A stretch of DNA of 64,000 nt from positions 4,402,001-4,466,000 of the forward strand of contig NC_016112.1 of NCBI RefSeq assembly GCF_000968535.2. Reading direction: 5' to 3'. The stretch is from Methylotuvimicrobium alcaliphilum 20Z (GTDB lineage: Bacteria; Pseudomonadota; Gammaproteobacteria; Methylococcales; Methylomonadaceae). The notes under the pieces are model-generated. The model searched no databases and had not been told where the DNA came from. It saw only the letters and a program-made list of their open reading frames with translations. This document shows, piece by piece, positions 1 through 64,000 of the stretch. Made by a program: the position numbers and the translations under genes. The stretch's first letter is position 1, and every line of letters begins with the position of its first letter.

Positions 1-1
1 G

Positions 2-2650
2 TTATGGCAACGGATTACCGAAAATGCAGGCACGAGGCATCGGGGTAGTTTATGGCTGGAAGTGATCGAGCGTTTTAATTCAGCGCCGCCTGGACAATTT
101 TCCGCCGTTTTGCCTGAGCGAATTTCGATCTTCGGCGTCAATACCATGCCGCCCCTGTTTCTCGGTTTTTTACAGGGATTGGCGAATCATGCGCAAGTGC
201 ACTTGTATTTGCTCAACCCCGCTCAAGCTTTTTGGGCGGATTTGGCGACTAAGCGTCAGCGTATCGATCGGGAGGATCCCGGCGGGCATCCGCTGTTGGC
301 GGCATTGGGTCAACAAGGCCGCGAATTTCAAGAGATGTTGTTGGAGCAGGTGCAGTTCGAATTAGAGCTGGACAGTTTCGAACAAGACGAGCCGAGCACG
401 GTACTGCGGCAGCTGCAAAACGACATTCTCAATAACGACAGCGAATCGACGCCTTTAACCCGCGACGGGTCCATCGCTATTCATGCGTGCCATTCCCGTA
501 TGCGCGAAGTCGAAGTCTTGAAAAACCAACTGTTGGCCGCATTAGAAAACGACTCCGAGTTGGATCTGCGCGATATCGTCGTAATGGCGCCGGATATCGA
601 ACTATACGAACCGTTTATTTCCGCGGTATTCGACGATATTCAGCATGCGGTGGCCGACCGCAGTCTGCGCTTGAGTAATCATGCATTGGATGCTTTTATT
701 GTTTTTTTGAAGCTGAGCCAAAGTCGGTTCGGTTGGCGCTCGGTCCTGGATTTGCTCGAAAAACCGTCGGTTTATCCGGGCTTCGGCTTGTCCGAAACCG
801 ATTTGGAATTGATCAAACATTGGGTTCGGGATACGCAAGTGCGTTGGGGAAAATCGGCCGAACATAAACGCGAATTGGGCCTGCCCGAGCTCGATGAAAA
901 TACCTGGCAAGCCGCATTGGGTCGTTTGTTGATGGGTTATGCGGTCGGCACCGACGACGATTTTGTCGACGGCGTCTTGCCTTATATCGATATCGAAGGT
1001 TCTTCGGCGTTGGCGCTTGGCGGCTTGAACGATTTTATGCAATTGTTGTTTAGAGCCGGCAATGATTTAAGCATGGCTAAATCGCTCAAGGCATGGGGCG
1101 AAAAGCTTTATTATTATGCCGATCAATTATTGCCCGAAGCCGATGCCGTCGAGCGCCAACAACTCAACGAATTATTGGCGGAATTAACCGAAAGATTGCC
1201 CGAAATTCACAACGCGCCGATCGAGTGGCAAGTCGTCTGCGCCTGGCTTGAAGGCCGATTGGAAGAACACAAATCGTCAAACGGCTTTTTACGCGGTCAA
1301 CTCACGTTTTGTTCGATGCTACCGATGCGCTCGATTCCGTTTAAAGTAATCGCCTTGCTCGGTATGAACGACGGCGAGTTTCCGAAAGTCGACCGCAATC
1401 CGACCTTCGATTTGCTTGCCGCCAATTTCCGCAAGGGCGACCGCTCACGCCGTTCCGACGACCGTTATCAGTTTCTGGAAATCCTGCTGTCGACGCGGCA
1501 ACAATTGATTGTGACTTATATCGGGCGGTCGATTAGCCATAACGAAACGATACCGCCTTCGGTCGTAATCAGCGAACTGCTCGCCGTGCTTCGCGATCAT
1601 TACGGCCTGGACAATGGCGTGACCTATCATCCGCTACAGGCTTTCAGCCCGCGTTATTTCGAGCCGGAATCGGCTTTGTTCAGTTATTCCGAGGCCGATT
1701 GCCAGGCAGCAGCGGCGTTGGTTAAGCCCAAACCGGAGCCGGCACCTTGGTGGCAAGGCAGTTTAGAGGACGAAACCGACCAAACAATCATTGAAATAGG
1801 CGAATTGTTCGCATTTTACCGACATCCGCAAAAATATTTCATGCAACGCCGACTCGATGTCCGTTTCAACGGCATTGCAGCGGATGCCGAGGAGCGCGAA
1901 CCCTTCGCGATCGGTCAATTGGACGGTTATGCGATTTATCACGAATGGATCGATGGGGTACTGCACGACAAACCGTTGACTGCACAAAAACTGAAGGCAC
2001 AGGGGCGATGGCTATCGGGCGTGGCCGGCGATCTCGAGTTTGCCCGGCAGCAACAAAGCATCGATGCCTTTGCCGAAGCAATCAAGGCCAAGGCGCTCGG
2101 CAAACCGCTCGAGGATTTATCGGTCGATCTGGCGGTCGGAAGTTATCGGTTAGTCGGTAAACTCGGCAATCGTTATGAGCGCGGCAGTTTGTTTTATCGT
2201 TACGCCGATTTGAAAGGCAAGGATTTTATGCTTGCCTGGTTGCATCATCTGATGATCAATCAAATCGAACCTCAACAGACTTGCTTGATCGCTCTCGACC
2301 AGGATATAACGTTCGAGCCGGACTATTGTGCGTTAGGCGAATTGGAAGCTTGGATTGAAATCTATCGGCAAGGATTGCACAGACCCGATGCGTTTTTCGT
2401 CGAGCCGGCCTTCGCTTATGTTAAACAAGCGCATAAATTGTCGCAAAGCAGCCGCGCGGCGAAACCAGCCATAGAGTCGGCAATCGACCAACTAACCCGT
2501 GCTATCGAAAAAGCTTATGAACCTGAGCTTAGAAAATTATTTCTCGAAGGCTACAATCCGGTGGAATTGTTGAATGAGATATTTGAAGACCATTGCCGAA
2601 CCTTACTGCTTCCGGTTTGGGAGCTCATTGACGGGAAATCTGAGGATTAG
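2..2650 (+). CDS. recC: RecBCD exonuclease V subunit RecC (5' end outside window)
   Basis: Gamma subunit of exonuclease V, the DNA-unwinding and Chi-reading component of double-strand break repair. The frame is open to the left edge, so about 883 C-terminal residues are present; E. coli RecC has about 1120. The most diagnostic block is FRKGDRSRRSDDRYQFLE followed by YIGRSI, which matches the RecC core (GDRSRRxDDRYxFLE ... YIGRSI in E. coli). The C-terminal third has the usual inactive nuclease-like fold length. The TAG stop (2648-2650) is also the first three bases of a C-family repeat end. recB does not follow: the next gene is convergent and unrelated, unlike the recC-recB-recD order common in gammaproteobacteria. 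Confidence 0.93.
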   Translation, partial: LWQRITENAGTRHRGSLWLEVIERFNSAPPGQFSAVLPERISIFGVNTMPPLFLGFLQGLANHAQVHLYLLNPAQAFWADLATKRQRIDREDPGGHPLLAALGQQGREFQEMLLEQVQFELELDSFEQDEPSTVLRQLQNDILNNDSESTPLTRDGSIAIHACHSRMREVEVLKNQLLAALENDSELDLRDIVVMAPDIELYEPFISAVFDDIQHAVADRSLRLSNHALDAFIVFLKLSQSRFGWRSVLDLLEKPSVYPGFGLSETDLELIKHWVRDTQVRWGKSAEHKRELGLPELDENTWQAALGRLLMGYAVGTDDDFVDGVLPYIDIEGSSALALGGLNDFMQLLFRAGNDLSMAKSLKAWGEKLYYYADQLLPEADAVERQQLNELLAELTERLPEIHNAPIEWQVVCAWLEGRLEEHKSSNGFLRGQLTFCSMLPMRSIPFKVIALLGMNDGEFPKVDRNPTFDLLAANFRKGDRSRRSDDRYQFLEILLSTRQQLIVTYIGRSISHNETIPPSVVISELLAVLRDHYGLDNGVTYHPLQAFSPRYFEPESALFSYSEADCQAAAALVKPKPEPAPWWQGSLEDETDQTIIEIGELFAFYRHPQKYFMQRRLDVRFNGIAADAEEREPFAIGQLDGYAIYHEWIDGVLHDKPLTAQKLKAQGRWLSGVAGDLEFARQQQSIDAFAEAIKAKALGKPLEDLSVDLAVGSYRLVGKLGNRYERGSLFYRYADLKGKDFMLAWLHHLMINQIEPQQTCLIALDQDITFEPDYCALGELEAWIEIYRQGLHRPDAFFVEPAFAYVKQAHKLSQSSRAAKPAIESAIDQLTRAIEKAYEPELRKLFLEGYNPVELLNEIFEDHCRTLLLPVWELIDGKSED

Positions 2651-2745
2651 GAACGAGCATGAAATAACTTCGACGACTGTTGGAAGGAGGTTCGGTGGCT
2701 CAATTGACAGGACGCCGGTGCCGAACTTTGATCTATGAGTATATT
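2648..2745 (+). repeat. Chimeric C/A repeat fragment
   Basis: The left part is a C-family end (TAGGAACGAGCATGAAATAA, then GGTTCGGTGGCTC and TTGACAGGACGCC). Directly after GGACGCC the sequence becomes the right end of family A (GGTGCCGAACTTTGATCTA ... GTATA). The join lies in the shared core, as if two repeats had recombined there. Confidence 0.7.
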
Positions 2746-2805
2746 TATCCGAAGCAAATCCTAAGCCGCCAACGCAGGGGCCTGGAAACACATCGATTGA
2801 TCTGG

Positions 2806-3420
2806 CTAGCGTCTCATTTCTTGAAGCACTTGTTGAAGCGATATCGACAATTCATGGCTCATTCGATTCAGGCATTCATTGAGCGCTACCACGATGGTCG
2901 AATAATCATCGGTTGATCCCGGCAAACGGTAAGAGACTTGACGGTTTTGTATGACATCCTGACCGCGACTGATAAACCATTGCGCCGTTAAACCGGCGTG
3001 TCCATGCTGATCGACATGAAACTCCAAAATAGTCAACGAGATGCGTAGCTTAGCCTGTCTGGCTAAGTTTGAAGATCTAGCATCTACGACCTCGGCAGGG
3101 ACGAGCATTGAAAGATTTTGCGTCAGTACGCGGCTTATATTGGTATCGAGCGATTCGGCCCAACGGTTGAATTCGTTCAAGTGATAGGTATTTCCACCGG
3201 CTCCGACGACAATTTGCGGCCTATCGATATAACGAGGAATGCGCACCCGACCAAGTGCGATAACAGGCTTTGCTCTCGTTGCGATAGCACTGCTTTCTTT
3301 TTCATTGACCGGTTCGAGAAGATAAAATTGAGAAGGCGGAGTTGTCCCGCCCATGCATCCCGTTAAGGTTAAGAATAAACAGGTCAAGACGGGCAAACAA
3401 AAAGGCCGGATTGCATTCAT
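2806..3420 (-). CDS. PqiC-like ABC-type transport auxiliary lipoprotein
   Basis: Outer-membrane lipoprotein of the PqiC/YmbA family, the partner of MCE-domain lipid transporters. 204 aa with a lipoprotein signal ending in lipobox LTGC (Cys22). The mature part has family blocks SQFYLLEP, RVRIPRYIDRPQIV and FNRWAESL, where the protein binds its MCE partner in the known family. It is the last gene of a four-gene minus-strand operon, 13 bp after the MCE gene. Its presence instead of MlaB/MlaC makes the operon a Mla/Pqi hybrid, an arrangement seen in many proteobacteria. Function is from family and context; confidence is high for the family, lower for the substrate. Confidence 0.85.
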   Translation of the reverse strand: MNAIRPFCLPVLTCLFLTLTGCMGGTTPPSQFYLLEPVNEKESSAIATRAKPVIALGRVRIPRYIDRPQIVVGAGGNTYHLNEFNRWAESLDTNISRVLTQNLSMLVPAEVVDARSSNLARQAKLRISLTILEFHVDQHGHAGLTAQWFISRGQDVIQNRQVSYRLPGSTDDYSTIVVALNECLNRMSHELSISLQQVLQEMRR

Positions 3421-3433
3421 AATTCAACATTCT

Positions 3434-4435
3434 CTAGTTATGTTTACCGGAAATTAACGATTCCGGATGCCGTTCCAAATAATCGGCCAGTATTTTGATC
3501 GACCGCGATGCATCGTTAACCGATTCGAGCGTTTCGATTAAAGCCGATTCCGGGCCAAAGGTATCGCCAACCATGGCTACCGAGTCCTGTGCCTTATTCA
3601 AGGCGGCGGTCGCAGCAGTCAAGGCGTTGTTAGCGGAAGCCAAAATAGGTTTGATATCCTGAACCATCGACCTGGAATCTTGGACCAATAAATTCGTATT
3701 ATCGATAGCCGTATGCGTTGATTTGAGCATCGGTTCAAGGTTGCGATTGAGCGTGCCGACCGCCTTTTCCATTCCCTCCATAGCATGAGCGAGAGAAACT
3801 TGGGATTGCTTGAGTTCATCGGATGCCAGCAGGTCTTTCATTTCTCTTAAATTGTCGGCAAAGTCGGTGACGATTTGTTCCAGCGGCAATGCGCGTAATT
3901 GATTGAGGAATTCTTCCGCCGAATGCAGGATTTCGTCGCTGGTTGTTAGGATGCCCGGAAACTCCGGAATCCCTTTATATTCCAGCTTAGCAAACACGGG
4001 AGGCTTATTAGTGTGCTTATCTACATCGACATAAAGAAGGCCAGTCAATAAGCTTTGTGTTTCCAGACGAGCGCGAAATCCGGCCTTAACCAATCTGTCC
4101 CGAAGGGCCAGGCGTTCTTCGTCTGTAATGGCTCTACCACTCGAGCCTATCACCCTACTGCGATCGATCGCCACCACGACGGGTTTATAAATCTTGATCG
4201 AGGTTTTATCGAATTGTAATGCGATATCGGTAACTTCGCCGATCTGCACGCCCTGCATTTTCACCGGGGCTCCAATATTTAAGCCATTGAGCGAAGAGTC
4301 GAAGAACACCACGAAGTAAACTTTGTCCGATTTAAAAAACTGGCCGCCGCCAAACATAAACAAGGCTACGATAACCAGTGCGACCGCTCCGACCGTAAAA
4401 CTACCTATCGCCAATGGGTTTATCGGTTTACTCAT
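3434..4435 (-). CDS. MlaD-family MCE-domain lipid-binding protein
   Basis: 333 aa. One N-terminal membrane anchor (about residues 10-32, GSFTVGAVALVIVALFMFGG) is followed by an MCE domain (about 38-120, YFVVFFDSSLNGLNIGAPVK then GVQIGEV). A long C-terminal helical region (about 190-330) is rich in heptad-like segments. MCE proteins form a hexameric ring that carries phospholipid across the periplasm for an MlaFE-type ABC transporter. It sits 18 bp after the ATPase gene and 13 bp before the PqiC-like lipoprotein. The single MCE domain is MlaD-like, whereas the long helical tail recalls PqiB/YebT-type tunnels. Confidence 0.88.
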   Translation of the reverse strand: MSKPINPLAIGSFTVGAVALVIVALFMFGGGQFFKSDKVYFVVFFDSSLNGLNIGAPVKMQGVQIGEVTDIALQFDKTSIKIYKPVVVAIDRSRVIGSSGRAITDEERLALRDRLVKAGFRARLETQSLLTGLLYVDVDKHTNKPPVFAKLEYKGIPEFPGILTTSDEILHSAEEFLNQLRALPLEQIVTDFADNLREMKDLLASDELKQSQVSLAHAMEGMEKAVGTLNRNLEPMLKSTHTAIDNTNLLVQDSRSMVQDIKPILASANNALTAATAALNKAQDSVAMVGDTFGPESALIETLESVNDASRSIKILADYLERHPESLISGKHN

Positions 4436-4453
4436 AAGACTGCTAGCTCCCTA

Positions 4454-5221
4454 TTAACGCGTTGTCTCGACATTGCCCTCGCCTCGAGTCAAGAATTGAA
4501 TGATTTTGGAATCTTTGGATTCGTCCAGCAAGCGTTTAGGTGAACCGGTTGCCAGCATGGTTTTGGTTTCGGGGTCGAGAAACACCGCGTTCGTGCCAAT
4601 GGCAAAGATACTGGCCAGTTCGTGCGTAACAACGACAATCGTCGTGCCTAATGCATCGCTTAAATTGATGATCAGATCGTCCAAAAGCCTTGCGCTGACA
4701 GGGTCGAGCCCGGCCGATGGCTCATCGAAAAACAGTATTTCCGGGTCGAGTGCCATCGCTCTGGCCAGTCCCGCCCGTTTTTGCATGCCGCCGCTGATTT
4801 CAGAAGGATAATAGTCTTCGAAACCTGCAAGGCCTACCAATGCGAGTTTGTAAGAAACGATATCGGCGATTTCCGTGCGGCTGAAATCGGTAAATTCACC
4901 GAGCGGCAAGGCAATATTTTCGGCCAAAGTAAGCGAGCTGAATAAGGCGCCGCTTTGATACAGCACGCCTATGCGCCGCAAGATTCGAATGCGTTCCGCA
5001 TCGCTTGCGCGCCAAAAATTTTGCCGATCGTAAATGATATCGCCCTGTGCCGGTTGCAGAAGGCCGATTAAGTGTTTGAGCAGCGTGCTTTTGCCGCAAC
5101 CGCTGCCGCCCATAATTACGAAAACATCGCCGCGGTTAATCGTGAAATTCAAATCGCGCTGAATTACGAAATCGCCGTAAGCCATCGTCAAATCCTTTAC
5201 CGTGATATGAGGCGTGTTCAT
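4454..5221 (-). CDS. MlaF-like ABC transporter ATP-binding protein
   Basis: 255 aa cytoplasmic ATPase of a lipid-transport ABC system. Walker A GGSGCGKST at residues 38-46, signature SGGMQKRAG, Walker B ILFFDEPSAGLDP and switch histidine VVTHEL are all intact. The SGGMQKR signature is typical of MlaF/Ttg2A ATPases. It follows the permease gene by 19 bp and precedes the MCE gene by 18 bp, so the four genes are almost certainly one transcript. The N-terminal NTPHITVKDLTMAYGD is standard for the family. Confidence 0.9.
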   Translation of the reverse strand: MNTPHITVKDLTMAYGDFVIQRDLNFTINRGDVFVIMGGSGCGKSTLLKHLIGLLQPAQGDIIYDRQNFWRASDAERIRILRRIGVLYQSGALFSSLTLAENIALPLGEFTDFSRTEIADIVSYKLALVGLAGFEDYYPSEISGGMQKRAGLARAMALDPEILFFDEPSAGLDPVSARLLDDLIINLSDALGTTIVVVTHELASIFAIGTNAVFLDPETKTMLATGSPKRLLDESKDSKIIQFLTRGEGNVETTR

Positions 5222-5240
5222 GATGACTTCCGAGATGTTT

Positions 5241-6419
5241 TCAAATGCCCAGCCGATTGCAGATCAAGGTGATGATCGAGTCGGCCACGACGATATAGAC
5301 GATGCTGTTGACAACCGCGGCCGTCGCGGCATCGCCGACCGCCGAGGCGCTGCGTCCGCATTGCATGCCTCGCATGCAGCCGGCCGTGCCGATCAGTACA
5401 GCAAATACCAAACTTTTAAATAAACCTATGCTAAAGTCGGTTAGATCGACGGCCTTGCTGAGTTGATTAAAATATTGGGTCAAGGATACATCGAAGGCGT
5501 TGGTAGTGACGATGGCTCCGCCGAGTATGCCCATAAAGTCGGCATAGATACACAACAGCGGCAGCATTAAGATTAACGCCAACATTCTCGGCAACACTAG
5601 AAACTCCATCGGTGAGATGCCCATGGTCTTGAGCGCGTCTATTTCGCTGTTGACATTCATCGTACCCAACTGCGCGGCATAGGCAGCTCCCGTACGGCCG
5701 GACATAATGACCGCCGTCATTAACGCGCCCATTTCGCGTACCGTTCCCAAGCCAACCAGGTCGGCAATGAAAATTTGCGCGCCGAACATCGCCAGTTGCA
5801 CCGCGCCGACGAAAGCCAGAATCAGGCCGACCAATAAACTGATCAGCGTAACGATCGCCAAGGCTCCGGGGCCCGCCTCTTGTATGCACAAAAATAAATC
5901 GACGGCACGAAACCGTGCTTTGCCTCGCATTAGCGAAATCCCGGCCTGCACCGTTTCGCCGATAAATATAACGAGCCCTTTGGCGTCGGCCAGTCCGCTT
6001 AAAACCATCTTGCCAATTTTAGCCAAGGCCGGTGTTTGTTGTGCCGAACGGCGATCGCCGGCTCGTTCCGGAACGGCTCGAGCCAGATTGAGTAGGCCTT
6101 GAACGCCATCCGGCAGGCCCGATAAATCGGGTTGGATGCGCTTGGTTTGGCAATAGTCCACGATTTCGAGCAGATACGTCGGCAAGCGGCTGTCCCAAAG
6201 GTCGAGATCGCCGGCTTGCAGCGTTAATCGCGCAAAGGGTGTGGCGGTTGCAAGTTGTGCCAATACTTGTTCGACAGGTTTTATATTAGCGCCTTGAGTC
6301 CAGTTGCCGGCCAAATGAATTGACCAGGTATCCGCATCGATTTGCTCAAGCTTGATATCGCCCGAGATATTTTTTATATCCGGCATGCCGGTAGTCGCTT
6401 TCATCAAAAATTTATCCAC
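5241..6419 (-). CDS. MlaE-family permease with N-terminal STAS domain
   Basis: 392 aa inner-membrane permease. Residues 1-110 look like a STAS domain (LEQIDADTWSIHLAGNW ... LTLQAGDLDLWDS); residues 140-390 form the MlaE permease domain with about five hydrophobic helices and the family block EMGALMTAVIMSGRTGAAYA. The STAS part corresponds to MlaB of E. coli, here fused to the permease. First gene of the lipid transport operon. The start is uncertain: GTG at 6419, ATG at 6404 (MKATTG) and ATG at 6386 (MPDIKN) are in frame and none has a clear ribosome-binding site. A family A repeat begins 42 bp upstream. Confidence 0.88.
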   Translation of the reverse strand: MDKFLMKATTGMPDIKNISGDIKLEQIDADTWSIHLAGNWTQGANIKPVEQVLAQLATATPFARLTLQAGDLDLWDSRLPTYLLEIVDYCQTKRIQPDLSGLPDGVQGLLNLARAVPERAGDRRSAQQTPALAKIGKMVLSGLADAKGLVIFIGETVQAGISLMRGKARFRAVDLFLCIQEAGPGALAIVTLISLLVGLILAFVGAVQLAMFGAQIFIADLVGLGTVREMGALMTAVIMSGRTGAAYAAQLGTMNVNSEIDALKTMGISPMEFLVLPRMLALILMLPLLCIYADFMGILGGAIVTTNAFDVSLTQYFNQLSKAVDLTDFSIGLFKSLVFAVLIGTAGCMRGMQCGRSASAVGDAATAAVVNSIVYIVVADSIITLICNRLGI

Positions 6420-6461
6420 AAATTTTTTGGCCGAAAAAATATAAGGACTTCATGGCAAATA

Positions 6462-6606
6462 TACCCATCGTAGATCAAAATTCGGCACCGAGGTGTTCGT
6501 CAAAGGACGCCGTGAATACGTCCATGTAGGCTCTATGCTGGCAAAGCCTTTGCCGAACACCCAGGCGCCTCCTTAAGTAATAACGAAATTTGAAGTGCGA
6601 ATGGTA
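6462..6606 (+). repeat. Family A MITE (145 bp, partly deleted)
   Basis: Begins TACCCATCGTAGATC and ends GAAATTTGAAGTGCGAATGGTA, flanked by TA on both sides. It is about 11 bp shorter than the standard 156-bp copy, losing the paired CCAGCTCCATGCTGG segment. It ends at a C-family tail (ATTTATCGCGAAATCCTA, about 6610-6641). Confidence 0.8.
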
Positions 6607-6671
6607 TAACTCCAGGAATTTATTTATCGCGAAATCCTAAATATTCCTGCCATAGTAAAGCAAATCGGAAT

Positions 6672-6909
6672 GTTACTGTGAAAGTTCGTAGATATAGACC
6701 CTTTATCTAATTTTTCGATATACGGCGCTCGACAGAGCAAATGCCGGTTCCGGAGAGGGTGCGGTTGCTCGACCAACAGGCGTCGGCGGCAGGGACAGCC
6801 GCCGTCGAGCCTACAGGGACGTATTCACGGCGTCCTGTCGGGCGAGTGACCGTACCCTCCCCACCAGAGAACTTTCATTTGCCGGGGCGATGGCTAGGCC
6901 TTCATGAAC
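6672..6909 (+). repeat. Family D repeat with core cassette
   Basis: Starts GTTACTGTGAAAGTTCG, contains TCTAATTTTTCGATATA, then the core inverted repeat (GGTGCGGTTGCTCG ... CGAGTGACCGTACC) around GACGTATTCACGGCGTCC, and ends CTTTCATTTGCC ... TTCATGAAC. The same unit is present in reverse at 35946-36183. Confidence 0.75.
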
Positions 6910-7035
6910 GTTACTGTGAAAGTTCGCAAATCCGAAGTCCTTATCTAATTTTTCGATATGTAAAAATATGCTGTAATAATGCCCAGCGCCTCGCACTTTC
7001 ATTTGCTGGGGCGATTGCCAGGCTTTCATGAACGT
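6910..7035 (+). repeat. Core-less family D repeat
   Basis: Abuts the preceding D copy and has the same outer sequences (GTTACTGTGAAAGTTCGC, TCTAATTTTTCGATAT, CTTTCATTTGCTGGGGCGAT, TTCATGAAC). It lacks the whole core cassette and so looks like an empty backbone. Confidence 0.75.
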
Positions 7036-7036
7036 T

Positions 7037-7062
7037 CGGAGCGGGTTGAATAACCCGCTCCG
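7037..7062. other. Perfect hairpin after the cytochrome gene
   Basis: CGGAGCGGGTT-gaat-AACCCGCTCCG is an 11-bp perfect stem with a 4-nt loop, 63 bp past the stop of the minus-strand cytochrome gene. It has no T-run on either strand, so an intrinsic terminator is doubtful; it may be part of the D repeat border or an RNA-stabilising hairpin. Confidence 0.5.
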
Positions 7063-7124
7063 CGAGAAAGGCGGCTAAGTTATAGGTTTTTACGAAATTG
7101 CGCAAAACCCGAGCATGAAGAAGA

Positions 7125-7535
7125 TCAATGCTTGCCCGGCTCCAGCTTCACGCCGCGCCGTTCGTGCGTCACATAAGCCTGAATGGCGGTCATTTTCGGG
7201 TCGTCGGCGGCGAGCGGTTGGCCTTCCAGCGGATTTTTCAGACACCAATTGATCATTTCCCACATCGGCACGACTTTACCTAGCTGTTTTTGAAATTTCG
7301 GATAAGTTTCAGGATGCGTGTTCGCGGCATTCGGATGGCACTGTGCGCAGGCGACGCCGTTGGTACCTAATTCAGGACTGGTCCATAGGCCTCGGCCTTG
7401 TTGGACGACGCCCATGAATTGTTGTTGCCAGCGTTCCAGATCGGCATCGGTAAATTCATCGGCGGAAGCAATGGGCATTGCGAATGTCAGCGCCAACGGC
7501 AGCAACAGGATAGCTTTAATGGGTTTGAGTTTCAT
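7125..7535 (-). CDS. Periplasmic monohaem c-type cytochrome
   Basis: 136 aa with a Sec signal peptide (residues 1-25, ending ASADE). One haem-binding motif, CAQCH, lies at about residues 62-66. The C-terminal half (WEMINWCLKNPLEGQPL then MTAIQAYVT) resembles the small class I/SoxA-type cytochrome fold, where NP-G-PL blocks precede the last helix; several Met residues could be the distal ligand. It is the last gene of a three-gene minus-strand cluster, 21 bp after the phosphoesterase gene. It may pass electrons to or from the di-haem protein encoded two genes upstream, which is inference from context. No specific symbol is assigned. Confidence 0.82.
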   Translation of the reverse strand: MKLKPIKAILLLPLALTFAMPIASADEFTDADLERWQQQFMGVVQQGRGLWTSPELGTNGVACAQCHPNAANTHPETYPKFQKQLGKVVPMWEMINWCLKNPLEGQPLAADDPKMTAIQAYVTHERRGVKLEPGKH

Positions 7536-7556
7536 GCGGTTCTCCCTGTTGGAATC

Positions 7557-8633
7557 CTAGAAATGCGTTTGCGGCGGAATGCGTGCGTCTTCGCTTTGAT
7601 AAGCGCTGTCTTCCGGTTGTTTGGTTTTAGTATTGTAGATCACCGAACGCGCGGTGTTGTTATACAGCGTGTAATGCAGATCGACATTGCCGTTACTGGT
7701 ATTGATAAACTGCCAACCGGTTGCGTCGCGCTCGAAAAAAGGATCGGCACGGTTCATCGGGACGGTTAATTTCGGTAGATATTGCTCGGCTTGAGCGTAA
7801 GACTGCGGATAGGGCCACGGCCATGCGGTGGCCATGACCGAGTTGAAGCTGATGTTGCCGATTTGGTTGTATTGGATTTGATGTACATGGCCATATATAA
7901 CCGATACCTTATCGAAGGGCTTGAGTAAGGCTTGGATTTCTTCGGCGTCTTCGGTCCAGAAATTCCAGCCTTTGAAGATTTTTTGCAGCGGCGAATGCGA
8001 TAACACGACGATCGGTGTAGTTTTGGCGACTTTGGATAAATCGGATTTGAGCCAGTTTCTTTGTTCCTCGCCGACCATGAACGGCGATCCGTTCGGATTG
8101 TCGAGTCCGGCCATTTCCAGCATACGCTGTTCGTTGCTCGGCCAGCGGTTGAAAGTCCAGTCGTCGTAAGTTCGGATGCTATTCAATACGATGAAATGCA
8201 CGCCCTTATGATTGAAGCTGTAATATTGCGCGCCGAACAGTTGCTCCCAATAGTCGCCGAGGTCGAGATAATAGTCGTGCTCGCCCATCACATAGTGGAC
8301 TTTATAGCGCAATGCCGACATGATTTCGGCCCCGTGATCCAATTCGGCTTTCGTGCCGAGTTGGGCCAAATCCCCGCCGAAAAACACGAAATCGGGCTTC
8401 GGTACCAGTAGATTAGTTTCTGCCACTGCGCGAATCAGTCCCCGGTCCCAATTGCGGACGAAACGCGTGCCTTCGATATGCTGAATATGGGCATCGGAAA
8501 TATAGGCGAACGTGAAGTTTTCGGCCGTGTCGGCAAAAGCCAATTCAATCAGGCTGATCGGTAACGTGCTGCCAAGGGCTGCGGCTCCCGCTGTTTTCAA
8601 AAAACTCCGGCGGCTTTTATGGATCGTATTCAT
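7557..8633 (-). CDS. Tat-exported calcineurin-like metallophosphoesterase
   Basis: 358 aa. The N-terminus carries a twin-arginine signal (SRRSFLKTAGAAALG). Metal-ligand motifs in order: ISDAHIQ (Asp, His), FFGGDLAQ, GEHDYY (in place of the usual GNHD), LSHSPL and YGHVHQ. The missing Asn of GNHD is notable because that Asn normally binds a metal and phosphate. Probable periplasmic phosphoesterase with a dinuclear metal centre; substrate unknown. It lies between a di-haem peroxidase-like gene (14 bp upstream) and a cytochrome c gene (21 bp downstream), so all three are probably co-transcribed and act in the periplasm. Confidence 0.87.
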   Translation of the reverse strand: MNTIHKSRRSFLKTAGAAALGSTLPISLIELAFADTAENFTFAYISDAHIQHIEGTRFVRNWDRGLIRAVAETNLLVPKPDFVFFGGDLAQLGTKAELDHGAEIMSALRYKVHYVMGEHDYYLDLGDYWEQLFGAQYYSFNHKGVHFIVLNSIRTYDDWTFNRWPSNEQRMLEMAGLDNPNGSPFMVGEEQRNWLKSDLSKVAKTTPIVVLSHSPLQKIFKGWNFWTEDAEEIQALLKPFDKVSVIYGHVHQIQYNQIGNISFNSVMATAWPWPYPQSYAQAEQYLPKLTVPMNRADPFFERDATGWQFINTSNGNVDLHYTLYNNTARSVIYNTKTKQPEDSAYQSEDARIPPQTHF

Positions 8634-8647
8634 CGTTCAAGTCTCCT

Positions 8648-9862
8648 TCAATTAACCGCTAGAGCCGATTCGGGTTCGGCCGGTTTTTTAGGGCTGGTCA
8701 ATGCTTTCATGAACTCGACCAAATCGTCGATTTGCGCACCGGTTAAGTTGAGCGGACGTATGCCGCCGCTCAAGAAATCGTTGACGCGCGCGCCGGCATC
8801 CGAGACGCCGCCGTTGTTGTAATGCACCATGACTTCGCGCAAGGTTTTCACGCTGCCGTCATGCATGTAGGGCGCGGTTAATTCGACATTGCGTAGCGTC
8901 GGCGTCTTGAATGCGCCGATCTTGTTCAATTCGTCGGTGACCGCGAAGCGGCCGAGTTCCGACGATTTCGGATCGGTCAGTACCATGATATCGACGTCTT
9001 TACCCTGATATTTCGCCTCGAGGAAGGCTTGCGACAAGGCCGGAATGTCTTGCTCGATAAGATCGATGCCGATACCGATATTGTGAAAGCGGCTGTCGGT
9101 GAAGGTCGCATTATCTTGCTCGATCACATGGCAAGAGACGCACCGGCCTTGTCCGATGAATAAGTTGAAGCCGCGAATTTGCGCATCGGTCATCGCATCG
9201 GTTTCGCCTTTGAAATAGAAACGGTCGAACGGCGAGTTGCCGGTGACAAGAGTACGCTCGAAACTGGCGATCGCTTGTACGACATGATCGATCGTCAGCG
9301 CATCGCCTGCAACTTCGAAGACGTCTTGAAAAGACTGTTGATAATCCGGATCGCTACGGACGATATCGAGAATCGGGTCGTGATTGGGCAGGCCGTGTTC
9401 GACCGGGTTGATGAACGGCTGTTTCGCTTGATTTTCGAGATCGGGTTCGCGCCCGTCCCAAAATTGGGAATGATAAAAGGCCGCGTTCAGCACCGTCGGC
9501 GCATTGCGTGTGCCGGTTTTGCCGCTGTGGCCGACTGAGACGGGTAGATTGTCGGTAAAGGTTTTGTTTTCGTCATGGCAATTCCCGCAACTGACCGTGC
9601 CGTCGATCGAAAAGCGTTTGTCGTGAAAAAGTTTGTCGCCGAGCGCGATCTTGCCCGGTGTTTGCGGATTGTTTTCGGGGATGGGAACCGGCGGTAAACC
9701 TAGTAGTTTGTCTTCTTCGGAATAGCGGATTGTAGGAGCGGTCTGAGTCTGCGGAGGGGGAGAAGTAGAAGGCTCGAGCGGGTCGGTTTTCGGTGTCTCG
9801 GTCGATTGCTCGCAACCGAACAAAACGGCAATGCCGAGCGTCAATACGAGTGAGTTGCGCAT
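8648..9862 (-). CDS. Di-haem cytochrome c peroxidase / MauG-like lipoprotein
   Basis: 404 aa from ATG 9862, which has GGAGG 7 bp upstream; a longer frame to 9898 is less likely. The signal peptide ends in lipobox LFGC, so it should be membrane-anchored in the periplasm. Two haem motifs, CGNCH in the N-terminal domain and CVSCH in the second, plus conserved blocks GTRNAPTVLNAAF, FWDGREPDLE and KTPTLRNVELTAPYMHDG, place it in the bacterial CCP/MauG superfamily. The family reduces H2O2 or makes high-valent iron for protein modification. First gene of a cluster with a Tat phosphoesterase and a monohaem cytochrome, which could be its redox partner. Sequence alone does not separate peroxidase from MauG-type activity. 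Confidence 0.88.
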   Translation of the reverse strand: MRNSLVLTLGIAVLFGCEQSTETPKTDPLEPSTSPPPQTQTAPTIRYSEEDKLLGLPPVPIPENNPQTPGKIALGDKLFHDKRFSIDGTVSCGNCHDENKTFTDNLPVSVGHSGKTGTRNAPTVLNAAFYHSQFWDGREPDLENQAKQPFINPVEHGLPNHDPILDIVRSDPDYQQSFQDVFEVAGDALTIDHVVQAIASFERTLVTGNSPFDRFYFKGETDAMTDAQIRGFNLFIGQGRCVSCHVIEQDNATFTDSRFHNIGIGIDLIEQDIPALSQAFLEAKYQGKDVDIMVLTDPKSSELGRFAVTDELNKIGAFKTPTLRNVELTAPYMHDGSVKTLREVMVHYNNGGVSDAGARVNDFLSGGIRPLNLTGAQIDDLVEFMKALTSPKKPAEPESALAVN

Positions 9863-9951
9863 TTCAAGCCTCCAGCGGACAGAAGAACTGATTGGCATTG
9901 TAGTTTTTAAAAAGCCTTATCACAAGGCAATTCATGTTATGGACGATAGGT

Positions 9952-12249
9952 TTAGTCGAACATCGGAAATAAATCGATCAATCCATCGGCGGGAAGCGGT
10001 TTGGAATATAAAAAGCCTTGTCCGAAACGGCAGCCCGCTTGCATCAAGTAGGTGGCTTGTTCGTTATTTTCAATGCCTTCGGCAATGATATCCAAACGCA
10101 TGTGACGGGCAATCGAAATGATGGAGTGGACAATCACTTTATCGTCAGGGTCGTTCAATATGTCACGGACAAAGGAGCGGTCGATCTTGATCGAATTAAT
10201 CGGAAATTTTTTAAGATACGTTAACGAGGAATAACCCGTGCCGAAATCGTCCAACGATACGGTTATGCCCATTTGCATCAATTGTTGCAAAATGCGTATC
10301 ACGGCGGACATATGTTGCATCATGACGGTTTCGGTGATTTCGATTTCTAAAAACCTCGCGTCAAGTCCGGTGCTATCCAGGCACTGCCTGATCGAATGGA
10401 CCAAATCATTTTGCAGAAATTGTCGTGCCGATAGATTGACGCAGATTTTTTTTAATTGCGGTTGATCTTGATCGCGCCAAATCTTGAATTGCTTACAAGC
10501 GGACTTTAAAACCCATTCGCCGATTGCAACGATCATACCGGTTTCTTCGGCAATCGGAATGAAGTCATCGGGTGAAATCAGTCCTTTTCTCGGGTGATTC
10601 CAGCGTAACAACGCTTCGAAACCGATAATTTGATTCGGTGTTGTTTGTAAATCGATCAAGGGTTGGTAGTATACGATAAACTCATGATTGGGCAGGGCAT
10701 GATGCAGATCGTTTTCAAGCGTGCTGCGGGTGAGCGCCTCGGAGCGCATATTATCGGAGAAATATTGGTAATTATTGCGTCCCGAAGCTTTTGCGTGATA
10801 CATCGCGGCATCCGCGTTTTTGATCAATTCATCGACCGAAGAGCCATCCTTCGGAAATAGCGTGAATCCGATACTCGTCGATGTGATGAACTGGTTGCCG
10901 GATAAATCGAAAGGTTGCGATAACACATCGAGTATTTTTTTGGCGATCTCGGCGCTATGTAGTGCCGCACTCTGCTCGTCGACGAAATCGGTCAATAAAA
11001 TAACGAATTCGTCGCCACCGAAACGCGCGACCGTATCGCTTTCTCGCACGCAGCTTTTGAGGCGTTTAGCCACATTTTGCAGCAATAAGTCGCCGGCAAA
11101 ATGACCGAGGGTATCGTTGAGTATTTTGAAGCGATCCAGATCGAGAAAAAACACCGAAAGCCATAGTTTATGGCGTACGGCTTGAACGATGCCTTGCTTG
11201 AGCCGGTCGTTCAATAAAGCGCGATTAGGCAGTTCGGTCAAGGGATCGAAATAAGCCAATTGTTCGATTTGTTTCTCATTGAGTTTGCGTAGCGTGATGT
11301 CGGAAAATATGCCGATATAATGACTGACGCGACCGAATTTATCGTTGATGCGGCAAATACTGAGCCATTCGGCGTATAAATCTCCATTTTTTCTACGGTT
11401 CCAGATTTCGCCTTGCCAACAGCCTTCTTTGTTGATTTTTTGCCACATATCGCGGTAGAACTCAGGGCTTTGTCGTCCGGAGGAGAGAATTTTCGGCGTT
11501 CGGCCGATGACTTCGGCCGGTTTATAGCCCGTTACCGCGGTAAAAGCGAAGTTTATTTTGAGAATGGTCGTATCGGGCGCGGTAATCATGATGCTTTCCT
11601 GGCTATGCTCGAACACTTTCGCGGCAAGTTTTAGTTGCTCTTCCATTTTTTTGCGTTCGCCGATAGTAATGATATTGACCAGTAAACAATCATGATTGAA
11701 ATCGACACTCGCGCCGGTTTGCTTTTTTATCAAGCGTCCGCTGAGTTCAATGTAAATAGGTTTTTTGTGTCTATCGAGCAATCGCAATTCGATATGCTTT
11801 CCGTCCGGTTTTTTATAAAAAGCGTTGTAACGTGCGTTAAAAATACTCAAGTCGTCGACATGAATAAAAGCGGTTAGAAACTTATCGCGTAATTCGCTAT
11901 GGCTTTTACCGAGCATTTCTTGCACGGTTTGATTCGATTGCAAAATGCGTCCTTTTTCATCCAGTCTTAAAAAACCTACCGGCGCTAGGTCGAAAAGTGT
12001 AATGAAGTCGTTTCTTGAAGCAATGAGTTGTTGCTGCGCTTCTACGAGCTGTTCGTTTTGCATGCGCAGTTCGATTTGATGCACATTCAGCTCGTGAAAC
12101 AGCGTCTGCAAATCAAGCGGCAAATCCGCATCGAGATGGTTCGGCTCGAAATTGATTAAGGCTTCCGCTTCATGTCTTAAATCGTCGATATCCGCTGGAT
12201 TTTTCTTCATCTTGCGTGCCGGTTTAGTGTCGTTGTTCGCTGAATGCAA
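9952..12249 (-). CDS. PAS-PAS-GGDEF-EAL cyclic-di-GMP protein
   Basis: 765 aa. An N-terminal helical segment (45-80) precedes two PAS domains (about 80-200 and 205-325, the second ending GIFSDITLRK). The GGDEF domain has an intact GGDEF at 411-415 and an I-site RESD at 402-405. The EAL domain has EALLRW at about 544 and DDFGTGYSS, so both cyclase and phosphodiesterase activities look possible. There is no membrane segment, so it is a cytoplasmic sensor. Its start overlaps the 3' end of the CheB-CheR-PAS gene by 26 bp (ATG 12249) unless ATG 12210 (MKKNPAD) is used; neither has a strong Shine-Dalgarno. The overlap implies co-translation, hence a shared pathway. Confidence 0.9.
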   Translation of the reverse strand: MHSANNDTKPARKMKKNPADIDDLRHEAEALINFEPNHLDADLPLDLQTLFHELNVHQIELRMQNEQLVEAQQQLIASRNDFITLFDLAPVGFLRLDEKGRILQSNQTVQEMLGKSHSELRDKFLTAFIHVDDLSIFNARYNAFYKKPDGKHIELRLLDRHKKPIYIELSGRLIKKQTGASVDFNHDCLLVNIITIGERKKMEEQLKLAAKVFEHSQESIMITAPDTTILKINFAFTAVTGYKPAEVIGRTPKILSSGRQSPEFYRDMWQKINKEGCWQGEIWNRRKNGDLYAEWLSICRINDKFGRVSHYIGIFSDITLRKLNEKQIEQLAYFDPLTELPNRALLNDRLKQGIVQAVRHKLWLSVFFLDLDRFKILNDTLGHFAGDLLLQNVAKRLKSCVRESDTVARFGGDEFVILLTDFVDEQSAALHSAEIAKKILDVLSQPFDLSGNQFITSTSIGFTLFPKDGSSVDELIKNADAAMYHAKASGRNNYQYFSDNMRSEALTRSTLENDLHHALPNHEFIVYYQPLIDLQTTPNQIIGFEALLRWNHPRKGLISPDDFIPIAEETGMIVAIGEWVLKSACKQFKIWRDQDQPQLKKICVNLSARQFLQNDLVHSIRQCLDSTGLDARFLEIEITETVMMQHMSAVIRILQQLMQMGITVSLDDFGTGYSSLTYLKKFPINSIKIDRSFVRDILNDPDDKVIVHSIISIARHMRLDIIAEGIENNEQATYLMQAGCRFGQGFLYSKPLPADGLIDLFPMFD

Positions 12250-15200
12250 TCAAAAGCGCTTCTCCGACGTGATCTCCGAGAACCGATGCGTTTATTTTGA
12301 CGGCTAATTCTTGATTGTCCTTGGTGAGTCTTTGGATCGATAGCGTTTGCGGGACCGAACATCCCCGCGTCAATCCGGCGATAAAGCGCAGTACTTGTGT
12401 TCTACCGGATTCGGGCGTTAGGTCTGCGATATTGCGGCCTATGGCTTCTTGCTTGAGCCAACCGTATAAAATCTCGGCGCCTTTATTCCAAGCGGTTATT
12501 TTTCCTTGCGGGTCCAGTAAAAGCAATGCTTCCTCGGTATCCATCACGAGCGAAGCAAGGCGCTGAAGGCAACTGACGCAATCGTTTTTGACCGCCGTCA
12601 TATGTGCGCTGATATCGCGTTCGGTCAAGGCGATCAATTCGTTGCCTTGGCTTTCGGAATAAAGTAGCGAAGCCGTGACGGAAACATCGATCAATTTACC
12701 GCTTTTGGTGATACGCCGAGTTTCAAATTGCGATACGGCTTCGCCTAGATGATTTTTTTGCTGCAGCTTAGCAGCGATCGAGATGTCGGCAGACGGCATA
12801 AGCGATTGAAATTTCATGCCCAGCGCTTCCCGTTCAGTCCATCCGTAGAGTTTTTCGGCGCCGCGGTTCCAGGTGACGATGTTGCCGTCCAAGTCTTGCA
12901 ACGTGATCGCGTCGTCAGAATAAAGCGCGAAATTGGCTAAGCGTTCGCGTTCCATTTTTTCGCGTATCTTAAGCTCGGTTTCGGTGCGTTTTAGCCGGTC
13001 GATATCGATGAAAGTCAGAATGATGCCGGCATAGGCATTGTCGGATATGGCGTAGGGTAAAACACGCAATAGATACCAATCGCCATTGGCGGTTTGCAGT
13101 TCCTGTTCGAACGGCGTTTGATTTTCGGACACCTCGTTGACGATTGCATCCAGATTGATATCGAGAATCGAATGCGACAAATGAAAAAAGGGCCGGCCGA
13201 GATCGTTGTCTCGGATATGGAATATCGACTCGAGTTGATGAGTAAAGCGCCTGACTTCGAGATTTTCGTCGAGAAATAGTGTCGCGATATTGGTGCTATT
13301 GAACAAATTATCCAAGTCGTTATTAAGCAGCGTTAATTCGGTGATCTTGCCTTGATACTCGGCGTTGACGGTATACAATTCTTCATTGACCGATTGCAGC
13401 TCTTCGTTGGTGCTTTGCAGTTCTTCGTTGCTGGCTAGCAGTTCTTCATTGGTTGCTTGCAGCTCTTCGTTGGATGTTTCCAATTCCTCTACCGTCGTTT
13501 GCAGGTTTTCTCGCGTGAATTGTAATTCCTGCTCCAGGTCATTGATGCGTTGTCGTGCATCCATGTCGACGTCGTAGGATAAAGGTTCGGTCGAGTTCGG
13601 CTTATTGGGCTCGGTCGTTTCGCTGATCATGACCGCGAGCAATTTTTCCTGGCTTTTCTTGCCGGGCAGGTTTTTGATGGTTAGCGTGACCGTTCTTAAT
13701 TGATCATGGTCGTGAATGCGTATATTGGATAAGACGATTTCATTCGTGCCTTTTAACGCTTTATTAATGCCGGTTGCAATGGGTATTGCCAGATCCTTTA
13801 TGACGATTTTCGTGACGTCGCTGCTGATTTTACCGCTGGGATAGGATAAATAGTCTCTGGCTTCACCGAAGGTATGCGAGATTTCCATGTTTTCGTTAAC
13901 CAACATTGTAAACGGCAAAATATCCCCTGCAATGCCGTTGACGAAACGCTCTAACGTCCGGTCTTCGGAAAAACGGTTGATGGCCGGGCGGTTGACAGTC
14001 GTTGTGAAGGAAGGTTGAAAGCTAGAACCGGTAATTGGGCGCTGTTCCAAAGGTGTCAGCTCGGTCGCTTTGTATTTACCTTTGGAGCGGTATAGTTTGG
14101 TTTTAGGACTGACAAAGTCGAAATAATCGACCATATCGCCGATAGTTTCGCTGGTGCCGAGCAGTAGCAAACCGTCCTTGGTCAGCGAAAAATTGAATAA
14201 TTCTAAGATTTTTTTCTGTAAAACCGGCTGCAGATAAATCAGCACGTTTCTACAACTGATCATATGAATATTGGTGAATGGCGGGTCCTTGATCAGGTTA
14301 TGCTGGGCGAAAACCACCATTTCTCTAATTTTTTGCGTGACTTGAAAATTATCTTCCTTGCGTGAAAAATATTTGCTCAATAGTTCCGGCGGCACATCGG
14401 CGGCAATACTTTCAGGGTACAAACCGGCGCTCGCTTTCTCGATAGCGTTTTGATCGATATCGGTCGCGAATATTTTGATGCGGAAGTAATGTCCGGATTG
14501 CTCACGAGATTCGGCGAGTAACATCGCCAGCGAATAAGCCTCTTCGCCAGTCGAGCATGCGGTTACCCACAAACGTAGGTCATCTCCTTGCAGTTTTCCG
14601 ATCGATTCAGGTAGCCATTTTTCATTGAACTCTTGAAAAACGAATTCGTCCCGGAAAAAACATGTCACACCGATCAAAAGCTCTTGATAGAGGGTATTGA
14701 TTTCTTGCTGGTTCGTTTCCATGAACCGGACATATTCGGTCAAATCGGCAAGTTGATTGATGCTGACCCGTCTCTCGATGCGGCGCATTACAGTACTAGG
14801 TTTGTAATAGGTAAAATCGATTTTGCATTTTTCGCGAAGCAGCGCGAAGATGCGGGTAATGCTGGTGCCGCCTTGTGGGATGATGTCCGTTTCCAGGCTG
14901 CCGGAATAAGGATGTTTAATGAAGGATAATAACTGCGGAGGCATTTCGTCCGGCGCAAGAATAAAATCGGCAAGTCCGGTCGCGGTTGCGTTGTTCGGCA
15001 TGCCGGTGAATTTGGCGGATTCTTCGTCTTGAACCATCACCATGCCGCCGTGCTCCTTGATCGCCCGAATGCCGCGAGTGCCATCGCTGCCTGTTCCGGA
15101 CAAAATAATCGCAATCCCGCGATTTCCTGCATCCTCGGCTAGAGATCGCAAGAAGATATCGACTGGCAGGTTAAGTCCTTCGGTTCGAACTTGTTCCTTG

Positions 15201-15499
15201 AGCAACAGTTTGCCGTGAAAAATGGTTAGGTTTTGTCGAGGGGGTATCAGGTAAATGTGGTTCTGATTGACTGCCATGCCATCCTCGATCCGATGTACGG
15301 GCATTTCGGTATGCTTGGACAGTAATTCAGCCATCAGGCTTTTATAATCGGGCGAAAGATGTTGAACGACGACAAATGCGAGTCCGGAATTGATCGGCAT
15401 TTTCTTGAAGAATGACTCGATAGCCTCAAGGCCGCCGGCCGAGGCGCCGATGCCGACGATATAAGGCGCCGTAAGTTCGGATGAGGTGCCGTTTTCCAT
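12224..15499 (-). CDS. CheB-CheR-PAS chemotaxis fusion protein
   Basis: 1091 aa. The N-terminal CheB methylesterase domain (10-190) has its catalytic residues: Ser20 in GASAGG, His47 in VVQHLSPD and Asp139 in GTGSDG. There is no receiver domain. A CheR methyltransferase domain follows (about 215-480: [15 protein letters not shown] for SAM binding, [11 protein letters not shown]). A coiled coil of repeated NEELQ(S/A)TNEEL heptads (about 655-735) leads to three PAS domains (about 745-860, 865-980, 985-1090). This architecture is known in proteobacteria and normally acts outside the flagellar chemotaxis operon. It overlaps the downstream GGDEF-EAL gene, suggesting a methylation or PAS-sensing arm coupled to c-di-GMP turnover. 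Confidence 0.92.
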
Positions 15500-15746
15500 T
15501 ATTGTATTATTGTTGTTAGGGTTAATCGGTCGGCTAAGACTAACATTTTAACCGTACAAATGTTGAAATAAAATCCGGATTTTTACTTGTTTAGAGCGAC
15601 CTAAAAATCATTTTTATGTCTATAGTGAGAATCTCTGGAACCTAATAAAATCGACTGAGGAACAGTTTTTTTGGTGATTATCCAACTCCAGTATTCTCAC
15701 TTTCAGTAGCTATTTAGAGCGCTTCTTCGGGTTCAAATGTTCTTTT
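15500..15746. other. Upstream region of the CheB-CheR-PAS gene
   Basis: About 250 bp, AT-rich, with no convincing gene. It should contain the promoter of the minus-strand chemotaxis fusion gene. I see no clear sigma-70 boxes or terminator. Confidence 0.4.
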
Positions 15747-16135
15747 TACTCCCTTTTGATTGAAAAACCGTCTAAGAATAAACGGCATGGGATGTGTCTA
15801 TCGAGGAGGGCCGTGAACCCATACATGGGGACTTGACGGCAGCTCAGCGCCAAGGATGGTGTGAATGCAGATTTTGCAGGAGCAAAAATCTGCCCCTGCT
15901 GCCGACTTCCTAGCTAGCCACACCCCACACACCATACCTTTATGAAGTTATACCCATCGCAGATCAAAATTCGGCACCAGGGTGTCCGTCAAAGGACGCC
16001 GTGAATACATCCCTGTAGGCTCTATGCCAGCTCCATGCTGGCAAAGCCTTTGCCGCACACCCTGGCGCCTCCTCAGGCACTGCCGAAATTTGAAGTGCGA
16101 AAGGTATAGCTATTTTTTGAGTATCAAAGGGAGTA
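15747..16135 (+). repeat. Family E repeat interrupted by a family A MITE
   Basis: The ends are inverted: TACTCCCTTTTGAT on the left and ATCAAAGGGAGTA on the right. The inside carries the shared core variant (GGCCGTGAACCCATACATGGGG) and a GCAGATTTTGC/GCAAAAATCTGC inverted repeat. A complete family A element (15951-16106) sits in it with a TA duplication. The uninterrupted relative at 23014-23309 shows the empty site (AAGTTAGCC). Confidence 0.85.
15951..16106 (+). repeat. Family A MITE, standard 156-bp copy nested in E
   Basis: Terminal sequences TACCCATCGCAGATC and GAAGTGCGAAAGGTA are imperfect inverted repeats (about 20 of 25 positions) and continue inward as CACCAGGGTGT / ACACCCTGGCG. TA flanks both sides (15949-15950 and 16107-16108). 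Comparison with the second E copy proves insertion with duplication of a TA dinucleotide. Confidence 0.9.
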
Positions 16136-16184
16136 GGATTTTGATTTTGCGGCGTTGAAATTTTGATTTGTGAAATAAATAAGG

Positions 16185-17222
16185 TCATACGGAATTGCTT
16201 TTTGCACAGGCAACGTGCTCTCCGGCAATATCCCGTTCGATAAACTTTGTAATTCCGTCTTCGCTAAAATTACCGTAAGCCAGCAGCAGTTTCACATAAG
16301 CACATTCGAGCGACAGATTCCAAAGCATTTCGGCGCCTTGTTCGAGTAATTCTCGCGTGCTTTCGTAGGCGCTATCGGAGTGTATCGACGGCGCCAGATA
16401 AACCGGAATGCCCTGCTTACGGCAACGTTCGATGAACGGCAGCAATGAGCAATCAGCGCCCCACTGCATCGAAGCGCACGCTGTGCCGGAATGATAGAGA
16501 TCGTGCAATACCGCATCGATGCCATCAAGATTAAATAGCGTGTAATTCAAACCCGGATAAGGCCTGATTAATGCGATGCGTTTCGAGAAATCCGGTTTTA
16601 AATCGAAAGCCGTGCCGGCTTTGTTTTTAAGCGTGATGAGCGGTTCGGAAAAAACGCCGTTTTCGAAACGGCAATAGCTTTTGTTTTGCACGCTGATAAA
16701 ATCGCCGCTGAGTTGCAGCGAAGAAGCCAGGCGGCTGCCTAAATGGATTTGCGTGTATTCGCCCGGGTTTCGATAAGGGACGAAAACGCCCGTTTCGCGG
16801 CGCTGACGGATGAATTCGACCGCGGCTATAAAATTGTTCAAGCCGTTGGCCTCGGGATGATCAAGGGGGCGGTCGCTCGATACCAGCAGCATCGGTTTGT
16901 TTAGCGCATGGAAATAAAGACTTAACGCGGCGGCGGTATAGGCTAAGGTATCGGTGCCGTGCGTGACGATGACGCCGTCGTAGCGTTCCGGTTGCTCTGC
17001 CTCGATGGTTTTAATCAGTGTTTCCCAGAAGGTAGGTGTAATATTTTCGCTTAAAATTTGAACCGGTCGTATCGTTGTGAAGTCGATTTGTGAATGTTCC
17101 GGATACTGTCGTTCAAATAGCTGCAGTAAACGGTAAGGCGCGTTGACGGAAGTTGCGATCGTGCCGCAGGAAGCCTCCGATCCGATCGTGCCGCCGGTAA
17201 ATACAAGCAAAACGTTTTTCAT
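16185..17222 (-). CDS. Type I L-asparaginase
   Basis: 345 aa from ATG 17222 (MKNVLLVFTGGTIGS); the open frame extends 79 codons further upstream, but that part overlaps folA on the other strand and has no homology. Both catalytic threonine motifs are visible: TGGTIGS near the N-terminus and VTHGTDTLAYTAAAL in the middle. It hydrolyses L-asparagine to aspartate and ammonia. No signal peptide, so it is cytoplasmic (type I-like). Divergent from folA with a 58-bp shared upstream region. Downstream lies the end of the family E repeat, 50 bp past the stop. Confidence 0.88.
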   Translation of the reverse strand: MKNVLLVFTGGTIGSEASCGTIATSVNAPYRLLQLFERQYPEHSQIDFTTIRPVQILSENITPTFWETLIKTIEAEQPERYDGVIVTHGTDTLAYTAAALSLYFHALNKPMLLVSSDRPLDHPEANGLNNFIAAVEFIRQRRETGVFVPYRNPGEYTQIHLGSRLASSLQLSGDFISVQNKSYCRFENGVFSEPLITLKNKAGTAFDLKPDFSKRIALIRPYPGLNYTLFNLDGIDAVLHDLYHSGTACASMQWGADCSLLPFIERCRKQGIPVYLAPSIHSDSAYESTRELLEQGAEMLWNLSLECAYVKLLLAYGNFSEDGITKFIERDIAGEHVACAKSNSV

Positions 17223-17280
17223 AGTATGATGAATTCCAAAACAAATCTTCCAAGAATAGCAAAGACCTTTTTTTAACAAA

Positions 17281-17772
17281 ATGAAAATATCTCTAATCGT
17301 CGCCATGTCTAGTAATCGCGCGATCGGTATCGATAACCGCTTGCCGTGGCATTTATCCGCGGACCTGAAAAAATTCAAATCCATCACGATGGGATCGCCG
17401 ATATTGATGGGCCGTAAAACGTACGAGTCGATCGGCAGGCCGTTGCCGGGACGGATCAATATCGTTATTACGCGTAATCCCGATTACCGTCCTTCGGGCT
17501 GCGAGGTATATAACGATATCGAAAGCGCGATGGAAAGTTGCCGTAATCATAACGAAATTTTCGTGATCGGCGGAGCGACATTTTACGAGGCCATGCTGCC
17601 GGTTGCCGATTACCTATACCTAACCGAGGTTAGGCGTGCGTTCGAAGGCGATACTTTTTTTCCGGAAATCGACAATAATCATTGGTTGGAAACGCATCGT
17701 GAGGATATTCACGACGACCCGGACGTTTCCTTCGGGTACAGTTTTGTGAAGCTGGAAAGAATAAAAAAATAG
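17281..17772 (+). CDS. folA: Dihydrofolate reductase
   Basis: 163 aa cytoplasmic enzyme that reduces dihydrofolate to tetrahydrofolate with NADPH. Family hallmarks in order: LIVAMSSNRAIGIDNRLPWHL (substrate loop, W22-equivalent), MGRKTYESIGRPLPGR (cofactor site), IFVIGGATFYEAMLP and YLTEV. Length matches chromosomal FolA. Divergent from the asparaginase gene. No Shine-Dalgarno is visible before ATG 17281 (TTTTTTTAACAAAATG), so translation may be weak or nearly leaderless. A family A element in reverse orientation begins 49 bp after the stop. Confidence 0.96.
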   Translation: MKISLIVAMSSNRAIGIDNRLPWHLSADLKKFKSITMGSPILMGRKTYESIGRPLPGRINIVITRNPDYRPSGCEVYNDIESAMESCRNHNEIFVIGGATFYEAMLPVADYLYLTEVRRAFEGDTFFPEIDNNHWLETHREDIHDDPDVSFGYSFVKLERIKK

Positions 17773-17820
17773 GCGGATTCAACCGATCATCAGTTCCCTC
17801 ATGTTCAGATTTTAATCATA

Positions 17821-17976
17821 TACCTTTCGCACTTCAAATTTCGGCAGTGCCCGAGGTGGTGCCGGGGTGTCCGACAAAGGCTTTGCCAGCATGGAGCTGG
17901 CATAGAGCCTACATGGGCGTGTTCACGGCGTCCTTTGACGGACACCCCGGTGCCAAATTTTGATCTACGATGGGTA
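17821..17976 (-). repeat. Family A MITE, reverse orientation
   Basis: Full 156-bp copy reading TACCTTTCGCACTTC to CTACGATGGGTA, with TA at 17819-17820 and 17977-17978. It lies between folA and the multicopper oxidase gene. The remaining sequence up to 18074 holds that gene's leader, including GAGGAAGGAACA just before the start. Confidence 0.9.
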
Positions 17977-18074
17977 TAACGAACACGACGGCGGCGACAA
18001 GACCATGCTGTTTAGAGAAATTGTAATCATGCATTCGTTCGGCAAAATATAATTACAAAAAAGAGGAAGGAACA

Positions 18075-20015
18075 ATGACAAAACTAATCAATCAACAAAG
18101 ACGTCAGTTTTTACAATATTCGTTTTTCGGCGTGGCCGCAGCTTCCTTGCCCGGCATTAGCGCCGCGGCGATGAAACAAATCAAGAGCGAGCCCTCCCCC
18201 GACTTCAACCCCGATGTCGAAATCGAATTTACCTCGCGTAACGCTTTCGTGCCTATTCTAAGCAATGGGGAGAAGTCAAAAGTACAAAAATATTATGGCA
18301 AGCTATTGAAAGGCCCTAAGGATACCTTGCAGGACCTCGGCGATAATTTTTTGGGGCCTGTGATGAATCTGGTCAAAGGTCAAAAAGTCAGGGTTTATTA
18401 TCGTAACCGGCTAAACGAACCATCGATCATTCATTGGCACGGACTGCATGTACCGCAAGCCAGCGACGGGCATCCGATGTATACGATAGGTCCTGGCGAG
18501 CAATATGTGTATGAATTCGAAGTCTTGAACCCTGCCGGAACCAGTTTTTATCATTCGCATGCGCATGAAGTCACCGGCGATCAAGTCTATTTCGGCTTAG
18601 CTGGGTTGATTAAAGTCACCGACGATACTGAAAAAGCCTTGGGACTGCCCAGCGGCGAATACGATGTTCCGTTAGTGCTGCAAGACAGGCGCTTCGATGC
18701 CAATAACCAACTACGGTATGTGCATGGCATGCACGACAAAATGATGGGTTTTCTCGGTGAGAAAATTATCGTCAACGGCAAGGAGGATACCGAGTTCTCG
18801 GTCAAGACGCGGGCTTACCGGTTTAGGGCCTTAAACGGTTCCAATTCCAGAATCTATAAATTAGGTTGGGATGACGGTACGCCGTTGACTGCGATCGGCA
18901 CCGACGCCCATTTACTGGAAAAGCCGGAAACGCGCCCTTACATCATGCTGGCGCCCGGCGAGAGGGTCGATCTTTGGCTCGACTTTAGCGGGCGCGAAGT
19001 CGGGTCGAAGCTCGTTATGTATAGTTTGCCGTATACCGGTGCGATGCCGCCGATGTATGAACGCATGCACGGCATGCAAAGCGATCATGGCAGCATGGAG
19101 GAGAATGACTCGGCAAACGAAACCCGCGGCATGGGCATGATGGGCGGCGGAATGATGTCGAGCGGCTTGGCGCAGGGCGCTAAATTTGCCGTCGCGACCT
19201 TCAATGTCACCGCAACAGCCGAAGACTCGCCCAAGCTACCGGCCCAATTGGTCGCCTTCGAGCGTTTGACCGAGGCAAGCGTCGACAATGCCGCTAAACC
19301 GATTCCAATCGGGATTTCCGAAAAAACGATGCGGCCGCAACTGAACGGCAAATCGTTTACTTTGGATCATGTGTTCGATTTTGAAAAGGTTAAACTAGGC
19401 TCGATCAAAAAAATCAAAATTTTTCATGATCATGGCCCTGGCGGCGGTCAGCACGGCGATGCCAAAATGGACCATGATGCTAAACCGAAAGATAATTCGG
19501 CAATGCAAATGGAGCATGGCGCCGATAAGCAAGACGATGAGTCGATGCAAGGCGGTCATGGCCGAGGCGGCATGGGGATGATGGGCGGTATGCAACATGA
19601 CAATGATAAACAGCAAACCGATCATGAAGGTGGCATGGGCATGCGCGGTCGCGGCGGAATGGGAGGCATGCGGCACGGCGGCGATACCGACATGCAAATG
19701 GGCGGTGGTATGGAAGAGGGAGAAGGTATGGGTATGATGGGCAGCATGAATCTATCGATGGCGCATCCGATTCATTTGCATGGTCAGCAATACCAAGTTC
19801 TATCCCGAAAAATCGGTCCGATGGGCTCGAAAGGCTATGAAACCGTCAAAGACGGTTTTATCGATAGCGGTTGGAAAGATACGGTCTTGGTGATGCCCGG
19901 CGAAGAAGTGGAAATTGCCAAGCCCTTCCAGGATTTTAAAGGCCTGTTCTTATACCACTGTCATAATCTGGAGCATGAGAACCTAGGCATGATGCGGCAG
20001 TTCTTGGTTGAATAG
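18075..20015 (+). CDS. CueO-like Tat-exported multicopper oxidase
   Basis: 646 aa periplasmic copper oxidase. Twin-arginine signal QRRQFLQYSFFG (residues 8-19), strong GAGGAAGG ribosome site. All four copper-ligand motifs are present: HWHG, FYHSHAHE, HPIHLHG and HCHNLEHENLGMM (type 1 Met axial ligand region). Two Met/His-rich inserts stand out: about 335-375 (MGMMGGGMM) and about 450-560 (repeats of GGMGMMGG, MDHD, QMEHG), far longer than the Met-rich loop of E. coli CueO. Such loops bind Cu(I). Likely role is cuprous oxidation and copper tolerance. It stands alone between repeat-rich gaps. Confidence 0.9.
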   Translation: MTKLINQQRRQFLQYSFFGVAAASLPGISAAAMKQIKSEPSPDFNPDVEIEFTSRNAFVPILSNGEKSKVQKYYGKLLKGPKDTLQDLGDNFLGPVMNLVKGQKVRVYYRNRLNEPSIIHWHGLHVPQASDGHPMYTIGPGEQYVYEFEVLNPAGTSFYHSHAHEVTGDQVYFGLAGLIKVTDDTEKALGLPSGEYDVPLVLQDRRFDANNQLRYVHGMHDKMMGFLGEKIIVNGKEDTEFSVKTRAYRFRALNGSNSRIYKLGWDDGTPLTAIGTDAHLLEKPETRPYIMLAPGERVDLWLDFSGREVGSKLVMYSLPYTGAMPPMYERMHGMQSDHGSMEENDSANETRGMGMMGGGMMSSGLAQGAKFAVATFNVTATAEDSPKLPAQLVAFERLTEASVDNAAKPIPIGISEKTMRPQLNGKSFTLDHVFDFEKVKLGSIKKIKIFHDHGPGGGQHGDAKMDHDAKPKDNSAMQMEHGADKQDDESMQGGHGRGGMGMMGGMQHDNDKQQTDHEGGMGMRGRGGMGGMRHGGDTDMQMGGGMEEGEGMGMMGSMNLSMAHPIHLHGQQYQVLSRKIGPMGSKGYETVKDGFIDSGWKDTVLVMPGEEVEIAKPFQDFKGLFLYHCHNLEHENLGMMRQFLVE

Positions 20016-20480
20016 AGGGGGTATGCCGGATTAACTGAAACCCTTGTCGAAGAAGCTTACATGGATGTAAGCGGTAGACTGTGTCGGGAACTGGCAGTCG
20101 AGGTGGAGTACTAACTCGATGAGCTAACGAATTCATATAGTTAGAGGCCGAGAATATCAAGTTACAATAAATGGCATCGAGGTCACAAAGACTAAAATAT
20201 GCTGTTACCCAAGCTCAAGCTTGGGTAATCTGTTCAGGAAGCTCTAGCTTCCCGACACTTAAGGAAGATTGAACGAACGAGTCGGTGTTGATTGAGAATG
20301 TGCGGAGGTTGTGTCGGTCAGGAGGCTGGAGCTTGTGAAAGAGCGCGATGCGGGTTGGTCGTTTTTAGGTTGATGCGCATGGGTTACAAACCCCATCCTG
20401 CAAAGGATGCTTGCTTTCAAAGAGGGGAAGTCATCACTCGATGAACTAACGAATTCATACAAATCTAATTTAATTCCACT
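20016..20480. repeat. Gap with paired hairpins (family F) and a direct repeat
   Basis: The stem-loops CCCAAGCTCAAGCTTGGG and GGAAGCTCTAGCTTCC (about 20190-20262) recur, embedded in the same sequence (ACTAAAATATGCTGTTACCC ...), at 48761-48858 in reverse. A 16-bp sequence GCTAACGAATTCATAY-type repeat (20119-20140 and 20442-20461, each preceded by CTCGATGA) flanks the central 300 bp. No gene is supported here. Confidence 0.6.
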
Positions 20481-21302
20481 ATGCAGTTTTTGACCAGTTT
20501 AGTTTTATTTCGTACCCGGCATTGGGTTGTTTTATATTTTACGGCCGCCTTGCTCGGTGCCCTGATCGGCTTTTTCTTTTTATACCCGATCAACGAATTC
20601 GTTTATTACTTCGAACATGAACGCTACCGACCCGATGCAGCGAATGTGATTCGATATGTGACCGGTGAATTGATGAATTCGCTGGGGGGCAAGACTCCGA
20701 TGAAAACAACTTTTTATGCATTCGTCGGGGCTTGTTTAGGCTGCATTACCGCCCTGCTGTACACAGTCATGCATCGGCGCTGGCTGCAAATTCAACAGCT
20801 TACGCATGAGTTGGACAAGGATTTAGAGGCGCTGATCAAACAGGGAGAAAATCCGCATTTGGAATTTAAATCGTCATTGCGCTGGGACATCGTTGAAAAT
20901 CGAGTTAATCGCGCGCTCGAAGGTGTCGTGATCAAGACCTTGGCCGGCTTTATGAACGGACAAGGCGGTACACTATTGATCGGGGTATCCGACGAAGGCG
21001 AAATCCTGGGCTTGAAGAAAGACTATCAAACGTTGAAAAAACCCGGCCGTGACGGATATGAGCAACTGATTATGACCATGATCGCGTCGAATATGGGCGC
21101 CGATATCTGTCAATTCGTGCGGGTCGTCTATCATGATCTCGAAGGGCTGGATATTTGCCGCTTGATCGTGCTGCCGTCAACACGCCCTGTCTTCATTCAA
21201 CAAGGTAACAACCCGAAGCTTTATTTGAGAACCGGCGGCGGTACCCGAGAATTGAATGTACAAGAAGCAATGGATTATATGAAGGCCCGCTGGCATAAAT
21301 AG
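20481..21302 (+). CDS. Membrane-anchored AlbA_2 (Schlafen-type) domain protein
   Basis: 273 aa. Two hydrophobic helices at about 15-36 (VVLYFTAALLGALIGFFFLY) and 78-98 (TTFYAFVGACLGCITALLYT) place the short N-terminal part in the membrane. Residues 125-265 match the AlbA_2 (divergent AAA_4) fold: HLEFKSSLRWD, TLAGFMNGQGGTLLIGVSD, GYEQLIMTMI and LYLRTGGGTREL. Soluble AlbA_2 proteins are usually linked to nucleic-acid binding or regulation; a membrane-tethered form is less common. The start ATG 20481 has no clear ribosome-binding site. No operon partner. Confidence 0.75.
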   Translation: MQFLTSLVLFRTRHWVVLYFTAALLGALIGFFFLYPINEFVYYFEHERYRPDAANVIRYVTGELMNSLGGKTPMKTTFYAFVGACLGCITALLYTVMHRRWLQIQQLTHELDKDLEALIKQGENPHLEFKSSLRWDIVENRVNRALEGVVIKTLAGFMNGQGGTLLIGVSDEGEILGLKKDYQTLKKPGRDGYEQLIMTMIASNMGADICQFVRVVYHDLEGLDICRLIVLPSTRPVFIQQGNNPKLYLRTGGGTRELNVQEAMDYMKARWHK

Positions 21303-21549
21303 TCGGTATACCGAATTCCCAAAACCCTGTTTTCCAATAACCGTTACTCTCGAAGATTCATGCGGACTTCGGTGTTGAAAAGATAACGTTTGGCCGTATC
21401 AAAAATTTCATTGATTGTTGAAGCCAAAGAAAAACCAACTTTCAACCGAACCTTGTCGAATTTTCAAGTACTGTATAGCTGATATTCAAACCGACAATTT
21501 TTCGAGAAGATCGCAGGCGGCTTTCGGGCATATTAGGTCACACTGAATT
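21303..21549. other. Intergenic sequence without recognised features
   Basis: About 250 bp between the AlbA_2 gene and a C-family repeat. I see no gene, no terminator hairpin with a T-run and no known repeat. Confidence 0.4.
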
Positions 21550-21983
21550 TAGGATTTCGTGAAAAATAACTTCCTGGAGCTATGAGTTTTGCAGCAGGTT
21601 CGGTAACTCGCTTGACAGGACGCCGTGAACCCAGCACCTAAATTATCCAAGATAGTTAACCATAGCCAACGGGCTATGGAATTTAGGTGCTGGGTGAATA
21701 CGTTCGTGTAGGCTTGACGGCGGCGACTGATTGCCAAGGATGGGGCATGAATGCAGATTTTGCATTACGCCATAGATGGCGTGTATTAGGACACCAGCAG
21801 TAGGCGCTTTAGACGATGCAGGGCAGAAAAATGCTCCTGCATTTTCTGCATTCGTTACATCCTTGTAACTCAGCAATTGCCGAGGAGCAAAAATCTGCCC
21901 TGCCGCCGACACCTGTCAATCGAGCAACCGAACCTGCTTACCGTGCATTAAAAATAGGGAAGTTATTTATGACCGAATCCTTA
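21550..21983 (+). repeat. Family C repeat with nested palindrome G and an expanded core
   Basis: Ends are inverted (TAGGATTTCGTGAAAAATAAC left, GTTATTTATGACCGAATCCTTA in similar form right). The core stem (GGTTCGGTAACTCGCTTGACAG / CTGTCAATCGAGCAACCGAACC) encloses a palindromic insert G (21630-21694) and a longer cargo variant (TGCAGATTTTGCATTACGCCAT ... GGAGCAAAAATCTGCC). The last TTA is the complement of the toxin gene's stop codon. Confidence 0.8.
21630..21694. repeat. Palindromic insert G, copy 1
   Basis: 65 bp with 15-bp perfect terminal inverted repeats CCCAGCACCTAAATT / AATTTAGGTGCTGGG, flanked by TGAA on both sides (21626-21629, 21695-21698). It interrupts the conserved core GGACGCCGTGAATACGT, so it is a separate insertion. 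Confidence 0.8.
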
Positions 21984-22250
21984 GTGGTCTTCGTAATGTC
22001 CACCAATTGCAAAGATGTAAATGGACTTTTCGTCAAATTTATAAATGAGTCGATCTTTTTGAGAAATTCGCTTCGACCAAAATCCGGTTAGGTTGTGTCG
22101 AAGCTGCTCGGGTTTACCCAAGCCTTTGCTTGGGTCCTCATGTAGCATTTCTTTTAAGAGTTTACAAAGAGCTTTGTGTAACTTTTTATCTTTCTCACGA
22201 AGCTCTTCGTAGATTTCCCAGGTTCTACCCTCAAATACTAGTGATCTCAT
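21981..22250 (-). CDS. yoeB: YoeB/Txe-family toxin
   Basis: 89 aa ribosome-dependent mRNA endonuclease of the RelE superfamily. Family blocks are clear: WEIYEELREKDKKLHKALCKLL, GLGKPEQLRHNLTGFWSKRI and DRLIYKF; the C-terminus (GGHYEDH) replaces the usual CRYHY, keeping one His-Tyr pair, so activity should be tested. It overlaps the antitoxin gene by 20 bp. Its TAA stop lies in the end of the adjoining C repeat, so an insertion there may have altered the last residues. Confidence 0.88.
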   Translation of the reverse strand: MRSLVFEGRTWEIYEELREKDKKLHKALCKLLKEMLHEDPSKGLGKPEQLRHNLTGFWSKRISQKDRLIYKFDEKSIYIFAIGGHYEDH

Positions 22251-22503
22251 TCAATTCGTCGCTGGTCGGGGTATAGCCGAAGCTTTTGTTGTGGGTTGCC
22301 ATTGAATCGGCAATCTGTTTCATTAGGCTGCTGTTCTGAAGAACGTAGAGAGTTTCCTGTTCTCGCTCCCAGTCATCTGCACTCATAACCACGAAAGCTT
22401 CGCCGGCCCTACGAGTTACCTTTAGGGGGGTATGATTAGTAATCACATTCTCTACAAGGGATTTTAGTTTATCTCTAAACTGGTTTACGCTAACTGTGTC
22501 CAT
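22231..22503 (-). CDS. yefM: YefM/Phd-family antitoxin
   Basis: 90 aa from ATG 22503, chosen because GGAG lies 6 bp upstream and the family N-terminus (MDTVSVNQFRDKLKSLVENV) begins there; a frame reaching 22602 is not supported. The N-terminal Phd/YefM DNA-binding fold is followed by a toxin-binding tail (SADDWEREQETLYVLQNSSLMKQI). It precedes the YoeB-type toxin with a 20-bp overlap. YefM-type proteins repress their own operon; a TGTACGG-n5-CCGTACA palindrome sits 14 bp upstream of the start. Confidence 0.9.
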   Translation of the reverse strand: MDTVSVNQFRDKLKSLVENVITNHTPLKVTRRAGEAFVVMSADDWEREQETLYVLQNSSLMKQIADSMATHNKSFGYTPTSDELNEITSI

Positions 22504-22516
22504 ATTTGACTCCATG

Positions 22517-22535
22517 TGTACGGAAATGCCGTACA
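22517..22535. promoter_or_regulatory. Probable YefM operator palindrome
   Basis: TGTACGGAAATGCCGTACA is two perfect 7-bp arms around AAATG, directly upstream of the antitoxin gene. E. coli YefM-YoeB recognises operators built on TGTACA, so autoregulation is likely by analogy. Confidence 0.65.
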
Positions 22536-22700
22536 AGTGTAGCAGGTAAACCCTAATAACGCTATCAACCTGATGCCCAAAGTTACACTGGTCTTTGGGC
22601 ATGACCTTCGGCCATTATGGCTGGAGGTTATTGCGGCGTTGAATGGCAGCTCATGAATCCTTGCCGATATTTAGCATAAACCTAAAAGAGCAGTTGATAG

Positions 22701-22777
22701 CCTCAAACTACCGTTCGCCCCGAGCCCTTCGGCTGCGCTCAGGAGAGCCCTGTCGAAGGGTGAGCGGTAGTTTGAGG
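22701..22777. repeat. REP-like hairpin fused to a half family A element
   Basis: The arms CCTCAAACTACCG(T)TCGCCC and GGGTGAGCGGTAGTTTGAGG enclose CCCTTCGGCTGCGCTCAGG, a REP-like sequence. It is followed at about 22800-22880 by the right half of a reverse family A element (GCCTACATGG ... GATCTACGACGGGCATA). The rest of the gap to 23013 shows no gene. Confidence 0.6.
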
Positions 22778-23013
22778 CTTCACCAGGCCGGTGAAAGTGT
22801 TGTAGAGCCTACATGGAACGTATTCACGGCGTCCTTTAGCGGACACCCAGTCGCCGAATTTTGATCTACGACGGGCATACAACACATGCCAACTCGGGTC
22901 GGTGTCTCACCTTCCGAGTAATTAGGTAAACATATACTTCGCGTGTGTTGGTTTAATTGTCTGTGCAACATGGCAGCAAATTCACCTGCCATATTCACAA
23001 AATTGGACGGTAT

Positions 23014-23309
23014 TACTCCCTTTTGATCGAAAAACCGTCTAAGAATAAAAGGTATGGAATGTGTCTATCGAGGACAGCCGTGACCCCAGCACCTAAATTA
23101 TCCCAGATAGTTAATCATAGCTAATGGCTCATGGAATTTAGGTGCTGGGTAAACCCATCCATGGGAGCTTGACGGCAGCAATCGAACGCCAAGGATGGCG
23201 TGAATGCAGATTTTGCATGAAGCAAAAATCTGCCCTGCTGCCGACATCCTCGCTAGCCACACCCCATACCTTCATAAAGTTAGCCATTTTTTGAGTATAT
23301 AAGGGAGTA
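23014..23309 (+). repeat. Family E repeat without family A, carrying palindrome G
   Basis: The termini TACTCCCTTTTGATCG and AAGGGAGTA match 15747-16135. The site where A sits in the other copy is intact here (AAAGTTAGCCATTTTTTGAG). A 65-bp G palindrome occupies 23085-23149 in the core; its flanks (TGAC and TAAA) are not identical, so this copy is older or altered. Confidence 0.8.
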
Positions 23310-23496
23310 ACAAGATGGTGGTGGTATTTTGTTCCGCGCTTACCTCGGCAATCATCGGCATGCGTCTTAGTTTGAGAGCAAGGGGATTTTCGGAAATTTG
23401 GCGAGCGCCATCGGCCGTAGCATAGATCTTTGGGTTGTTCCTCGTAACCATACAAACTAGCGAATTGGTTAGCTGTACGAAATGTTTTCGCCGACT

Positions 23497-23937
23497 TCAA
23501 AACTGGTCTATATGCTGTTGCAACAGTTTTTTCACATGAGCGGACTTTATCAAGTCAAAATAGGTAAGCAACTTTTCCTTGTCCCGCAGGTCGTCCGCAT
23601 TTAATTCCCACAAGGCTTTTAAATCGTCCTTAATTTCCTCGGCGACCCGTTTATAGTCCGCTATCACGTTGTACCTGGAATTAACTAAATCGATCAGGGT
23701 TACTTCATTAACCTGGAAATCTTTGCACAGGCTTTGTATGTTTTCCTCGAGAATTTCAAGCGCCTCATGCTTGTCCAATGCAAGGCAAAGAACATTTTCA
23801 TAAGTGACTTTCAAATTATAAAAGCTAAGCGCTGTTTCGCTTTCATTTAAATATTCTTGAAGTTCATTTTTCAGCAAATCGAAAAGTTGGATTTTTTCAT
23901 GCAGGGATAGCATGGAGACGTCGGGAAGCTTAGTCAT
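23497..23937 (-). CDS. Hypothetical helical protein
   Basis: 146 aa from ATG 23937 (MTKLPDVSMLSLHEKIQLFD); the frame extends to 24039, but the extra N-terminus looks non-coding. The sequence is acidic and almost entirely helical, with Leu/Glu-rich amphipathic stretches (FDLLKNELQEYLNESE, VAEEIKDDLKALWELNADDLRDKEKL). No membrane segment, signal peptide or catalytic motif. I do not recognise the family. It stands alone between a family E repeat and the apaH operon, and no Shine-Dalgarno is visible. Confidence 0.5.
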   Translation of the reverse strand: MTKLPDVSMLSLHEKIQLFDLLKNELQEYLNESETALSFYNLKVTYENVLCLALDKHEALEILEENIQSLCKDFQVNEVTLIDLVNSRYNVIADYKRVAEEIKDDLKALWELNADDLRDKEKLLTYFDLIKSAHVKKLLQQHIDQF

Positions 23938-24318
23938 AAAATATCTGGTAATTTGTAAATTTAAAACGGAAAGGTAAGTCCTGAAATCACAGGAGCTAAA
24001 AAACTTTCTTCCTGATCTTATCGATAACTGAACGGTCAAACCGATCTGGAAAGGCTATCCATTTAGCGCCTTTGGCCTGGTAAAAAACATAACGTCAGCT
24101 ATCAAGAGTAGCGAATTCACAGTCACGACTACGCGCCGGCTGGAGCGTCTTGTTGTGCGGTTGAACGCGCTTGCTGTAAACAAACTCAGGATCAAGATCT
24201 ACTCCGATATTCAACTCTATGGCGTCAAAAGACACGCGAATAATGATGCAATAGCAGCGATGGTATTTTGCTTGTCAATACCTGATGTCAAATACCCGAA
24301 AATGGAAATACCAATAAA
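23938..24318. other. Intergenic sequence without recognised features
   Basis: About 380 bp between the hypothetical gene and the 3' end of apaH. I see no conserved repeat, RNA gene or terminator with a T-run; a short frame at 24155-24442 is not convincing. Confidence 0.35.
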
Positions 24319-25152
24319 TCAGCTCTTTTTTTGCCTAGGCTTCAATACGCCTTCGCAATCGATACTGACTCGGAAAACATTCTCTCCCAAATGTAACGCG
24401 GTTAGTGCGCCGCCCCAGAGACAGCCTGTGTCGATGCAATAACAATTGTTACCCCGATAGTAACCGAGCGAGGACCAATGCCCGAATACGATGCGCAGGT
24501 CGGCATTTTTACGGTTGGGTATTTCAAACCAAGGTTTTAAATTCTTAGACTGGGTTCCAGGCGGCCCGTTATGAATAAAATCGAGTTTGCCGTTATCATC
24601 GCAATAGCGCATGCGCGTAAAACAATTGATAATAAAACGTAGCCGCTCGACGCCTTTTAATTGAGGCGACCATAGGTTCGGTTTGTTGCCGTACATGTCT
24701 TTGAGAAAATCGGCATAATTGAAATCTTGTAGTGCATTTTCCGCCAGAGCGGCCATTTCGCGGGTCGTGTCGAAGTCCCATTGCGGGGGCAGGCCGGCAT
24801 GCACGAGACAAAAGTCGTCATTGTAGTGAAACAGCGGCCGATGTCTGAGCCAATCGAGCAGTTCGTCTCGGTCCGGCGCCTCGAGGATTTCGCTCAGCGA
24901 GTCTTTTTTGCGCTCGGATCTAATCGAACAAGCCGTGGCGAGCAAGTGTAAATCATGATTGCCCAGTACGGTCACGGCCGAGGAACCAAGCGATCTTACG
25001 AAACGTAGGGTTTCCAGCGATTTCGGCCCGCGGTTGACCAAGTCGCCCGCAAACCAGATTTGATCGGTGTTTTCATTGAATCGAAGCGCATCCAATAGTC
25101 TGAGCAAATCGTCGTAGCAACCTTGAATATCGCCAATCGCATAAATGGACAT
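24319..25152 (-). CDS. apaH: Bis(5'-nucleosyl)-tetraphosphatase, symmetrical
   Basis: 277 aa, the usual ApaH length. It cleaves diadenosine tetraphosphate to two ADP, limiting alarmone and NpN-cap levels. The PPP-type phosphoesterase motifs are all there: IGDIQGCYDDL, FAGDLVNRGP, VLGNHDLHLLA and LVHAGLPPQWD, with FGHWSSLG and CIDTGCLWGG near the end. It follows apaG with a 2-bp gap on the minus strand, the conserved apaG-apaH order; ksgA, which often precedes, is absent here. Confidence 0.96.
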   Translation of the reverse strand: MSIYAIGDIQGCYDDLLRLLDALRFNENTDQIWFAGDLVNRGPKSLETLRFVRSLGSSAVTVLGNHDLHLLATACSIRSERKKDSLSEILEAPDRDELLDWLRHRPLFHYNDDFCLVHAGLPPQWDFDTTREMAALAENALQDFNYADFLKDMYGNKPNLWSPQLKGVERLRFIINCFTRMRYCDDNGKLDFIHNGPPGTQSKNLKPWFEIPNRKNADLRIVFGHWSSLGYYRGNNCYCIDTGCLWGGALTALHLGENVFRVSIDCEGVLKPRQKKS

Positions 25153-25154
25153 GG

Positions 25155-25532
25155 TTAGTGTAAGGTTCTAGGAATCGACAGCGTGAACTTAGGGATATAA
25201 GCTTCAAAATCCTCGCCGTCATCGGAGCGCATCGAATATTTGCCTTGCATCACGCCTACCGGCGTTTCGATCATTGCGCCGCTGGTATAACGAAATGATT
25301 CGCCGGGTTTGAGATAGGGTTGTTCGCCGATGACGCCTTCGCCCGTAACCTCTTGTACTTTGCCGTTGGCATCGGTAATCAACCAATGCCGAGTCAATAA
25401 TTTCGCCGGAATCATGCCGGCATTGGTGATCGTAATCGTATAGGCGAAGACGTAACGTCCTTCTTCCGGGTATGATTGCGTTTCGATGAAATGAGGGGTA
25501 GCCTCGATCATGATTTTATTTTTTGTGCTCAT
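25155..25532 (-). CDS. apaG: ApaG domain protein
   Basis: 125 aa. Typical ApaG (DUF525) sequence: [64 protein letters not shown] and MRSDDGE. The fold is a fibronectin-III-like beta sandwich; the protein's biochemical role is not settled. It is immediately upstream of apaH, as in many gammaproteobacteria, and is the first gene of the two-gene operon. Confidence 0.95.
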
Positions 25533-25612
25533 CGACGATGGTATAAATTATGAATGCTAAATTGATTAGTATTTCAACTTAACTCGGTTTTAAACGCAAG
25601 CAACTATTCAAA

Positions 25613-26134
25613 ATGAGATTCGACAGAGCGTTTCCAATTCTATTGCTTTTGTTGCCTTTGAACGTTTACGCGGCAAGTGCCGTTGATTTGTTTTCCGCCT
25701 CGGTCGGCGGTAATCAAGCCCGAGTCGAAGCGCTTCTGGCTCAAGGCCTCAATGTTAATAGCGCAACTCCCGGCGGGCGCACCGCATTGATGGGCGCGAG
25801 TTTCGGCGGTAATGCGCGGATTGCGCAAACTCTCTTGGCTTACGGCGCCGATGTGAATATGGCCGATAATACCGGGACGACGGCGTTGATGGATGCATTG
25901 ATGTTCAGTCATGAAAATATCGTTAACTTGTTGATAACGGCAGGCGCCGATGTCAATGCCAAAGACAATCAAAATATAACGGTATTGGGTCGAGCGAAAA
26001 AAGTCGGTAATGAGCGCATCATCAAAATCCTCGAGCAAGCAGGCGCTCAGGAAGCGCCGGAAGTCGAAGAAACGGAGCCTGTGGAGGAAGAAGGCGAAGC
26101 CCCTGCAGAAGAACAAGAAAAGCCTGAAGAATAG
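25613..26134 (+). CDS. Exported ankyrin-repeat protein
   Basis: 173 aa. Signal peptide (1-20, cleavage after VYA), then about three to four ankyrin repeats (residues 24-145) with GGRTALMGASFGGNARIAQTLL, GADVNMADNTGTTALM and GADVNAKDNQNITVL. The tail (about 146-173) is strongly acidic (Glu/Pro-rich). Probably periplasmic and protein-binding; the partner is unknown. The IS element is inserted 8 bp past the stop codon, so the native downstream sequence or terminator has been displaced. Confidence 0.8.
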   Translation: MRFDRAFPILLLLLPLNVYAASAVDLFSASVGGNQARVEALLAQGLNVNSATPGGRTALMGASFGGNARIAQTLLAYGADVNMADNTGTTALMDALMFSHENIVNLLITAGADVNAKDNQNITVLGRAKKVGNERIIKILEQAGAQEAPEVEETEPVEEEGEAPAEEQEKPEE

Positions 26135-26211
26135 GGAGGGGACCCTCTGTGTCAATATACCTGAGACACCGCCCCATGCATTAATTAGGGAACATTTTCG
26201 GAGAAAATCTC

Positions 26212-26706
26212 ATGACTGACACAACCGTACAAGCTATTCCTCATGCCGCGGCGAACGCGGAGGACACGCAAGACGCCCGTAGGGCGGCTGAAGTGTCCTC
26301 CGCGTTCGCCGCGGAACCTTCCCGCATCACCAGCGAAGTGCTTGAAAAGGCCGCCCGCCGGACGTTTACCGCCGAATACAAAGAGCGCATCTTGACCCAG
26401 GCTGATGCGTGTAGCGAACCGGGCTGCATCGGCAAGTTGCTGCGCACAGAGGGATTATATTCCTCACATCTCAGCAAATGGCGCAGCGAACGTGAGCAGG
26501 CCATCCGCGCCGGTCTATCCAAGCCGCGTGGCCGCAAACCTTCGGACAAGAATCCGTTAGCCGCTGAAAATGCTCGTCTGCAAGCCGAAATTCAGCGTTT
26601 GCAGGCATGCCTAACACAGGCGGAGGCTATCATCGATGTCCAAAAAAAACTTTCGCAACTGCTGGGCTTGTGCGAGATTCCAGCCCACACCGGGAGAGCA
26701 TCATGA
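26212..26706 (+). CDS. IS transposase OrfA (helix-turn-helix)
   Basis: 164 aa. After an Ala-rich N-terminal stretch, residues 45-110 form an IS3-type helix-turn-helix (RRTFTAEYKERILTQADAC, GLYSSHLSKWRSE), followed by a leucine-zipper-like helix (AENARLQAEIQRLQACL). It binds IS ends. Residues 12-35 are encoded by a 22-bp perfect inverted repeat, so the protein reads AANAEDTQDARRAAEVSSAFAA there. The stop overlaps the orfB start as ATGA. Confidence 0.9.
   Translation: MTDTTVQAIPHAAANAEDTQDARRAAEVSSAFAAEPSRITSEVLEKAARRTFTAEYKERILTQADACSEPGCIGKLLRTEGLYSSHLSKWRSEREQAIRAGLSKPRGRKPSDKNPLAAENARLQAEIQRLQACLTQAEAIIDVQKKLSQLLGLCEIPAHTGRAS
26246..26314 (+). promoter_or_regulatory. Strong hairpin inside orfA
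   Basis: The arms (26246-26267 and 26293-26314) are perfect 22-bp inverted repeats (CCGCGGCGAACGCGGAGGAC... and its complement) with a 25-nt loop that itself contains GCCC-GTA-GGGC. It lies 34 bp after the orfA start. It could slow ribosomes or block read-through transcription into the transposase. Confidence 0.6.
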
Positions 26707-27716
26707 AGGCCACGCTTGAACTCAGCCGTGAGGTTGGCGTTAAGGCCGCCTGCGAGGCGCTCAACTTCAACCGTGCCTCGTTTTATCGCGCACAACAAGA
26801 TCGCTCTTCGTGGCCGGTCGAACGTCCGCGCCCGCCGCTGGCACTGAGTACGGACGAAGAGCTACACGTCCTGGCGCATCTGCACAGCGAGCGTTTCATG
26901 GATTGCTCGCCTTATCAGGTCTATGCGGCGCTGCTCGACGAGGGCGTTTACCTGTGCTCCATCAGCACCCTCTATCGCATCCTGGTGCGCCACCAGGAAG
27001 TGCGCGAGCGCCGCAACCAGCTTCGTCGTCCCAACTACACCAAGCCCGAGTTACTCGCCACTGCGCCCAACCAAGTATGGTCATGGGATATCACCAAACT
27101 CAAAGGCCCGGCCAAATGGACGTATTTCTACCTCTACGTCATTATCGACATTTTCAGCCGCTGCGTGGTCGGCTGGATGGTAGCGCACCGCGAATCCACC
27201 GAGCTGGCTAAGCGACTGATTGGCGAAAGCTGTACTCGGCAAACTATCCGTGAAGGCCAATTGACTATTCACGCCGACCGCGGCAGCAGTATGACCTCCA
27301 AAGGCGTCGAGCAACTGCTGGCTGACCTGGGCGTGACCAAAACCCATTCACGGCCCCATGTCTCCAACGACAACCCGTATTCCGAGGCGCAGTTCAAGAC
27401 CTTGAAATACCGACCGGGCTTTCCGGCTCAATTCGGCGCTATCGAAGATGCCAGAAGCTTTTGCGGAACGTTCTTCGACTGGTACAACCATGACCACTAT
27501 CACTCCGGCATTGCACTGTTAACCCCGGCCAGCGTTCACAGCGGCCAAGCCGTCGAGATAGTTACGCAGCGCACGCAAGTCCTGCATGCCGCATTCGAGC
27601 GCAATCCGGAACGCTTCAAAAACCGCCAACCCCATGCCCAAGCCGTACCTGAAGCCGCTTGGATTAACCCGCCCCCTTCACGGACGGCAAATGAGGCTCT
27701 CGACCAGGAAAACTAA
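26703..27716 (+). CDS. IS transposase OrfB (rve, DDE)
   Basis: 337 aa from ATG 26703, which overlaps the orfA stop (ATGA), implying coupled translation; the longer frame from 26607 lies inside orfA. The integrase core has D-D-(35)-E: Asp in VWSWDITKL, Asp in HADRGSSMTS and Glu in NPYSEAQFKT, exactly 35 residues apart. Helix-turn-helix blocks (ACEALNFNRASFYRAQ) precede the core. All catalytic residues are present, so the copy is probably functional. Confidence 0.93.
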   Translation: MKATLELSREVGVKAACEALNFNRASFYRAQQDRSSWPVERPRPPLALSTDEELHVLAHLHSERFMDCSPYQVYAALLDEGVYLCSISTLYRILVRHQEVRERRNQLRRPNYTKPELLATAPNQVWSWDITKLKGPAKWTYFYLYVIIDIFSRCVVGWMVAHRESTELAKRLIGESCTRQTIREGQLTIHADRGSSMTSKGVEQLLADLGVTKTHSRPHVSNDNPYSEAQFKTLKYRPGFPAQFGAIEDARSFCGTFFDWYNHDHYHSGIALLTPASVHSGQAVEIVTQRTQVLHAAFERNPERFKNRQPHAQAVPEAAWINPPPSRTANEALDQEN

Positions 27717-27817
27717 ACTCACAATCTACACTAATTTTTTATTATGGGTGTCTCAAAATCATTGACATATACCGGGAATCGAGATTTTCGTAAGCAATTA
27801 AAGCTATACTTCCCTAC

Positions 27818-28051
27818 TAAGGATTTGGTCGTAAATAACTTCCCTATTTTAGGGAGGGTTCGGTTGCTCGATTGGCAGGTGTCGGCGGCAGGGCAGATTT
27901 TTGCTCCTGCAAAATCTGCATTCATGCCATCCTTGGCAATCAGTCGCCGCCATCAAGCCTACAAGGAAGTATTCACGGCGTCCTACCAAGCGAGTTACCG
28001 AACCCTCAACAAAGCTCATAATTCCAGGGCGTTATTTATCACGAAATCCTA
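27818..28051 (+). repeat. Family C repeat upstream of icd
   Basis: A complete and readable C copy. It starts TAAGGATTTGGTCGTAAATA, ends ATTTATCACGAAATCCTA, and the core stem is GGTTCGGTTGCTCG / CGAGTTACCGAACC. The icd ribosome site (AAGGAG) begins 12 bp after it, so any icd promoter must lie in or before the repeat. Confidence 0.8.
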
Positions 28052-28076
28052 AACCCAAAATCTAAAGGAGCGCGGC

Positions 28077-29306
28077 ATGACCAAAATCCCCGTTAAATCG
28101 CCTGTTGTCGAACTGGATGGCGACGAAATGACCCGAATCATTTGGCATTTTATCAAGCAAGAATTGATTCTGCCCTACCTGGACCTGACGATCGATTATT
28201 ACGATTTGAGTATTCCACAACGCGATGCGACCGACGATCAAATTACAATCGATGCCGCTCATGCCATTAAAAAGCATGGCGTAGGTATTAAATGCGCAAC
28301 GATTACGCCGGACGAAGGGCGTGTCGAAGAATTCAATCTGAAGAAAATGTATAAATCGCCGAACGGGACGATACGGAATATTCTCGACGGCACAGTGTTC
28401 CGAGAGCCGATCATTTGCCGAAACGTACCCCGGTTGGTCCCGAATTGGACGCAACCGATCTGCATCGGCCGTCACGCCTTCGGAGATCAATACCGAGCGA
28501 CCGATTTTTTAACGAAAGGCAAAGGTACGCTGCGTATAAGCTTTACCCCGGATGACGGCGGCGAAGTTCAGGATTTCGAAGTCTATCATTTCGAAGGCGA
28601 CGGCGTGGCCTTGGCGATGTACAACACCGACGAGTCGATCGCGGGATTCGCGCGCAGTTGCTTCAATGTCGCATTGGATCGCGGCTGGCCGCTGTACTTG
28701 TCGACCAAGAACACGATTCTGAAAAAATACGACGGGCGCTTCAAGGACATTTTCGAAGCGGTCTATCAGGCCGAATACAAGAATCGTTTCGCCGAGCAAG
28801 GCATAACTTACGAACATAAATTGATCGACGATATGGTCGCATCGGCATTGAAATGGAACGGCGCATTCGTCTGGGCCTGCAAGAATTACGACGGCGACGT
28901 GCAATCCGATACGGTCGCGCAAGGTTTCGGTTCGTTGGGACTAATGACTTCGACCCTAGTGACGCCGGACGGTCAAACCATGGAGGCCGAAGCCGCTCAC
29001 GGCACCGTCACGCGGCATTACCGTATGCACCAACAAGGCAAGAAGACCTCGACCAATCCAATCGCATCGATTTTCGCCTGGACGCGGGGCCTTGCGTTTC
29101 GCGGCAAGCTGGACGGCAATCAGGCCTTGATCGATTTTTGCGACACGCTTGAGAAAGTTTGCGTCGAAACCGTCGAAGCAGGGCAAATGACCAAAGACCT
29201 GGCCTTGTGTATTCACGGAGACGACCTGAACGACTCGCATTATTTAACTACCGAAGACTTTTTAAACGTGTTGCGAACGAATCTGGAGCAGCGCCTGACA
29301 ACATGA
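28077..29306 (+). CDS. icd: NADP-dependent isocitrate dehydrogenase (dimeric, eukaryotic-like type)
   Basis: 409 aa. Oxidative decarboxylation of isocitrate to 2-oxoglutarate in the TCA cycle. This is the type II, eukaryote-like NADP enzyme: [60 protein letters not shown] and [15 protein letters not shown] are family signatures. Good ribosome site AAGGAG 7 bp before ATG. It ends ATGA, overlapping the adaptor gene by 4 bp, an unexpected partner for a TCA gene. A C repeat occupies the sequence directly upstream. Confidence 0.95.
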
Positions 29307-30436
29307 GTCGATCGGCACTCATTAGCCTTGCGGTGATGGGCGTTATCGTCGGCGCTTATTATTACGCGAAACGGCCCAAGCCGGTCGAAGTCGAGGTTTA
29401 TGTTTTGACCGACGGAGAGGTCAAGGCGACCGTGTCGAATACCCGCGTCGGCACCGTCAAGGCTTGCCGTAGATCCTATTTGGCTCCGGCTACCGGCGGC
29501 CAGGTGGCGGCATTGCATGTCGCGGAAGGCGATGGCGTCAAAAGAAATCAATTGTTGCTCGAAATCTGGAACGAAGATTTGAAGGCGCAAGTCGAGCTTC
29601 AATCGGCACAAATCAAAGTCAATCGAGCCAATGCCGAACAAATTTGCGAGCTCGCCGCAGGCGCCGGACGAGAGGCCGACCGACTGGTTAAATTGCAAAA
29701 AAGCAAACAATTCGTTTCGGTCGATATGGTTGACAAGGCCGTGACTCAGGCCAAGGCGCAACAAGCCAGTTGTCGGTCTGCCCGCATTAACGTTGAGGTC
29801 GGTATTGCGAATTTGAATGTTGCCAAGGCCGCCGTCGAACGCACGATGATACGCGCGCCGTTCGACGGTGTCGTCGCCGAAGTCAACGCCGAAGTGGGCG
29901 AATTCGTCACGCCGTCGCCGCCCGGCATTCTCACATTGCCGCCGATCGATTTGCTGGATCTCAGTTGTTTGTTTGTCTCGGCGCCGATCGATGAAGTCGA
30001 TGCCGCACAGATCAGAACCGGGATGCAAGCTTGCGTGTCGCTCGATGCGTTTAGCGGAGAGCGTTGTTCCGGCAAAGTATCGCGCATCGCACCTTATGTC
30101 TTGGAAAAGGAAAAACAGGCGCGCACCGTCGAAATCGAAGTCATGTTAACGGACCCGAAGGACCTTGAAGGTTTGATGCCCGGTTACAGCGCCGATGTCG
30201 AAGTATTGTTGGCGCGCAAGGACAGCGCCTTGAGACTGCCTGCCGAAGCGATTCTAGGTACCGAGCGGGTTCTGTTGATCGGAGCCGACGGCGTTCTTGA
30301 AGAGCGCCGCTTCGAACCGGGCTTGGCGAATTGGAATTTTACCGAAGTCGTGTCGGGGCTCGACAAGGGCGATCGGGTCGTGTTCTCGGTAGGCCAGGAA
30401 GGTATCGAGGCAGGCGTTGCGGTGCGCGAAAAGTAA
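29303..30436 (+). CDS. HlyD/MacA-type periplasmic adaptor subunit
   Basis: 377 aa from ATG 29303 ([20 protein letters not shown]), overlapping the icd stop as ATGA; the frame extending upstream lies inside icd. One N-terminal membrane anchor, a lipoyl-like half ([24 protein letters not shown]), a helical hairpin (about 95-150), the second lipoyl half ([20 protein letters not shown]) and a beta-barrel. Such proteins couple an inner-membrane ABC pump to an outer-membrane channel. The stop overlaps the ATPase start (TAATG). The matching permease gene is missing. Confidence 0.85.
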
Positions 30437-31104
30437 TGATTCGCCTGGAAGACATTCACCGGTATTTTCAAGTCGGGGAACAGTCGGTGCATGCCCTCGA
30501 CGATATCGACCTGACCATTGCGCACGGCGAATATCTATCGGTGATGGGGCCGTCGGGTTCCGGAAAGTCGACTTTATTGAATGTGATCGCGCTGCTGGAT
30601 CAGCCTAGTTCCGGGCACTATTTTTTAAATGACAGGGATATTACACAGTACAGTGATGACGAATTGGCCAAGGTGCGCCGCGAAAATATCGGCTTCGTGT
30701 TCCAATTTTTTCATTTGATCCCTCGCCTGACCGCCGCCGAAAATGTCGAAATGCCGATGATGCTGGCCGGAATCGACCGCAAGGAACGGCAACAGCGAAT
30801 CGAAACAGCCTTGAAGCAAGTCGGTTTATCCGATCGAGCCGGCCATAGGCCCGATCAATTATCCGGCGGCCAGTTGCAGCGCGTCGCGATCGCCCGAGCG
30901 ATGATCATGAATCCCGGTATTCTGCTAGCCGACGAGCCGACCGGCAATCTCGACAGCAAATCGGGCGCCGAAATCATCGATCTATTGGAGCGTCTTAACG
31001 AGCAAGGCGTGACCTTGGTGGTGATCACGCACGACCCGGCGATCGGCGAGCGGGCCAAACGCAAGATTCGTATCGTGGACGGCAAAATCGAAGCTGAAAC
31101 ATGA
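30436..31104 (+). CDS. MacB/LolD-type ABC transporter ATPase
   Basis: 222 aa from ATG 30436, sharing one base with the adaptor stop (TAATG). Walker A GPSGSGKST, signature LSGGQLQRVAIARAM, Walker B ILLADEPTGNLD and VVITHDP are intact. MacB/LolD subfamily, which normally works with an FtsX-fold permease. Right after it ATGAACCGTGACTTTATC could start a coupled next gene, but the frame runs into the 3' end of rlmJ within about 20 bp. The permease therefore seems deleted, leaving an incomplete exporter. Confidence 0.85.
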   Translation: MIRLEDIHRYFQVGEQSVHALDDIDLTIAHGEYLSVMGPSGSGKSTLLNVIALLDQPSSGHYFLNDRDITQYSDDELAKVRRENIGFVFQFFHLIPRLTAAENVEMPMMLAGIDRKERQQRIETALKQVGLSDRAGHRPDQLSGGQLQRVAIARAMIMNPGILLADEPTGNLDSKSGAEIIDLLERLNEQGVTLVVITHDPAIGERAKRKIRIVDGKIEAET

Positions 31105-31126
31105 ACCGTGACTTTATCGGGTCATA

Positions 31127-31966
31127 TCATTCCGGAACCAGCCAATCGACAGACCAAGTCCCCATACCATCCGTAAGCCTATCGTTCAGCCAAGGCATTA
31201 ATTCCCGGGCCTGGCTTTCCAATTGCCAAGGCGGATTGATGAACAACAAGCCCGATCCGGTCATACCCAATTCTTCGCTGTCCGGAAGAATACAGTGTTC
31301 GATTCGCAATTGTTTTTTGATACCGGTCTCGACGAGTGCGGCCATTAGATTATCGACTGTTTCTCGGCGAATCACGGGATACCAAAGACAATACACACCG
31401 ATGGCGAAACGCCGGTACGCTTTTGCGAGCGTGTCAACCACACTACTGTAATCCTCCTTCACTTCATAACTCGGGTCGATAAAAATCAATCCTCTTTTTT
31501 GTGGAGGCGGCAGTTTTTTTAATAGATTTTTTAAGCCGTCCTCTTGGGCAACGCTGATTTGCCGGCCGTTACGGTAGCGTTCTTGCAAGATCGCAAAATC
31601 GCTACCGTGCAGTTCGCTAAGTTGCATTCTGTCCTGAGAGCGCATCAACGCACGGACAAATTCCGGCGACCCGGGATAATGGCTTAGTTTACTATTGGTG
31701 TTTAACGAGCGAATTCCAGCGAAATAACTATCGAGCAAAGGGTGAAAGGTTTGGCTGGGATATAGGCGACCGATGCCTTGCCGGTATTCGCCGGTTTTTT
31801 CGGCAAAGGGCGACTGCAAAGAATAGGCCCCGGCGCCGGCATGTGTGTCGATATAAACGAAGGGTTTGTCTTTTTTCTTGAGTTCGATGATCGTCAAACA
31901 AAGCAGGCTGTGTTTGAGTACATCCGCGAAATTGCCGGCATGAAATCCGTGACGGTAGCTGAGCAT
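31127..31966 (-). CDS. rlmJ: 23S rRNA (adenine(2030)-N6)-methyltransferase
   Basis: 279 aa. RlmJ/YhiR family: the N-terminus LSYRHGFHAGNFADVLKH is diagnostic, with the SAM site YIDTHAGAGAYSL and catalytic motif IV FIDPSYEVKEDY (DPPY-type, here DPSY). It methylates A2030 of 23S rRNA. It converges on the ABC ATPase gene with only 22 bp between the stops, where a permease gene would have been expected. Single gene, no operon partner visible. Confidence 0.93.
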   Translation of the reverse strand: MLSYRHGFHAGNFADVLKHSLLCLTIIELKKKDKPFVYIDTHAGAGAYSLQSPFAEKTGEYRQGIGRLYPSQTFHPLLDSYFAGIRSLNTNSKLSHYPGSPEFVRALMRSQDRMQLSELHGSDFAILQERYRNGRQISVAQEDGLKNLLKKLPPPQKRGLIFIDPSYEVKEDYSSVVDTLAKAYRRFAIGVYCLWYPVIRRETVDNLMAALVETGIKKQLRIEHCILPDSEELGMTGSGLLFINPPWQLESQARELMPWLNDRLTDGMGTWSVDWLVPE

Positions 31967-32181
31967 GATTTTGGCTTCGCACTAGAAATTTTAATAAGGC
32001 GGGAATGCATGCCGATATTGCCTCGGCAGCCACGGTATGGGTTCCCACGGAGGGCCGTGGGAACCAGAAAAATAGATTCGGCGCCATCCCTGGCAGCCGG
32101 ATTCCGGCGATCCCTACCGGACTGTCGCGTCCCCTGTTGACTGCGACGTCAATGAGCCGGACAGAGTGCTGTTTTAGACCG

Positions 32182-32934
32182 CTATAAAGCGTCCGACACT
32201 TGGCGGTGATAATAAGGCCATGTTTTGACATGCAAATGCTTGCGGATTGGCGTTTTGATAACCGATACGCATAATGCAATCGAAAACAGACACCAAACAG
32301 CGGCATATTCGTTCGGGTCGGTCGTGGTCAGATCGGAAACGAACGGACCGATTAAATAATGGAATCCGACAAAACGCCAAGATCCGTAAAGTAGCGGCAG
32401 ATAGAAAGACACCAAAATATAAGTAAAAGCATGCAACCCCCAATCGAAACCGAATAACCAGCTTTGCGGTTCGGACATCAGGCCGTTCAATGGCATTTGC
32501 CAAGCGATATGCCAATCGCCGGATACCGAACAGGTCGCCGGTCCGCAAAAACCTTCGACACCGATTTGGCATGATCCTGCCCAATCGAAAGGAAACATTT
32601 TAACCAACATTGCCAACGATCCCATCGCGCAAATCGTATAAACAGTCGTACGAATTTTTAATTTGACGCTTTCCGGAATGAAATACATTGCGACCATATT
32701 GACGAAAAATGGCTGAAAAGCGATGTGAACATAACCGAAAAGCGTCAATATCTGATTATTCGGATTGTCGCATAGATTGATGTAAACGTAGGTTGCCGCT
32801 TGCAGGAGTTCCATCAGTGCAAAATACACCAAGGGAATCCACAATTCGTTCGATTCGCCTTTCCTGGCGACATAAACCGCCGTCGACAGCCCTGCAGCCG
32901 CCAAAACGGTCGATGCTTCTCCACTCCAACACAT
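32182..32934 (-). CDS. Multi-pass membrane protein (DUF5765-like)
   Basis: 250 aa from ATG 32934 (MCWSGEASTVLAAAG); an in-frame ATG at 32949 adds five residues. About six to seven hydrophobic helices, with WIPLVYFALMELLQAATY, FFVNMVAMYF and YILVSFYLPLLYGSWRFVGFH among them, and conserved Cys/Trp residues in a loop (GSCQIGVEGFCGPATCSVSGDWHIAW). This resembles the uncharacterised DUF5765 family as I remember it. Function unknown. Upstream 32968-32995 has a short CCCG-n7-CGGG stem with a T-run. Confidence 0.6.
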   Translation of the reverse strand: MCWSGEASTVLAAAGLSTAVYVARKGESNELWIPLVYFALMELLQAATYVYINLCDNPNNQILTLFGYVHIAFQPFFVNMVAMYFIPESVKLKIRTTVYTICAMGSLAMLVKMFPFDWAGSCQIGVEGFCGPATCSVSGDWHIAWQMPLNGLMSEPQSWLFGFDWGLHAFTYILVSFYLPLLYGSWRFVGFHYLIGPFVSDLTTTDPNEYAAVWCLFSIALCVSVIKTPIRKHLHVKTWPYYHRQVSDAL

Positions 32935-32949
32935 AATTCCTATCCTCAT

Positions 32950-33296
32950 TTGTTATAGTTATAGAGATCCCGGTTTTAGCGGGCCTTTTTAGTACTATTT
33001 TATAATTTTATTGTTTCGACTGAATTCGGGTAATTTATTAGAAGCCGAAACCGTGCGCGTGATTATATTACAAAGCTTCCGGTTTATTGATTTCATTCGT
33101 AAAAAATTTAGTCTCGATTAAATCCGGGCACGAGACTGCAAAAGGCAAGAAATACGTCTAAACTTTAGAAAAATATTGAGTCAGTGGTGAACGGTTAGCC
33201 GTTAGCAGGGAGTAGACTTTATTTGACTATGGATACAATTGCTTTCTAAATACCGCTAACCGCTAACTGCAACGGAAACGCATCAATCAACCGCTT
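32950..33296. other. AT-rich intergenic region
   Basis: About 350 bp between divergent genes, with presumed promoters of both. A CCCG-n7-CGGG hairpin followed by CCTTTTT lies at about 32972-32994 (plus orientation). The imperfect inverted repeat GGTTAGC(CG)TTAGC ... GCTAACCGCTAAC spans about 33190-33275. No gene is seen. Confidence 0.4.
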
Positions 33297-34100
33297 ATGA
33301 CATCTTTAAAAATAGAAGACTTATCGATTTTACTGGTCGAACCATCCTCAACGCAGCTTAAAGTCATTATCAAACATCTTAAGGAAGAAGGGATTGCCAG
33401 TATTGAAGGGGCGGATTCGGGTAATTCGGCTTTGATGATATTGTCCGATTATAAGCCCGATTTAATCATTAGTAGTATGTATTTGCCGGACATGACGGCT
33501 GCCGAAATGATTGTCAAAATCAAAGCCAATGAAGAACTAAACGACGTCCCGTTTATGTTGATATCCAGCGAGACTCGGTTTTCGGCATTAGACCCGATCC
33601 GGCAGGCCGGCGTCGTGGCGATCTTGCCCAAGCCCTTCGATCATGACAATTTGCGAAGAGCCCTGCGCTCAACGATCGAATTCATCGAACCGGAAGAACT
33701 CGAGTTGGATAATTATGCGATCGAAGCCTTGCGCGTCTTGGTGGTCGACGACAGTTCGATGGCGCGTAAGCATATCGTTCGGGTATTGAATAACATGGGC
33801 ATCACTCAGATTACCACGGCCAATGACGGTAAGGCGGCGGCCGAGCTATTTCAAGCGACCGGCGAAGCCTTCGATTTAATCGTGACCGATTACAACATGC
33901 CGGAAATGGACGGACGAGAGCTGATTAGCCACATCCGCAACGACCGGCAAAATACCTTCATACCGATTCTCATGGTGACCAGCGAATCGAACGAAACCCG
34001 CTTGGATCAAGTTCAGCAAGCCGGCGTATCGGCGATTTGCGACAAACCCTTCGAGCCGCAAAACGTTAAAGAAATCTTATTCCGGGTGCTGAACGGCTAA
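33297..34100 (+). CDS. Tandem receiver-domain response regulator
   Basis: 267 aa with two CheY-like receiver domains and no output domain. Domain 1 (about 8-125) has LLVEPSS at the acidic pocket and ISSMYLPDM where the phosphoacceptor Asp should be, so it carries Ser there and probably cannot be phosphorylated. Domain 2 (about 143-265) is complete: VVDDSS, IVTDYNMPEMDG (Asp) and CDKPFEP (Lys). Likely a phosphotransfer or adaptor protein. Single gene; no histidine kinase is directly adjacent, the baeS homologue being 380 bp downstream beyond two repeats. No ribosome site is clear. Confidence 0.85.
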   Translation: MTSLKIEDLSILLVEPSSTQLKVIIKHLKEEGIASIEGADSGNSALMILSDYKPDLIISSMYLPDMTAAEMIVKIKANEELNDVPFMLISSETRFSALDPIRQAGVVAILPKPFDHDNLRRALRSTIEFIEPEELELDNYAIEALRVLVVDDSSMARKHIVRVLNNMGITQITTANDGKAAAELFQATGEAFDLIVTDYNMPEMDGRELISHIRNDRQNTFIPILMVTSESNETRLDQVQQAGVSAICDKPFEPQNVKEILFRVLNG

Positions 34101-34174
34101 CACTTCTTAATTTTTGCACAATTACCGGCGACAATGAGCTATCGCTTAATGGGTAAAGCTTGTGCGCCAGTCTA

Positions 34175-34332
34175 TACCCATCGCAGATCAAAATTCGGCA
34201 CCAGGGTGTCCGTCAAAGGACGCCGTGAATACATCCCTGTAGGCTCTATGCCACAGCTCCATGCTGGCAAAGCCTTTGCCGCACACCCTGGCGCCTCCTC
34301 AGGCACTGCCGAAATTTGAAGTGCGAAAGGTA
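34175..34332 (+). repeat. Family A MITE (158 bp)
   Basis: Same termini and core as the 156-bp copies, with two extra bases. TA flanks both ends, and the right TA is directly followed by the TA that begins the family B element, so A and B lie back to back (GGTA-TA-TA-TACTTCG). Confidence 0.88.
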
Positions 34333-34336
34333 TATA

Positions 34337-34495
34337 TACTTCGCGCGGCCACATTTGCTGTTTTCTAACGCGCTCTTTTGTTCGATAGCTGCGTTACGAA
34401 AACAGTTACATAGCTTGCTATGCGCCTGTTTTCGCGCCTTGCTCTCGAACAAAATAGCATTGCCATAAAAGCCGCAAACATGAACGCACGAAGTA
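34337..34495 (+). repeat. Family B MITE containing the baeS start codon
   Basis: 159 bp, from TACTTCGCGCGGCCAC to CGCACGAAGTA, TA on each side. Inside is the inverted pair CGCGCTCTTTTGTTCG / CGAACAAAATAGC and GCGAAAACAG-type arms around TAGCTTGCTATG. Copies at 48441-48645 and 61968-62120 define the family. The right end carries ATG AAC GCA CGA AGT, the start of baeS. Confidence 0.85.
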
Positions 34496-35928
34496 TACGT
34501 GTCAAATTATTCCTGACTTTCCTGCTCACCACGCTGCTTTTGGTTTCGGGGATGTATGTGTTTATGCGCTGGTCTTTGGATCGGGGTTTTAACGAATTCA
34601 TCAAATCGAGACAGCAGGAGCGCGTATCGGCGCTGATCGAAACGCTTAGCGATTATTATGCTCAAGAACACGATTGGGAAAAGTTGGCTGCTAATAAACA
34701 ATTATGGATTCAGTTATTGTGGCAGTCCGATCAGCGCCGCCATCGTCCGCCGCCTAGTTTGATAGAGCAGGCGCAAAGCGAACCGTCGGGTTATTGGCCT
34801 CCGGCTATGCCGGAAAATTCGATGAACCGGCGTTATACGCCTTTGCAACTGCGCGTTATGCTGTTGCGCGCAGATCGAACGATCATATACGGACGTGCCG
34901 ATGCAGTAGAGAAACTGGAGGAACTAGAGCCTATCCATTACCAAGACGGTATTGTCGGATATTTGGGGATTTTGCCGGGTAAAACGCCGAGCCAACCCGG
35001 CGAATTGCGATTTATCGAGGGTCAGGCCAAGGCCTTCGTCTGGATTGCCTTATTGATGATATTGTTGTCCGCCTTTCTGGCTTGGTTATTGGCTTACATA
35101 CTGGGAAGGCCGCTAAAGCGGATCACCACGGCGGCGAAAGCGCTTGCTATCGGTCGATACGATGTCAGGCTTCCTGTCGAGTCGTCTGACGAACTCGGCG
35201 ATTTGGCGCGCGATTTTAACGAATTGGCAACGGCGTTGGAACGGTCCGAACAATCGAAACGGCGCTGGGTCGCCGATATTTCCCATGAGTTGCGTACGCC
35301 TTTGGCGGTGCTGCATGGAGAATTGGAGGCCTTGCAAGACGGAATCCGCCCACTGACAGCCGAAGCGGTCGATTCGCTGCTTGGTGATGTCATGAGACTG
35401 AATCGTTTGACGGAGGATCTTTATCAATTGGCGCTTTCGGACCAGGGGGCGTTAAGCTATCGCAAGCAAACGCTCGACCCGATGACAGTGTTGCAGGAGG
35501 ATGTCACCGCCTTATCGCCGGAATTCGATAACCGGCAAATCCGCTTGGAGTTGCTGAATCGTCTGACCAAAGCCGTGCGCATTCATGCCGACCCGGACCG
35601 ATTGTCGCAACTATTCCGCAACCTATTGAGCAACAGCGCCAAGTATACCGATGCCGACGGGTGCTTGAAGATCATCGTTATGAAAAAAAGCGGTTCGTTG
35701 CTGATCGAATTCGCCGACAGCGCGCCCGGCGTACCTGAACAGGAAATAGGGCATTTATTCGATCGCTTTTATCGAGTCGAAAGTTCCCGCAGCCGACATC
35801 ATGGAGGCGCAGGACTAGGCCTTGCCATTTGCGCGAATATCGTCCATGCGCACAACGGTACGATTACAGCCGGGAAATCAAAATTGGGCGGGCTTAACAT
35901 CCGTATTGCGCTACCGTTATTATCTTAA
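34480..35928 (+). CDS. baeS: BaeS-like sensor histidine kinase
   Basis: 482 aa from ATG 34480. Membrane helix 1 (residues 7-27), a periplasmic region of about 130 residues, helix 2 (FVWIALLMILLSAFLAWLLAYILG), HAMP, the HisKA box RRWVADISHELRTPLAVLHGEL with phosphoacceptor His, then HATPase motifs (NLLSNSAKYTD, HHGGAGLGLAI). The sequence closely recalls E. coli BaeS, the envelope-stress sensor. The first five codons (MNARS) lie inside the end of a family B MITE, which may have replaced the native 5' end. An upstream in-frame ATG (34420) is deeper in the MITE. BaeR follows 465 bp downstream, beyond a D repeat. Confidence 0.88.
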   Translation: MNARSIRVKLFLTFLLTTLLLVSGMYVFMRWSLDRGFNEFIKSRQQERVSALIETLSDYYAQEHDWEKLAANKQLWIQLLWQSDQRRHRPPPSLIEQAQSEPSGYWPPAMPENSMNRRYTPLQLRVMLLRADRTIIYGRADAVEKLEELEPIHYQDGIVGYLGILPGKTPSQPGELRFIEGQAKAFVWIALLMILLSAFLAWLLAYILGRPLKRITTAAKALAIGRYDVRLPVESSDELGDLARDFNELATALERSEQSKRRWVADISHELRTPLAVLHGELEALQDGIRPLTAEAVDSLLGDVMRLNRLTEDLYQLALSDQGALSYRKQTLDPMTVLQEDVTALSPEFDNRQIRLELLNRLTKAVRIHADPDRLSQLFRNLLSNSAKYTDADGCLKIIVMKKSGSLLIEFADSAPGVPEQEIGHLFDRFYRVESSRSRHHGGAGLGLAICANIVHAHNGTITAGKSKLGGLNIRIALPLLS

Positions 35929-35945
35929 GAAAGTTTCATCCTATC

Positions 35946-36183
35946 GTTCATGAAAGCTCGGCAATCACCCCGGCAAATGAAAGTACGAGGCGTGGGGAGG
36001 GCGCGGTCACTCGCCCGACAGGACGCCGTGAATACGTCTATGTAGGCTCGATGGCGGCTATCCTGCCGCCAACGCCTGTCGATCGAGCAACCGCACCCTC
36101 TCCTGAACCGGCATTGCCAGAACAGAGTTTTGTATATCGAAAAATTAGATAAAGCACCCATGTCTACGGACTTTCACAGTAAA
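35946..36183 (-). repeat. Family D repeat between baeS and baeR
   Basis: Reverse copy of 6672-6909: GTTCATGAAAG at the left, ACTTTCACAGTAA at the right, with TATCGAAAAATTAGATAAAG and the core stem (GCGGTCACTCGCCCGACAGG / CGATCGAGCAACCGC). It separates the sensor from its regulator. The remaining sequence to 36393 ends with a clear GAGGA ribosome site for baeR. Confidence 0.75.
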
Positions 36184-36393
36184 ATCGGCAGTTTAACCAT
36201 GAAGCAATTCAAGAGCTTGCCTGAGTATCCCCGCTAACCTATCGGGTGAGCGAAAGTTTTATACGAACGCGTAACAAGTTATTGAGATAGCTTCTTATTC
36301 TCCATGATCTTCATGGCGTAATGTTTTTTCTAAGTTCATCCACGGTCTCCAAGGTGGTTGATAATGGAAGGTTTTTGATCCGAGGAATATTTT

Positions 36394-37080
36394 ATGAACC
36401 GTATCTTGATTGTCGAAGACGAACTCAAATTAGCTCGTCTGGAGGCGGATTATTTACATAATGCCGGTTATGCAACCGATTGCCTCGATGACGGTCTTAA
36501 AGTAGTGCCGTGGCTGAAACAAAACCCGGTCGATTTGATTTTGCTGGATTTGATGCTGCCGGGAAAAGACGGTTTGGATATTTGCCGCGAAATACGGGGC
36601 TTCAGTTCAGTACCGATCATCATCGTGACCGCACGTATCGAAGAAGTCGACAGGTTGTTGGGCTTAGAATTAGGCGCGGATGATTATATTTGTAAACCGT
36701 TTAGTCCGCGCGAAATGGTTGCTCGCGTCAAAGCAGTCTTGCGCAGGCTGCAGCCGCAAAAGGTAAGCGGCAGCGAAGGTCCGATATCGCTGATGTCGGA
36801 AAGTTTTCGAGTCCGGGCGGGGCATAGGGAAACCGAATTGACTGCGGTGGAATTTCAATTATTGCAGGCCTTATATGATCAACCCGGACGAATTTTTTCG
36901 CGTTCTAAATTAATGGATTTGATCTATCAGGACCAACGCATCGTTTCCGATCGGACGATCGATAGCCATATCAAGAAATTGCGCAAGAAATTGTCGGACT
37001 TGTTACCGGGACAGGAATTAGTCCACTCGGTTTACGGTGCCGGTTACCGTTACGAACTACAGGTTAACAGTGAGCAGTAA
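36394..37080 (+). CDS. baeR: BaeR-like OmpR-family response regulator
   Basis: 228 aa. Receiver domain (1-115) with phosphoacceptor Asp in LILLDLMLPGKDG and Lys in YICKPFSPRE; winged-helix DNA-binding domain (about 135-225) with TIDSHIKKLRKKL and VYGAGYRYE. The block VTARIEEVDRLLGLELGADDYICKPFSPRE is almost the E. coli BaeR sequence. Ribosome site GAGGA upstream. It should act with the BaeS homologue upstream. The Spy-like gene follows, which is a BaeR target in E. coli. Confidence 0.92.
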   Translation: MNRILIVEDELKLARLEADYLHNAGYATDCLDDGLKVVPWLKQNPVDLILLDLMLPGKDGLDICREIRGFSSVPIIIVTARIEEVDRLLGLELGADDYICKPFSPREMVARVKAVLRRLQPQKVSGSEGPISLMSESFRVRAGHRETELTAVEFQLLQALYDQPGRIFSRSKLMDLIYQDQRIVSDRTIDSHIKKLRKKLSDLLPGQELVHSVYGAGYRYELQVNSEQ

Positions 37081-37110
37081 GCGGTTAGTAGTAAAAAAGG
37101 AGGATAGGGT

Positions 37111-37270
37111 CTGAGGTATCCCCACAAATCGCTCGTTCCCAAGCTCTTTGCTTGGGAACGCAGTACGAGAAGCTCCAACTTCTCGAAACCGGTAAGCGAA
37201 AACCAACTTATCTTTCAATTTTCAACCATAGAAAATTGTTTTATATGGCTATTTTTTGGAGATACCTCAG
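37111..37270. repeat. Inverted-repeat element between baeR and spy
   Basis: Ends CTGAGGTATCCCCACAAA and TTTTTTGGAGATACCTCAG are inverted repeats of about 15 of 18 bases. The inside holds two family F hairpins (TTCCCAAGC-n5-GCTTGGGAA and GAGAAGCTCCAACTTCTC). ATAGGGT occurs on both outer sides, 2 bp offset on the right. It looks like one more small mobile unit; the spy promoter should lie downstream of it (37271-37445). Confidence 0.6.
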
Positions 37271-37459
37271 GTATAGGGTAAATCTCTATTTTTATCTCGG
37301 CGTTACCGGCAAAAGAGAGTTTTGAGTTTTTGCCATTGTCATACACTTTCACAATGTTTCCACAATTGCTGCAAATTGTTTACGCATTTGGCGTTTATAT
37401 TAATCATCAAGAACGGAGATAAACCGTTCTTTTATTACTAACCCCAAGAGGATAAGATC

Positions 37460-37843
37460 ATGAACAAAAAAATCATCGCAATCGCAATCGCATTGACCCT
37501 TCCGTTGACTGCGGCCGCATTCCCTCCCGGCGGCGGAAAAGGCGGTATGGAAGGCCGTCATGGACAAAGAATAGAGCGCTTAGCCAAGGATTTGGACCTG
37601 ACTGAAGAGCAACGCACTCAGCTGGAATCCATCTTCAAGGAACAGCATGAAAAATACCGAGCGATACACGAAGAAACCCGCGGCCGCATGCAGGAAGTGC
37701 TGAATGAAGAACAAATGCAAAAAATGGAAGCGTTAAAACAGCAGCGTAATGAAAAATGGCAGGAAAAACGCCAGGAAAAACGTCAAGAGAGACGCCAGGA
37801 AAGACAGGAAAGGAAATCCGGCAAAACTGTCGACGCACAATAA
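37460..37843 (+). CDS. Spy/CpxP-family periplasmic chaperone-like protein
   Basis: 127 aa. Signal peptide 1-19 (LTLPLTAAA), then an LTxxQ-type segment (LDLTEEQRTQLESIFKEQHEKY) and a second helix (EVLNEEQMQKMEALKQQ). The second LTxxQ copy is weak. The C-terminal third is a highly charged repeat of EKRQERRQ units, unusual for Spy. E. coli Spy is induced by BaeSR, so the location after baeSR fits an envelope-stress regulon. Ribosome site AGAGGA. Confidence 0.83.
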   Translation: MNKKIIAIAIALTLPLTAAAFPPGGGKGGMEGRHGQRIERLAKDLDLTEEQRTQLESIFKEQHEKYRAIHEETRGRMQEVLNEEQMQKMEALKQQRNEKWQEKRQEKRQERRQERQERKSGKTVDAQ

Positions 37844-37970
37844 GCGCAACGACTTGATCTTCTAAGCGATAAACAAAGAGTACGGCTGAGAAGGCAAGTA
37901 TCGGTAGACAAAATACAACCGCAAGCCAGGGACGGATAGCGGTTTCGCTCGGTACCACCGGGAGATCGTT

Positions 37971-38459
37971 ATGAAAAGTCTAACAAAAATAGTCGTCTTG
38001 GCCATGAGTGCGATGCTGTTGATGAATAGCGCCGTCTATGCTCAAGATCACCGGCCTCGTTCGAGTCGGCACAGTTATTCGAAACAACGGACTGCGCCGC
38101 CGCAAGCGCCGCGAACACGCATATATGCGACGCCTCGGCAACACTACACGCCATCTCCGCCCTATCCGCATTATTATAAACCCGGTCACCGGACTAGACC
38201 TTTGCCTCGCGGCGCATCGAGGATAGTGATCGACCGTTCGAGCTACTATTTTTATGATGGCTTTTATTATCAGCCGTTTCAATCAGGCTATATCATCGTC
38301 GATGCGCCGATCGGCGCGATCATCGCCACATTGCCGAGACTGCATCATCAAATGATTTGGCGAGGCTCACCTTATTTTGTCGTAGGCAATACGTTTTATC
38401 GTAGGCACCCGAGAGGCTACATCGTCGTCAATAATCCAGGCATTGTGCTTTGGCGATAA
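37971..38459 (+). CDS. Exported DUF6515-like protein
   Basis: 162 aa. Signal peptide 1-24 (SAVYAQ), a basic Pro/His/Tyr-rich middle (about 25-85), and a C-terminal segment of about 75 residues with repeated Tyr and Gly (YYFYDGFYYQPFQSGYIIVDAPIGAIIATLP ... GNTFYRR in part). The YY-DG-FY and VVxPPxG-like blocks resemble the uncharacterised DUF6515 family. Ribosome site GGGAG before ATG. It follows the Spy-like gene by 127 bp and may share its envelope-stress control. Function unknown. Confidence 0.65.
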   Translation: MKSLTKIVVLAMSAMLLMNSAVYAQDHRPRSSRHSYSKQRTAPPQAPRTRIYATPRQHYTPSPPYPHYYKPGHRTRPLPRGASRIVIDRSSYYFYDGFYYQPFQSGYIIVDAPIGAIIATLPRLHHQMIWRGSPYFVVGNTFYRRHPRGYIVVNNPGIVLWR

Positions 38460-38483
38460 ACCCAAATTGGCTTCCCAATTAAG

Positions 38484-38570
38484 GCGGGACAAAAGCACTA
38501 AGGATTAACCGTTCGCCCTGAGCGCAGCCGAAGGGCTCACCAAGAACGGATTAACCTTAAACTGTCCCGC
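38484..38570. repeat. REP-like inverted repeat
   Basis: GCGGGACA at 38484 pairs with TGTCCCGC ending at 38570; inside, TAAGGATTAACCGTTC pairs partly with GAACGGATTAACCTTA, and the tip is CCCTGAGCGCAGCCGAAGGG. The same tip sequence occurs at 22720-22760. Confidence 0.65.
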
Positions 38571-38673
38571 GTTAAGTGAGTAGCCCCTAAATTCAATTAG
38601 AAAGAACACGGAGGGCGGTATATGTCAATGATTTTGAGACACCCATAATAAAAAATTAGTGTAGATTGTGAGT

Positions 38674-39687
38674 TTAGTTTTCCTGGTCGAGAGCCTCATT
38701 TGCCGTCCGTGAAGGGGGCGGGTTAATCCAAGCGGCTTCAGGTACGGCTTGGGCATGGGGTTGGCGGTTTTTGAAGCGTTCCGGATTGCGCTCGAATGCG
38801 GCATGCAGGACTTGCGTGCGCTGCGTAACTATCTCGACGGCTTGGCCGCTGTGAACGCTGGCCGGGGTTAACAGTGCAATGCCGGAGTGATAGTGGTCAT
38901 GGTTGTACCAGTCGAAGAACGTTCCGCAAAAGCTTCTGGCATCTTCGATAGCGCCGAATTGAGCCGGAAAGCCCGGTCGGTATTTCAAGGTCTTGAACTG
39001 CGCCTCGGAATACGGGTTGTCGTTGGAGACATGGGGCCGTGAATGGGTTTTGGTCACGCCCAGGTCAGCCAGCAGTTGCTCGACGCCTTTGGAGGTCATA
39101 CTGCTGCCGCGGTCGGCGTGAATAGTCAATTGGCCTTCACGGATAGTTTGCCGAGTACAGCTTTCGCCAATCAGTCGCTTAGCCAGCTCGGTGGATTCGC
39201 GGTGCGCTACCATCCAGCCGACCACGCAGCGGCTGAAAATGTCGATAATGACGTAGAGGTAGAAATACGTCCATTTGGCCGGGCCTTTGAGTTTGGTGAT
39301 ATCCCATGACCATACTTGGTTGGGCGCAGTGGCGAGTAACTCGGGCTTGGTGTAGTTGGGACGACGAAGCTGGTTGCGGCGCTCGCGCACTTCCTGGTGG
39401 CGCACCAGGATGCGATAGAGGGTGCTGATGGAGCACAGGTAAACGCCCTCGTCGAGCAGCGCCGCATAGACCTGATAAGGCGAGCAATCCATGAAACGCT
39501 CGCTGTGCAGATGCGCCAGGACGTGTAGCTCTTCGTCCGTACTCAGTGCCAGCGGCGGGCGCGGACGTTCGACCGGCCACGAAGAGCGATCTTGTTGTGC
39601 GCGATAAAACGAGGCACGGTTGAAGTTGAGCGCCTCGCAGGCGGCCTTAACGCCAACCTCACGGCTGAGTTCAAGCGTGGCCTTCAT
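38674..39687 (-). CDS. IS transposase OrfB (rve, DDE), copy 2
   Basis: 337 aa from ATG 39687, identical in protein sequence to the copy at 26703-27716. The D-D-(35)-E residues (WSWD, HADRG, YSEAQ) are intact. The start overlaps the orfA stop as ATGA. Confidence 0.93.
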   Translation of the reverse strand: MKATLELSREVGVKAACEALNFNRASFYRAQQDRSSWPVERPRPPLALSTDEELHVLAHLHSERFMDCSPYQVYAALLDEGVYLCSISTLYRILVRHQEVRERRNQLRRPNYTKPELLATAPNQVWSWDITKLKGPAKWTYFYLYVIIDIFSRCVVGWMVAHRESTELAKRLIGESCTRQTIREGQLTIHADRGSSMTSKGVEQLLADLGVTKTHSRPHVSNDNPYSEAQFKTLKYRPGFPAQFGAIEDARSFCGTFFDWYNHDHYHSGIALLTPASVHSGQAVEIVTQRTQVLHAAFERNPERFKNRQPHAQAVPEAAWINPPPSRTANEALDQEN

Positions 39688-40178
39688 GATGCTCTCCCGG
39701 TGTGGGCTGGAATCTCGCACAAGCCCAGCAGTTGCGAAAGTTTTTTTTGGACATCGATGATAGCCTCCGCCTGTGTTAGGCATGCCTGCAAACGCTGAAT
39801 TTCGGCTTGCAGACGAGCATTTTCAGCGGCTAACGGATTCTTGTCCGAAGGTTTGCGGCCACGCGGCTTGGATAGACCGGCGCGGATGGCCTGCTCACGT
39901 TCGCTGCGCCATTTGCTGAGATGTGAGGAATATAATCCCTCTGTGCGCAGCAACTTGCCGATGCAGCCCGGTTCGCTACACGCATCAGCCTGGGTCAAGA
40001 TGCGCTCTTTGTATTCGGCGGTAAACGTCCGGCGGGCGGCCTTTTCAAGCACTTCGCTGGTGATCCGGGAAGGTTCCGCGGCGAACGCGGAGGACACTTC
40101 AGCCGCCCTACGGGCGTCTTGCGTGTCCTCCGCGTTCGCCGCGGCATGAGGAATAGCTTGTACGGTTGTGTCAGTCAT
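39684..40178 (-). CDS. IS transposase OrfA, copy 2
   Basis: 164 aa, identical in protein to 26212-26706; one synonymous base differs (CGG against CGC in the Arg codon of EPSRI). It carries the same 22-bp inverted-repeat hairpin in its early codons (40076-40144). Confidence 0.92.
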   Translation of the reverse strand: MTDTTVQAIPHAAANAEDTQDARRAAEVSSAFAAEPSRITSEVLEKAARRTFTAEYKERILTQADACSEPGCIGKLLRTEGLYSSHLSKWRSEREQAIRAGLSKPRGRKPSDKNPLAAENARLQAEIQRLQACLTQAEAIIDVQKKLSQLLGLCEIPAHTGRAS

Positions 40179-40325
40179 GAGATTTTCTCCGAAAATGTTC
40201 CCTAATTAATGCATGGGGCGGTGTCTCAGGTATATTGACACAGAGGGGGGCGTAAAAATTAAAGTTCGCCCTCCCTTCGTGTTCTTAGTGGCCGATTTCA
40301 GTGAGAGGCTTATGGAGCGTTATCT

Positions 40326-41009
40326 TCAAGCATCGCCAAGGGCTGCCTCATCGATATAAACATCGACGCCGGCGTCCGGTCTGATTAATGCGACCGGCAG
40401 TACTTCTCCTTGACGCCATTGCTTGACGGCTTCTTGTTTGCCGGCCCCGGTCACTAAAAACAACACCTGCAGGCTATTGCTGAGGGCTTTGGAGCTCAAA
40501 GAAATTCTTTCCGGCGGCGGCTTTGGCGAATTGAAAACGGCATGTACCGTCTCATCGCTTGAATGAACGTGGCCTGGAAATAAGCTCGCGGTATGTCCGT
40601 CTTCGCCCATACCTAACAAGACCATATCGAATCGGCCGACCTGTTCGATCGTCGGGCGGTAGGCTTCGGCCGCTTTTTCCGGGCCGAGTTCGGCCGGCAT
40701 CGTATGGATTTGCCCGGAAGGAATAGAAACCTTATCCAAAAATACCGAGCCAGCCATGCGGCTATTGCGGTCGGCATGATCGACAGGCAAACAGCGCTCG
40801 TCTCCATAATAAATATGCCAGTTGTTCCAATCGGCCGAGCTTTCGGCTAACAATTGATAAACCTTTTCGGGCGTGCTTCCACCCGCTAAGACTAATTTGA
40901 AGGCACCTCTCGCCGCGATGGCTTGTTCGGAGGCGGCAAGGATTTGCTGTGCAGCGGACGCGGCGACCTTGTCCGCTGTCGCAAACGAATGCCAATGGAT
41001 TTTTTGCAT
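40326..41009 (-). CDS. pgl: 6-phosphogluconolactonase
   Basis: 227 aa cytoplasmic enzyme that hydrolyses 6-phosphogluconolactone in the oxidative pentose phosphate and Entner-Doudoroff pathways. DevB-type signature blocks: LVLAGGSTPEKVYQLL, WHIYYGDERCLPVDHADRNSRM, LLGMGEDGHTASLFPG and VTGAGKQEAVKQW. Ribosome site GAGAGG before ATG. zwf or edd/eda are not adjacent. IS copy 2 ends 78 bp past its stop, so neighbours on that side may have been separated by the insertion. Confidence 0.95.
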   Translation of the reverse strand: MQKIHWHSFATADKVAASAAQQILAASEQAIAARGAFKLVLAGGSTPEKVYQLLAESSADWNNWHIYYGDERCLPVDHADRNSRMAGSVFLDKVSIPSGQIHTMPAELGPEKAAEAYRPTIEQVGRFDMVLLGMGEDGHTASLFPGHVHSSDETVHAVFNSPKPPPERISLSSKALSNSLQVLFLVTGAGKQEAVKQWRQGEVLPVALIRPDAGVDVYIDEAALGDA

Positions 41010-41422
41010 GGTTTTAAGTCCTCTCGGTGGGTAATGGGTAGTAAGGCATTAACCTAAATTCGGCAGTCAGCCCGCGAAATAAACGAAAGTAATCATACAG
41101 TTACATAAATCTGTTAAATTACCCTTTGGGTGAGCAACTTGAAAAACATAACTATTTGGATATTTTCGTGATTTTCGTGGACAAAATGCTTTTTCTAAAA
41201 TTAATCCAATGAACATGAAGAAACCCCTTCATCTCGATTTCTCTTCAATTACGGCTTTTCCGGGTTGCTTTAATCGAAGAACAATTGTATCAGTTCTTCG
41301 GTACTCGTTTCTTGAGTCCACGTTCTTACCGGGCTTTCCATCTCTTCATGCCTATAAGCCGGCCGGCAATACAAACGTCCTCGCCGATTTGACTGAACGC
41401 TCCCTGCCGACAGATTACGAAT
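41010..41422. other. Intergenic sequence without recognised features
   Basis: About 410 bp upstream of pgl and past the 3' end of the peptidase gene. AT-rich first half, probably with the pgl promoter. A 90-codon frame (41209-41481) overlaps the peptidase gene and has no family features, so I do not call it. Confidence 0.35.
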
Positions 41423-42412
41423 TTATTCGGCTTGCCGGTCGGCAAAAAAACCTACCAGACTCTGAACCAGTTCCGCCATGAACCGGTAATCCAACGTCTC
41501 CATCGTGTCGGTGCTTCGGTGATAGTGAGGATTGCGGTAAAAGGCGGTATCGGTGATCATTACGGCTCGGTAGCCTTCGTCCCAAAAAGAAGCATGATCG
41601 CTTAAGCGCACCGCCGGCATGATCCGTCCGCTCAGCGGCACAGTGAGCTTGACGACCGGAAGGTTTGGGTTCTGTTGAAAAGACCGGTGCAACGAACGGG
41701 TCAACGGCAAGGAACTGAAATTGCCCACGATGCCGATAAAATCGCCTTGTTTTGGATAGCCCAGGAACATCAAGGGAAACGGATAGCGTTGGCAGCTTGG
41801 CTCGTGGCAAGTATAACCAACCATCTCAAGGCAAAGCATGCCGTCGATATTTTGCCCCGCCTCCCGGGCCCTTCTTGCATGAACCCGGCTGCCCATGTAC
41901 CGAGTCCCGAATACCGGCGGTTCTTCCAGCGCGAAAGAAACAAAACTGACAGCCGTATCGAGTCGGCCTTGTTTCGACAAGGCTAGCAATTGGCGCGCCG
42001 TCTCCAATTGCACGGCTATTGCGCTGGCGTTGTCGTCTGCGCCTACCGTTCCGGTAACCGAATCGTAATGGGCGCCTATCAAATAATGCCGGGCGGATTG
42101 TTTCTCCGGTTCGAGACGCGCTATTACATTGGCCACCGTCATATCCCGATAATCGTAAGGCTCTCTTTCCGTCGTCATGCCAAGGCCTCGATAAAAAGAC
42201 TCTATATAGGCCGCCGTTTTTTCGAGATGCTCCGGAAAACGCACGCTACGCTCGCCGATGGTCACTGTCAATGCTTTAAGGTGCTCTTTTAAACGTTGTT
42301 CGGTCATGTCGAGATCCACTGACGAAAATGCCTGTCGAGCATCGTTCGCCTTAACGCTTGCAGCAAAAAATGCGGCCAAAGCTGCGCTCAAAATCATAGA
42401 ACGTATGATCAT
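41423..42412 (-). CDS. Exported M28-family zinc aminopeptidase-like protein
   Basis: 329 aa from ATG 42412, chosen for the CCGGAG site 8 bp upstream and the signal peptide that follows (MIIRSMILSAALAAFFAASVK part); the longer frame enters a family A repeat. M28 zinc ligands are visible: GAHYDS (His, Asp), GADDNASA (Asp), the EE pair in FALEEPPVFG, and SDHASFWDEG, with HRSTDTMETLDY near the end. Predicted periplasmic di-zinc peptidase. Single gene, substrate unknown. Confidence 0.87.
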   Translation of the reverse strand: MIIRSMILSAALAAFFAASVKANDARQAFSSVDLDMTEQRLKEHLKALTVTIGERSVRFPEHLEKTAAYIESFYRGLGMTTEREPYDYRDMTVANVIARLEPEKQSARHYLIGAHYDSVTGTVGADDNASAIAVQLETARQLLALSKQGRLDTAVSFVSFALEEPPVFGTRYMGSRVHARRAREAGQNIDGMLCLEMVGYTCHEPSCQRYPFPLMFLGYPKQGDFIGIVGNFSSLPLTRSLHRSFQQNPNLPVVKLTVPLSGRIMPAVRLSDHASFWDEGYRAVMITDTAFYRNPHYHRSTDTMETLDYRFMAELVQSLVGFFADRQAE

Positions 42413-42446
42413 TGTGAAAACTCCGGTAAGGCTATAGTCACAAATA

Positions 42447-42602
42447 TACCCATCGCAGATCAAAATTCGGCACCAGGGTGTCCGTCAAAGGACGCCGTGA
42501 ATACATCTCTGTAGGCTTTATGCCAGCTCCATGCTGGCAAAGCCTTTGCCGCACACCCTGGCGCCTCCTCAGGCACTGCCGAAATTTGAAGTGCGAAAGG
42601 TA
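42447..42602 (+). repeat. Family A MITE followed by a truncated C repeat
   Basis: Standard 156-bp A with TA flanks. Directly after it (42603-42735) lies a C core lacking its usual outer end: GGCTTCGGTGGCTCGATTGG, GCAGGGCAAATTTTTGCTCC, GGCGTTCGATTGCTGCCGTTAAGCC. That truncated core runs into the 3' end of the toxin gene. Confidence 0.85.
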
Positions 42603-42720
42603 TAACTTCCCTATTCTATGGAGGCTTCGGTGGCTCGATTGGCTGGTGTCCGCGGCAGGGCAAATTTTTGCTCCATGCAAAATCTGCATTCACGCCATCC
42701 TTGGCGTTCGATTGCTGCCG

Positions 42721-43221
42721 TTAAGCCCCCATGGGTTCATTAACACTAACCAGAACCTGATTGATCACGGCAGCGGAAATGCGAAAGTCAGAACGGTGCA
42801 AAACCTCAAACACTGCGTGTGCCGAGGAGATTAAGCCTTGTTTTTTGGCGAGCCCGATAATCGCCGCGGTGCCAATCACGCGAAGACCTTTTTCCTTGGC
42901 AACGGCACGACCGGCGCGTTCATCCATAAACAACAAAACTTTATCGAGATTACTCAAACCGATATTGATACAGTCGGTTTCACCGGGATCAAGATCGATC
43001 TCAAGTTGCGCCTTTATGGGTTCGGGCCATACCTTGATCCATTCGGCGGCCAGAGCTTGGGCTATGACTAGTTCACCGGGCGCGGCTTTGCCGGGCAACA
43101 CTTCCTGTTTGACCGATTCCGGCAGAAACACCTTATCAAATAGCTTTGGCAACCAGACCAAACCGTTCACGATTGCCAGACCGATCAAAGGGCTGGAATC
43201 AATGACAACGATTCGAGCCAT
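42721..43221 (-). CDS. DUF3368 PIN-like toxin
   Basis: 166 aa. PIN-fold nuclease-like protein: VIDSSPLIGLA at the N-terminus (first Asp), DPGETDCINIGL and LLFMDERAGRAVAKEKGL (further acidic residues), then GTAAIIGLAKKQGLI. DUF3368 proteins pair with UPF0175 antitoxins, and one is encoded 190 bp upstream. The last residues (PMGA and the TAA stop) are encoded by core sequence of a truncated C repeat, so the native C-terminus may have been replaced. A second C repeat ends just before ATG 43221, leaving no visible ribosome site. Confidence 0.82.
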   Translation of the reverse strand: MARIVVIDSSPLIGLAIVNGLVWLPKLFDKVFLPESVKQEVLPGKAAPGELVIAQALAAEWIKVWPEPIKAQLEIDLDPGETDCINIGLSNLDKVLLFMDERAGRAVAKEKGLRVIGTAAIIGLAKKQGLISSAHAVFEVLHRSDFRISAAVINQVLVSVNEPMGA

Positions 43222-43228
43222 GCGTTGT

Positions 43229-43413
43229 TAGGGAACGAGCATGAAATAACGTCGACAACCGAGGGAAGGTGGTTCGGTGGCTCGATTGACAGGTGTCGGC
43301 AGCAGGGAGCTGCCGTCAAGCCTACATGGACGTATTCACGGCGTCCTGTCAAGCGAGTCACCGAACCACTACAAAGCCTACTAATTGTAGGAGTTATTTT
43401 GTGCATATTCCTA
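43229..43413 (-). repeat. Family C repeat inside the toxin-antitoxin operon
   Basis: Complete short C: TAGGGAACGAGCATGAAATA at one end, GTGCATATTCCTA at the other, core stem GGTTCGGTGGCTCGATTGACAG / CTGTCAAGCGAGTCACCGAACC with the minimal loop GGAGCTGCCGTCAAGCC. The right-hand CTA is the complement of the antitoxin stop TAG. Confidence 0.82.
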
Positions 43414-43761
43414 GGCCTGTTTCAACCACTGCTCCAAGGTGTCCATGTCGTCTTGTACTTCCTCTGCGGTTTGATTGATAACCGGAATACCTAAGCGCGA
43501 AACGTGGGCAATGAAGTTAGCTAACGGCATGTCCGCTAATTTGGCCGAGCGAGCCAGGGATAATTCGCCGTCTTTAAACAAGGCAGTAGCCAAGGCTTTA
43601 CGCACACCGGGCATGCCGATGATTTTAGCGGATTTGAGTCCTATCATTAAGGCGTCCGGCTCGTTTCTGTTCATGACCAACACCAAATCCTCATGCGCCA
43701 TCCGCAACGCTTCACTGGGATTATTTTTTAAACCACTAACATTGACTGTTTTCATGGGCAT
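43411..43761 (-). CDS. UPF0175-family antitoxin
   Basis: 116 aa (ATG 43761; MKTV two codons later is also possible). UPF0175 layout: an N-terminal strand region (TVNVSGLKNNPSEALRMAHEDLVLVMNRNEPDALMIG in part) and a C-terminal helix-turn-helix (ALFKDGELSLARSAKLADMPLANFIAHVSRLGIP). It should neutralise the DUF3368 protein and repress the operon. The genes of such pairs are usually adjacent or overlapping; here a 185-bp C repeat separates them, and the antitoxin stop TAG is part of the repeat end. Confidence 0.83.
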   Translation of the reverse strand: MPMKTVNVSGLKNNPSEALRMAHEDLVLVMNRNEPDALMIGLKSAKIIGMPGVRKALATALFKDGELSLARSAKLADMPLANFIAHVSRLGIPVINQTAEEVQDDMDTLEQWLKQA

Positions 43762-43821
43762 CTCTCATGGGAAGATTGGGTAGGTCTATTATAGGCGCGA
43801 TTGGCGTAAAAGCTAAAAAAC

Positions 43822-43874
43822 GAGCATGAAACAACTTCTTCAAATATTGGAAATTATTTATCGCGAAATCCTAG
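43822..43874. repeat. Core-less family C repeat
   Basis: CGAGCATGAAACAACTTCTTC joins directly to ATTGGAAATTATTTATCGCGAAATCCTAG: both C ends are present but no core cassette. It is the empty form of the repeat at 43229-43413. Confidence 0.7.
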
Positions 43875-43876
43875 GG

Positions 43877-46800
43877 CTATTCAAGTGTCTTCAAGCCATC
43901 CAGATCGAAAGCCGCTAAATAATCGGCAAAAAGGCGGCGCGTAGGCAACCATTTGGGATTCGATTCCCGGATTATAATCTCAAAGGCTTGATTGAGCCTT
44001 GCCGGTAAATTGATCGAAAACTGGTCGGGTGATGCGCCGGCGAAAATACAGAGTTCCGCGGCCGTTTGCAGCAGGGCCAAGGTTACCGAATCCATTGGGA
44101 CGCCGGCGTGAACTCGCCAGGTATCGGCATCGGACAAACCTTCCTCGATATGACGGATAGCCGCACCCAGCCTACCTTGCATTACCGATAAGACGGCGAG
44201 ATGATGACTGGCGCTTGCCGCTTCTTGAAGATAGGTTTCCTGCTCATATTCCTCAAAACGCTTCAAGAGCCATCGACGCCGCTCCCGCATCGCATCGAAG
44301 GCGGCATCGAAATTGCCGGCGCCGCGCTGGGCATGCGCCAAAAGACCGGCGACGATATGGCGGTAATCGTCTTTATCGAGCCGTCCGGCGCGAGTTTCAT
44401 TTCGTCGCATCGGCTCATCGCTATCGAGTAGCGCCCAAGCATGACTTAATTCCGCGATGGCGAGTTCGTATTGCGACGTTTTTAGCAGCGACGCCCCGAG
44501 GCCTAAATGTGCTTTTAAGCGTTCGGCAAGGTTTTCCCCGGTAATTTCGGGTAACAAAGCGCGATAAAGATTTTCGGCCTGTTCATAGTCGCCCCCGACA
44601 TAATGATAAAAAGCGCCTCTATCGATGACTAAAGTCCTGAATTCGGCGAGTTTGTCGCGATGGTCATCGATTAGCGTCTGCGCGCTTTCGATCTCGCTTT
44701 TCGAGGTTCTGTAGCGGCCTCTGAAATAATGACTGCGTGCCTTATCCAAACGGAAAGACAACTCTTGGCGAGGCCGGGTAAACGGCAAGCGAGCGCGTTC
44801 CTGAAAGTGGCGTAGCGCAATATGATGATTGCCCAAGGCGGCTTGCAGCAGACCTAATTCATGCAGCACGCTGGCTTTTCGGCGCGGATTGCGCGGTGCC
44901 AAGTCCAAGGCCAAATGATAATGAGTATGTGCGATCATCGCCATCTCATGATCGTGGCTGCGATGAAATTCGCGGTGCGCCAGATAGGCGTACAAATGAT
45001 GAATTTCAGGGCTACGAGGCAAGACTTGCAAGGCCGGAAGAAGTAAAGCCATATCGCGGTCGACCTCCGCGCGGTGTTTCTCCAAGTCGGTGATAGCGTT
45101 GAGTCGCTGCCCCCTGAGATAAGCCTGCACGAAAGCCCATTCCGGCGCTTTCGGCCGATCGGAATAACGGGTTTTATAGGCGGCCAGCAATTGCTCGCTG
45201 AATTTTCCGCTTCGAAGGCTCGCCTCAATATAGCCTTCATGCGCTTCCAACGATGTCGTAGTTTCGGTGATCTCATGAAATAACTCGGCGGCCTCAGCCG
45301 GATGTCCGCCGGCCATTTCGGCATAGGCTTTTTCCAGCACGATATCGGCAAAGATCGCCTCGGCGTGTTTCCGCTCGGGATGGCCGACTAGTACCGTGTC
45401 GAGCCAGAGTGAGCCCATTGTGTACAATAATTGTTGATAATCGTTGTACGCGGCATGATCGATTGCGCTCATAATCAAAGCGCGCCGCCGTTCGAAAGAG
45501 CCGGTCTCTTGAAAAAGCGAAGTCAAGTGATCCTGAGTGATGGCTTGACTAGCAGCATCGGTTGCCAGCAAATGCGATTCGATGGAAAGCATGAAGCCCA
45601 GCGGCGAATCGGGTTCGACCGTTTCGAGACGTTTTGCCAGCGATTGCCGTTGTTCGCGACGCGCAAGGCCTTGTAACAAGCTGCGTTTGTAAGCATCGGC
45701 ATAACGCAGACGTTCGCGTTCGGAAAAGGCGGAATGTTCGGCCAGTTGCCGGAACATTCGAAGCAAGCGTTCGCGCTCATCCAAGAGACGTAAAAATTTT
45801 TGTTGTTGCATGGCGATCAGATGCAAACTGAAAGTATCCTTTTCGCCGGCCAAGTCCAATGCATCAGAAAGCGCTAAGGCTTGTTTTTTATCGCCTAGCA
45901 CATCGAGTATCTCAAGGCGCGCCATCGCCGCCAAACGATGCACGGTGCTATGTCGAGCGCCTTGCCAACGAGACAGTCTATCCAGTCGCTCTTGCTGAGC
46001 CTGAATGAAGGCGGCATTAAGCTTGCCATGCGGAAGACGCTGTTCATCACGGCGGTAAGCCGTCAATTCCAACAAGACCTCAGTCCAATCGGCTAGCCAA
46101 GCATCGGCATCGTCTAAATCTTGCAGCAAGCGCAAATGATATTCGGTCGATTCGTATTCATGCAGGCTTAAGTGCTCCAGAATAATCCGGCGGTAAATTG
46201 CGATACGCTTGGCTTGGTCTTCAGTATCCGGCAACAGCCTTTTGAGCAAGAGCAAACGTTCCCAAGGATCGCGGGTGACTAAAAGCTCTTCTTCAATACG
46301 TTGCCGCGTCCAATCGGGCGGGACTAAGCCACTCAAGGGCAGGCTATAGATTTGTAAATAACCGGCGCGCAAACAGGTCGCGATCAACTTATCTCGTGCC
46401 GGGGACGGATATTGGCAATTTCTTCGCCCGCTGGTCAATTGCTCGTAAGAGCCCCGCCGTATCGGGCTTACGGCATCGCCGTCGAATCGCGCGCGAAACA
46501 AGATACCGTTATCGCCGCCGTCGATTACGCCGTCGAAATTAGTGTCATTGAGAAATTGGGTAAAGTACAAATATTGTCCGTCCGGCGAAAAGGTAGGAAA
46601 ACCCGTCGATCCCGGCATATCTGGGCGAAACAGCCGAGGGGATAGACCGGAAATCAACGGATGCAGGACAAATCCGGACGAGGCGCGCATCATGAAACTG
46701 AATTGCCCGGATGTCCCTTGTTCGAGTGGAACATAAACCAACCAACGCCCGTCCGGCGATACGGTGGGAGCGGCTATATTGCGGCTTAATAATAATTCGC

Positions 46801-47563
46801 CCGTGTCGCCGCGCCTTTGTCCGACGGAATATTTACGAAGTTCATGCGTATCCAATAATCCGGTTCGGGTCAGCGCGCCAATGTGCAGGCTGTCCGGAAA
46901 CCAAAAAACGTGCAGCACTTCGGTGTTTTCATCGGTTAAGCAACGGCGATCGCGCTGTTTGAAATGATATATGCAGGCATCGCCGGAGGCGTCTTCCTGA
47001 TAAGAAATATACAATAAGCTTTGCCCGTCCGGGCTCAAGCGTGGTTGGCTCGTGTCGGCATTATCATCGAATACCAAGGTCGGCGCATTGCGCAATAGGC
47101 TTTGCCGATGAATCTCGGTGGTAGTGTTGGCGTTGCTGACAAAGGAAAGGGTTTCTCCGTCGTCGGCAAGTTGACCTTGGAAATGGTCGTAGCGCCCGGC
47201 GGTTAGGCCGACCATCGTTTCTAGTCGGTCCTTGGGCGGATTCGCACCGATTGCAACATTGCTCAGCAATCCGGAGGCGAGCAGACTCCATAGACATGTC
47301 TGCAGCTTGTTAGGATTTCGTGATAAATAACGTCCTGGAACTATGAGCGTTGTTGAGGGTTCGGTCACTCGCTTGACAGGACTCCGTGAATACGTCCATG
47401 CTTGACGGCGGCGACTGATTGCCGAGGATGGCATGAATGCAGATTTTGCATTACGCCATGGGTGGCGTGTATTAGGGTAATGCAGGAGCAATTGCCGTGG
47501 AGCAAAAATCTGCCCTGCCGCCGACACCAGCCAATCGAGTAACCGAACCCTCCCTGAAATCAT
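43877..47563 (-). CDS. Very large exported beta-propeller/TPR protein with repeat-derived 5' end
   Basis: The native protein begins near 47310 (about 1140 aa), with a signal-like segment LQTCLWSLLASGLLSNVAIGA. The open frame continues for 84 codons upstream through a C repeat to an ATG at 47563 that is made by the end of another insertion, so the start is uncertain (TTG 47269 is an alternative). Residues about 130-400 contain PD40/TolB-like repeats (RLSPDGQSLLY, TVSPDGRWLVY, TFSPDGQYLYF) and a dockerin-like loop DTNFDGVIDGGD. The rest is helical with TPR-like pairs (ALGNHHIALRHFQER, YEQAENLYRALLPE). Probably a periplasmic scaffold; partner of the lipoprotein gene upstream. Confidence 0.75.
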   Translation of the reverse strand: MISGRVRLLDWLVSAAGQIFAPRQLLLHYPNTRHPWRNAKSAFMPSSAISRRRQAWTYSRSPVKRVTEPSTTLIVPGRYLSRNPNKLQTCLWSLLASGLLSNVAIGANPPKDRLETMVGLTAGRYDHFQGQLADDGETLSFVSNANTTTEIHRQSLLRNAPTLVFDDNADTSQPRLSPDGQSLLYISYQEDASGDACIYHFKQRDRRCLTDENTEVLHVFWFPDSLHIGALTRTGLLDTHELRKYSVGQRRGDTGELLLSRNIAAPTVSPDGRWLVYVPLEQGTSGQFSFMMRASSGFVLHPLISGLSPRLFRPDMPGSTGFPTFSPDGQYLYFTQFLNDTNFDGVIDGGDNGILFRARFDGDAVSPIRRGSYEQLTSGRRNCQYPSPARDKLIATCLRAGYLQIYSLPLSGLVPPDWTRQRIEEELLVTRDPWERLLLLKRLLPDTEDQAKRIAIYRRIILEHLSLHEYESTEYHLRLLQDLDDADAWLADWTEVLLELTAYRRDEQRLPHGKLNAAFIQAQQERLDRLSRWQGARHSTVHRLAAMARLEILDVLGDKKQALALSDALDLAGEKDTFSLHLIAMQQQKFLRLLDERERLLRMFRQLAEHSAFSERERLRYADAYKRSLLQGLARREQRQSLAKRLETVEPDSPLGFMLSIESHLLATDAASQAITQDHLTSLFQETGSFERRRALIMSAIDHAAYNDYQQLLYTMGSLWLDTVLVGHPERKHAEAIFADIVLEKAYAEMAGGHPAEAAELFHEITETTTSLEAHEGYIEASLRSGKFSEQLLAAYKTRYSDRPKAPEWAFVQAYLRGQRLNAITDLEKHRAEVDRDMALLLPALQVLPRSPEIHHLYAYLAHREFHRSHDHEMAMIAHTHYHLALDLAPRNPRRKASVLHELGLLQAALGNHHIALRHFQERARLPFTRPRQELSFRLDKARSHYFRGRYRTSKSEIESAQTLIDDHRDKLAEFRTLVIDRGAFYHYVGGDYEQAENLYRALLPEITGENLAERLKAHLGLGASLLKTSQYELAIAELSHAWALLDSDEPMRRNETRAGRLDKDDYRHIVAGLLAHAQRGAGNFDAAFDAMRERRRWLLKRFEEYEQETYLQEAASASHHLAVLSVMQGRLGAAIRHIEEGLSDADTWRVHAGVPMDSVTLALLQTAAELCIFAGASPDQFSINLPARLNQAFEIIIRESNPKWLPTRRLFADYLAAFDLDGLKTLE

Positions 47564-47774
47564 AAGTATCTACACATCTTTATCATTTAAAATCATGCTG
47601 TTATAAAGTTTCTTCTGGTTTATTATGAAAATAGGGACTAAAAATTGAGGTTTTTAATCTACTTATTTATCCTAGATCACAGAAGAATTAACTTAACTAA
47701 TTGTTTTATAGAGCTGAAAACTTGTGTAGATACCTATGCCCTGAAATAGGGAAGTTATTTACGCCCCAGTCCTT
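47311..47774 (-). repeat. Family C repeat split by a 178-bp element
   Basis: Left end TAGGATTTCGTGATAAATAA, right end GGGAAGTTATTTACG ... TCCTTGA, core with the longer cargo form. At CCCTGAAAT it is split by the element at 47561-47738. It lies between the lipoprotein gene and the large TPR gene and has probably displaced the latter's start. Confidence 0.8.
47561..47738. mobile_element. Small MITE with 16-bp inverted repeats and 9-bp target duplication
   Basis: 178 bp. Ends CATAAGTATCTACACA and TGTGTAGATACCTATG are inverted repeats with one mismatch. CCCTGAAAT is duplicated on both sides (47552-47560 and 47739-47747) and restores an intact C sequence when removed. No coding capacity, AT-rich inside. 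A 9-bp duplication and CAT ends point to an IS4-type or similar transposase acting in trans (inference). Confidence 0.85.
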
Positions 47775-47788
47775 GACGGAAAGAATGC

Positions 47789-48364
47789 TTATTCGCATTG
47801 TTTGATATCCCATTCGCCGCTGTCTTGTTGAACTTGCCCGCCGCAAACCAAGGCTTGCAAATGGCGCTGGCGCCAGATGTCTCTTATCTGCACCGAGCTG
47901 CTTTCGGGATTGTGTTCTTGAAGATAGCGCCAAAGTTGTTTACGGCTGCGGTTGACTCGCTGCACGGCTGCGCTGGTGCGTACCGTGGCGGCCGGGCCTG
48001 TGCAAGTCGCCGGCGTTTCAATCAACAAACCGCTACGCGCCTCACCGATACAGCGCCCGACCAGTAAATTATCCAAATAGTCGATTTCGCTCAACGGTAT
48101 TTGCTGAAGTTGCACCAAACGGCCCAGTGCGTCATGGGACAAGTCAGTGCCGGCAGCTTCCAGTTGGCCACGCGTATAAGGGACGGCTTGCGGCACGATC
48201 GCCGATTCGCGCAAAGCATTCGCAAGCGTTAGCAATTCGCCGGCCGCTTGTTCTTCAAGAATGGTTTTGCGGTCCAGCAGCACGACATCGGGCGCACTGA
48301 TACAAGCGGCAAGGGATAGCGCCAGCGCGAATGATATTGAAAATATTGTAAATCGAACGGTCAT
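47789..48364 (-). CDS. Lipoprotein of unknown function
   Basis: 191 aa. Lipoprotein signal with lipobox LAAC (Cys21). The mature part contains SAPDVVLLDRKTILEEQAAGEL, which recalls DUF1318/YdbL-type proteins, then helical segments and three further cysteines (GRCIGEA, ATCTGP, VCGGQ). Upstream of and in the same direction as the large propeller/TPR gene, so the two probably formed an operon before a C repeat and a 178-bp MITE were inserted between them. Confidence 0.7.
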   Translation of the reverse strand: MTVRFTIFSISFALALSLAACISAPDVVLLDRKTILEEQAAGELLTLANALRESAIVPQAVPYTRGQLEAAGTDLSHDALGRLVQLQQIPLSEIDYLDNLLVGRCIGEARSGLLIETPATCTGPAATVRTSAAVQRVNRSRKQLWRYLQEHNPESSSVQIRDIWRQRHLQALVCGGQVQQDSGEWDIKQCE

Positions 48365-48440
48365 GATTGATTAAATGGATAACATTAGCATGCAAAAAGT
48401 TTCCTGATTTCGCAAAACTTTCAACCGAATCGGCAACGTA

Positions 48441-48645
48441 TACTTCGCGCGGCCATGTTTGCGGATTTTATGGCAATGCTATTTTGTTCGGTAGCAAGAC
48501 GCGAAAACAGGCGCATAGCAAGCTATGTAACTGTTTTCGCAAAGCTTCCGCTCCTGCTCACGCCCCTTACCTACATCCATGTAGGTAACGCCGCTATCGG
48601 ACAAAAGAGCGCGCCAGAAAGCCGCAAATGTGGCAGCGCGAAGTA
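48441..48645 (-). repeat. Family B MITE, long reverse copy
   Basis: 205 bp, TACTTCGCGCGGCCATG to AGCGCGAAGTA with TA flanks. It contains the same ATGGCAATGCTATTTTGTTCG block and TAGCAAGCTATG loop as the other B copies, plus an extra palindrome TTACCTACATCCATGTAGGT. The end has an outward ATG (ATGGCCGCGCGAAGTA on the opposite strand) like the one used by baeS. Confidence 0.82.
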
Positions 48646-48760
48646 TATATCCTGATTAGCAAGTTTCTTCAGCTAAAGCCCAAAGATCAGCATATCCTTA
48701 GCTGGATGGGGTCGCAAGCCATGCACGTCAAGCTAAAACGGCCAACCCACATCACGCTCT

Positions 48761-48858
48761 TTCCCAAGCTCCAACTTGGGAAAGACACCCCGGAAGCTCC
48801 AGCTTCCTGAACAGGTTACCCAAGCTGGAGCTTGGGTAACAGCATATTTTAGTTTTTG
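48761..48858. repeat. Family F hairpin array
   Basis: Three hairpins in a row: TTCCCAAGCTCCAACTTGGG, CCGGAAGCTCCAGCTTCC and GTTACCCAAGCTGGAGCTTG. The last two plus flank are about 70 bp shared (reverse) with 20190-20262. Confidence 0.65.
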
Positions 48859-48975
48859 CGACTACGACTGGCCCCTGCTCGGACACTTGGCTTCGGCAAG
48901 CTGAAGCATCTTACTAATCAGGACGTATATTGATGTTCATCATACCGTCTACATAAAGAGGCTGCTATTTTGTTA

Positions 48976-49131
48976 TACCCATCGCAGATCAAAATTCGGC
49001 ACCAGGGTGTCCGTCAAAGGACGCCGTGAATACATCCCTGTAGGCTCTATGCCAGCTCCATGCTGGCAAAGCCTTTGCCGCACACCCTGGCGCCTCCTCA
49101 GGCACTGCCCAAATTTGAAGTGCGAAAGGTA
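48976..49131 (+). repeat. Family A MITE, standard copy
   Basis: 156 bp with TA flanks, immediately followed by a 60-bp core-less A (49136-49195) in the other orientation; only TATA separates them. Confidence 0.88.
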
Positions 49132-49135
49132 TATA

Positions 49136-49195
49136 TACCTTGTTCACGTCAAATTTCGGCAATGCCCGGGGCATGATTTTGATCCTCGAGGGGTA
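49136..49195 (-). repeat. Minimal 60-bp family A element
   Basis: Contains only the two ends: TACCTTGTTCACGTCAAATT, CGGCAATGCCCGGGGC, then ATTTTGATCCTCGAGGGGTA, flanked by TA. The entire core is absent, like the other empty backbones. Confidence 0.75.
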
Positions 49196-49249
49196 TAATC
49201 GGCCGGATTTTGATAATCTAGGACACTTTTTCTCTCAAGAGTCGGCTGA

Positions 49250-50929
49250 ATGAATGCAATTTATTTGATGTTAATAGGCTTGGCTGCCATGGCGCTGGGT
49301 TATTTTGTCTACGCAAAATTTATTTGCGAAAAAATCTTTAAAGTCGATCCCATGTTTCTGACCCCGGCCCATGAATTGAACGACGGTATCGATTACGTGC
49401 CGACCAACAAATATGTACTTTGGGGGCATCATTTTACCTCGGTGGCCGGCGCCGCGCCGATCATCGGTCCCGCTATCGCCGTAATTTGGGGCTGGGTACC
49501 GGCTTTCGTTTGGGTTGTTTTAGGCACCATCTTCTTTGCCGGCGTGCATGACGCCGGCGGCATCTGGGCCAGTAACCGCAATCAAGCCAAATCGATCGGC
49601 TCATTGACCGGCGACATTATCGGTAAACGCGCCCGCAGTTGTTTCATGATCGTGATTTTTTTGTTGCTGCTGATGGTGAATGCGGTGTTCGCAGTCGTCA
49701 TTGCCAGCCAATTGATTAGCTTTCCCAGCGCGACGATACCGGTCTGGGGAGCTATCGTTGTGGCGCTGATCATCGGCCAACTGATTTATCGCCGCTCCAT
49801 CGGCTTGATGAGCGTAACACTGTTAGGCGTCATTGCACTGTATGCGATGATTTATGTCGGTGCCGAATTGCCGGTTTCATTGCCCGAGCAAGTGGCCGGT
49901 TTAAACGCCAACCAAAGCTGGATCATTATCCTGTTCGCTTATGCGGCGATCGCTTCGTTATTGCCGGTATGGGTGTTGCTGCAACCGAGAGATTACATCA
50001 ACGGCATTCAACTGTTCATCGGACTGATTTTGTTTTACGGTGCAGTATTGGCTGCAGGCCCCGAGATTGTCGCTCCAGCTTTCAACACCGATTTGCCGGA
50101 AGGCACGCCGTCGATCATTCCGATTTTATTCGTGACCATTGCCTGCGGCGCCATTTCCGGCTTTCATGGCTTGGTGTCGAGCGGCACGACGTCCAAGCAG
50201 TTGGATAAAGAACCAGATTTGCGTTTCGTCGGTTATTTCGGCGCGGTCGGCGAGGGCTCATTGGCATTGTCGGCCATCATTGCGACGACTGCGGGATTCG
50301 CCACCTTAGGCGACTGGCAGACGGTCTATCACAGTTTCGGGCAAGGCGGCGTCGGCGCGTTCATACAAGGCGGCGGGAATATCCTGCAGCAAGGTCTTGG
50401 GCTCGATAACGTCTTGGCGGAAACGCTTCTAACCGTGATGGTTGTATTGTTTGCCGGCACCACGATGGATACCAGCTTGCGTTTGCAGCGCTATATCTTT
50501 CAAGAATGGGGCGTGATTTACCGGATCGGCTGGCTGCAAAAACCGCTTCAAGCGACACTATTGGCGGTCGGTTCGTGTTTGCTGCTGGCCTTCGGCGTCG
50601 GCGGCGACGGTAGCGGGGGGCTCTTGATATGGCCATTGTTCGGCACAACCAATCAATTGCTGGCCGGATTCACGCTCTTGGTGATTACGGTGATGTTGGT
50701 AAAACGAGGCCGGCCGATGTGGTATACCTTGGCGCCGCTGCTGTTTCTGCTGATCATGACCACGCTAGGCTTGTTGATTCAGTTGAAAAGCTTTTACGAC
50801 CAACAAGACTGGTTCCTGTTGTCGCTCGATATCGTAGTCTTGATTGCCGCCATCCTCATTTCGCTAGAATCGAGCTGGGTACTCGCCAAACAAATCAAAG
50901 CCAATAAAGCGGAGGCCGTTAACCCATGA
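49250..50929 (+). CDS. cstA: CstA-family carbon starvation / peptide-pyruvate transporter
   Basis: 559 aa inner-membrane protein with about 14-16 hydrophobic helices. CstA family blocks: KYVLWGHHFTSVAGAAPIIGPAIAV, GVHDAGGIWASNRNQAKSIG in part, VSSGTTSKQLDKEPD and FAGTTMDTSLRLQRYI. In other bacteria this family (CstA, BtsT) takes up pyruvate or peptides. The length is that of the shorter subgroup. The stop overlaps the ATG of the small CC-terminal gene (ATGA), and an ArsA-type ATPase follows, so three coupled genes form a unit. A weak ribosome site precedes the start, 55 bp after the A elements. Confidence 0.92.
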   Translation: MNAIYLMLIGLAAMALGYFVYAKFICEKIFKVDPMFLTPAHELNDGIDYVPTNKYVLWGHHFTSVAGAAPIIGPAIAVIWGWVPAFVWVVLGTIFFAGVHDAGGIWASNRNQAKSIGSLTGDIIGKRARSCFMIVIFLLLLMVNAVFAVVIASQLISFPSATIPVWGAIVVALIIGQLIYRRSIGLMSVTLLGVIALYAMIYVGAELPVSLPEQVAGLNANQSWIIILFAYAAIASLLPVWVLLQPRDYINGIQLFIGLILFYGAVLAAGPEIVAPAFNTDLPEGTPSIIPILFVTIACGAISGFHGLVSSGTTSKQLDKEPDLRFVGYFGAVGEGSLALSAIIATTAGFATLGDWQTVYHSFGQGGVGAFIQGGGNILQQGLGLDNVLAETLLTVMVVLFAGTTMDTSLRLQRYIFQEWGVIYRIGWLQKPLQATLLAVGSCLLLAFGVGGDGSGGLLIWPLFGTTNQLLAGFTLLVITVMLVKRGRPMWYTLAPLLFLLIMTTLGLLIQLKSFYDQQDWFLLSLDIVVLIAAILISLESSWVLAKQIKANKAEAVNP

Positions 50930-51198
50930 AATTGAGCGATCTAAAAACCCTGTTCAAGCAGGCCGATTATTACGCCGAAGAGTTCTATAACGCCCCCTAT
51001 CGGGCGGCTATCGCACGCGCCCGCCGTGAGCAGGACGATCTTTTCATGTTGCTGGTGTTTAGCGAAATGATGGGCGTGCCCAATCCTGTCAGTTATTACA
51101 CACTGGAATTGCAGCCCATCCTGCTCGAACGTTTTCACGACTGGCATCGGCGCATGGGCATGGAGCACTCGCCGCTGGACCATATCAAATGCTGTTGA
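50926..51198 (+). CDS. Small protein ending in Cys-Cys (cory-CC-star type)
   Basis: 90 aa, overlapping the cstA stop by 4 bp. Mostly helical, no signal or membrane segment: FKQADYYAEEFYNAPYRAAI, LLVFSEMMGVPNPVSYYTLEL and GMEHSPLDHIKCC with two cysteines as the last residues. This matches my recollection of the protein family NCBI names cory-CC-star, found beside cstA and ArsA-like ATPase genes. The terminal Cys pair suggests metal binding or tail recognition by the ATPase; that is inference. Confidence 0.75.
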   Translation: MKLSDLKTLFKQADYYAEEFYNAPYRAAIARARREQDDLFMLLVFSEMMGVPNPVSYYTLELQPILLERFHDWHRRMGMEHSPLDHIKCC

Positions 51199-51202
51199 CG
51201 CA

Positions 51203-52210
51203 ATGAGTCACCTAACCGATAAGCGTATTCTGTTAGTCGGCGGCAAGGGCGGTGTGGGAAAAACCACGGTGTCCTCGGCGCTGGCCTTACTCGCCGCCCG
51301 GCGCGGAAAAAAAGTGCTGCTGGTTTCGACCGACCCGGCGCATAGCCTGGCCGATGCATTCGGCTGCCGAATCGGCGACAACATAACCCGACTGACGGCC
51401 AACATAGACGGACTGGAACTGGACCCCGACCGCGAAGTGGAACAGCACCTAGAGCGAGTGAGCGTCCAGTTGAAGCAGTTTACCCGACCGGAAATGTACG
51501 GTGCGATCGAAAAACAAATGCGCTTGACCCGTCAATCGCCGGGCGCGCAAGAAGCCGCGATGCTAGAGCGGATTGCCAACACGCTGAAACTGGGTCTCAA
51601 GGACTACGATCTGACGATTTTCGACACGGCGCCTACCGGCCATACCTTGCGTTTATTAAGTCTGCCCGAGGCCATCGCGGCCTGGACTCAGGGCTTGCTG
51701 AACGCCAATCGACGTTCGGAAAAATTGGCTGAAGTTCTCGAGCACTTAACGCCTAAAGCTGGGCGCGACATCGATAACCCGCTGTCCGACCCAAAAGAAC
51801 ATGCGACGGCAGGCATGGACGAACGTACCAAAGCCATCGCCGAAACGCTGTTGACCCGGCAGCGCTTGTTGCTGCGAACCCGCGAACTATTTCAAGACAA
51901 AGAGCAAACGGCCTTGCTGTTTGTCTTGACGCCCGAAAAATTGCCGATTCTCGAAACCGCCCGCACCGTAAAAACCTTGCAGCAAGAACGGCTGCCTCTA
52001 GCCGGCTTGGTCGTCAACCGTATATTGCCGGAAGAGGCCGGCGGCGATTTTTTAGCACAGCGCCGCCGGCAAGAAAAAATACACCTGCAGCAAATAGACC
52101 AAGACTTTACCGAACTACCGAGATATCCGATTCCGCTACAGGCAACCGACATACAAGGGATCGACGGGCTGAATGGGATGGCGGATTTGTTAAAGAATGC
52201 GGGGTTGTGA
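51203..52210 (+). CDS. ArsA/GET3-family ATPase
   Basis: 335 aa cytoplasmic ATPase, 4 bp after the CC-terminal gene. Deviant Walker A GGKGGVGKTTVSSA near residue 12, switch I region DPAHSLADAF, switch II IFDTAPTGHTLRLL and the nucleotide-binding VVNRILPEE. Single P-loop, so GET3-like in length rather than the double ArsA of arsenic pumps, and no ars genes are near. GET3/ArsA relatives handle membrane-inserting tails or energise transporters; here it may serve CstA or the CC protein. Confidence 0.88.
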   Translation: MSHLTDKRILLVGGKGGVGKTTVSSALALLAARRGKKVLLVSTDPAHSLADAFGCRIGDNITRLTANIDGLELDPDREVEQHLERVSVQLKQFTRPEMYGAIEKQMRLTRQSPGAQEAAMLERIANTLKLGLKDYDLTIFDTAPTGHTLRLLSLPEAIAAWTQGLLNANRRSEKLAEVLEHLTPKAGRDIDNPLSDPKEHATAGMDERTKAIAETLLTRQRLLLRTRELFQDKEQTALLFVLTPEKLPILETARTVKTLQQERLPLAGLVVNRILPEEAGGDFLAQRRRQEKIHLQQIDQDFTELPRYPIPLQATDIQGIDGLNGMADLLKNAGL

Positions 52211-52435
52211 CGGTATTTTCCAAATGGCTTATCGAGCGATAATCGGATGAAGGGTTCTTGCTCTGGGCCGATTTTCCAGCCCGCCCCGAACGTTTCGATT
52301 TGCTTGGGCCACGGTCGAAACGTTGAGGACGGGATTACAAATCCCGTCCTGCCAAGGTAGAGCAGGCGCCGCTTTGCCGTTGACCGGCAGATGCGTCGAA
52401 AACTGTTCCACCTCGCTAGTGCTTAGGTCACATGC
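52211..52435. other. Gap with a perfect short hairpin
   Basis: GGACGGGATT-aca-AATCCCGTCC-type hairpin at about 52329-52350 (no T-run). No gene is evident between the ATPase and the K element. Confidence 0.4.
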
Positions 52436-52599
52436 AGCAATTCCCAGTTTGAGCAGTTTCGCCGATTTTAGGGTGTGGGGTATGCCTGTCGAGGAACGCC
52501 GTAAACCCATCCATGGGGGCTTGGCGGCAGCTCCCTGCTGCCGACATCCTCGCCAAGCATACCCCACACCCTTTTTGATCTCCAAATTGGGAATTGCTA
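52436..52599 (+). repeat. Family K MITE, short copy with 9-bp target duplication
   Basis: 164 bp. Ends CAGCAATTCCCAGTTTG and CAAATTGGGAATTGCTA are inverted repeats; GGTCACATG is duplicated on each side (52427-52435, 52600-52608). Inside is the shared core variant (GGAACGCCGTAAACCCATCC) in a long hairpin (TGTGGGGTATGCC ... CATACCCCACA). The rest of the gap to 52794 has only the leader of the next gene. Confidence 0.85.
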
Positions 52600-52794
52600 G
52601 GTCACATGGATGGCGCTTGCCAACATGCAAAATAACGCGTTTAATCCACTTGGTTTAGGCCTGTTCGGTACGAATACTATAGAGCTTCAAACGAATCTTG
52701 GCTCGTACTTGATTCCATAATGTAGGTGAATTTTCCGAAGCCGGCACTGACGGTATTTTGCATTTAAGCCTGGTGCACATAAAAGGAGAAACCA

Positions 52795-54732
52795 ATGATA
52801 AACGACGATCTTAAAAGTAGGGAAAACTCAATGCCGGGCAGCGGCATATCGCGCCGTGACTTTATAAAAGTTACCGCTGGCAGCGTCACATGCTTTTCTT
52901 TGAGTTCATGGATGCTTGGATGCGTCACCCATGACAGCGGGTTTGCCCAGATCACGAGTTACCCGATTGATTCCGATGTTTATACTACCCTCGATAGAAC
53001 CATCAAGCCCGAGCCAACATCAGGGGCTATTTTGCCTGAATATCTCAACCGGATTTCAGAATACGATCAAAATGGATATGGTGTCTGGAGTTATGGCGAA
53101 GCGCTAGTTTGCGAACAACGCTTCGATATCATGGGAGTCTATAACCCTCCGGAAAGCAATCATCCTACAACACTGTTAAGATTTTTCAGTATCAGCGACA
53201 TCCATATCACGGATAAAGAATCGCCTTCCCAGTTGATCTATATGCAGCAACTGAATCAATGTGGTTTTGAGGCAGGTGTTACGTCAGTTTATTCGCCTGT
53301 CATGATGTACACACCCCATGTGCTAGACGCGGCGATCCAGACGGTAAACGCCCTGCACCAAAATCAGCCCATCGACTTCGGCATCTCATTGGGGGATGCC
53401 TGCAACAGCACGCAGTACAACGAGTTGAGATGGTATATTGATGTCATTGACGGCAAGGTTATCAAACCCAGTTCCGGTGCTCATGAGGGCGCCGATGACA
53501 TCGACTATCAGAAACCTTTCAAAGCCGCAGGGCTCGACCCGTCGATTCCCTGGTATCAAGCCATCGGCAATCACGATCATTTCTGGCTTGGCTCCATCCC
53601 GCCGGACGGTAAATACGGGGATGACCCGAGCTTGCGGGAATCTTGCACCAGCGACGAAGTCATTGCCATGTCAAATGCGCTTTGCCGCGCTAACGACATA
53701 TATAGCTATAAAACCCCTGAAGAGACACTGTACTATATGGGCGTCATTGATGGTGCTACCCCGAACGGGGAGATCGTAAAGTATGGTCAAGTTGAAAACT
53801 TCAGCGCGCCCCCCAAAGTCGTCGCCGACTCAGACCGCTATTCACTGACCAAGATGCAGTGGGTTAAAGAGTTTTTTAACACCTCGACCGAACCGGTTGG
53901 TCATGGCTTTAGTCTAGTTCCCACAGGACAGGAAGCCGGCTTTGCCTGTTACAGCTTCGTGCCAAAAGTAAATATACCCATCAAGGTGATTGTTCTGGAT
54001 AACACCCAGAGGGAGGACGACCAATCCACCAGCATCCATGGGCATGGTTTTCTTGACGAAGCCCGCTGGCAATGGCTTAAAGCGGAGCTTGCGGAGGGTG
54101 ATGATCAGGATCAACTCATGATCATTGCGGCTCACATACCCATTGGCGTTCAAAAAGCAGGTACCTATATGGAATGGTTTGATAATTCCGCCAACCCCGA
54201 TGAGCCGCAAAATGCGGTAGACCTGCCCGAATTGCTTGAAGAACTTCACAGCCATCCCAATCTGCTGATGTGGATTGCCGGTCATCGTCATGTGAATGCC
54301 GTTAAGGCATTTGAATCACCTGATCCGGTCGATGCTCCTGAAAAAGGTTTCTGGCAGGTGGAAACCTCATCGCTGCATGATTTCCCGCAGCAATTGCGTA
54401 TGTTTGATATCAAGCTCAATAGCGACTATACGATTTCCATCGTCACGACCAACGTTGATCCGGCAGCCAAAGAAGGAACGCCTGCATGGACCTCCCGCAA
54501 GTATGTTGTCGCAGCGCAGCAGATTGTCAACACTGAGTCGATATATCAAGCGGATAACAGGTCTAACTACCTTGTCGATCCAGCCACCCAAAACGAAGCT
54601 CGCGTGGATGGCAAGGTCGTTATGGATCCGAGCATTCGGCCGATGCCGACTGGATCGTATAATGCCGAACTACTCAAACAACTAAGTCCGGCAATGATGG
54701 CGAAGATGCAGGTGCTGTTCCCCACAATATAA
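52795..54732 (+). CDS. Tat-exported TIGR03768-like metallophosphoesterase
   Basis: 645 aa. Twin-arginine signal ISRRDFIKVTAGS (residues 19-31) with a following lipobox-like LGC. Calcineurin-type motifs: FSISDIHITD, ISLGDACNSTQYNE, AIGNHDHFW (intact GNHD), IIAAHIPIG and AGHRHVN. Long inserts between them match the TIGR03768 family, whose substrate is unknown. Strong AAGGAG ribosome site. Codon use seems slightly different from neighbours (more C-rich third positions, CTG and ATC), so transfer is possible. No operon partner. Confidence 0.85.
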   Translation: MINDDLKSRENSMPGSGISRRDFIKVTAGSVTCFSLSSWMLGCVTHDSGFAQITSYPIDSDVYTTLDRTIKPEPTSGAILPEYLNRISEYDQNGYGVWSYGEALVCEQRFDIMGVYNPPESNHPTTLLRFFSISDIHITDKESPSQLIYMQQLNQCGFEAGVTSVYSPVMMYTPHVLDAAIQTVNALHQNQPIDFGISLGDACNSTQYNELRWYIDVIDGKVIKPSSGAHEGADDIDYQKPFKAAGLDPSIPWYQAIGNHDHFWLGSIPPDGKYGDDPSLRESCTSDEVIAMSNALCRANDIYSYKTPEETLYYMGVIDGATPNGEIVKYGQVENFSAPPKVVADSDRYSLTKMQWVKEFFNTSTEPVGHGFSLVPTGQEAGFACYSFVPKVNIPIKVIVLDNTQREDDQSTSIHGHGFLDEARWQWLKAELAEGDDQDQLMIIAAHIPIGVQKAGTYMEWFDNSANPDEPQNAVDLPELLEELHSHPNLLMWIAGHRHVNAVKAFESPDPVDAPEKGFWQVETSSLHDFPQQLRMFDIKLNSDYTISIVTTNVDPAAKEGTPAWTSRKYVVAAQQIVNTESIYQADNRSNYLVDPATQNEARVDGKVVMDPSIRPMPTGSYNAELLKQLSPAMMAKMQVLFPTI

Positions 54733-54952
54733 GCAGATCAGAGTCACCGATATCCCTCAGAGCGGAAGGTTGGCCTTACATTTGACATTCAGACCTCCTT
54801 TTTCTAATTTGAAATTCAATATTTTTTTGATTCTTGGATTACATGGATGTGAAGCTACGCATTGCCATCCCTGGCGGAATGACCCGTTTTTCCCTTAAGT
54901 TGGCGCCTATGGGAGCGAGCCCTAGGCACGAAAGTGAGCAGGCTGACAGAAC

Positions 54953-55804
54953 TCAAGGTTCATCGCGTATTCTGATGAATACGGCAAAACGGGGAATGCC
55001 CTTATCGGTGTAGCCTTGATGACGAAAGCTAATAAGACTGCCCAGAGGCGGCGGGGCTTCTCTTTCCCGCTGGCTGAACCCGGTGCCGATGTAAAATTCC
55101 TTCCCGTTTTCGGTTCGGACTTTAAGAGAGCCCATCTTGCCGGCAAATTGTCCTTTGCCGGGTCGATAACCGATCACGACCGCTTCCGCATCGTCGTAAG
55201 GTTTTAATTTAAGCAACCGATTGCTGCGGCCATGCTGGTAAAGACTGTCTTGATGATGCAGCATGAGGCCTTCGCCGCCTTCGGCCACGACTTGATCCAG
55301 TTTCTGTTTTAATTCGTCGGGGGATACGACTCGGAATTGCTTGATGAAATTCAGATACGGCGTATGCCGTTGCTGTGCCATTTGACGCATTGCGGCGACC
55401 CGTTCTGAAAAGGGTTTCGGGTTGTCAGGCAGGTCGAAGACCATCAATTTTATTTTCTCCCAGCCGGAATGAGGAGCCTTGCGACTGACGATTGAAACGG
55501 TCTGCTGATATTGACCTCTTGCCAACCATAGTTCGCCATCCAGCGTTACATCGGGAAAGTCTTCGATGAACCAGTTTGGCGCATGAAGCAGGTGGCCGTT
55601 TTTAGAAATCAGTTGTTTTCCGTCCCAGCGCGCCCGGACCCCATCAAGCTTTTCGCTGACCCAATATTCCGTGACATCGATCGACGGATCGAAAACTTTG
55701 GCCTGCATGATGTCCGGTTTTTCAATGGCCGCGGCGCTTGCAACAAACAGAAATATCGGGATAAGCAGCAGGCGGACTAAGTTGAATCGATTAGCTTTGT
55801 TCAT
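54953..55804 (-). CDS. Periplasmic minimal ATP-dependent DNA ligase (Lig E type)
   Basis: 283 aa. Signal peptide 1-26 (FLFVASAAA), then an adenylation domain with nucleotidyl Lys52 in EKLDGVRARWDG, motif III LDGELWLARG, motif IV GGEGLMLHH and motif V LLKLKPYDDAE, and a C-terminal OB domain (GKMGSLKVRTENG). Matches the minimal exported Lig E ligases of gammaproteobacteria, which seal nicks in extracellular or incoming DNA. Single gene. The gap after its stop (54733-54952) shows nothing clear. Confidence 0.88.
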   Translation of the reverse strand: MNKANRFNLVRLLLIPIFLFVASAAAIEKPDIMQAKVFDPSIDVTEYWVSEKLDGVRARWDGKQLISKNGHLLHAPNWFIEDFPDVTLDGELWLARGQYQQTVSIVSRKAPHSGWEKIKLMVFDLPDNPKPFSERVAAMRQMAQQRHTPYLNFIKQFRVVSPDELKQKLDQVVAEGGEGLMLHHQDSLYQHGRSNRLLKLKPYDDAEAVVIGYRPGKGQFAGKMGSLKVRTENGKEFYIGTGFSQREREAPPPLGSLISFRHQGYTDKGIPRFAVFIRIRDEP

Positions 55805-55917
55805 GCTGTTTGCTCCGTTGGTGGACCGAAATGCTATAGGGTAAGATCCATAATCAAGAATTCTTATGAATAATCACTCCAATCGCAGGCCTTATTTTTC
55901 TTGATTCGAAACCCCAT

Positions 55918-58900
55918 CTACTCATTTAATTGCAAGAGCGGCGCGACATGGCGGCTCATGAAGGGGCCTAATGGGATACCGCGGATTTCTTCGATATCGA
56001 TCAATGCACCGCCGATGCCGCCGAGATCGACTTTCATCGAGGCCAGCCCTTGCGCCATCTCCATTCTGACAAAATTTGGATAACCGAAGGCCAAGGGTAG
56101 ACGCAGCTTATTGAGCGCCGGATCTTCGCGAAAAGGGTCTAGCAGGTCCAGTAATTCGACCAAGTGTTGCCGGCTCAGACGCAAAATTTGCAGTCGCCCG
56201 TCGATTTCAAGTTTGGCCGGTAAAAACACGAAGGCCATGTTGCCGTCGATTCTTTCCCGGCTCTCACCGATTCTTAAACCGGTGGCATTGCCGCGAAACT
56301 TGAATCGTTCGGCGCCGGGAAAATAATCGACGATTAGTTGCCCCGAAATCGTGCCGGCGCCCTTTTTGAGTTTGAGCTTATTGAGTGAAAATACGTTATT
56401 CTGAATGTGCAGGCTTCCGATGATCGGCGCCGCTTCCAGATTTTTCCAGCGTATCCGGCCGATTTTGAAGAAACTTTGGTTGCTAAGAAACGGTTGGACA
56501 TCTTGATAACGAATACGAGCGAAGTGGTTGCGCTCGGAATCGTGAACGAGCGAAAAGCCGTTTTCGGCGTCCCATTCGATAGTTTCGGACAGTTGCACGC
56601 GGCCGTTTAGTCCGTCGACGTGGAGCTCCTGATCGGGTAGTGCCGCGTTGACATCGTTCAAGTTCAAGGTGGCTTTGATATTGAACAATGTGCCGTCGCT
56701 GGAGTTGATCGTAATCGGTGCGCTTAAGGCGCCTCGACCTTGAAACAATTCCGGGGCGGTATCGAGTTCCGCCAAAGATTGCGTTATTTCTCCGTTCAGG
56801 TTTAGTTCCCGCCATGATGATTGCTGTATTCCGCCGCTATCGACGACGCCGACTCGGTTCAGCGTTTTGTTTAAACTAAGCCGGGTACCGCCGCCCCGGT
56901 TATTCAGGGTCAGGTCGTCCAACACGAAAGATTCCAGGCGACTGGAGTGCGCCCGGCCGCTTAGGCTCAAGTCGCGGATCGGGTATAGCGGAAAATAACT
57001 TTGCTCGGCGTTCTTTAGGCTGCCGTCTATGCGAATTTCGATATCGCCGCCGGCCAATCGCGAATCGCCCGTGATGTCCAATTGATGAGTCATTTCGGTT
57101 AACTCGATCACTTCGTTCCGTTCGTTGATCGATAGAGACGGTGCGGCTATATTGACGCCGGCTTGAATCTTACGGCCGCGTTGCCGGCCGTTTAACGCTA
57201 ATTTGAGCACCGGCGCTCGAATCGATAATTCGTTATCGCGGTAGGCAATATTATTGAGATTGAGGTCGATTTGCTGGCTGGCTAGTAATTTATCTGCAAA
57301 GCCGGATGTCAAAACCGGCATTCCGGTGTCGGTATCGGCTTCGAGCAAACCTGCGATTGTTCCTCGCTGCGTGAGCTTTGCCGAGAAAGTTTGCCAATCG
57401 ACCGCATGCGCCTCCGGTAGCCATTTTGCCAGCATGGCCGGTTGTTTCAGTTCTAAACTGCCGTTGTGTCTAAGGATGGCGGAGCTTGATTCGAATTCGG
57501 CGGTCGCTGCGGCGGACAGTTGCGAGCCTATAGCCATTGTCATGCGCGCCGTCGATTTTGCGGGGGCGAATTCAGCACTTAGACTGGATACGGGGTCTTG
57601 TTCGAGCAGGACGTCATTCAGCCGGGTCTGCTGCGAAGTTAAATTCAAATCGAGGCTATGCCGGTTTTCGCCGCCATGATGCTTGGCATGCAGTTGCACG
57701 ACGGGAAACTCGGCCGTTAATTCGGAATCGTGAACTGCAATATTTTTTACCGTCGCCGAGAGTTCATGGTCCAGCGAGATCGCCTGGGGCTGGTCGATAT
57801 TTCGATAGCGGCCTTGAAGCTGTGCCTCAGCGGTCGTTTTTTCGAGGTTTACGTTAGCCAGTTGCTCCATATTCACCGGTAGCTTCCGAACTAAAGCGCC
57901 AAGTGCGTCGGTTTGAGCGTTGATAGCAGTATTCAGGTTCGCATCTTCTAGCGTGGCGTTGGCATCGAGCGTTAATTCGTCCACAGTGCCAGTTAGGGTT
58001 AATTCGGCATGAGAGGGCAAGGATTGCGCTTCGTTCGGTTCGAAATTAGCCAGCGTCCATTGTAAATTCGTTTGTTCAATTGGTGTTTGCTCAGAGTTGA
58101 ACTTAAGCGCCGAGACATTCAATACGCCCCCTGCAGAAAAAGGTCGGTCCAGGCGCATCGGGAAATTCTCGGCATTAACGGTTAGTAACGCGCGCTGCAA
58201 TTCCAGTTCGCTTGCGGCCGCATCCAGGTAAGAGACTTTGCCGATCGGAATGCTAAGTTGAAAATCCGCTCGTTCGGGCCAGTCGATAGCGCCGTTCAGT
58301 TGCAACGATAGATTCTTTAAGTCGAGTTTTTGTCCATTTTGATCAGACTTGATCGATTCGGCTTCACCGTCGACGCTGAGTTTTATGGCTTGATCGTTGC
58401 CGGCAATGCTTTCGATGCGGTAATTCAGACGCATCGATTCGACATCGATGTCCGGAATTAATGCAGGCCAGGCCGCCAGCAATGGATCGACGTGTATACT
58501 GCCTGAGCCGGTTTGCAACAGCGGTAGCGGCGCATTATCCGGCCAGTTCGCGATCAGTTCGGCCTGCGCCGCCGTATCCAGCAGTTGCAGCTTGGTCAAG
58601 TTCAGTTTGGTGTCGTGCGCCTCGTTATCGAAAAGGGCTTGGGCATCGATATCGATAATGCTGCCGCCAATCGCCAAGCCGCTATCGAAAGTTTGCCGGA
58701 GCAAATTGCTTTGCACGCTTAATCGAACATTGCGACTGGCGTCGATAGTCAGATTCGATGCGAAGCCCAGGTCCATGCTGCGGGTTTCTTGCGTCTCGGT
58801 TTGGTAATCGCTTAATTGCAAGCCTTCTGAGCGTTCGGCCGAGTCTATCTGTATGCGCGCCGAAACATCGCCAGGAATCAAGTAGGCGGTCGCATTGATA

Positions 58901-59475
58901 TCGATGCCGTCGAGCCGTTGCCGGCCGACCAAGTCGCCGCGAGAGTCTAGCTCGGTTTGCGAGAGACTTAAACTGTTGAATCGAGCATGCTCGACCAACA
59001 CCGCCATGGGCAGATCGGCCAACTGCAAGGCATGGGATAGTGGTTGTTCAGGGTCGTCCGGTGCATCGTCACGAAATAAATCCAGAGTCGATAAGCCTTC
59101 TTCTTGTAAGACCGTATGAATTGCAAGTTCATCTATTTTAAACTCGCGCAACGTAAATTTACGGCTGAGTAGCGATCGGTAAGACCAGTGCGCGCTGAGG
59201 TGGCCGAGGTCTAGCAATAAAGGTGTATGGCGACGATGAATTTCAGGCGCGCTGATTTTTAAACTGTCGATTTGTAGGCGGCCGCTTAGCGGTGCCAAAT
59301 CCATATTTCGATAGTCGATCGCGATGCCGTGCGGCAAGGCCAATTGCCGGTTTAGCCAGGTTTTAAAACTTGGATGATCGAGATTGGCAAGTAATAGCGT
59401 TATGCCAAGCGCTAATAGAGCCAACAAACTTGCTGGCAATGCCAACCAAAGAAGCCGTGAACGGAAAAGAGTCAT
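55918..59475 (-). CDS. AsmA-like envelope protein
   Basis: 1185 aa from ATG 59475 (MTLFRSRLLWLALPASLLA); an in-frame TTG at 59511 is also possible. One N-terminal membrane helix, then repetitive beta-strand-rich sequence of the AsmA/TamB/YhdP superfamily: IDYRNMDLAPLSGRLQIDSLKI near the N-terminus and a C-terminal AsmA_2-like region (QLIVDYFPGAERFKFRGNATGL in part; MKVDLGGIGG). These proteins form periplasmic hydrophobic grooves moving phospholipid between membranes. Single gene; substrate by analogy only. Confidence 0.78.
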   Translation of the reverse strand: MTLFRSRLLWLALPASLLALLALGITLLLANLDHPSFKTWLNRQLALPHGIAIDYRNMDLAPLSGRLQIDSLKISAPEIHRRHTPLLLDLGHLSAHWSYRSLLSRKFTLREFKIDELAIHTVLQEEGLSTLDLFRDDAPDDPEQPLSHALQLADLPMAVLVEHARFNSLSLSQTELDSRGDLVGRQRLDGIDINATAYLIPGDVSARIQIDSAERSEGLQLSDYQTETQETRSMDLGFASNLTIDASRNVRLSVQSNLLRQTFDSGLAIGGSIIDIDAQALFDNEAHDTKLNLTKLQLLDTAAQAELIANWPDNAPLPLLQTGSGSIHVDPLLAAWPALIPDIDVESMRLNYRIESIAGNDQAIKLSVDGEAESIKSDQNGQKLDLKNLSLQLNGAIDWPERADFQLSIPIGKVSYLDAAASELELQRALLTVNAENFPMRLDRPFSAGGVLNVSALKFNSEQTPIEQTNLQWTLANFEPNEAQSLPSHAELTLTGTVDELTLDANATLEDANLNTAINAQTDALGALVRKLPVNMEQLANVNLEKTTAEAQLQGRYRNIDQPQAISLDHELSATVKNIAVHDSELTAEFPVVQLHAKHHGGENRHSLDLNLTSQQTRLNDVLLEQDPVSSLSAEFAPAKSTARMTMAIGSQLSAAATAEFESSSAILRHNGSLELKQPAMLAKWLPEAHAVDWQTFSAKLTQRGTIAGLLEADTDTGMPVLTSGFADKLLASQQIDLNLNNIAYRDNELSIRAPVLKLALNGRQRGRKIQAGVNIAAPSLSINERNEVIELTEMTHQLDITGDSRLAGGDIEIRIDGSLKNAEQSYFPLYPIRDLSLSGRAHSSRLESFVLDDLTLNNRGGGTRLSLNKTLNRVGVVDSGGIQQSSWRELNLNGEITQSLAELDTAPELFQGRGALSAPITINSSDGTLFNIKATLNLNDVNAALPDQELHVDGLNGRVQLSETIEWDAENGFSLVHDSERNHFARIRYQDVQPFLSNQSFFKIGRIRWKNLEAAPIIGSLHIQNNVFSLNKLKLKKGAGTISGQLIVDYFPGAERFKFRGNATGLRIGESRERIDGNMAFVFLPAKLEIDGRLQILRLSRQHLVELLDLLDPFREDPALNKLRLPLAFGYPNFVRMEMAQGLASMKVDLGGIGGALIDIEEIRGIPLGPFMSRHVAPLLQLNE

Positions 59476-59546
59476 AGCAGGCAGATTAAGCAATATAAGC
59501 CATGGGATCAAGTACTTAAAAACTTGTATGCCCCGGTAATAAATTA

Positions 59547-59955
59547 TACCTTTCGCACTTCAAATTTCGGCAGTACCGGAGGAGGCCTCTGGGTGCTCGA
59601 TAAAGGCTTTGTGTCGCTATCGCGACGCTTATGTGTAGTCGGTTCGCGGACCGACAACCGCGATACTGCTACGAAACCCAATCCCTGGGTTTCGCCCTTC
59701 GGGCCAGCTAAAGCTGTTCAAAATCGCTCCAGGCGATTTTGTCTTTGCTTGTCCAAAGAAAAGTATCCAAAAGAAAAGACACCCGGAGGCCGCTGCATCC
59801 TGCGCGCTGACGATTTTGCCGAGGGTTTTCGGAAGGGCTATCCCTAGCCCTCCGAAAACAAGCGGCATCCCTGCCGCTCCCCTAGCGGGCTATTCTCGGC
59901 AAAATCGCCAGTGCTCGGCGCGGCCTAACGGGGCCCAGGGAGGGGTACCATAAGT
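59547..59955 (-). repeat. Family A end attached to a long GC-rich repeat
   Basis: Starts with the A end TACCTTTCGCACTTCAAATT (TA before it) and the words TCGATAAAGGCTTTG, then about 370 bp of other palindrome-rich sequence (ATTTTGCCGAGGGTTTTCGG, CCTAGCCCTCCGAAAAC, CTCGGCAAAATCG), ending near GGGGTACC. Either an A element with cargo or an insertion in A. No gene is supported in 59476-60063. Confidence 0.55.
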
Positions 59956-60063
59956 TAAGCCGAATTGACTAAGCGTTCTAAGTAACAGGATAACATATTG
60001 ATATATTGATTATTTTAATGCGTTTTCCCTGCTATGCCTTCGATAACTTGCATCTATTTGAGC

Positions 60064-61818
60064 CTATATATAACAACATCGGTTTCGCCCGTTATGCTTG
60101 GCTTCATACAGCGCACGATCCGCTTTTGTGATCAGCTTCTCGAGAGATTGCGTTTCCGGGCTCAGACACGAAATACCCAAACTCGCAGTAATTGTTTGTT
60201 CGATACCGGGAAGACTCAATTCGGCGATGGCCTCACGCAATCGCTCTGCAAATTTAAGAGCGCTGTGCGAATCCGCCTCTTCCAACAACAAAACAAATTC
60301 CTCGCCGCCGAAACGCGCGGCAAAATCGCTGTCTCGACAACTTTTCCGTAAACAATCGGCAACCATGACCAACACTTGGTCGCCCACCGTGTGCCCATAA
60401 GTATCGTTGAAGCGTTTAAAGTGATCGATATCCAACACGATGACCGACAAGTTACGTTTGTAACGCAGGGCCGCGCGAAATATTGGTTCGCCTTTTTGAT
60501 AAAAAGCGCGCCGGTTCATGATATTGGTCAACGGGTCTCTCGTCGCTAATAATTCGAGCTCCCGAGTGCGATCTTTGACTTTTTGTTCCAGCGTTGCGTT
60601 GAGCCGCTTTAGCTCGGTTTGCGTTTGTACGAAATGATGTAACGAAATGGCGATCAACGCCAATGAGAAGCTCAACAAGCCCCAGGCCAGCGGTATTCGC
60701 CGCCAAGGTAGAATGCTGTGCGCCACAGCCATATCGAGCAACAGCAATAGACCGAAAAAAGCAAATGTGACGATGATGACTTTTTGTTCATTGTTGGCAT
60801 GACGAAATCTCGAGAAAGCCACTGCAAACAATAACGACAGACTGATCGCAAATAAACCGTCAAAAACGAAATACATTCTGGAAATTGCACTATAACCGAC
60901 TAATGGCAATATATTGGCGCCTACTACATAGACTAAATGAAATCGCCATAGCGCCCCGATCAATCTTTGATACTTGATACCGGCACACCATTCGCCGAAC
61001 AATAAAGCCATAGCGACCGGCAATAAAAAATAGCCGGTCGCGGCCAAATGATCCCAAAACAATGGCGCGTTGAACAACCACAATCTGACTTGACTCTGCC
61101 CGAAGACCATCAAGGCGGAAGCCAAGGCGAACAATGCCAAATAATAAAAACTTCTCCGCTCGGCTTGCAGTAATGCGAAAACAAATGCCAAACCGGCAAT
61201 CAGCAAGGAAAAGCCGCTGACGACAATCTGTTCCACTGAATGTTCGAGAATCAATTTGATCAAATCGAGTCGTTCCATCAACTTGACCTCGCCCCACAGG
61301 CCGATGTCGCTATAGTCGGAAAACACCCGAAAATAAAGAAACTTGCCGGCAAAATCGGCAGGCAGTTGGATCATGTGCCAAGGCCAACCTTCGAAACGTC
61401 CTTGGCCGTTATGATCGAAATTGCCGTACTGATAGATTTTTCGCCCATCCAGATAGGCTTGAACAATCAAGTCTACACTGTAGATATAAATGACCGGGTC
61501 TTGCCAATTGCCGTTCGGTAAAACGGTACGGAACCAAATATTGGTTTGTCCGTCGCGTCCCGGAGGATTGGAAGGAAAGTCGATTGGGTGCCATGCTCCA
61601 TAGGCGTTGTCTTGCAGAGCCCATTCCGGCCGCCCTTGGGCATCGAAAGATGAATCGCCCCAGCGGTATTGCCAACCGCTATGCAATTGCAGGGTTGATT
61701 CATACGCTTGGAGGCTAACCGTAAAAAATGACAGACAAAGCAACAACCCGCCTTTCAGCCGGTGTTCCGTCACAAAATTTATTACGTAAACGACTAATCG
61801 TGTAAGCAACGGTATCAA
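60064..61818 (-). CDS. Membrane diguanylate cyclase with 7TMR-DISM sensor
   Basis: 584 aa. N-terminal signal/anchor, a periplasmic jelly-roll-like 7TMR-DISM extracellular domain (about 45-190: WHPIDFPSNPP, IWFRTVLPNG, FEGWPWHMIQLP), seven hydrophobic helices (about 200-385), a short coiled coil (LKRLNATLEQKVKDRTREL) and a GGDEF domain with intact active site ARFGGEEFV and an I-site RDSD five residues before it. It makes c-di-GMP in response to an unknown periplasmic ligand. Single gene; GGDEF begins after DPLTNIMNRRAF. Confidence 0.92.
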   Translation of the reverse strand: MIPLLTRLVVYVINFVTEHRLKGGLLLCLSFFTVSLQAYESTLQLHSGWQYRWGDSSFDAQGRPEWALQDNAYGAWHPIDFPSNPPGRDGQTNIWFRTVLPNGNWQDPVIYIYSVDLIVQAYLDGRKIYQYGNFDHNGQGRFEGWPWHMIQLPADFAGKFLYFRVFSDYSDIGLWGEVKLMERLDLIKLILEHSVEQIVVSGFSLLIAGLAFVFALLQAERRSFYYLALFALASALMVFGQSQVRLWLFNAPLFWDHLAATGYFLLPVAMALLFGEWCAGIKYQRLIGALWRFHLVYVVGANILPLVGYSAISRMYFVFDGLFAISLSLLFAVAFSRFRHANNEQKVIIVTFAFFGLLLLLDMAVAHSILPWRRIPLAWGLLSFSLALIAISLHHFVQTQTELKRLNATLEQKVKDRTRELELLATRDPLTNIMNRRAFYQKGEPIFRAALRYKRNLSVIVLDIDHFKRFNDTYGHTVGDQVLVMVADCLRKSCRDSDFAARFGGEEFVLLLEEADSHSALKFAERLREAIAELSLPGIEQTITASLGISCLSPETQSLEKLITKADRALYEAKHNGRNRCCYI

Positions 61819-61967
61819 TCGACCTGATAAATTAAATTGACGGGGAAGCTATCGATTGCGATAGGCTGATAGCAAATATCAGAGACATACCTTATTGCAC
61901 TGCGCATTTCGACAAAGTCTCAAGGAATTGCTGGCGCGCTTTGCATTGTTGACACGGCCGAAGTATA

Positions 61968-62120
61968 TACATCGCGCGGTCACATGTTCGGTTTTCTAAC
62001 GCGCTCTTTAGTTCGGTAACTGCGTTGTGAAAACAGTTACATAGCTTGCTATGCGCCTGTTTTCGCGCCTTGCTACCGAACAAAATAGCATTGCCATAAA
62101 AGCCGAAAACAGGCGAAGTA
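61968..62120 (+). repeat. Family B MITE (153 bp)
   Basis: TACATCGCGCGGTCACATG to AGGCGAAGTA with TA flanks. Same interior as 34337-34495, including AACGCGCTCTTTAGTTCGG and ATAGCTTGCTATGCGC. The end lacks the outward ATG seen in the other two copies. Confidence 0.8.
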
Positions 62121-62162
62121 TAGCACCGTAACGTTAGGGAAAATGGGCATACCTCACAAGCC

Positions 62163-62440
62163 CAGCAATTCCCAGTTTGAGCATTTTCGCCGATCTTAGG
62201 GTGTGGGGTATGCCTGTCGAGGAACGCCGTAAACCCATCCATGGGGAGCTTGGCGGCAGCTCGAACGCCACGGATGGCGTGTATTAGGGCAATGCAGGGC
62301 AGAAAAATGCTCCTGCATTTTCTGCATTCATTACATCCATGTAACTCAGCAATTGCCGAGGAGCAAAAATCTGCCCTGCTGCCGACATCCTCGCCAAACA
62401 CACCCCACACCCTTTTTGATCCCCAAATTGGGAATTGCTG
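62163..62440 (+). repeat. Family K MITE, long copy with extra cargo
   Basis: 278 bp. The same ends CAGCAATTCCCAGTTTGAG / CAAATTGGGAATTGCTG; TCACAAGCC duplicated at 62154-62162 and 62441-62449. The core contains an extra segment of about 115 bp (GCGTGTATTAGGGCAATGCA, TGCTCCTGCATTTTCTGC, ACATCCATGTAACTCAGC) also found in the C repeat at 21550-21983. Confidence 0.87.
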
Positions 62441-62464
62441 TCACAAGCCGGTACAAACGATTTA

Positions 62465-62620
62465 TACCCATCGCAGATCAAAATTCGGCACCAGGGTGTC
62501 CGTCAAAGGACGCCGTGAATACATCCCTGTAGGCTCTATGCCAGCTCCATGCTGGCAAAGCCTTTGCCGCACACCCTGGCGCCTCCTCAGGCACTGCCCA
62601 AATTTGAAGTGCGAAAGGTA
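62465..62620 (+). repeat. Family A MITE, standard copy
   Basis: 156 bp with TA flanks (62463-62464, 62621-62622); very close to the copies at 48976 and 15951, so it spread recently. Confidence 0.88.
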
Positions 62621-62789
62621 TATTGAATTTTAAATTATGGCTGCATGTTAACCGAATAGCTAGGGTCGGAAAAATTATGACGAATAATTTACTCGACCAG
62701 TGCACGAACTTCGAACATTATTTGGCTTACATACCGGAGTTTTTGTAATGATTTAAAGCGCGTTCAAGACTAAGAAAGTATTCAATTTA

Positions 62790-62945
62790 CCCGTCGTAGA
62801 TCAAAATTCGGCGCCGGGGTGTCCGCCAAAGGACGCCGTGAATACGTCCATGTAGGCTCTATGCCAGCTCCATGCTGGCAAAGCCTTTGCCGCACACCCC
62901 GGCGCCTCCTCGGGCACTGCCGAAATTTAACTGGTAAAGGGTGTA
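62790..62945 (+). repeat. Family A MITE, diverged right end
   Basis: Left end TACCCGTCGTAGATC and core are intact. The right terminus is altered (AAATTTAACTGGTAAAGGGT instead of GAAGTGCGAAAGGTA), so it is probably immobile. It precedes the 3' end of the methyltransferase gene. Confidence 0.78.
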
Positions 62946-62972
62946 TTTGACTGGTTGCTTCCTGCTTACCCG

Positions 62973-63713
62973 TTAGGTCAAGGGCTCACAAGATGCAAAG
63001 AACCACGGAAATCGTTGGCGTTTAAGTATCGATGGCTGCCGTTCTTCAACAATATCAAAGCCACCGTGCAGCAGCAGCTCTCGAAGGCAACCGGGCGAAT
63101 AGAACCAGGTTCCATAACCACCCCGAATACTTGTCATGCCGCCCTGAGTTTTATCTTGGCGCCGCACAATAAATTTAGCCCAATTGCCGGGAATAGGCAG
63201 CACCTGAGATGTCTGCATAAGTAAGCGTTCCTTAGTCAGGCCTCCAATTTGACGCAATACAAACGCCGGGTCTGCAATGTGATAAAGCCCACCAAGACAA
63301 AGTACGACATCGAACGGCTCATCGAAATAATTTTCGATTTGATAGACATCGCCATGTATGAACTCGATTTTGCAATCAGATTTCAGTGTACTCGCTATAA
63401 ACTGAGCGCATTTGATCCGTTCTTCCGAGAACTCCACACCCACCACTTCTTTAGCGCCTGCAAGAGCAGCCATAATAGAAAACCCTCCATTGGCTGAAAA
63501 CAAATCTAAGACTCTTTTGCCTTTAACCGATTCAGTCACCCAATCGCTAACCATGGCCTGCTTCATTTCGTTATTTTCGGCGAGCTTTCGATTTGGGTGG
63601 ATAGGAGACTCCGCGTTTCGATATATAAATTGCGTAAACCATGATGTAGATGGAATCGCGGCCATAGCGGCTTTCTCACTTTCAGTTAACTCGATATCTA
63701 GTCGTACAGCCAT
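62973..63713 (-). CDS. Class I SAM-dependent methyltransferase (CmoB-like fold)
   Basis: 246 aa from ATG 63713 (MAVRLDIELTESEKAAM) with GGGGA upstream; the frame to 63755 enters a repeat. SAM site VLDLFSANGGFSIMAALAGAKEVVGVEFS (motif I, about residues 70-98, shown in parts: LDLFSANGGFS), then FIHGDVYQI and VVLCLGGLYHIADP. The last block resembles the CmoB tRNA-uridine methyltransferase group (LYHxxxP), but the protein is shorter and CmoA is not present. Substrate unknown. Confidence 0.75.
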   Translation of the reverse strand: MAVRLDIELTESEKAAMAAIPSTSWFTQFIYRNAESPIHPNRKLAENNEMKQAMVSDWVTESVKGKRVLDLFSANGGFSIMAALAGAKEVVGVEFSEERIKCAQFIASTLKSDCKIEFIHGDVYQIENYFDEPFDVVLCLGGLYHIADPAFVLRQIGGLTKERLLMQTSQVLPIPGNWAKFIVRRQDKTQGGMTSIRGGYGTWFYSPGCLRELLLHGGFDIVEERQPSILKRQRFPWFFASCEPLT

Positions 63714-63748
63714 AATGCAGTCCCCATTTTTTCTAAAATCGACAATTA

Positions 63749-63838
63749 TACCCATAGCAGTGCAAAATTCAGCATTGAATGCACATCAAGGGTCCAGCAA
63801 CCCCTCGAGCACTGCCGAAATTAGAAGCGCGAAAGATA
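63749..63838 (+). repeat. Degenerate short family A element
   Basis: About 90 bp: TACCCATAGCAGTGCAAAAT at the left, CTCGAGCACTGCCGAAATTA and GCGCGAAAGATA at the right, TA on the left side. Most of the core is missing. Confidence 0.65.
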
Positions 63839-63880
63839 AAGCGCTCGGACCGTACTTATTGTCGACCTTGTTTGCCCGAT

Positions 63881-64000
63881 TTATAACTCGAACTTTATCT
63901 TATCAAGTCGGCTTTCCAAGGCTGCCAACAACTCTTTTCCGGATTTGACCGTTCCAAAATCGGCCGGCTCTAGGCTTTTGCCGGTTAATACCGAAAATCG
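63881..64000 (-). CDS. C-terminal end of an unidentified protein (cut by window edge)
   Basis: The minus strand is open from the right edge to TAA at 63881-63883 and encodes 39 residues ending KELLAALESRLDKIKFEL. The sequence is helical and too short to place in a family. I call it a gene from the clean open frame and typical composition only. Confidence 0.45.
   Translation of the reverse strand, partial: RFSVLTGKSLEPADFGTVKSGKELLAALESRLDKIKFEL

Follow-up and report, generated by a model that had tools for sequence, protein, structure and literature searches.

Several families of repeats are scattered over the 64,000-nucleotide stretch of Methylotuvimicrobium alcaliphilum 20Z analyzed here (the window), and they raise the question of why elements with different ends should contain the same core. 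The first-pass annotation left two options: a core that is itself mobile, or a functional module acquired repeatedly. Covariation, a strand asymmetry in the outer helix and conserved loops argue for the second option; the first found no support here.

Copies of the core

Within the window, 14 matches to GGACGCCGTGAATACGTCC with at most three mismatches were found against 0.02 expected, and two matches to the K variant of the core against 0.00 expected. A pattern search of the whole genome gave 185+184 matches, whereas the reversed pattern gave none. The proposal that the core is real and located within several repeat backbones is therefore borne out, with hundreds of genomic copies. The covariance model R1 recovered 17 copies in the window, the weakest with an E value of 0.0044, and at least 150 in the genome. 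Two broken copies of family E, one with an insert at about 21584 and one with a deletion at about 47356, were missed by R1 and recognized by eye only (Table 1).

Table 1. Repeat elements and related features of the window; strands of elements refer to the strand that carries the ANGGA loops.
Feature	Position	Strand	Evidence
Element, family A, hp1 damaged	6493..6560	-	R1 61.5 bits
Element, family D	6767..6847	+	R1 81.7 bits; weak Ysr224 match, opposite strand
Core-less D element	6910..7035		both D ends, no core between
Element, family K', with cargo	15794..15921	-	R1 49 bits
Element, family A	15982..16060	-	R1 79.9 bits
Element, family A	17867..17945	+	R1 75 bits
Element, family E, hairpin insert after GTGAA and long cargo	21584..21945 (approximate)	-	by eye, missed by R1
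Element, family A, diverged	22764..22846	+	R1 35.9 bits
Element, family K', with insert and cargo	23140..23250	-	R1 28.8 bits
Element, family E, cargo in hp1	27866..27995	+	R1 65.9 bits
Element, family A	34206..34286	-	R1 69.8 bits
Element, family D	36009..36088	-	R1 81.1 bits; weak Ysr224 match, opposite strand
Element, family A	42478..42556	-	R1 71.5 bits
Element, family C, minimal loop	43280..43358	+	R1 83.2 bits
Element, family E, hp2 deletion and cargo	47356..47549 (approximate)	-	by eye, missed by R1
Element, family A	49007..49085	-	R1 79.9 bits
Element, family K (CCC/GGG stem)	52482..52560	-	R1 83.9 bits; TwoAYGGAY 22.4 bits on same strand (gathering 43)
Third type: long helix, two AGGGAT hexaloop hairpins, without 19-mer core	59804..59914	-	read from sequence and hairpin count; weak RsmW match, E 1.1
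Element, family K, long cargo (whole copy about 62163-62440)	62210..62280	-	R1 22.6 bits, E 0.0044
Cargo stretch, 97% alike to 21816-21911	62292..62387		repeat comparison
Element, family A	62496..62574	-	R1 79.9 bits
Element, family A	62819..62897	-	R1 78.3 bits

Structure and folding strand

The repeat unit extends well beyond the 19-mer: it is a hairpin of about 105 bp, in which a long outer helix of free sequence (P1) carries two small hairpins (hp1 and hp2) on top. Alignment A1 comprised 23 of 24 listed 80-mers picked for equal length and diversity; the locus L153, in which hp1 is broken, was omitted. Changes on both sides occur in 25 of the 29 base pairs, paired cells amount to 95.1% compared with 64.2% after shuffling, and RNAalifold returned a structure identical to the covariation-based one. 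Covariation, which had been suggested as a check, supports a conserved RNA. Its conserved hairpin is GCC-NNN-ANGGAY-NNN-UUYAC-GGC, on the strand opposite to that of the first-pass reading. The GGACG-n9-CGTCC hairpin described before is present in G-type copies, where it is thermodynamically favored; despite this stability in the genome's own copies it was rejected as the conserved hairpin, since both-side changes are absent in relatives.

The strand was assessed from the G.U pairs of P1. The comparison of own copies and relatives used elements with a P1 score of at least 10, which left 97 of the 112 own copies and 54 of the 57 others, two of the latter loci being from a congener. In relatives, 84 such pairs occur on the ANGGA strand and 20 on the other (31 vs 6 elements), and in the named genomes 97 and 22 (47 vs 9 elements). 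The asymmetry favors the ANGGA strand in three sets, which indicates one folding strand, opposite to that read in the first-pass annotation. No wobble asymmetry was seen in hp1 (10 vs 6) or hp2 (8 vs 8). The UUYAC bulge and GGCG are also conserved, and CsrA provides no reason for either.

GGA loops and cargo

On the favored strand both loops read A-N-GGA-N, the CsrA/RsmE consensus. Their GGA motifs are 20 nt apart in the 80-nt geometry of A1, within the reach of a single CsrA dimer. In the available passages of PMC7652899, CsrA sites are characterized by the consensus, a hexaloop, a short stem and a spacing of 10-63 nt, a range that includes 20 nt. Among 84 model-aligned copies, a partly preselected set, hp1 contains GGA in 80 and ANGGA in 70, and hp2 contains GGA in all 84. 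Forty-one copies outside the pattern have GGA in hp1 in 36 cases and in hp2 in 30 of 36 parsed, and 44 of the 57 relatives picked by hp2 alone have the TCC of hp1 that corresponds to GGA on the RNA strand. ACANGGANGU is present in 98 of 112 own copies; this set, mostly exact 19-mer matches among the matches listed, was preselected on part of the loop. In predicted folds of 23 sequences the mean unpaired probability of GGA is 0.97 in hp1 and 0.66 in hp2. For 68 own copies the value in hp2 is 0.105, and GGAC/GUCC is formed with 0.84. The host has one csrA match (E 1.7e-25) with an intact reading frame. Two loops resembling CsrA sites on a scattered repeat raise the possibility that RNA able to bind CsrA is being disseminated by mobile DNA.

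The reported size variants of the core are real. In the long ones a second module (cargo) is present, GTGAA is followed by an inserted hairpin, or both. The long cargo consists of another pair of GGA-loop hairpins that differs from the one in the core, and cargo insertion breaks hp1. Core, cargo and the third type in Table 1, three repeat types in one genome, all have paired GGA loops. Core and cargo occur as tandem arrays, and twelve GGA motifs would be present in a six-unit array of one genome.

Backbones and core-less copies

The left flanks of families A, D, K and K', read off the copies as strings, are mutually unrelated in a shuffle test, but those of C, E and a further family, F, show a weak likeness, with scores that were reached in 15-16 of 300 shuffles. 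Judged from these flanks, C and E probably do not represent separate backbones. One P1 is common to C, D, E and F and another to K and K', while A has its own. As P1 is common to D and C/E/F, and to K and K', the part shared by unrelated ends is the whole hairpin of about 105 bp, and the junction between core and backbone does not lie at the 19-mer.

Core-less copies exist, as had been noted, but their reading as empty backbones does not hold for A. Thirty left ends of A included two minimal core-less copies (L366 and L370) in which the left arm of P1 is still present and the right arm is missing; these are deletion derivatives. Among 30 left ends of D, both ends without a core occur only in the copy at 6910-7035 (L437), which lacks both P1 arms. 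Empty backbones were therefore rejected as proof of insertion for A, and for D the argument rests on this one copy. One A/E chimera (L389) fits exchange by recombination. Inverted ends in families other than A were seen by eye only.

Comparison with known systems and alternative explanations

No Rfam family reached gathering level in the 64-kb window. Ysr224 (RF02770) aligned at full length to the element of a relative with 38 bits, below the 70-bit cut-off (E 2.9e-7 in a 451-base search, 1.9e-5 in a 10-locus search). Both have a CGCCGURAA-UAC-RUCCNU-GUA-GGC hairpin and a second UCC-loop hairpin, and by this alignment the two are one element, with Ysr224 representing its other strand: the Rfam annotation of Ysr224 is opposite to the favored ANGGA strand, and the available passages on it contain neither a CsrA link nor a MITE setting. 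TwoAYGGAY (RF01731) and the reverse complement of Bacillaceae-1 (RF01690) likewise have an outer stem with two ANGGA-type-loop hairpins; the available passages of PMC4333381 propose CsrA binding for both and describe for Bacillaceae-1 the same uncertainty of strand. However, their sequences differ, Bacillaceae-1 belongs to another phylum, and TwoAYGGAY scored 22.4 bits against a K copy, under the gathering cut-off of 43. The sponge RNAs CsrB/CsrC and RsmX/Y/Z/W also present GGA motifs in hairpin loops, but in their case one sRNA gene at one locus provides many sites (PMC7652899), whereas the element occurs as hundreds of two-site copies on mobile backbones. DUF3800-IV (33.7 of 60.7 bits) was dismissed as likeness of shape only. 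The open-access literature yielded no link between CsrA and dispersed repeats, and open-access papers containing the core words appear unrelated to the core.

We consider the element to be, with good probability, a transposon-borne RNA module that is a candidate for binding CsrA and would act by titration of the protein or as a tag on read-through transcripts. In this view the core forms the tip of the module, P1 presents two A-N-GGA-N loop hairpins of the CsrA/RsmA motif, and the module's dispersal would be due to several MITE-like backbones on which it travels as a passenger. RNA made from the ANGGA strand of a copy, either because transcription of a neighboring gene continues into it or because the copy yields a small RNA, would bind CsrA. 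With hundreds of copies, the joint effect would be titration of CsrA or tagging of the transcripts in which they occur. Several observations weigh against the CsrA reading: the mostly hidden GGA of hp2 in own copies, the strand of Ysr224, the unbiased orientation to genes, the lack of wobble asymmetry in hp1 and hp2, the conservation of UUYAC and GGCG, the TwoAYGGAY score, and the breaking of hp1 by cargo. Some of these suit a different partner, such as another RNA-binding protein, RNase III or the ribosome, or a hairpin kept for protecting or ending transcripts, with the ANGGA loops serving that partner. Structure and P1 strand are independent of CsrA, a partner other than CsrA is needed to account for the conserved bulge and for GGCG, and the hidden GGA of hp2 points the same way. 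We nevertheless regard this as unlikely, as both loops keep A-N-GGA with a free N on differing stems, which is the CsrA/RsmE motif, and the second and third repeat types also have A-N-GGA-type loops. A trans-acting sRNA of the Ysr224 type, base pairing through RUCCNU loops of the other strand, would agree with Ysr224 matching the strand of the first-pass reading in 8 of the 10 relative loci given; in the passages available, Ysr224 is among the 20 most prevalent sRNAs and temperature-responsive (PMC9029176), and multicopy and expressed in Y. ruckeri (PMC12112432). The wobble asymmetry of P1 favors the opposite strand in three sets, which makes this explanation highly improbable.

Mobility by itself could also be considered. 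MITEs are short repeats with inverted ends, as in family A (TATACC...GGTATA, ends read in 30 loci), and one ancestral element with diverged ends, its hairpin kept by transposition alone and free of RNA function, would fit the unbiased orientation of flanking genes and the many broken copies with inserts and deletions. But a conserved structured RNA is common to unrelated end types: no two of the families A, D, K and K' have related ends, yet P1 is shared between D and C/E/F and between K and K', and the ANGGA loops stay while stems turn over across the class, so that a purely selfish tip is very unlikely. REP elements are dispersed palindromes as well, some with GTAG before the hairpin. A single-stranded substrate of a RAYT (Y1) transposase, recognized through GTAG and hairpin, is suggested by GTAG preceding hp1 in TAC/GTA copies and by five Y1_Tnp genes in the genome; tolerance of G.T in DNA would likewise be strand-specific, so that single-stranded transposition could produce the asymmetry. 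However, among 62 Y1 matches in 16 genomes, 35 loci were examined and only one has an element within 1.5 kb. Two of 15 carrier genomes are without a Y1 match, and GTAG is half of a stem, becoming GGGG or GGAG together with its partner. This candidate was rejected on the Y1 loci and the varying GTAG, and its probability is minimal.

Spread and genomic setting

The covariance model matched in 68 of 271 sampled genera of a class that we infer from the named matches to be the Gammaproteobacteria; copies per sampled genome were counted up to at least 12. Among 398 genomes, whose class make-up is not given, all 33 hits belong to this class, and R1 did not confirm five pattern matches in records of other groups (Lapidilactobacillus, Thermoplasmata, Desulfovibrio, Verrucomicrobiota and Albimonas). 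More tentatively, mobile DNA might have spread putative CsrA-binding modules through the Gammaproteobacteria, with at least three repeat types converging on paired GGA loops, nesting mutually and, for core and cargo, forming tandem arrays, so that transposition would rewire or titrate the Csr network; the core's second site in this genus may be a switch, with the ANGGA hairpin as its open state and a GGAC/GUCC helix as its closed one. If true, transposition would supply sites for a global post-transcriptional regulator, comparable to transposons and transcription-factor sites in animals. It would also offer a mechanism for Ysr224, which ranks among the most numerous sRNA families annotated, and account for the repeat in the 68 genera, with copy number and insertion site predicted to tune CsrA activity.

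Orientation relative to flanking genes shows no bias, and cis-regulation at a fixed gene position was rejected for this reason. Intergenic placements are convergent in 39 and divergent in 21 cases. Seventy of 248 copies lie within crude ORFs with a minimum length of 100 aa, 49 of them on the RNA strand and 21 on the other; these ORFs are presumably spurious for the most part. In a viral collection 33 stretches contain the element, possibly reflecting carriage by phages.

Conserved structure of the element

The 19-mer core that the first-pass annotation had noted in five repeat families (A, C, D, E and K, told apart by their ends) is real: the window holds 14 matches where 0.02 are expected, besides two matches of its K variant. 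In the 4.8-Mb genome 369 core matches were found, and none for the reversed control. When the copies were laid out, the intact copy proved to be an imperfect palindrome of about 105 bp and not the 19-mer itself. It consists of an outer helix (P1) topped by two hairpins, hp1 and hp2, the latter holding most of the 19-mer. The K variant suggested GCC-GTRAA-NNN-RTCCNT-NNN-GGC as the conserved hairpin, and relatives were searched with this pattern, both NNN triplets being left unconstrained. Within the order 18 of 101 genomes matched, and within the class 32 of 369; the reversed control gave one hit, in one genome. In the 144 matches that other genomes contributed, the two unconstrained triplets were mostly complementary, with 403 of 432 positions forming Watson-Crick pairs (TAC/GTA, CCC/GGG, TCC/GGA, TAT/ATA, GAC/GTC, CTC/GAG, ACC/GGT and others).

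Alignment A1, which needs no gaps, comprises 23 equally long elements; strain 20Z supplied two of them and other genera 21. The three-helix structure paired 95.1% of its cells, compared with 64.2% after shuffling, and RNAalifold predicted the identical structure. The covariation that the first-pass annotation had proposed to look for was found, with both-side changes in 25 of the 29 pairs (214 cells vs 65.1); the GGACG/CGTCC helix it had read in the core had none and could not be retained as the conserved one. The three outer hp2 pairs are invariant throughout A1. In copies outside the search pattern they change jointly with their partners (GCT/AGC and GCG/CGC five times each, GGC/GCC and GCA/TGC once each), and mismatches also occur there, e.g. 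GCG/AGC in four cases. That the element has a conserved structure is virtually certain.

Within the class, a covariance model of the element matched 77 of 369 genomes and, counted by genus, 68 of 271. In a phylum sample it matched 33 of 398 genomes, every hit lying within the same class. Of 119 stretches at named loci 80 were submitted to the model, and the carriers that it confirmed include Stenotrophomonas, Xanthomonas, Marinobacter, Shewanella, Vibrio, Microbulbifer and methanotrophs. Oppositely oriented core elements separated by about 150-320 bp form recurrent pairs, mainly in Xanthomonadaceae (L265, L274, L286, L293 and other named loci).

Folding strand and predicted CsrA binding

The P1 arms were aligned strand-neutrally, and wobble-type deviations were counted for each strand. 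The strand opposite to that of the first-pass annotation was favoured in the strain's own copies (164 vs 31), in other genomes (84 vs 20; elements 31 vs 6) and in 76 elements of named genomes (97 vs 22; elements 47 vs 9, p=2.6e-7). As the own copies are interrelated, the evidence weighs on the two other sets. Deviations in hp1 (10 vs 6) and hp2 (8 vs 8) are too rare for a strand call. The element very probably folds on this opposite strand; the P1 asymmetry reflects the folding strand and does not separate RNA from single-stranded DNA.

On the favoured strand the hp1 and hp2 loops alike read ANGGAN. Hp1 lay outside the pattern used to pick the elements, and GGA is present in its loop in 44 of the 57 elements from other genomes and, among the matches listed, in 81 of 112 own ones; many own loops lacking GGA carry cargo (a second, different hairpin pair) instead. 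Of 84 copies aligned by the model, all from other genera, 80 have GGA in hp1 and 70 have ANGGA there; hp2 has ANGGA in every copy, part of the set having been preselected with an hp2 pattern. In 41 copies outside that pattern, GGA was present in 36 hp1 loops and in 30 of 36 parsed hp2 loops, the model itself favouring GGA; a UUYAC bulge occurs in 22 of 36 parsed copies. All four bases occur at the loop N positions in both the 84 and the 41 copies. Among the own matches listed, ACANGGANGU is present in 98 of 112 and the full UACARGGAUGU in seven.

PMC7652899 gives RUACARGGAUGU as the CsrA SELEX consensus, with mostly six-base loops closed by AC/GU on short stems, an ANGGAN hexaloop as the RsmE motif, and a spacing of 10-63 nt, best above 18 nt, for sites that CsrA bridges. 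In the element the two GGA are 20 nt apart, and the genome harbors one intact csrA. Judged from these sequence features, the element probably binds CsrA; titration or tagging as the effect would be a more tentative proposal. Among known RNAs, TwoAYGGAY (Rfam clan CL00106, with RsmW) weakly matched a K copy on the ANGGA strand; this RNA and, in reverse complement, Bacillaceae-1 are proposed CsrA-binding RNAs according to PMC4333381. A full-length alignment was obtained between Ysr224 (Rfam) and an element of a relative, at 38 bits where the cut-off is 70 and with E 2.9e-7 for a search of 451 bases; eight of the ten relative loci given matched Ysr224 below the cut-off. Ysr224 is described in PMC9029176 as temperature-responsive and as one of the 20 most prevalent sRNAs, and in PMC12112432 as multicopy in Y. 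ruckeri. Given these likenesses, the core is best seen as a further, putatively CsrA-binding RNA of the TwoAYGGAY/Bacillaceae-1 kind that would have been dispersed by mobile elements.

Several observations count against CsrA. The annotated strand of Ysr224 is the other one, and no bias was found in element orientation relative to flanking genes, although among copies placed within crude ORFs the RNA strand predominates (49 vs 21). In the predicted fold of 68 own copies the hp2 GGA is unpaired at only 0.105, hidden in a GGAC/GUCC helix (0.84); in 23 mostly foreign sequences the mean is 0.66. The conserved bulge and GGCG need a non-CsrA explanation.

Modular backbones and inserted hairpins

P1 falls into three lineages: C/D/E/F and K/K', whose scores (for any pair in the former) were reached by 0 of 300 shuffles, and A, whose best score, with K', was reached by 15 of 300. 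The family ends had been regarded as unrelated, which applies to A, D, K and K' at their left ends, whereas a weak likeness links those of C, E and F. Since the P1 lineages cut across unrelated left ends, P1 and the tip (hp1 and hp2) are common to unrelated ends. Among the 30 A loci examined, the two minimal core-less copies are deletions retaining one P1 arm and not the empty backbones that had been supposed. In a chimera of the same genome (L389) an inverted piece of an E element is joined to an A backbone, which fits recombination.

A perfect hairpin of about 85 bp, CCCAGCACCTAAATT...AATTTAGGTGCTGGG, lies in or beside the core at nine of 30 A loci and eight of 30 D loci. It stands immediately after GTGAA or a variant at 11 of the 17, and TGAA often recurs on its far side. 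These sites are an insertion hot spot.

Coordinates of inserted hairpins, the third element type and other repeats
Feature	Position	Strand	Description
CCCAGCACCTAAATT...AATTTAGGTGCTGGG hairpin	window 21622-21743, 23077-23198; A loci L371-L388; D loci L423-L442		insertion sites
Third element type	59804-59914	-	two AGGGAT hexaloop hairpins on a long helix; no 19-mer core; intergenic
AGGGAT hairpin	about 59675-59695		additional, near the third element
Cargo units	51826, 51875, 51924 (numbering of the first-subtype search)		three in tandem, 49-bp spacing
Direct repeat	34333-34480 / 61964-62111		148 bp, 91% alike; apparently outside the core families
Tandem repeats	13348-13473		21 bp; in ORF 12224-15499 (minus), Pfam: CheB-CheR-PAS fusion

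Cargo and other GGA-loop hairpins

The long cargo reads from an ANGGAT hexaloop through TGAAT to an AGGA loop. Its stems covary in a second subtype, where GCC/GGC becomes TAC/GTA and ATTTTGC becomes AAAATGC, the partners changing too. The pattern of the first subtype gave 155 matches in this genome and 181 in a congener, and occurred in four of 101 genomes of the order. In the copies read, its GGA loops lie on the strand opposite to that of the core, and those of the second subtype on the core's strand. The third element type matched RsmW weakly (E 1.1).

ANGGA loops cap 19 of 107 hairpins in the window, whereas 40 resampled sequences average 1.4 and reach at most 4. Of the 83 hairpins outside the core elements they cap seven, the top of 64 A-N-XYZ types (CCC is second with six); two of the seven lie near 42670 in an apparent element remnant. 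Six core units form a 227-bp tandem array in another genome (G641, L450 988-2352), and these also carry a GTAGGAGCGGCTTCAGCCGCGA hairpin, which we take to resemble known REPs.
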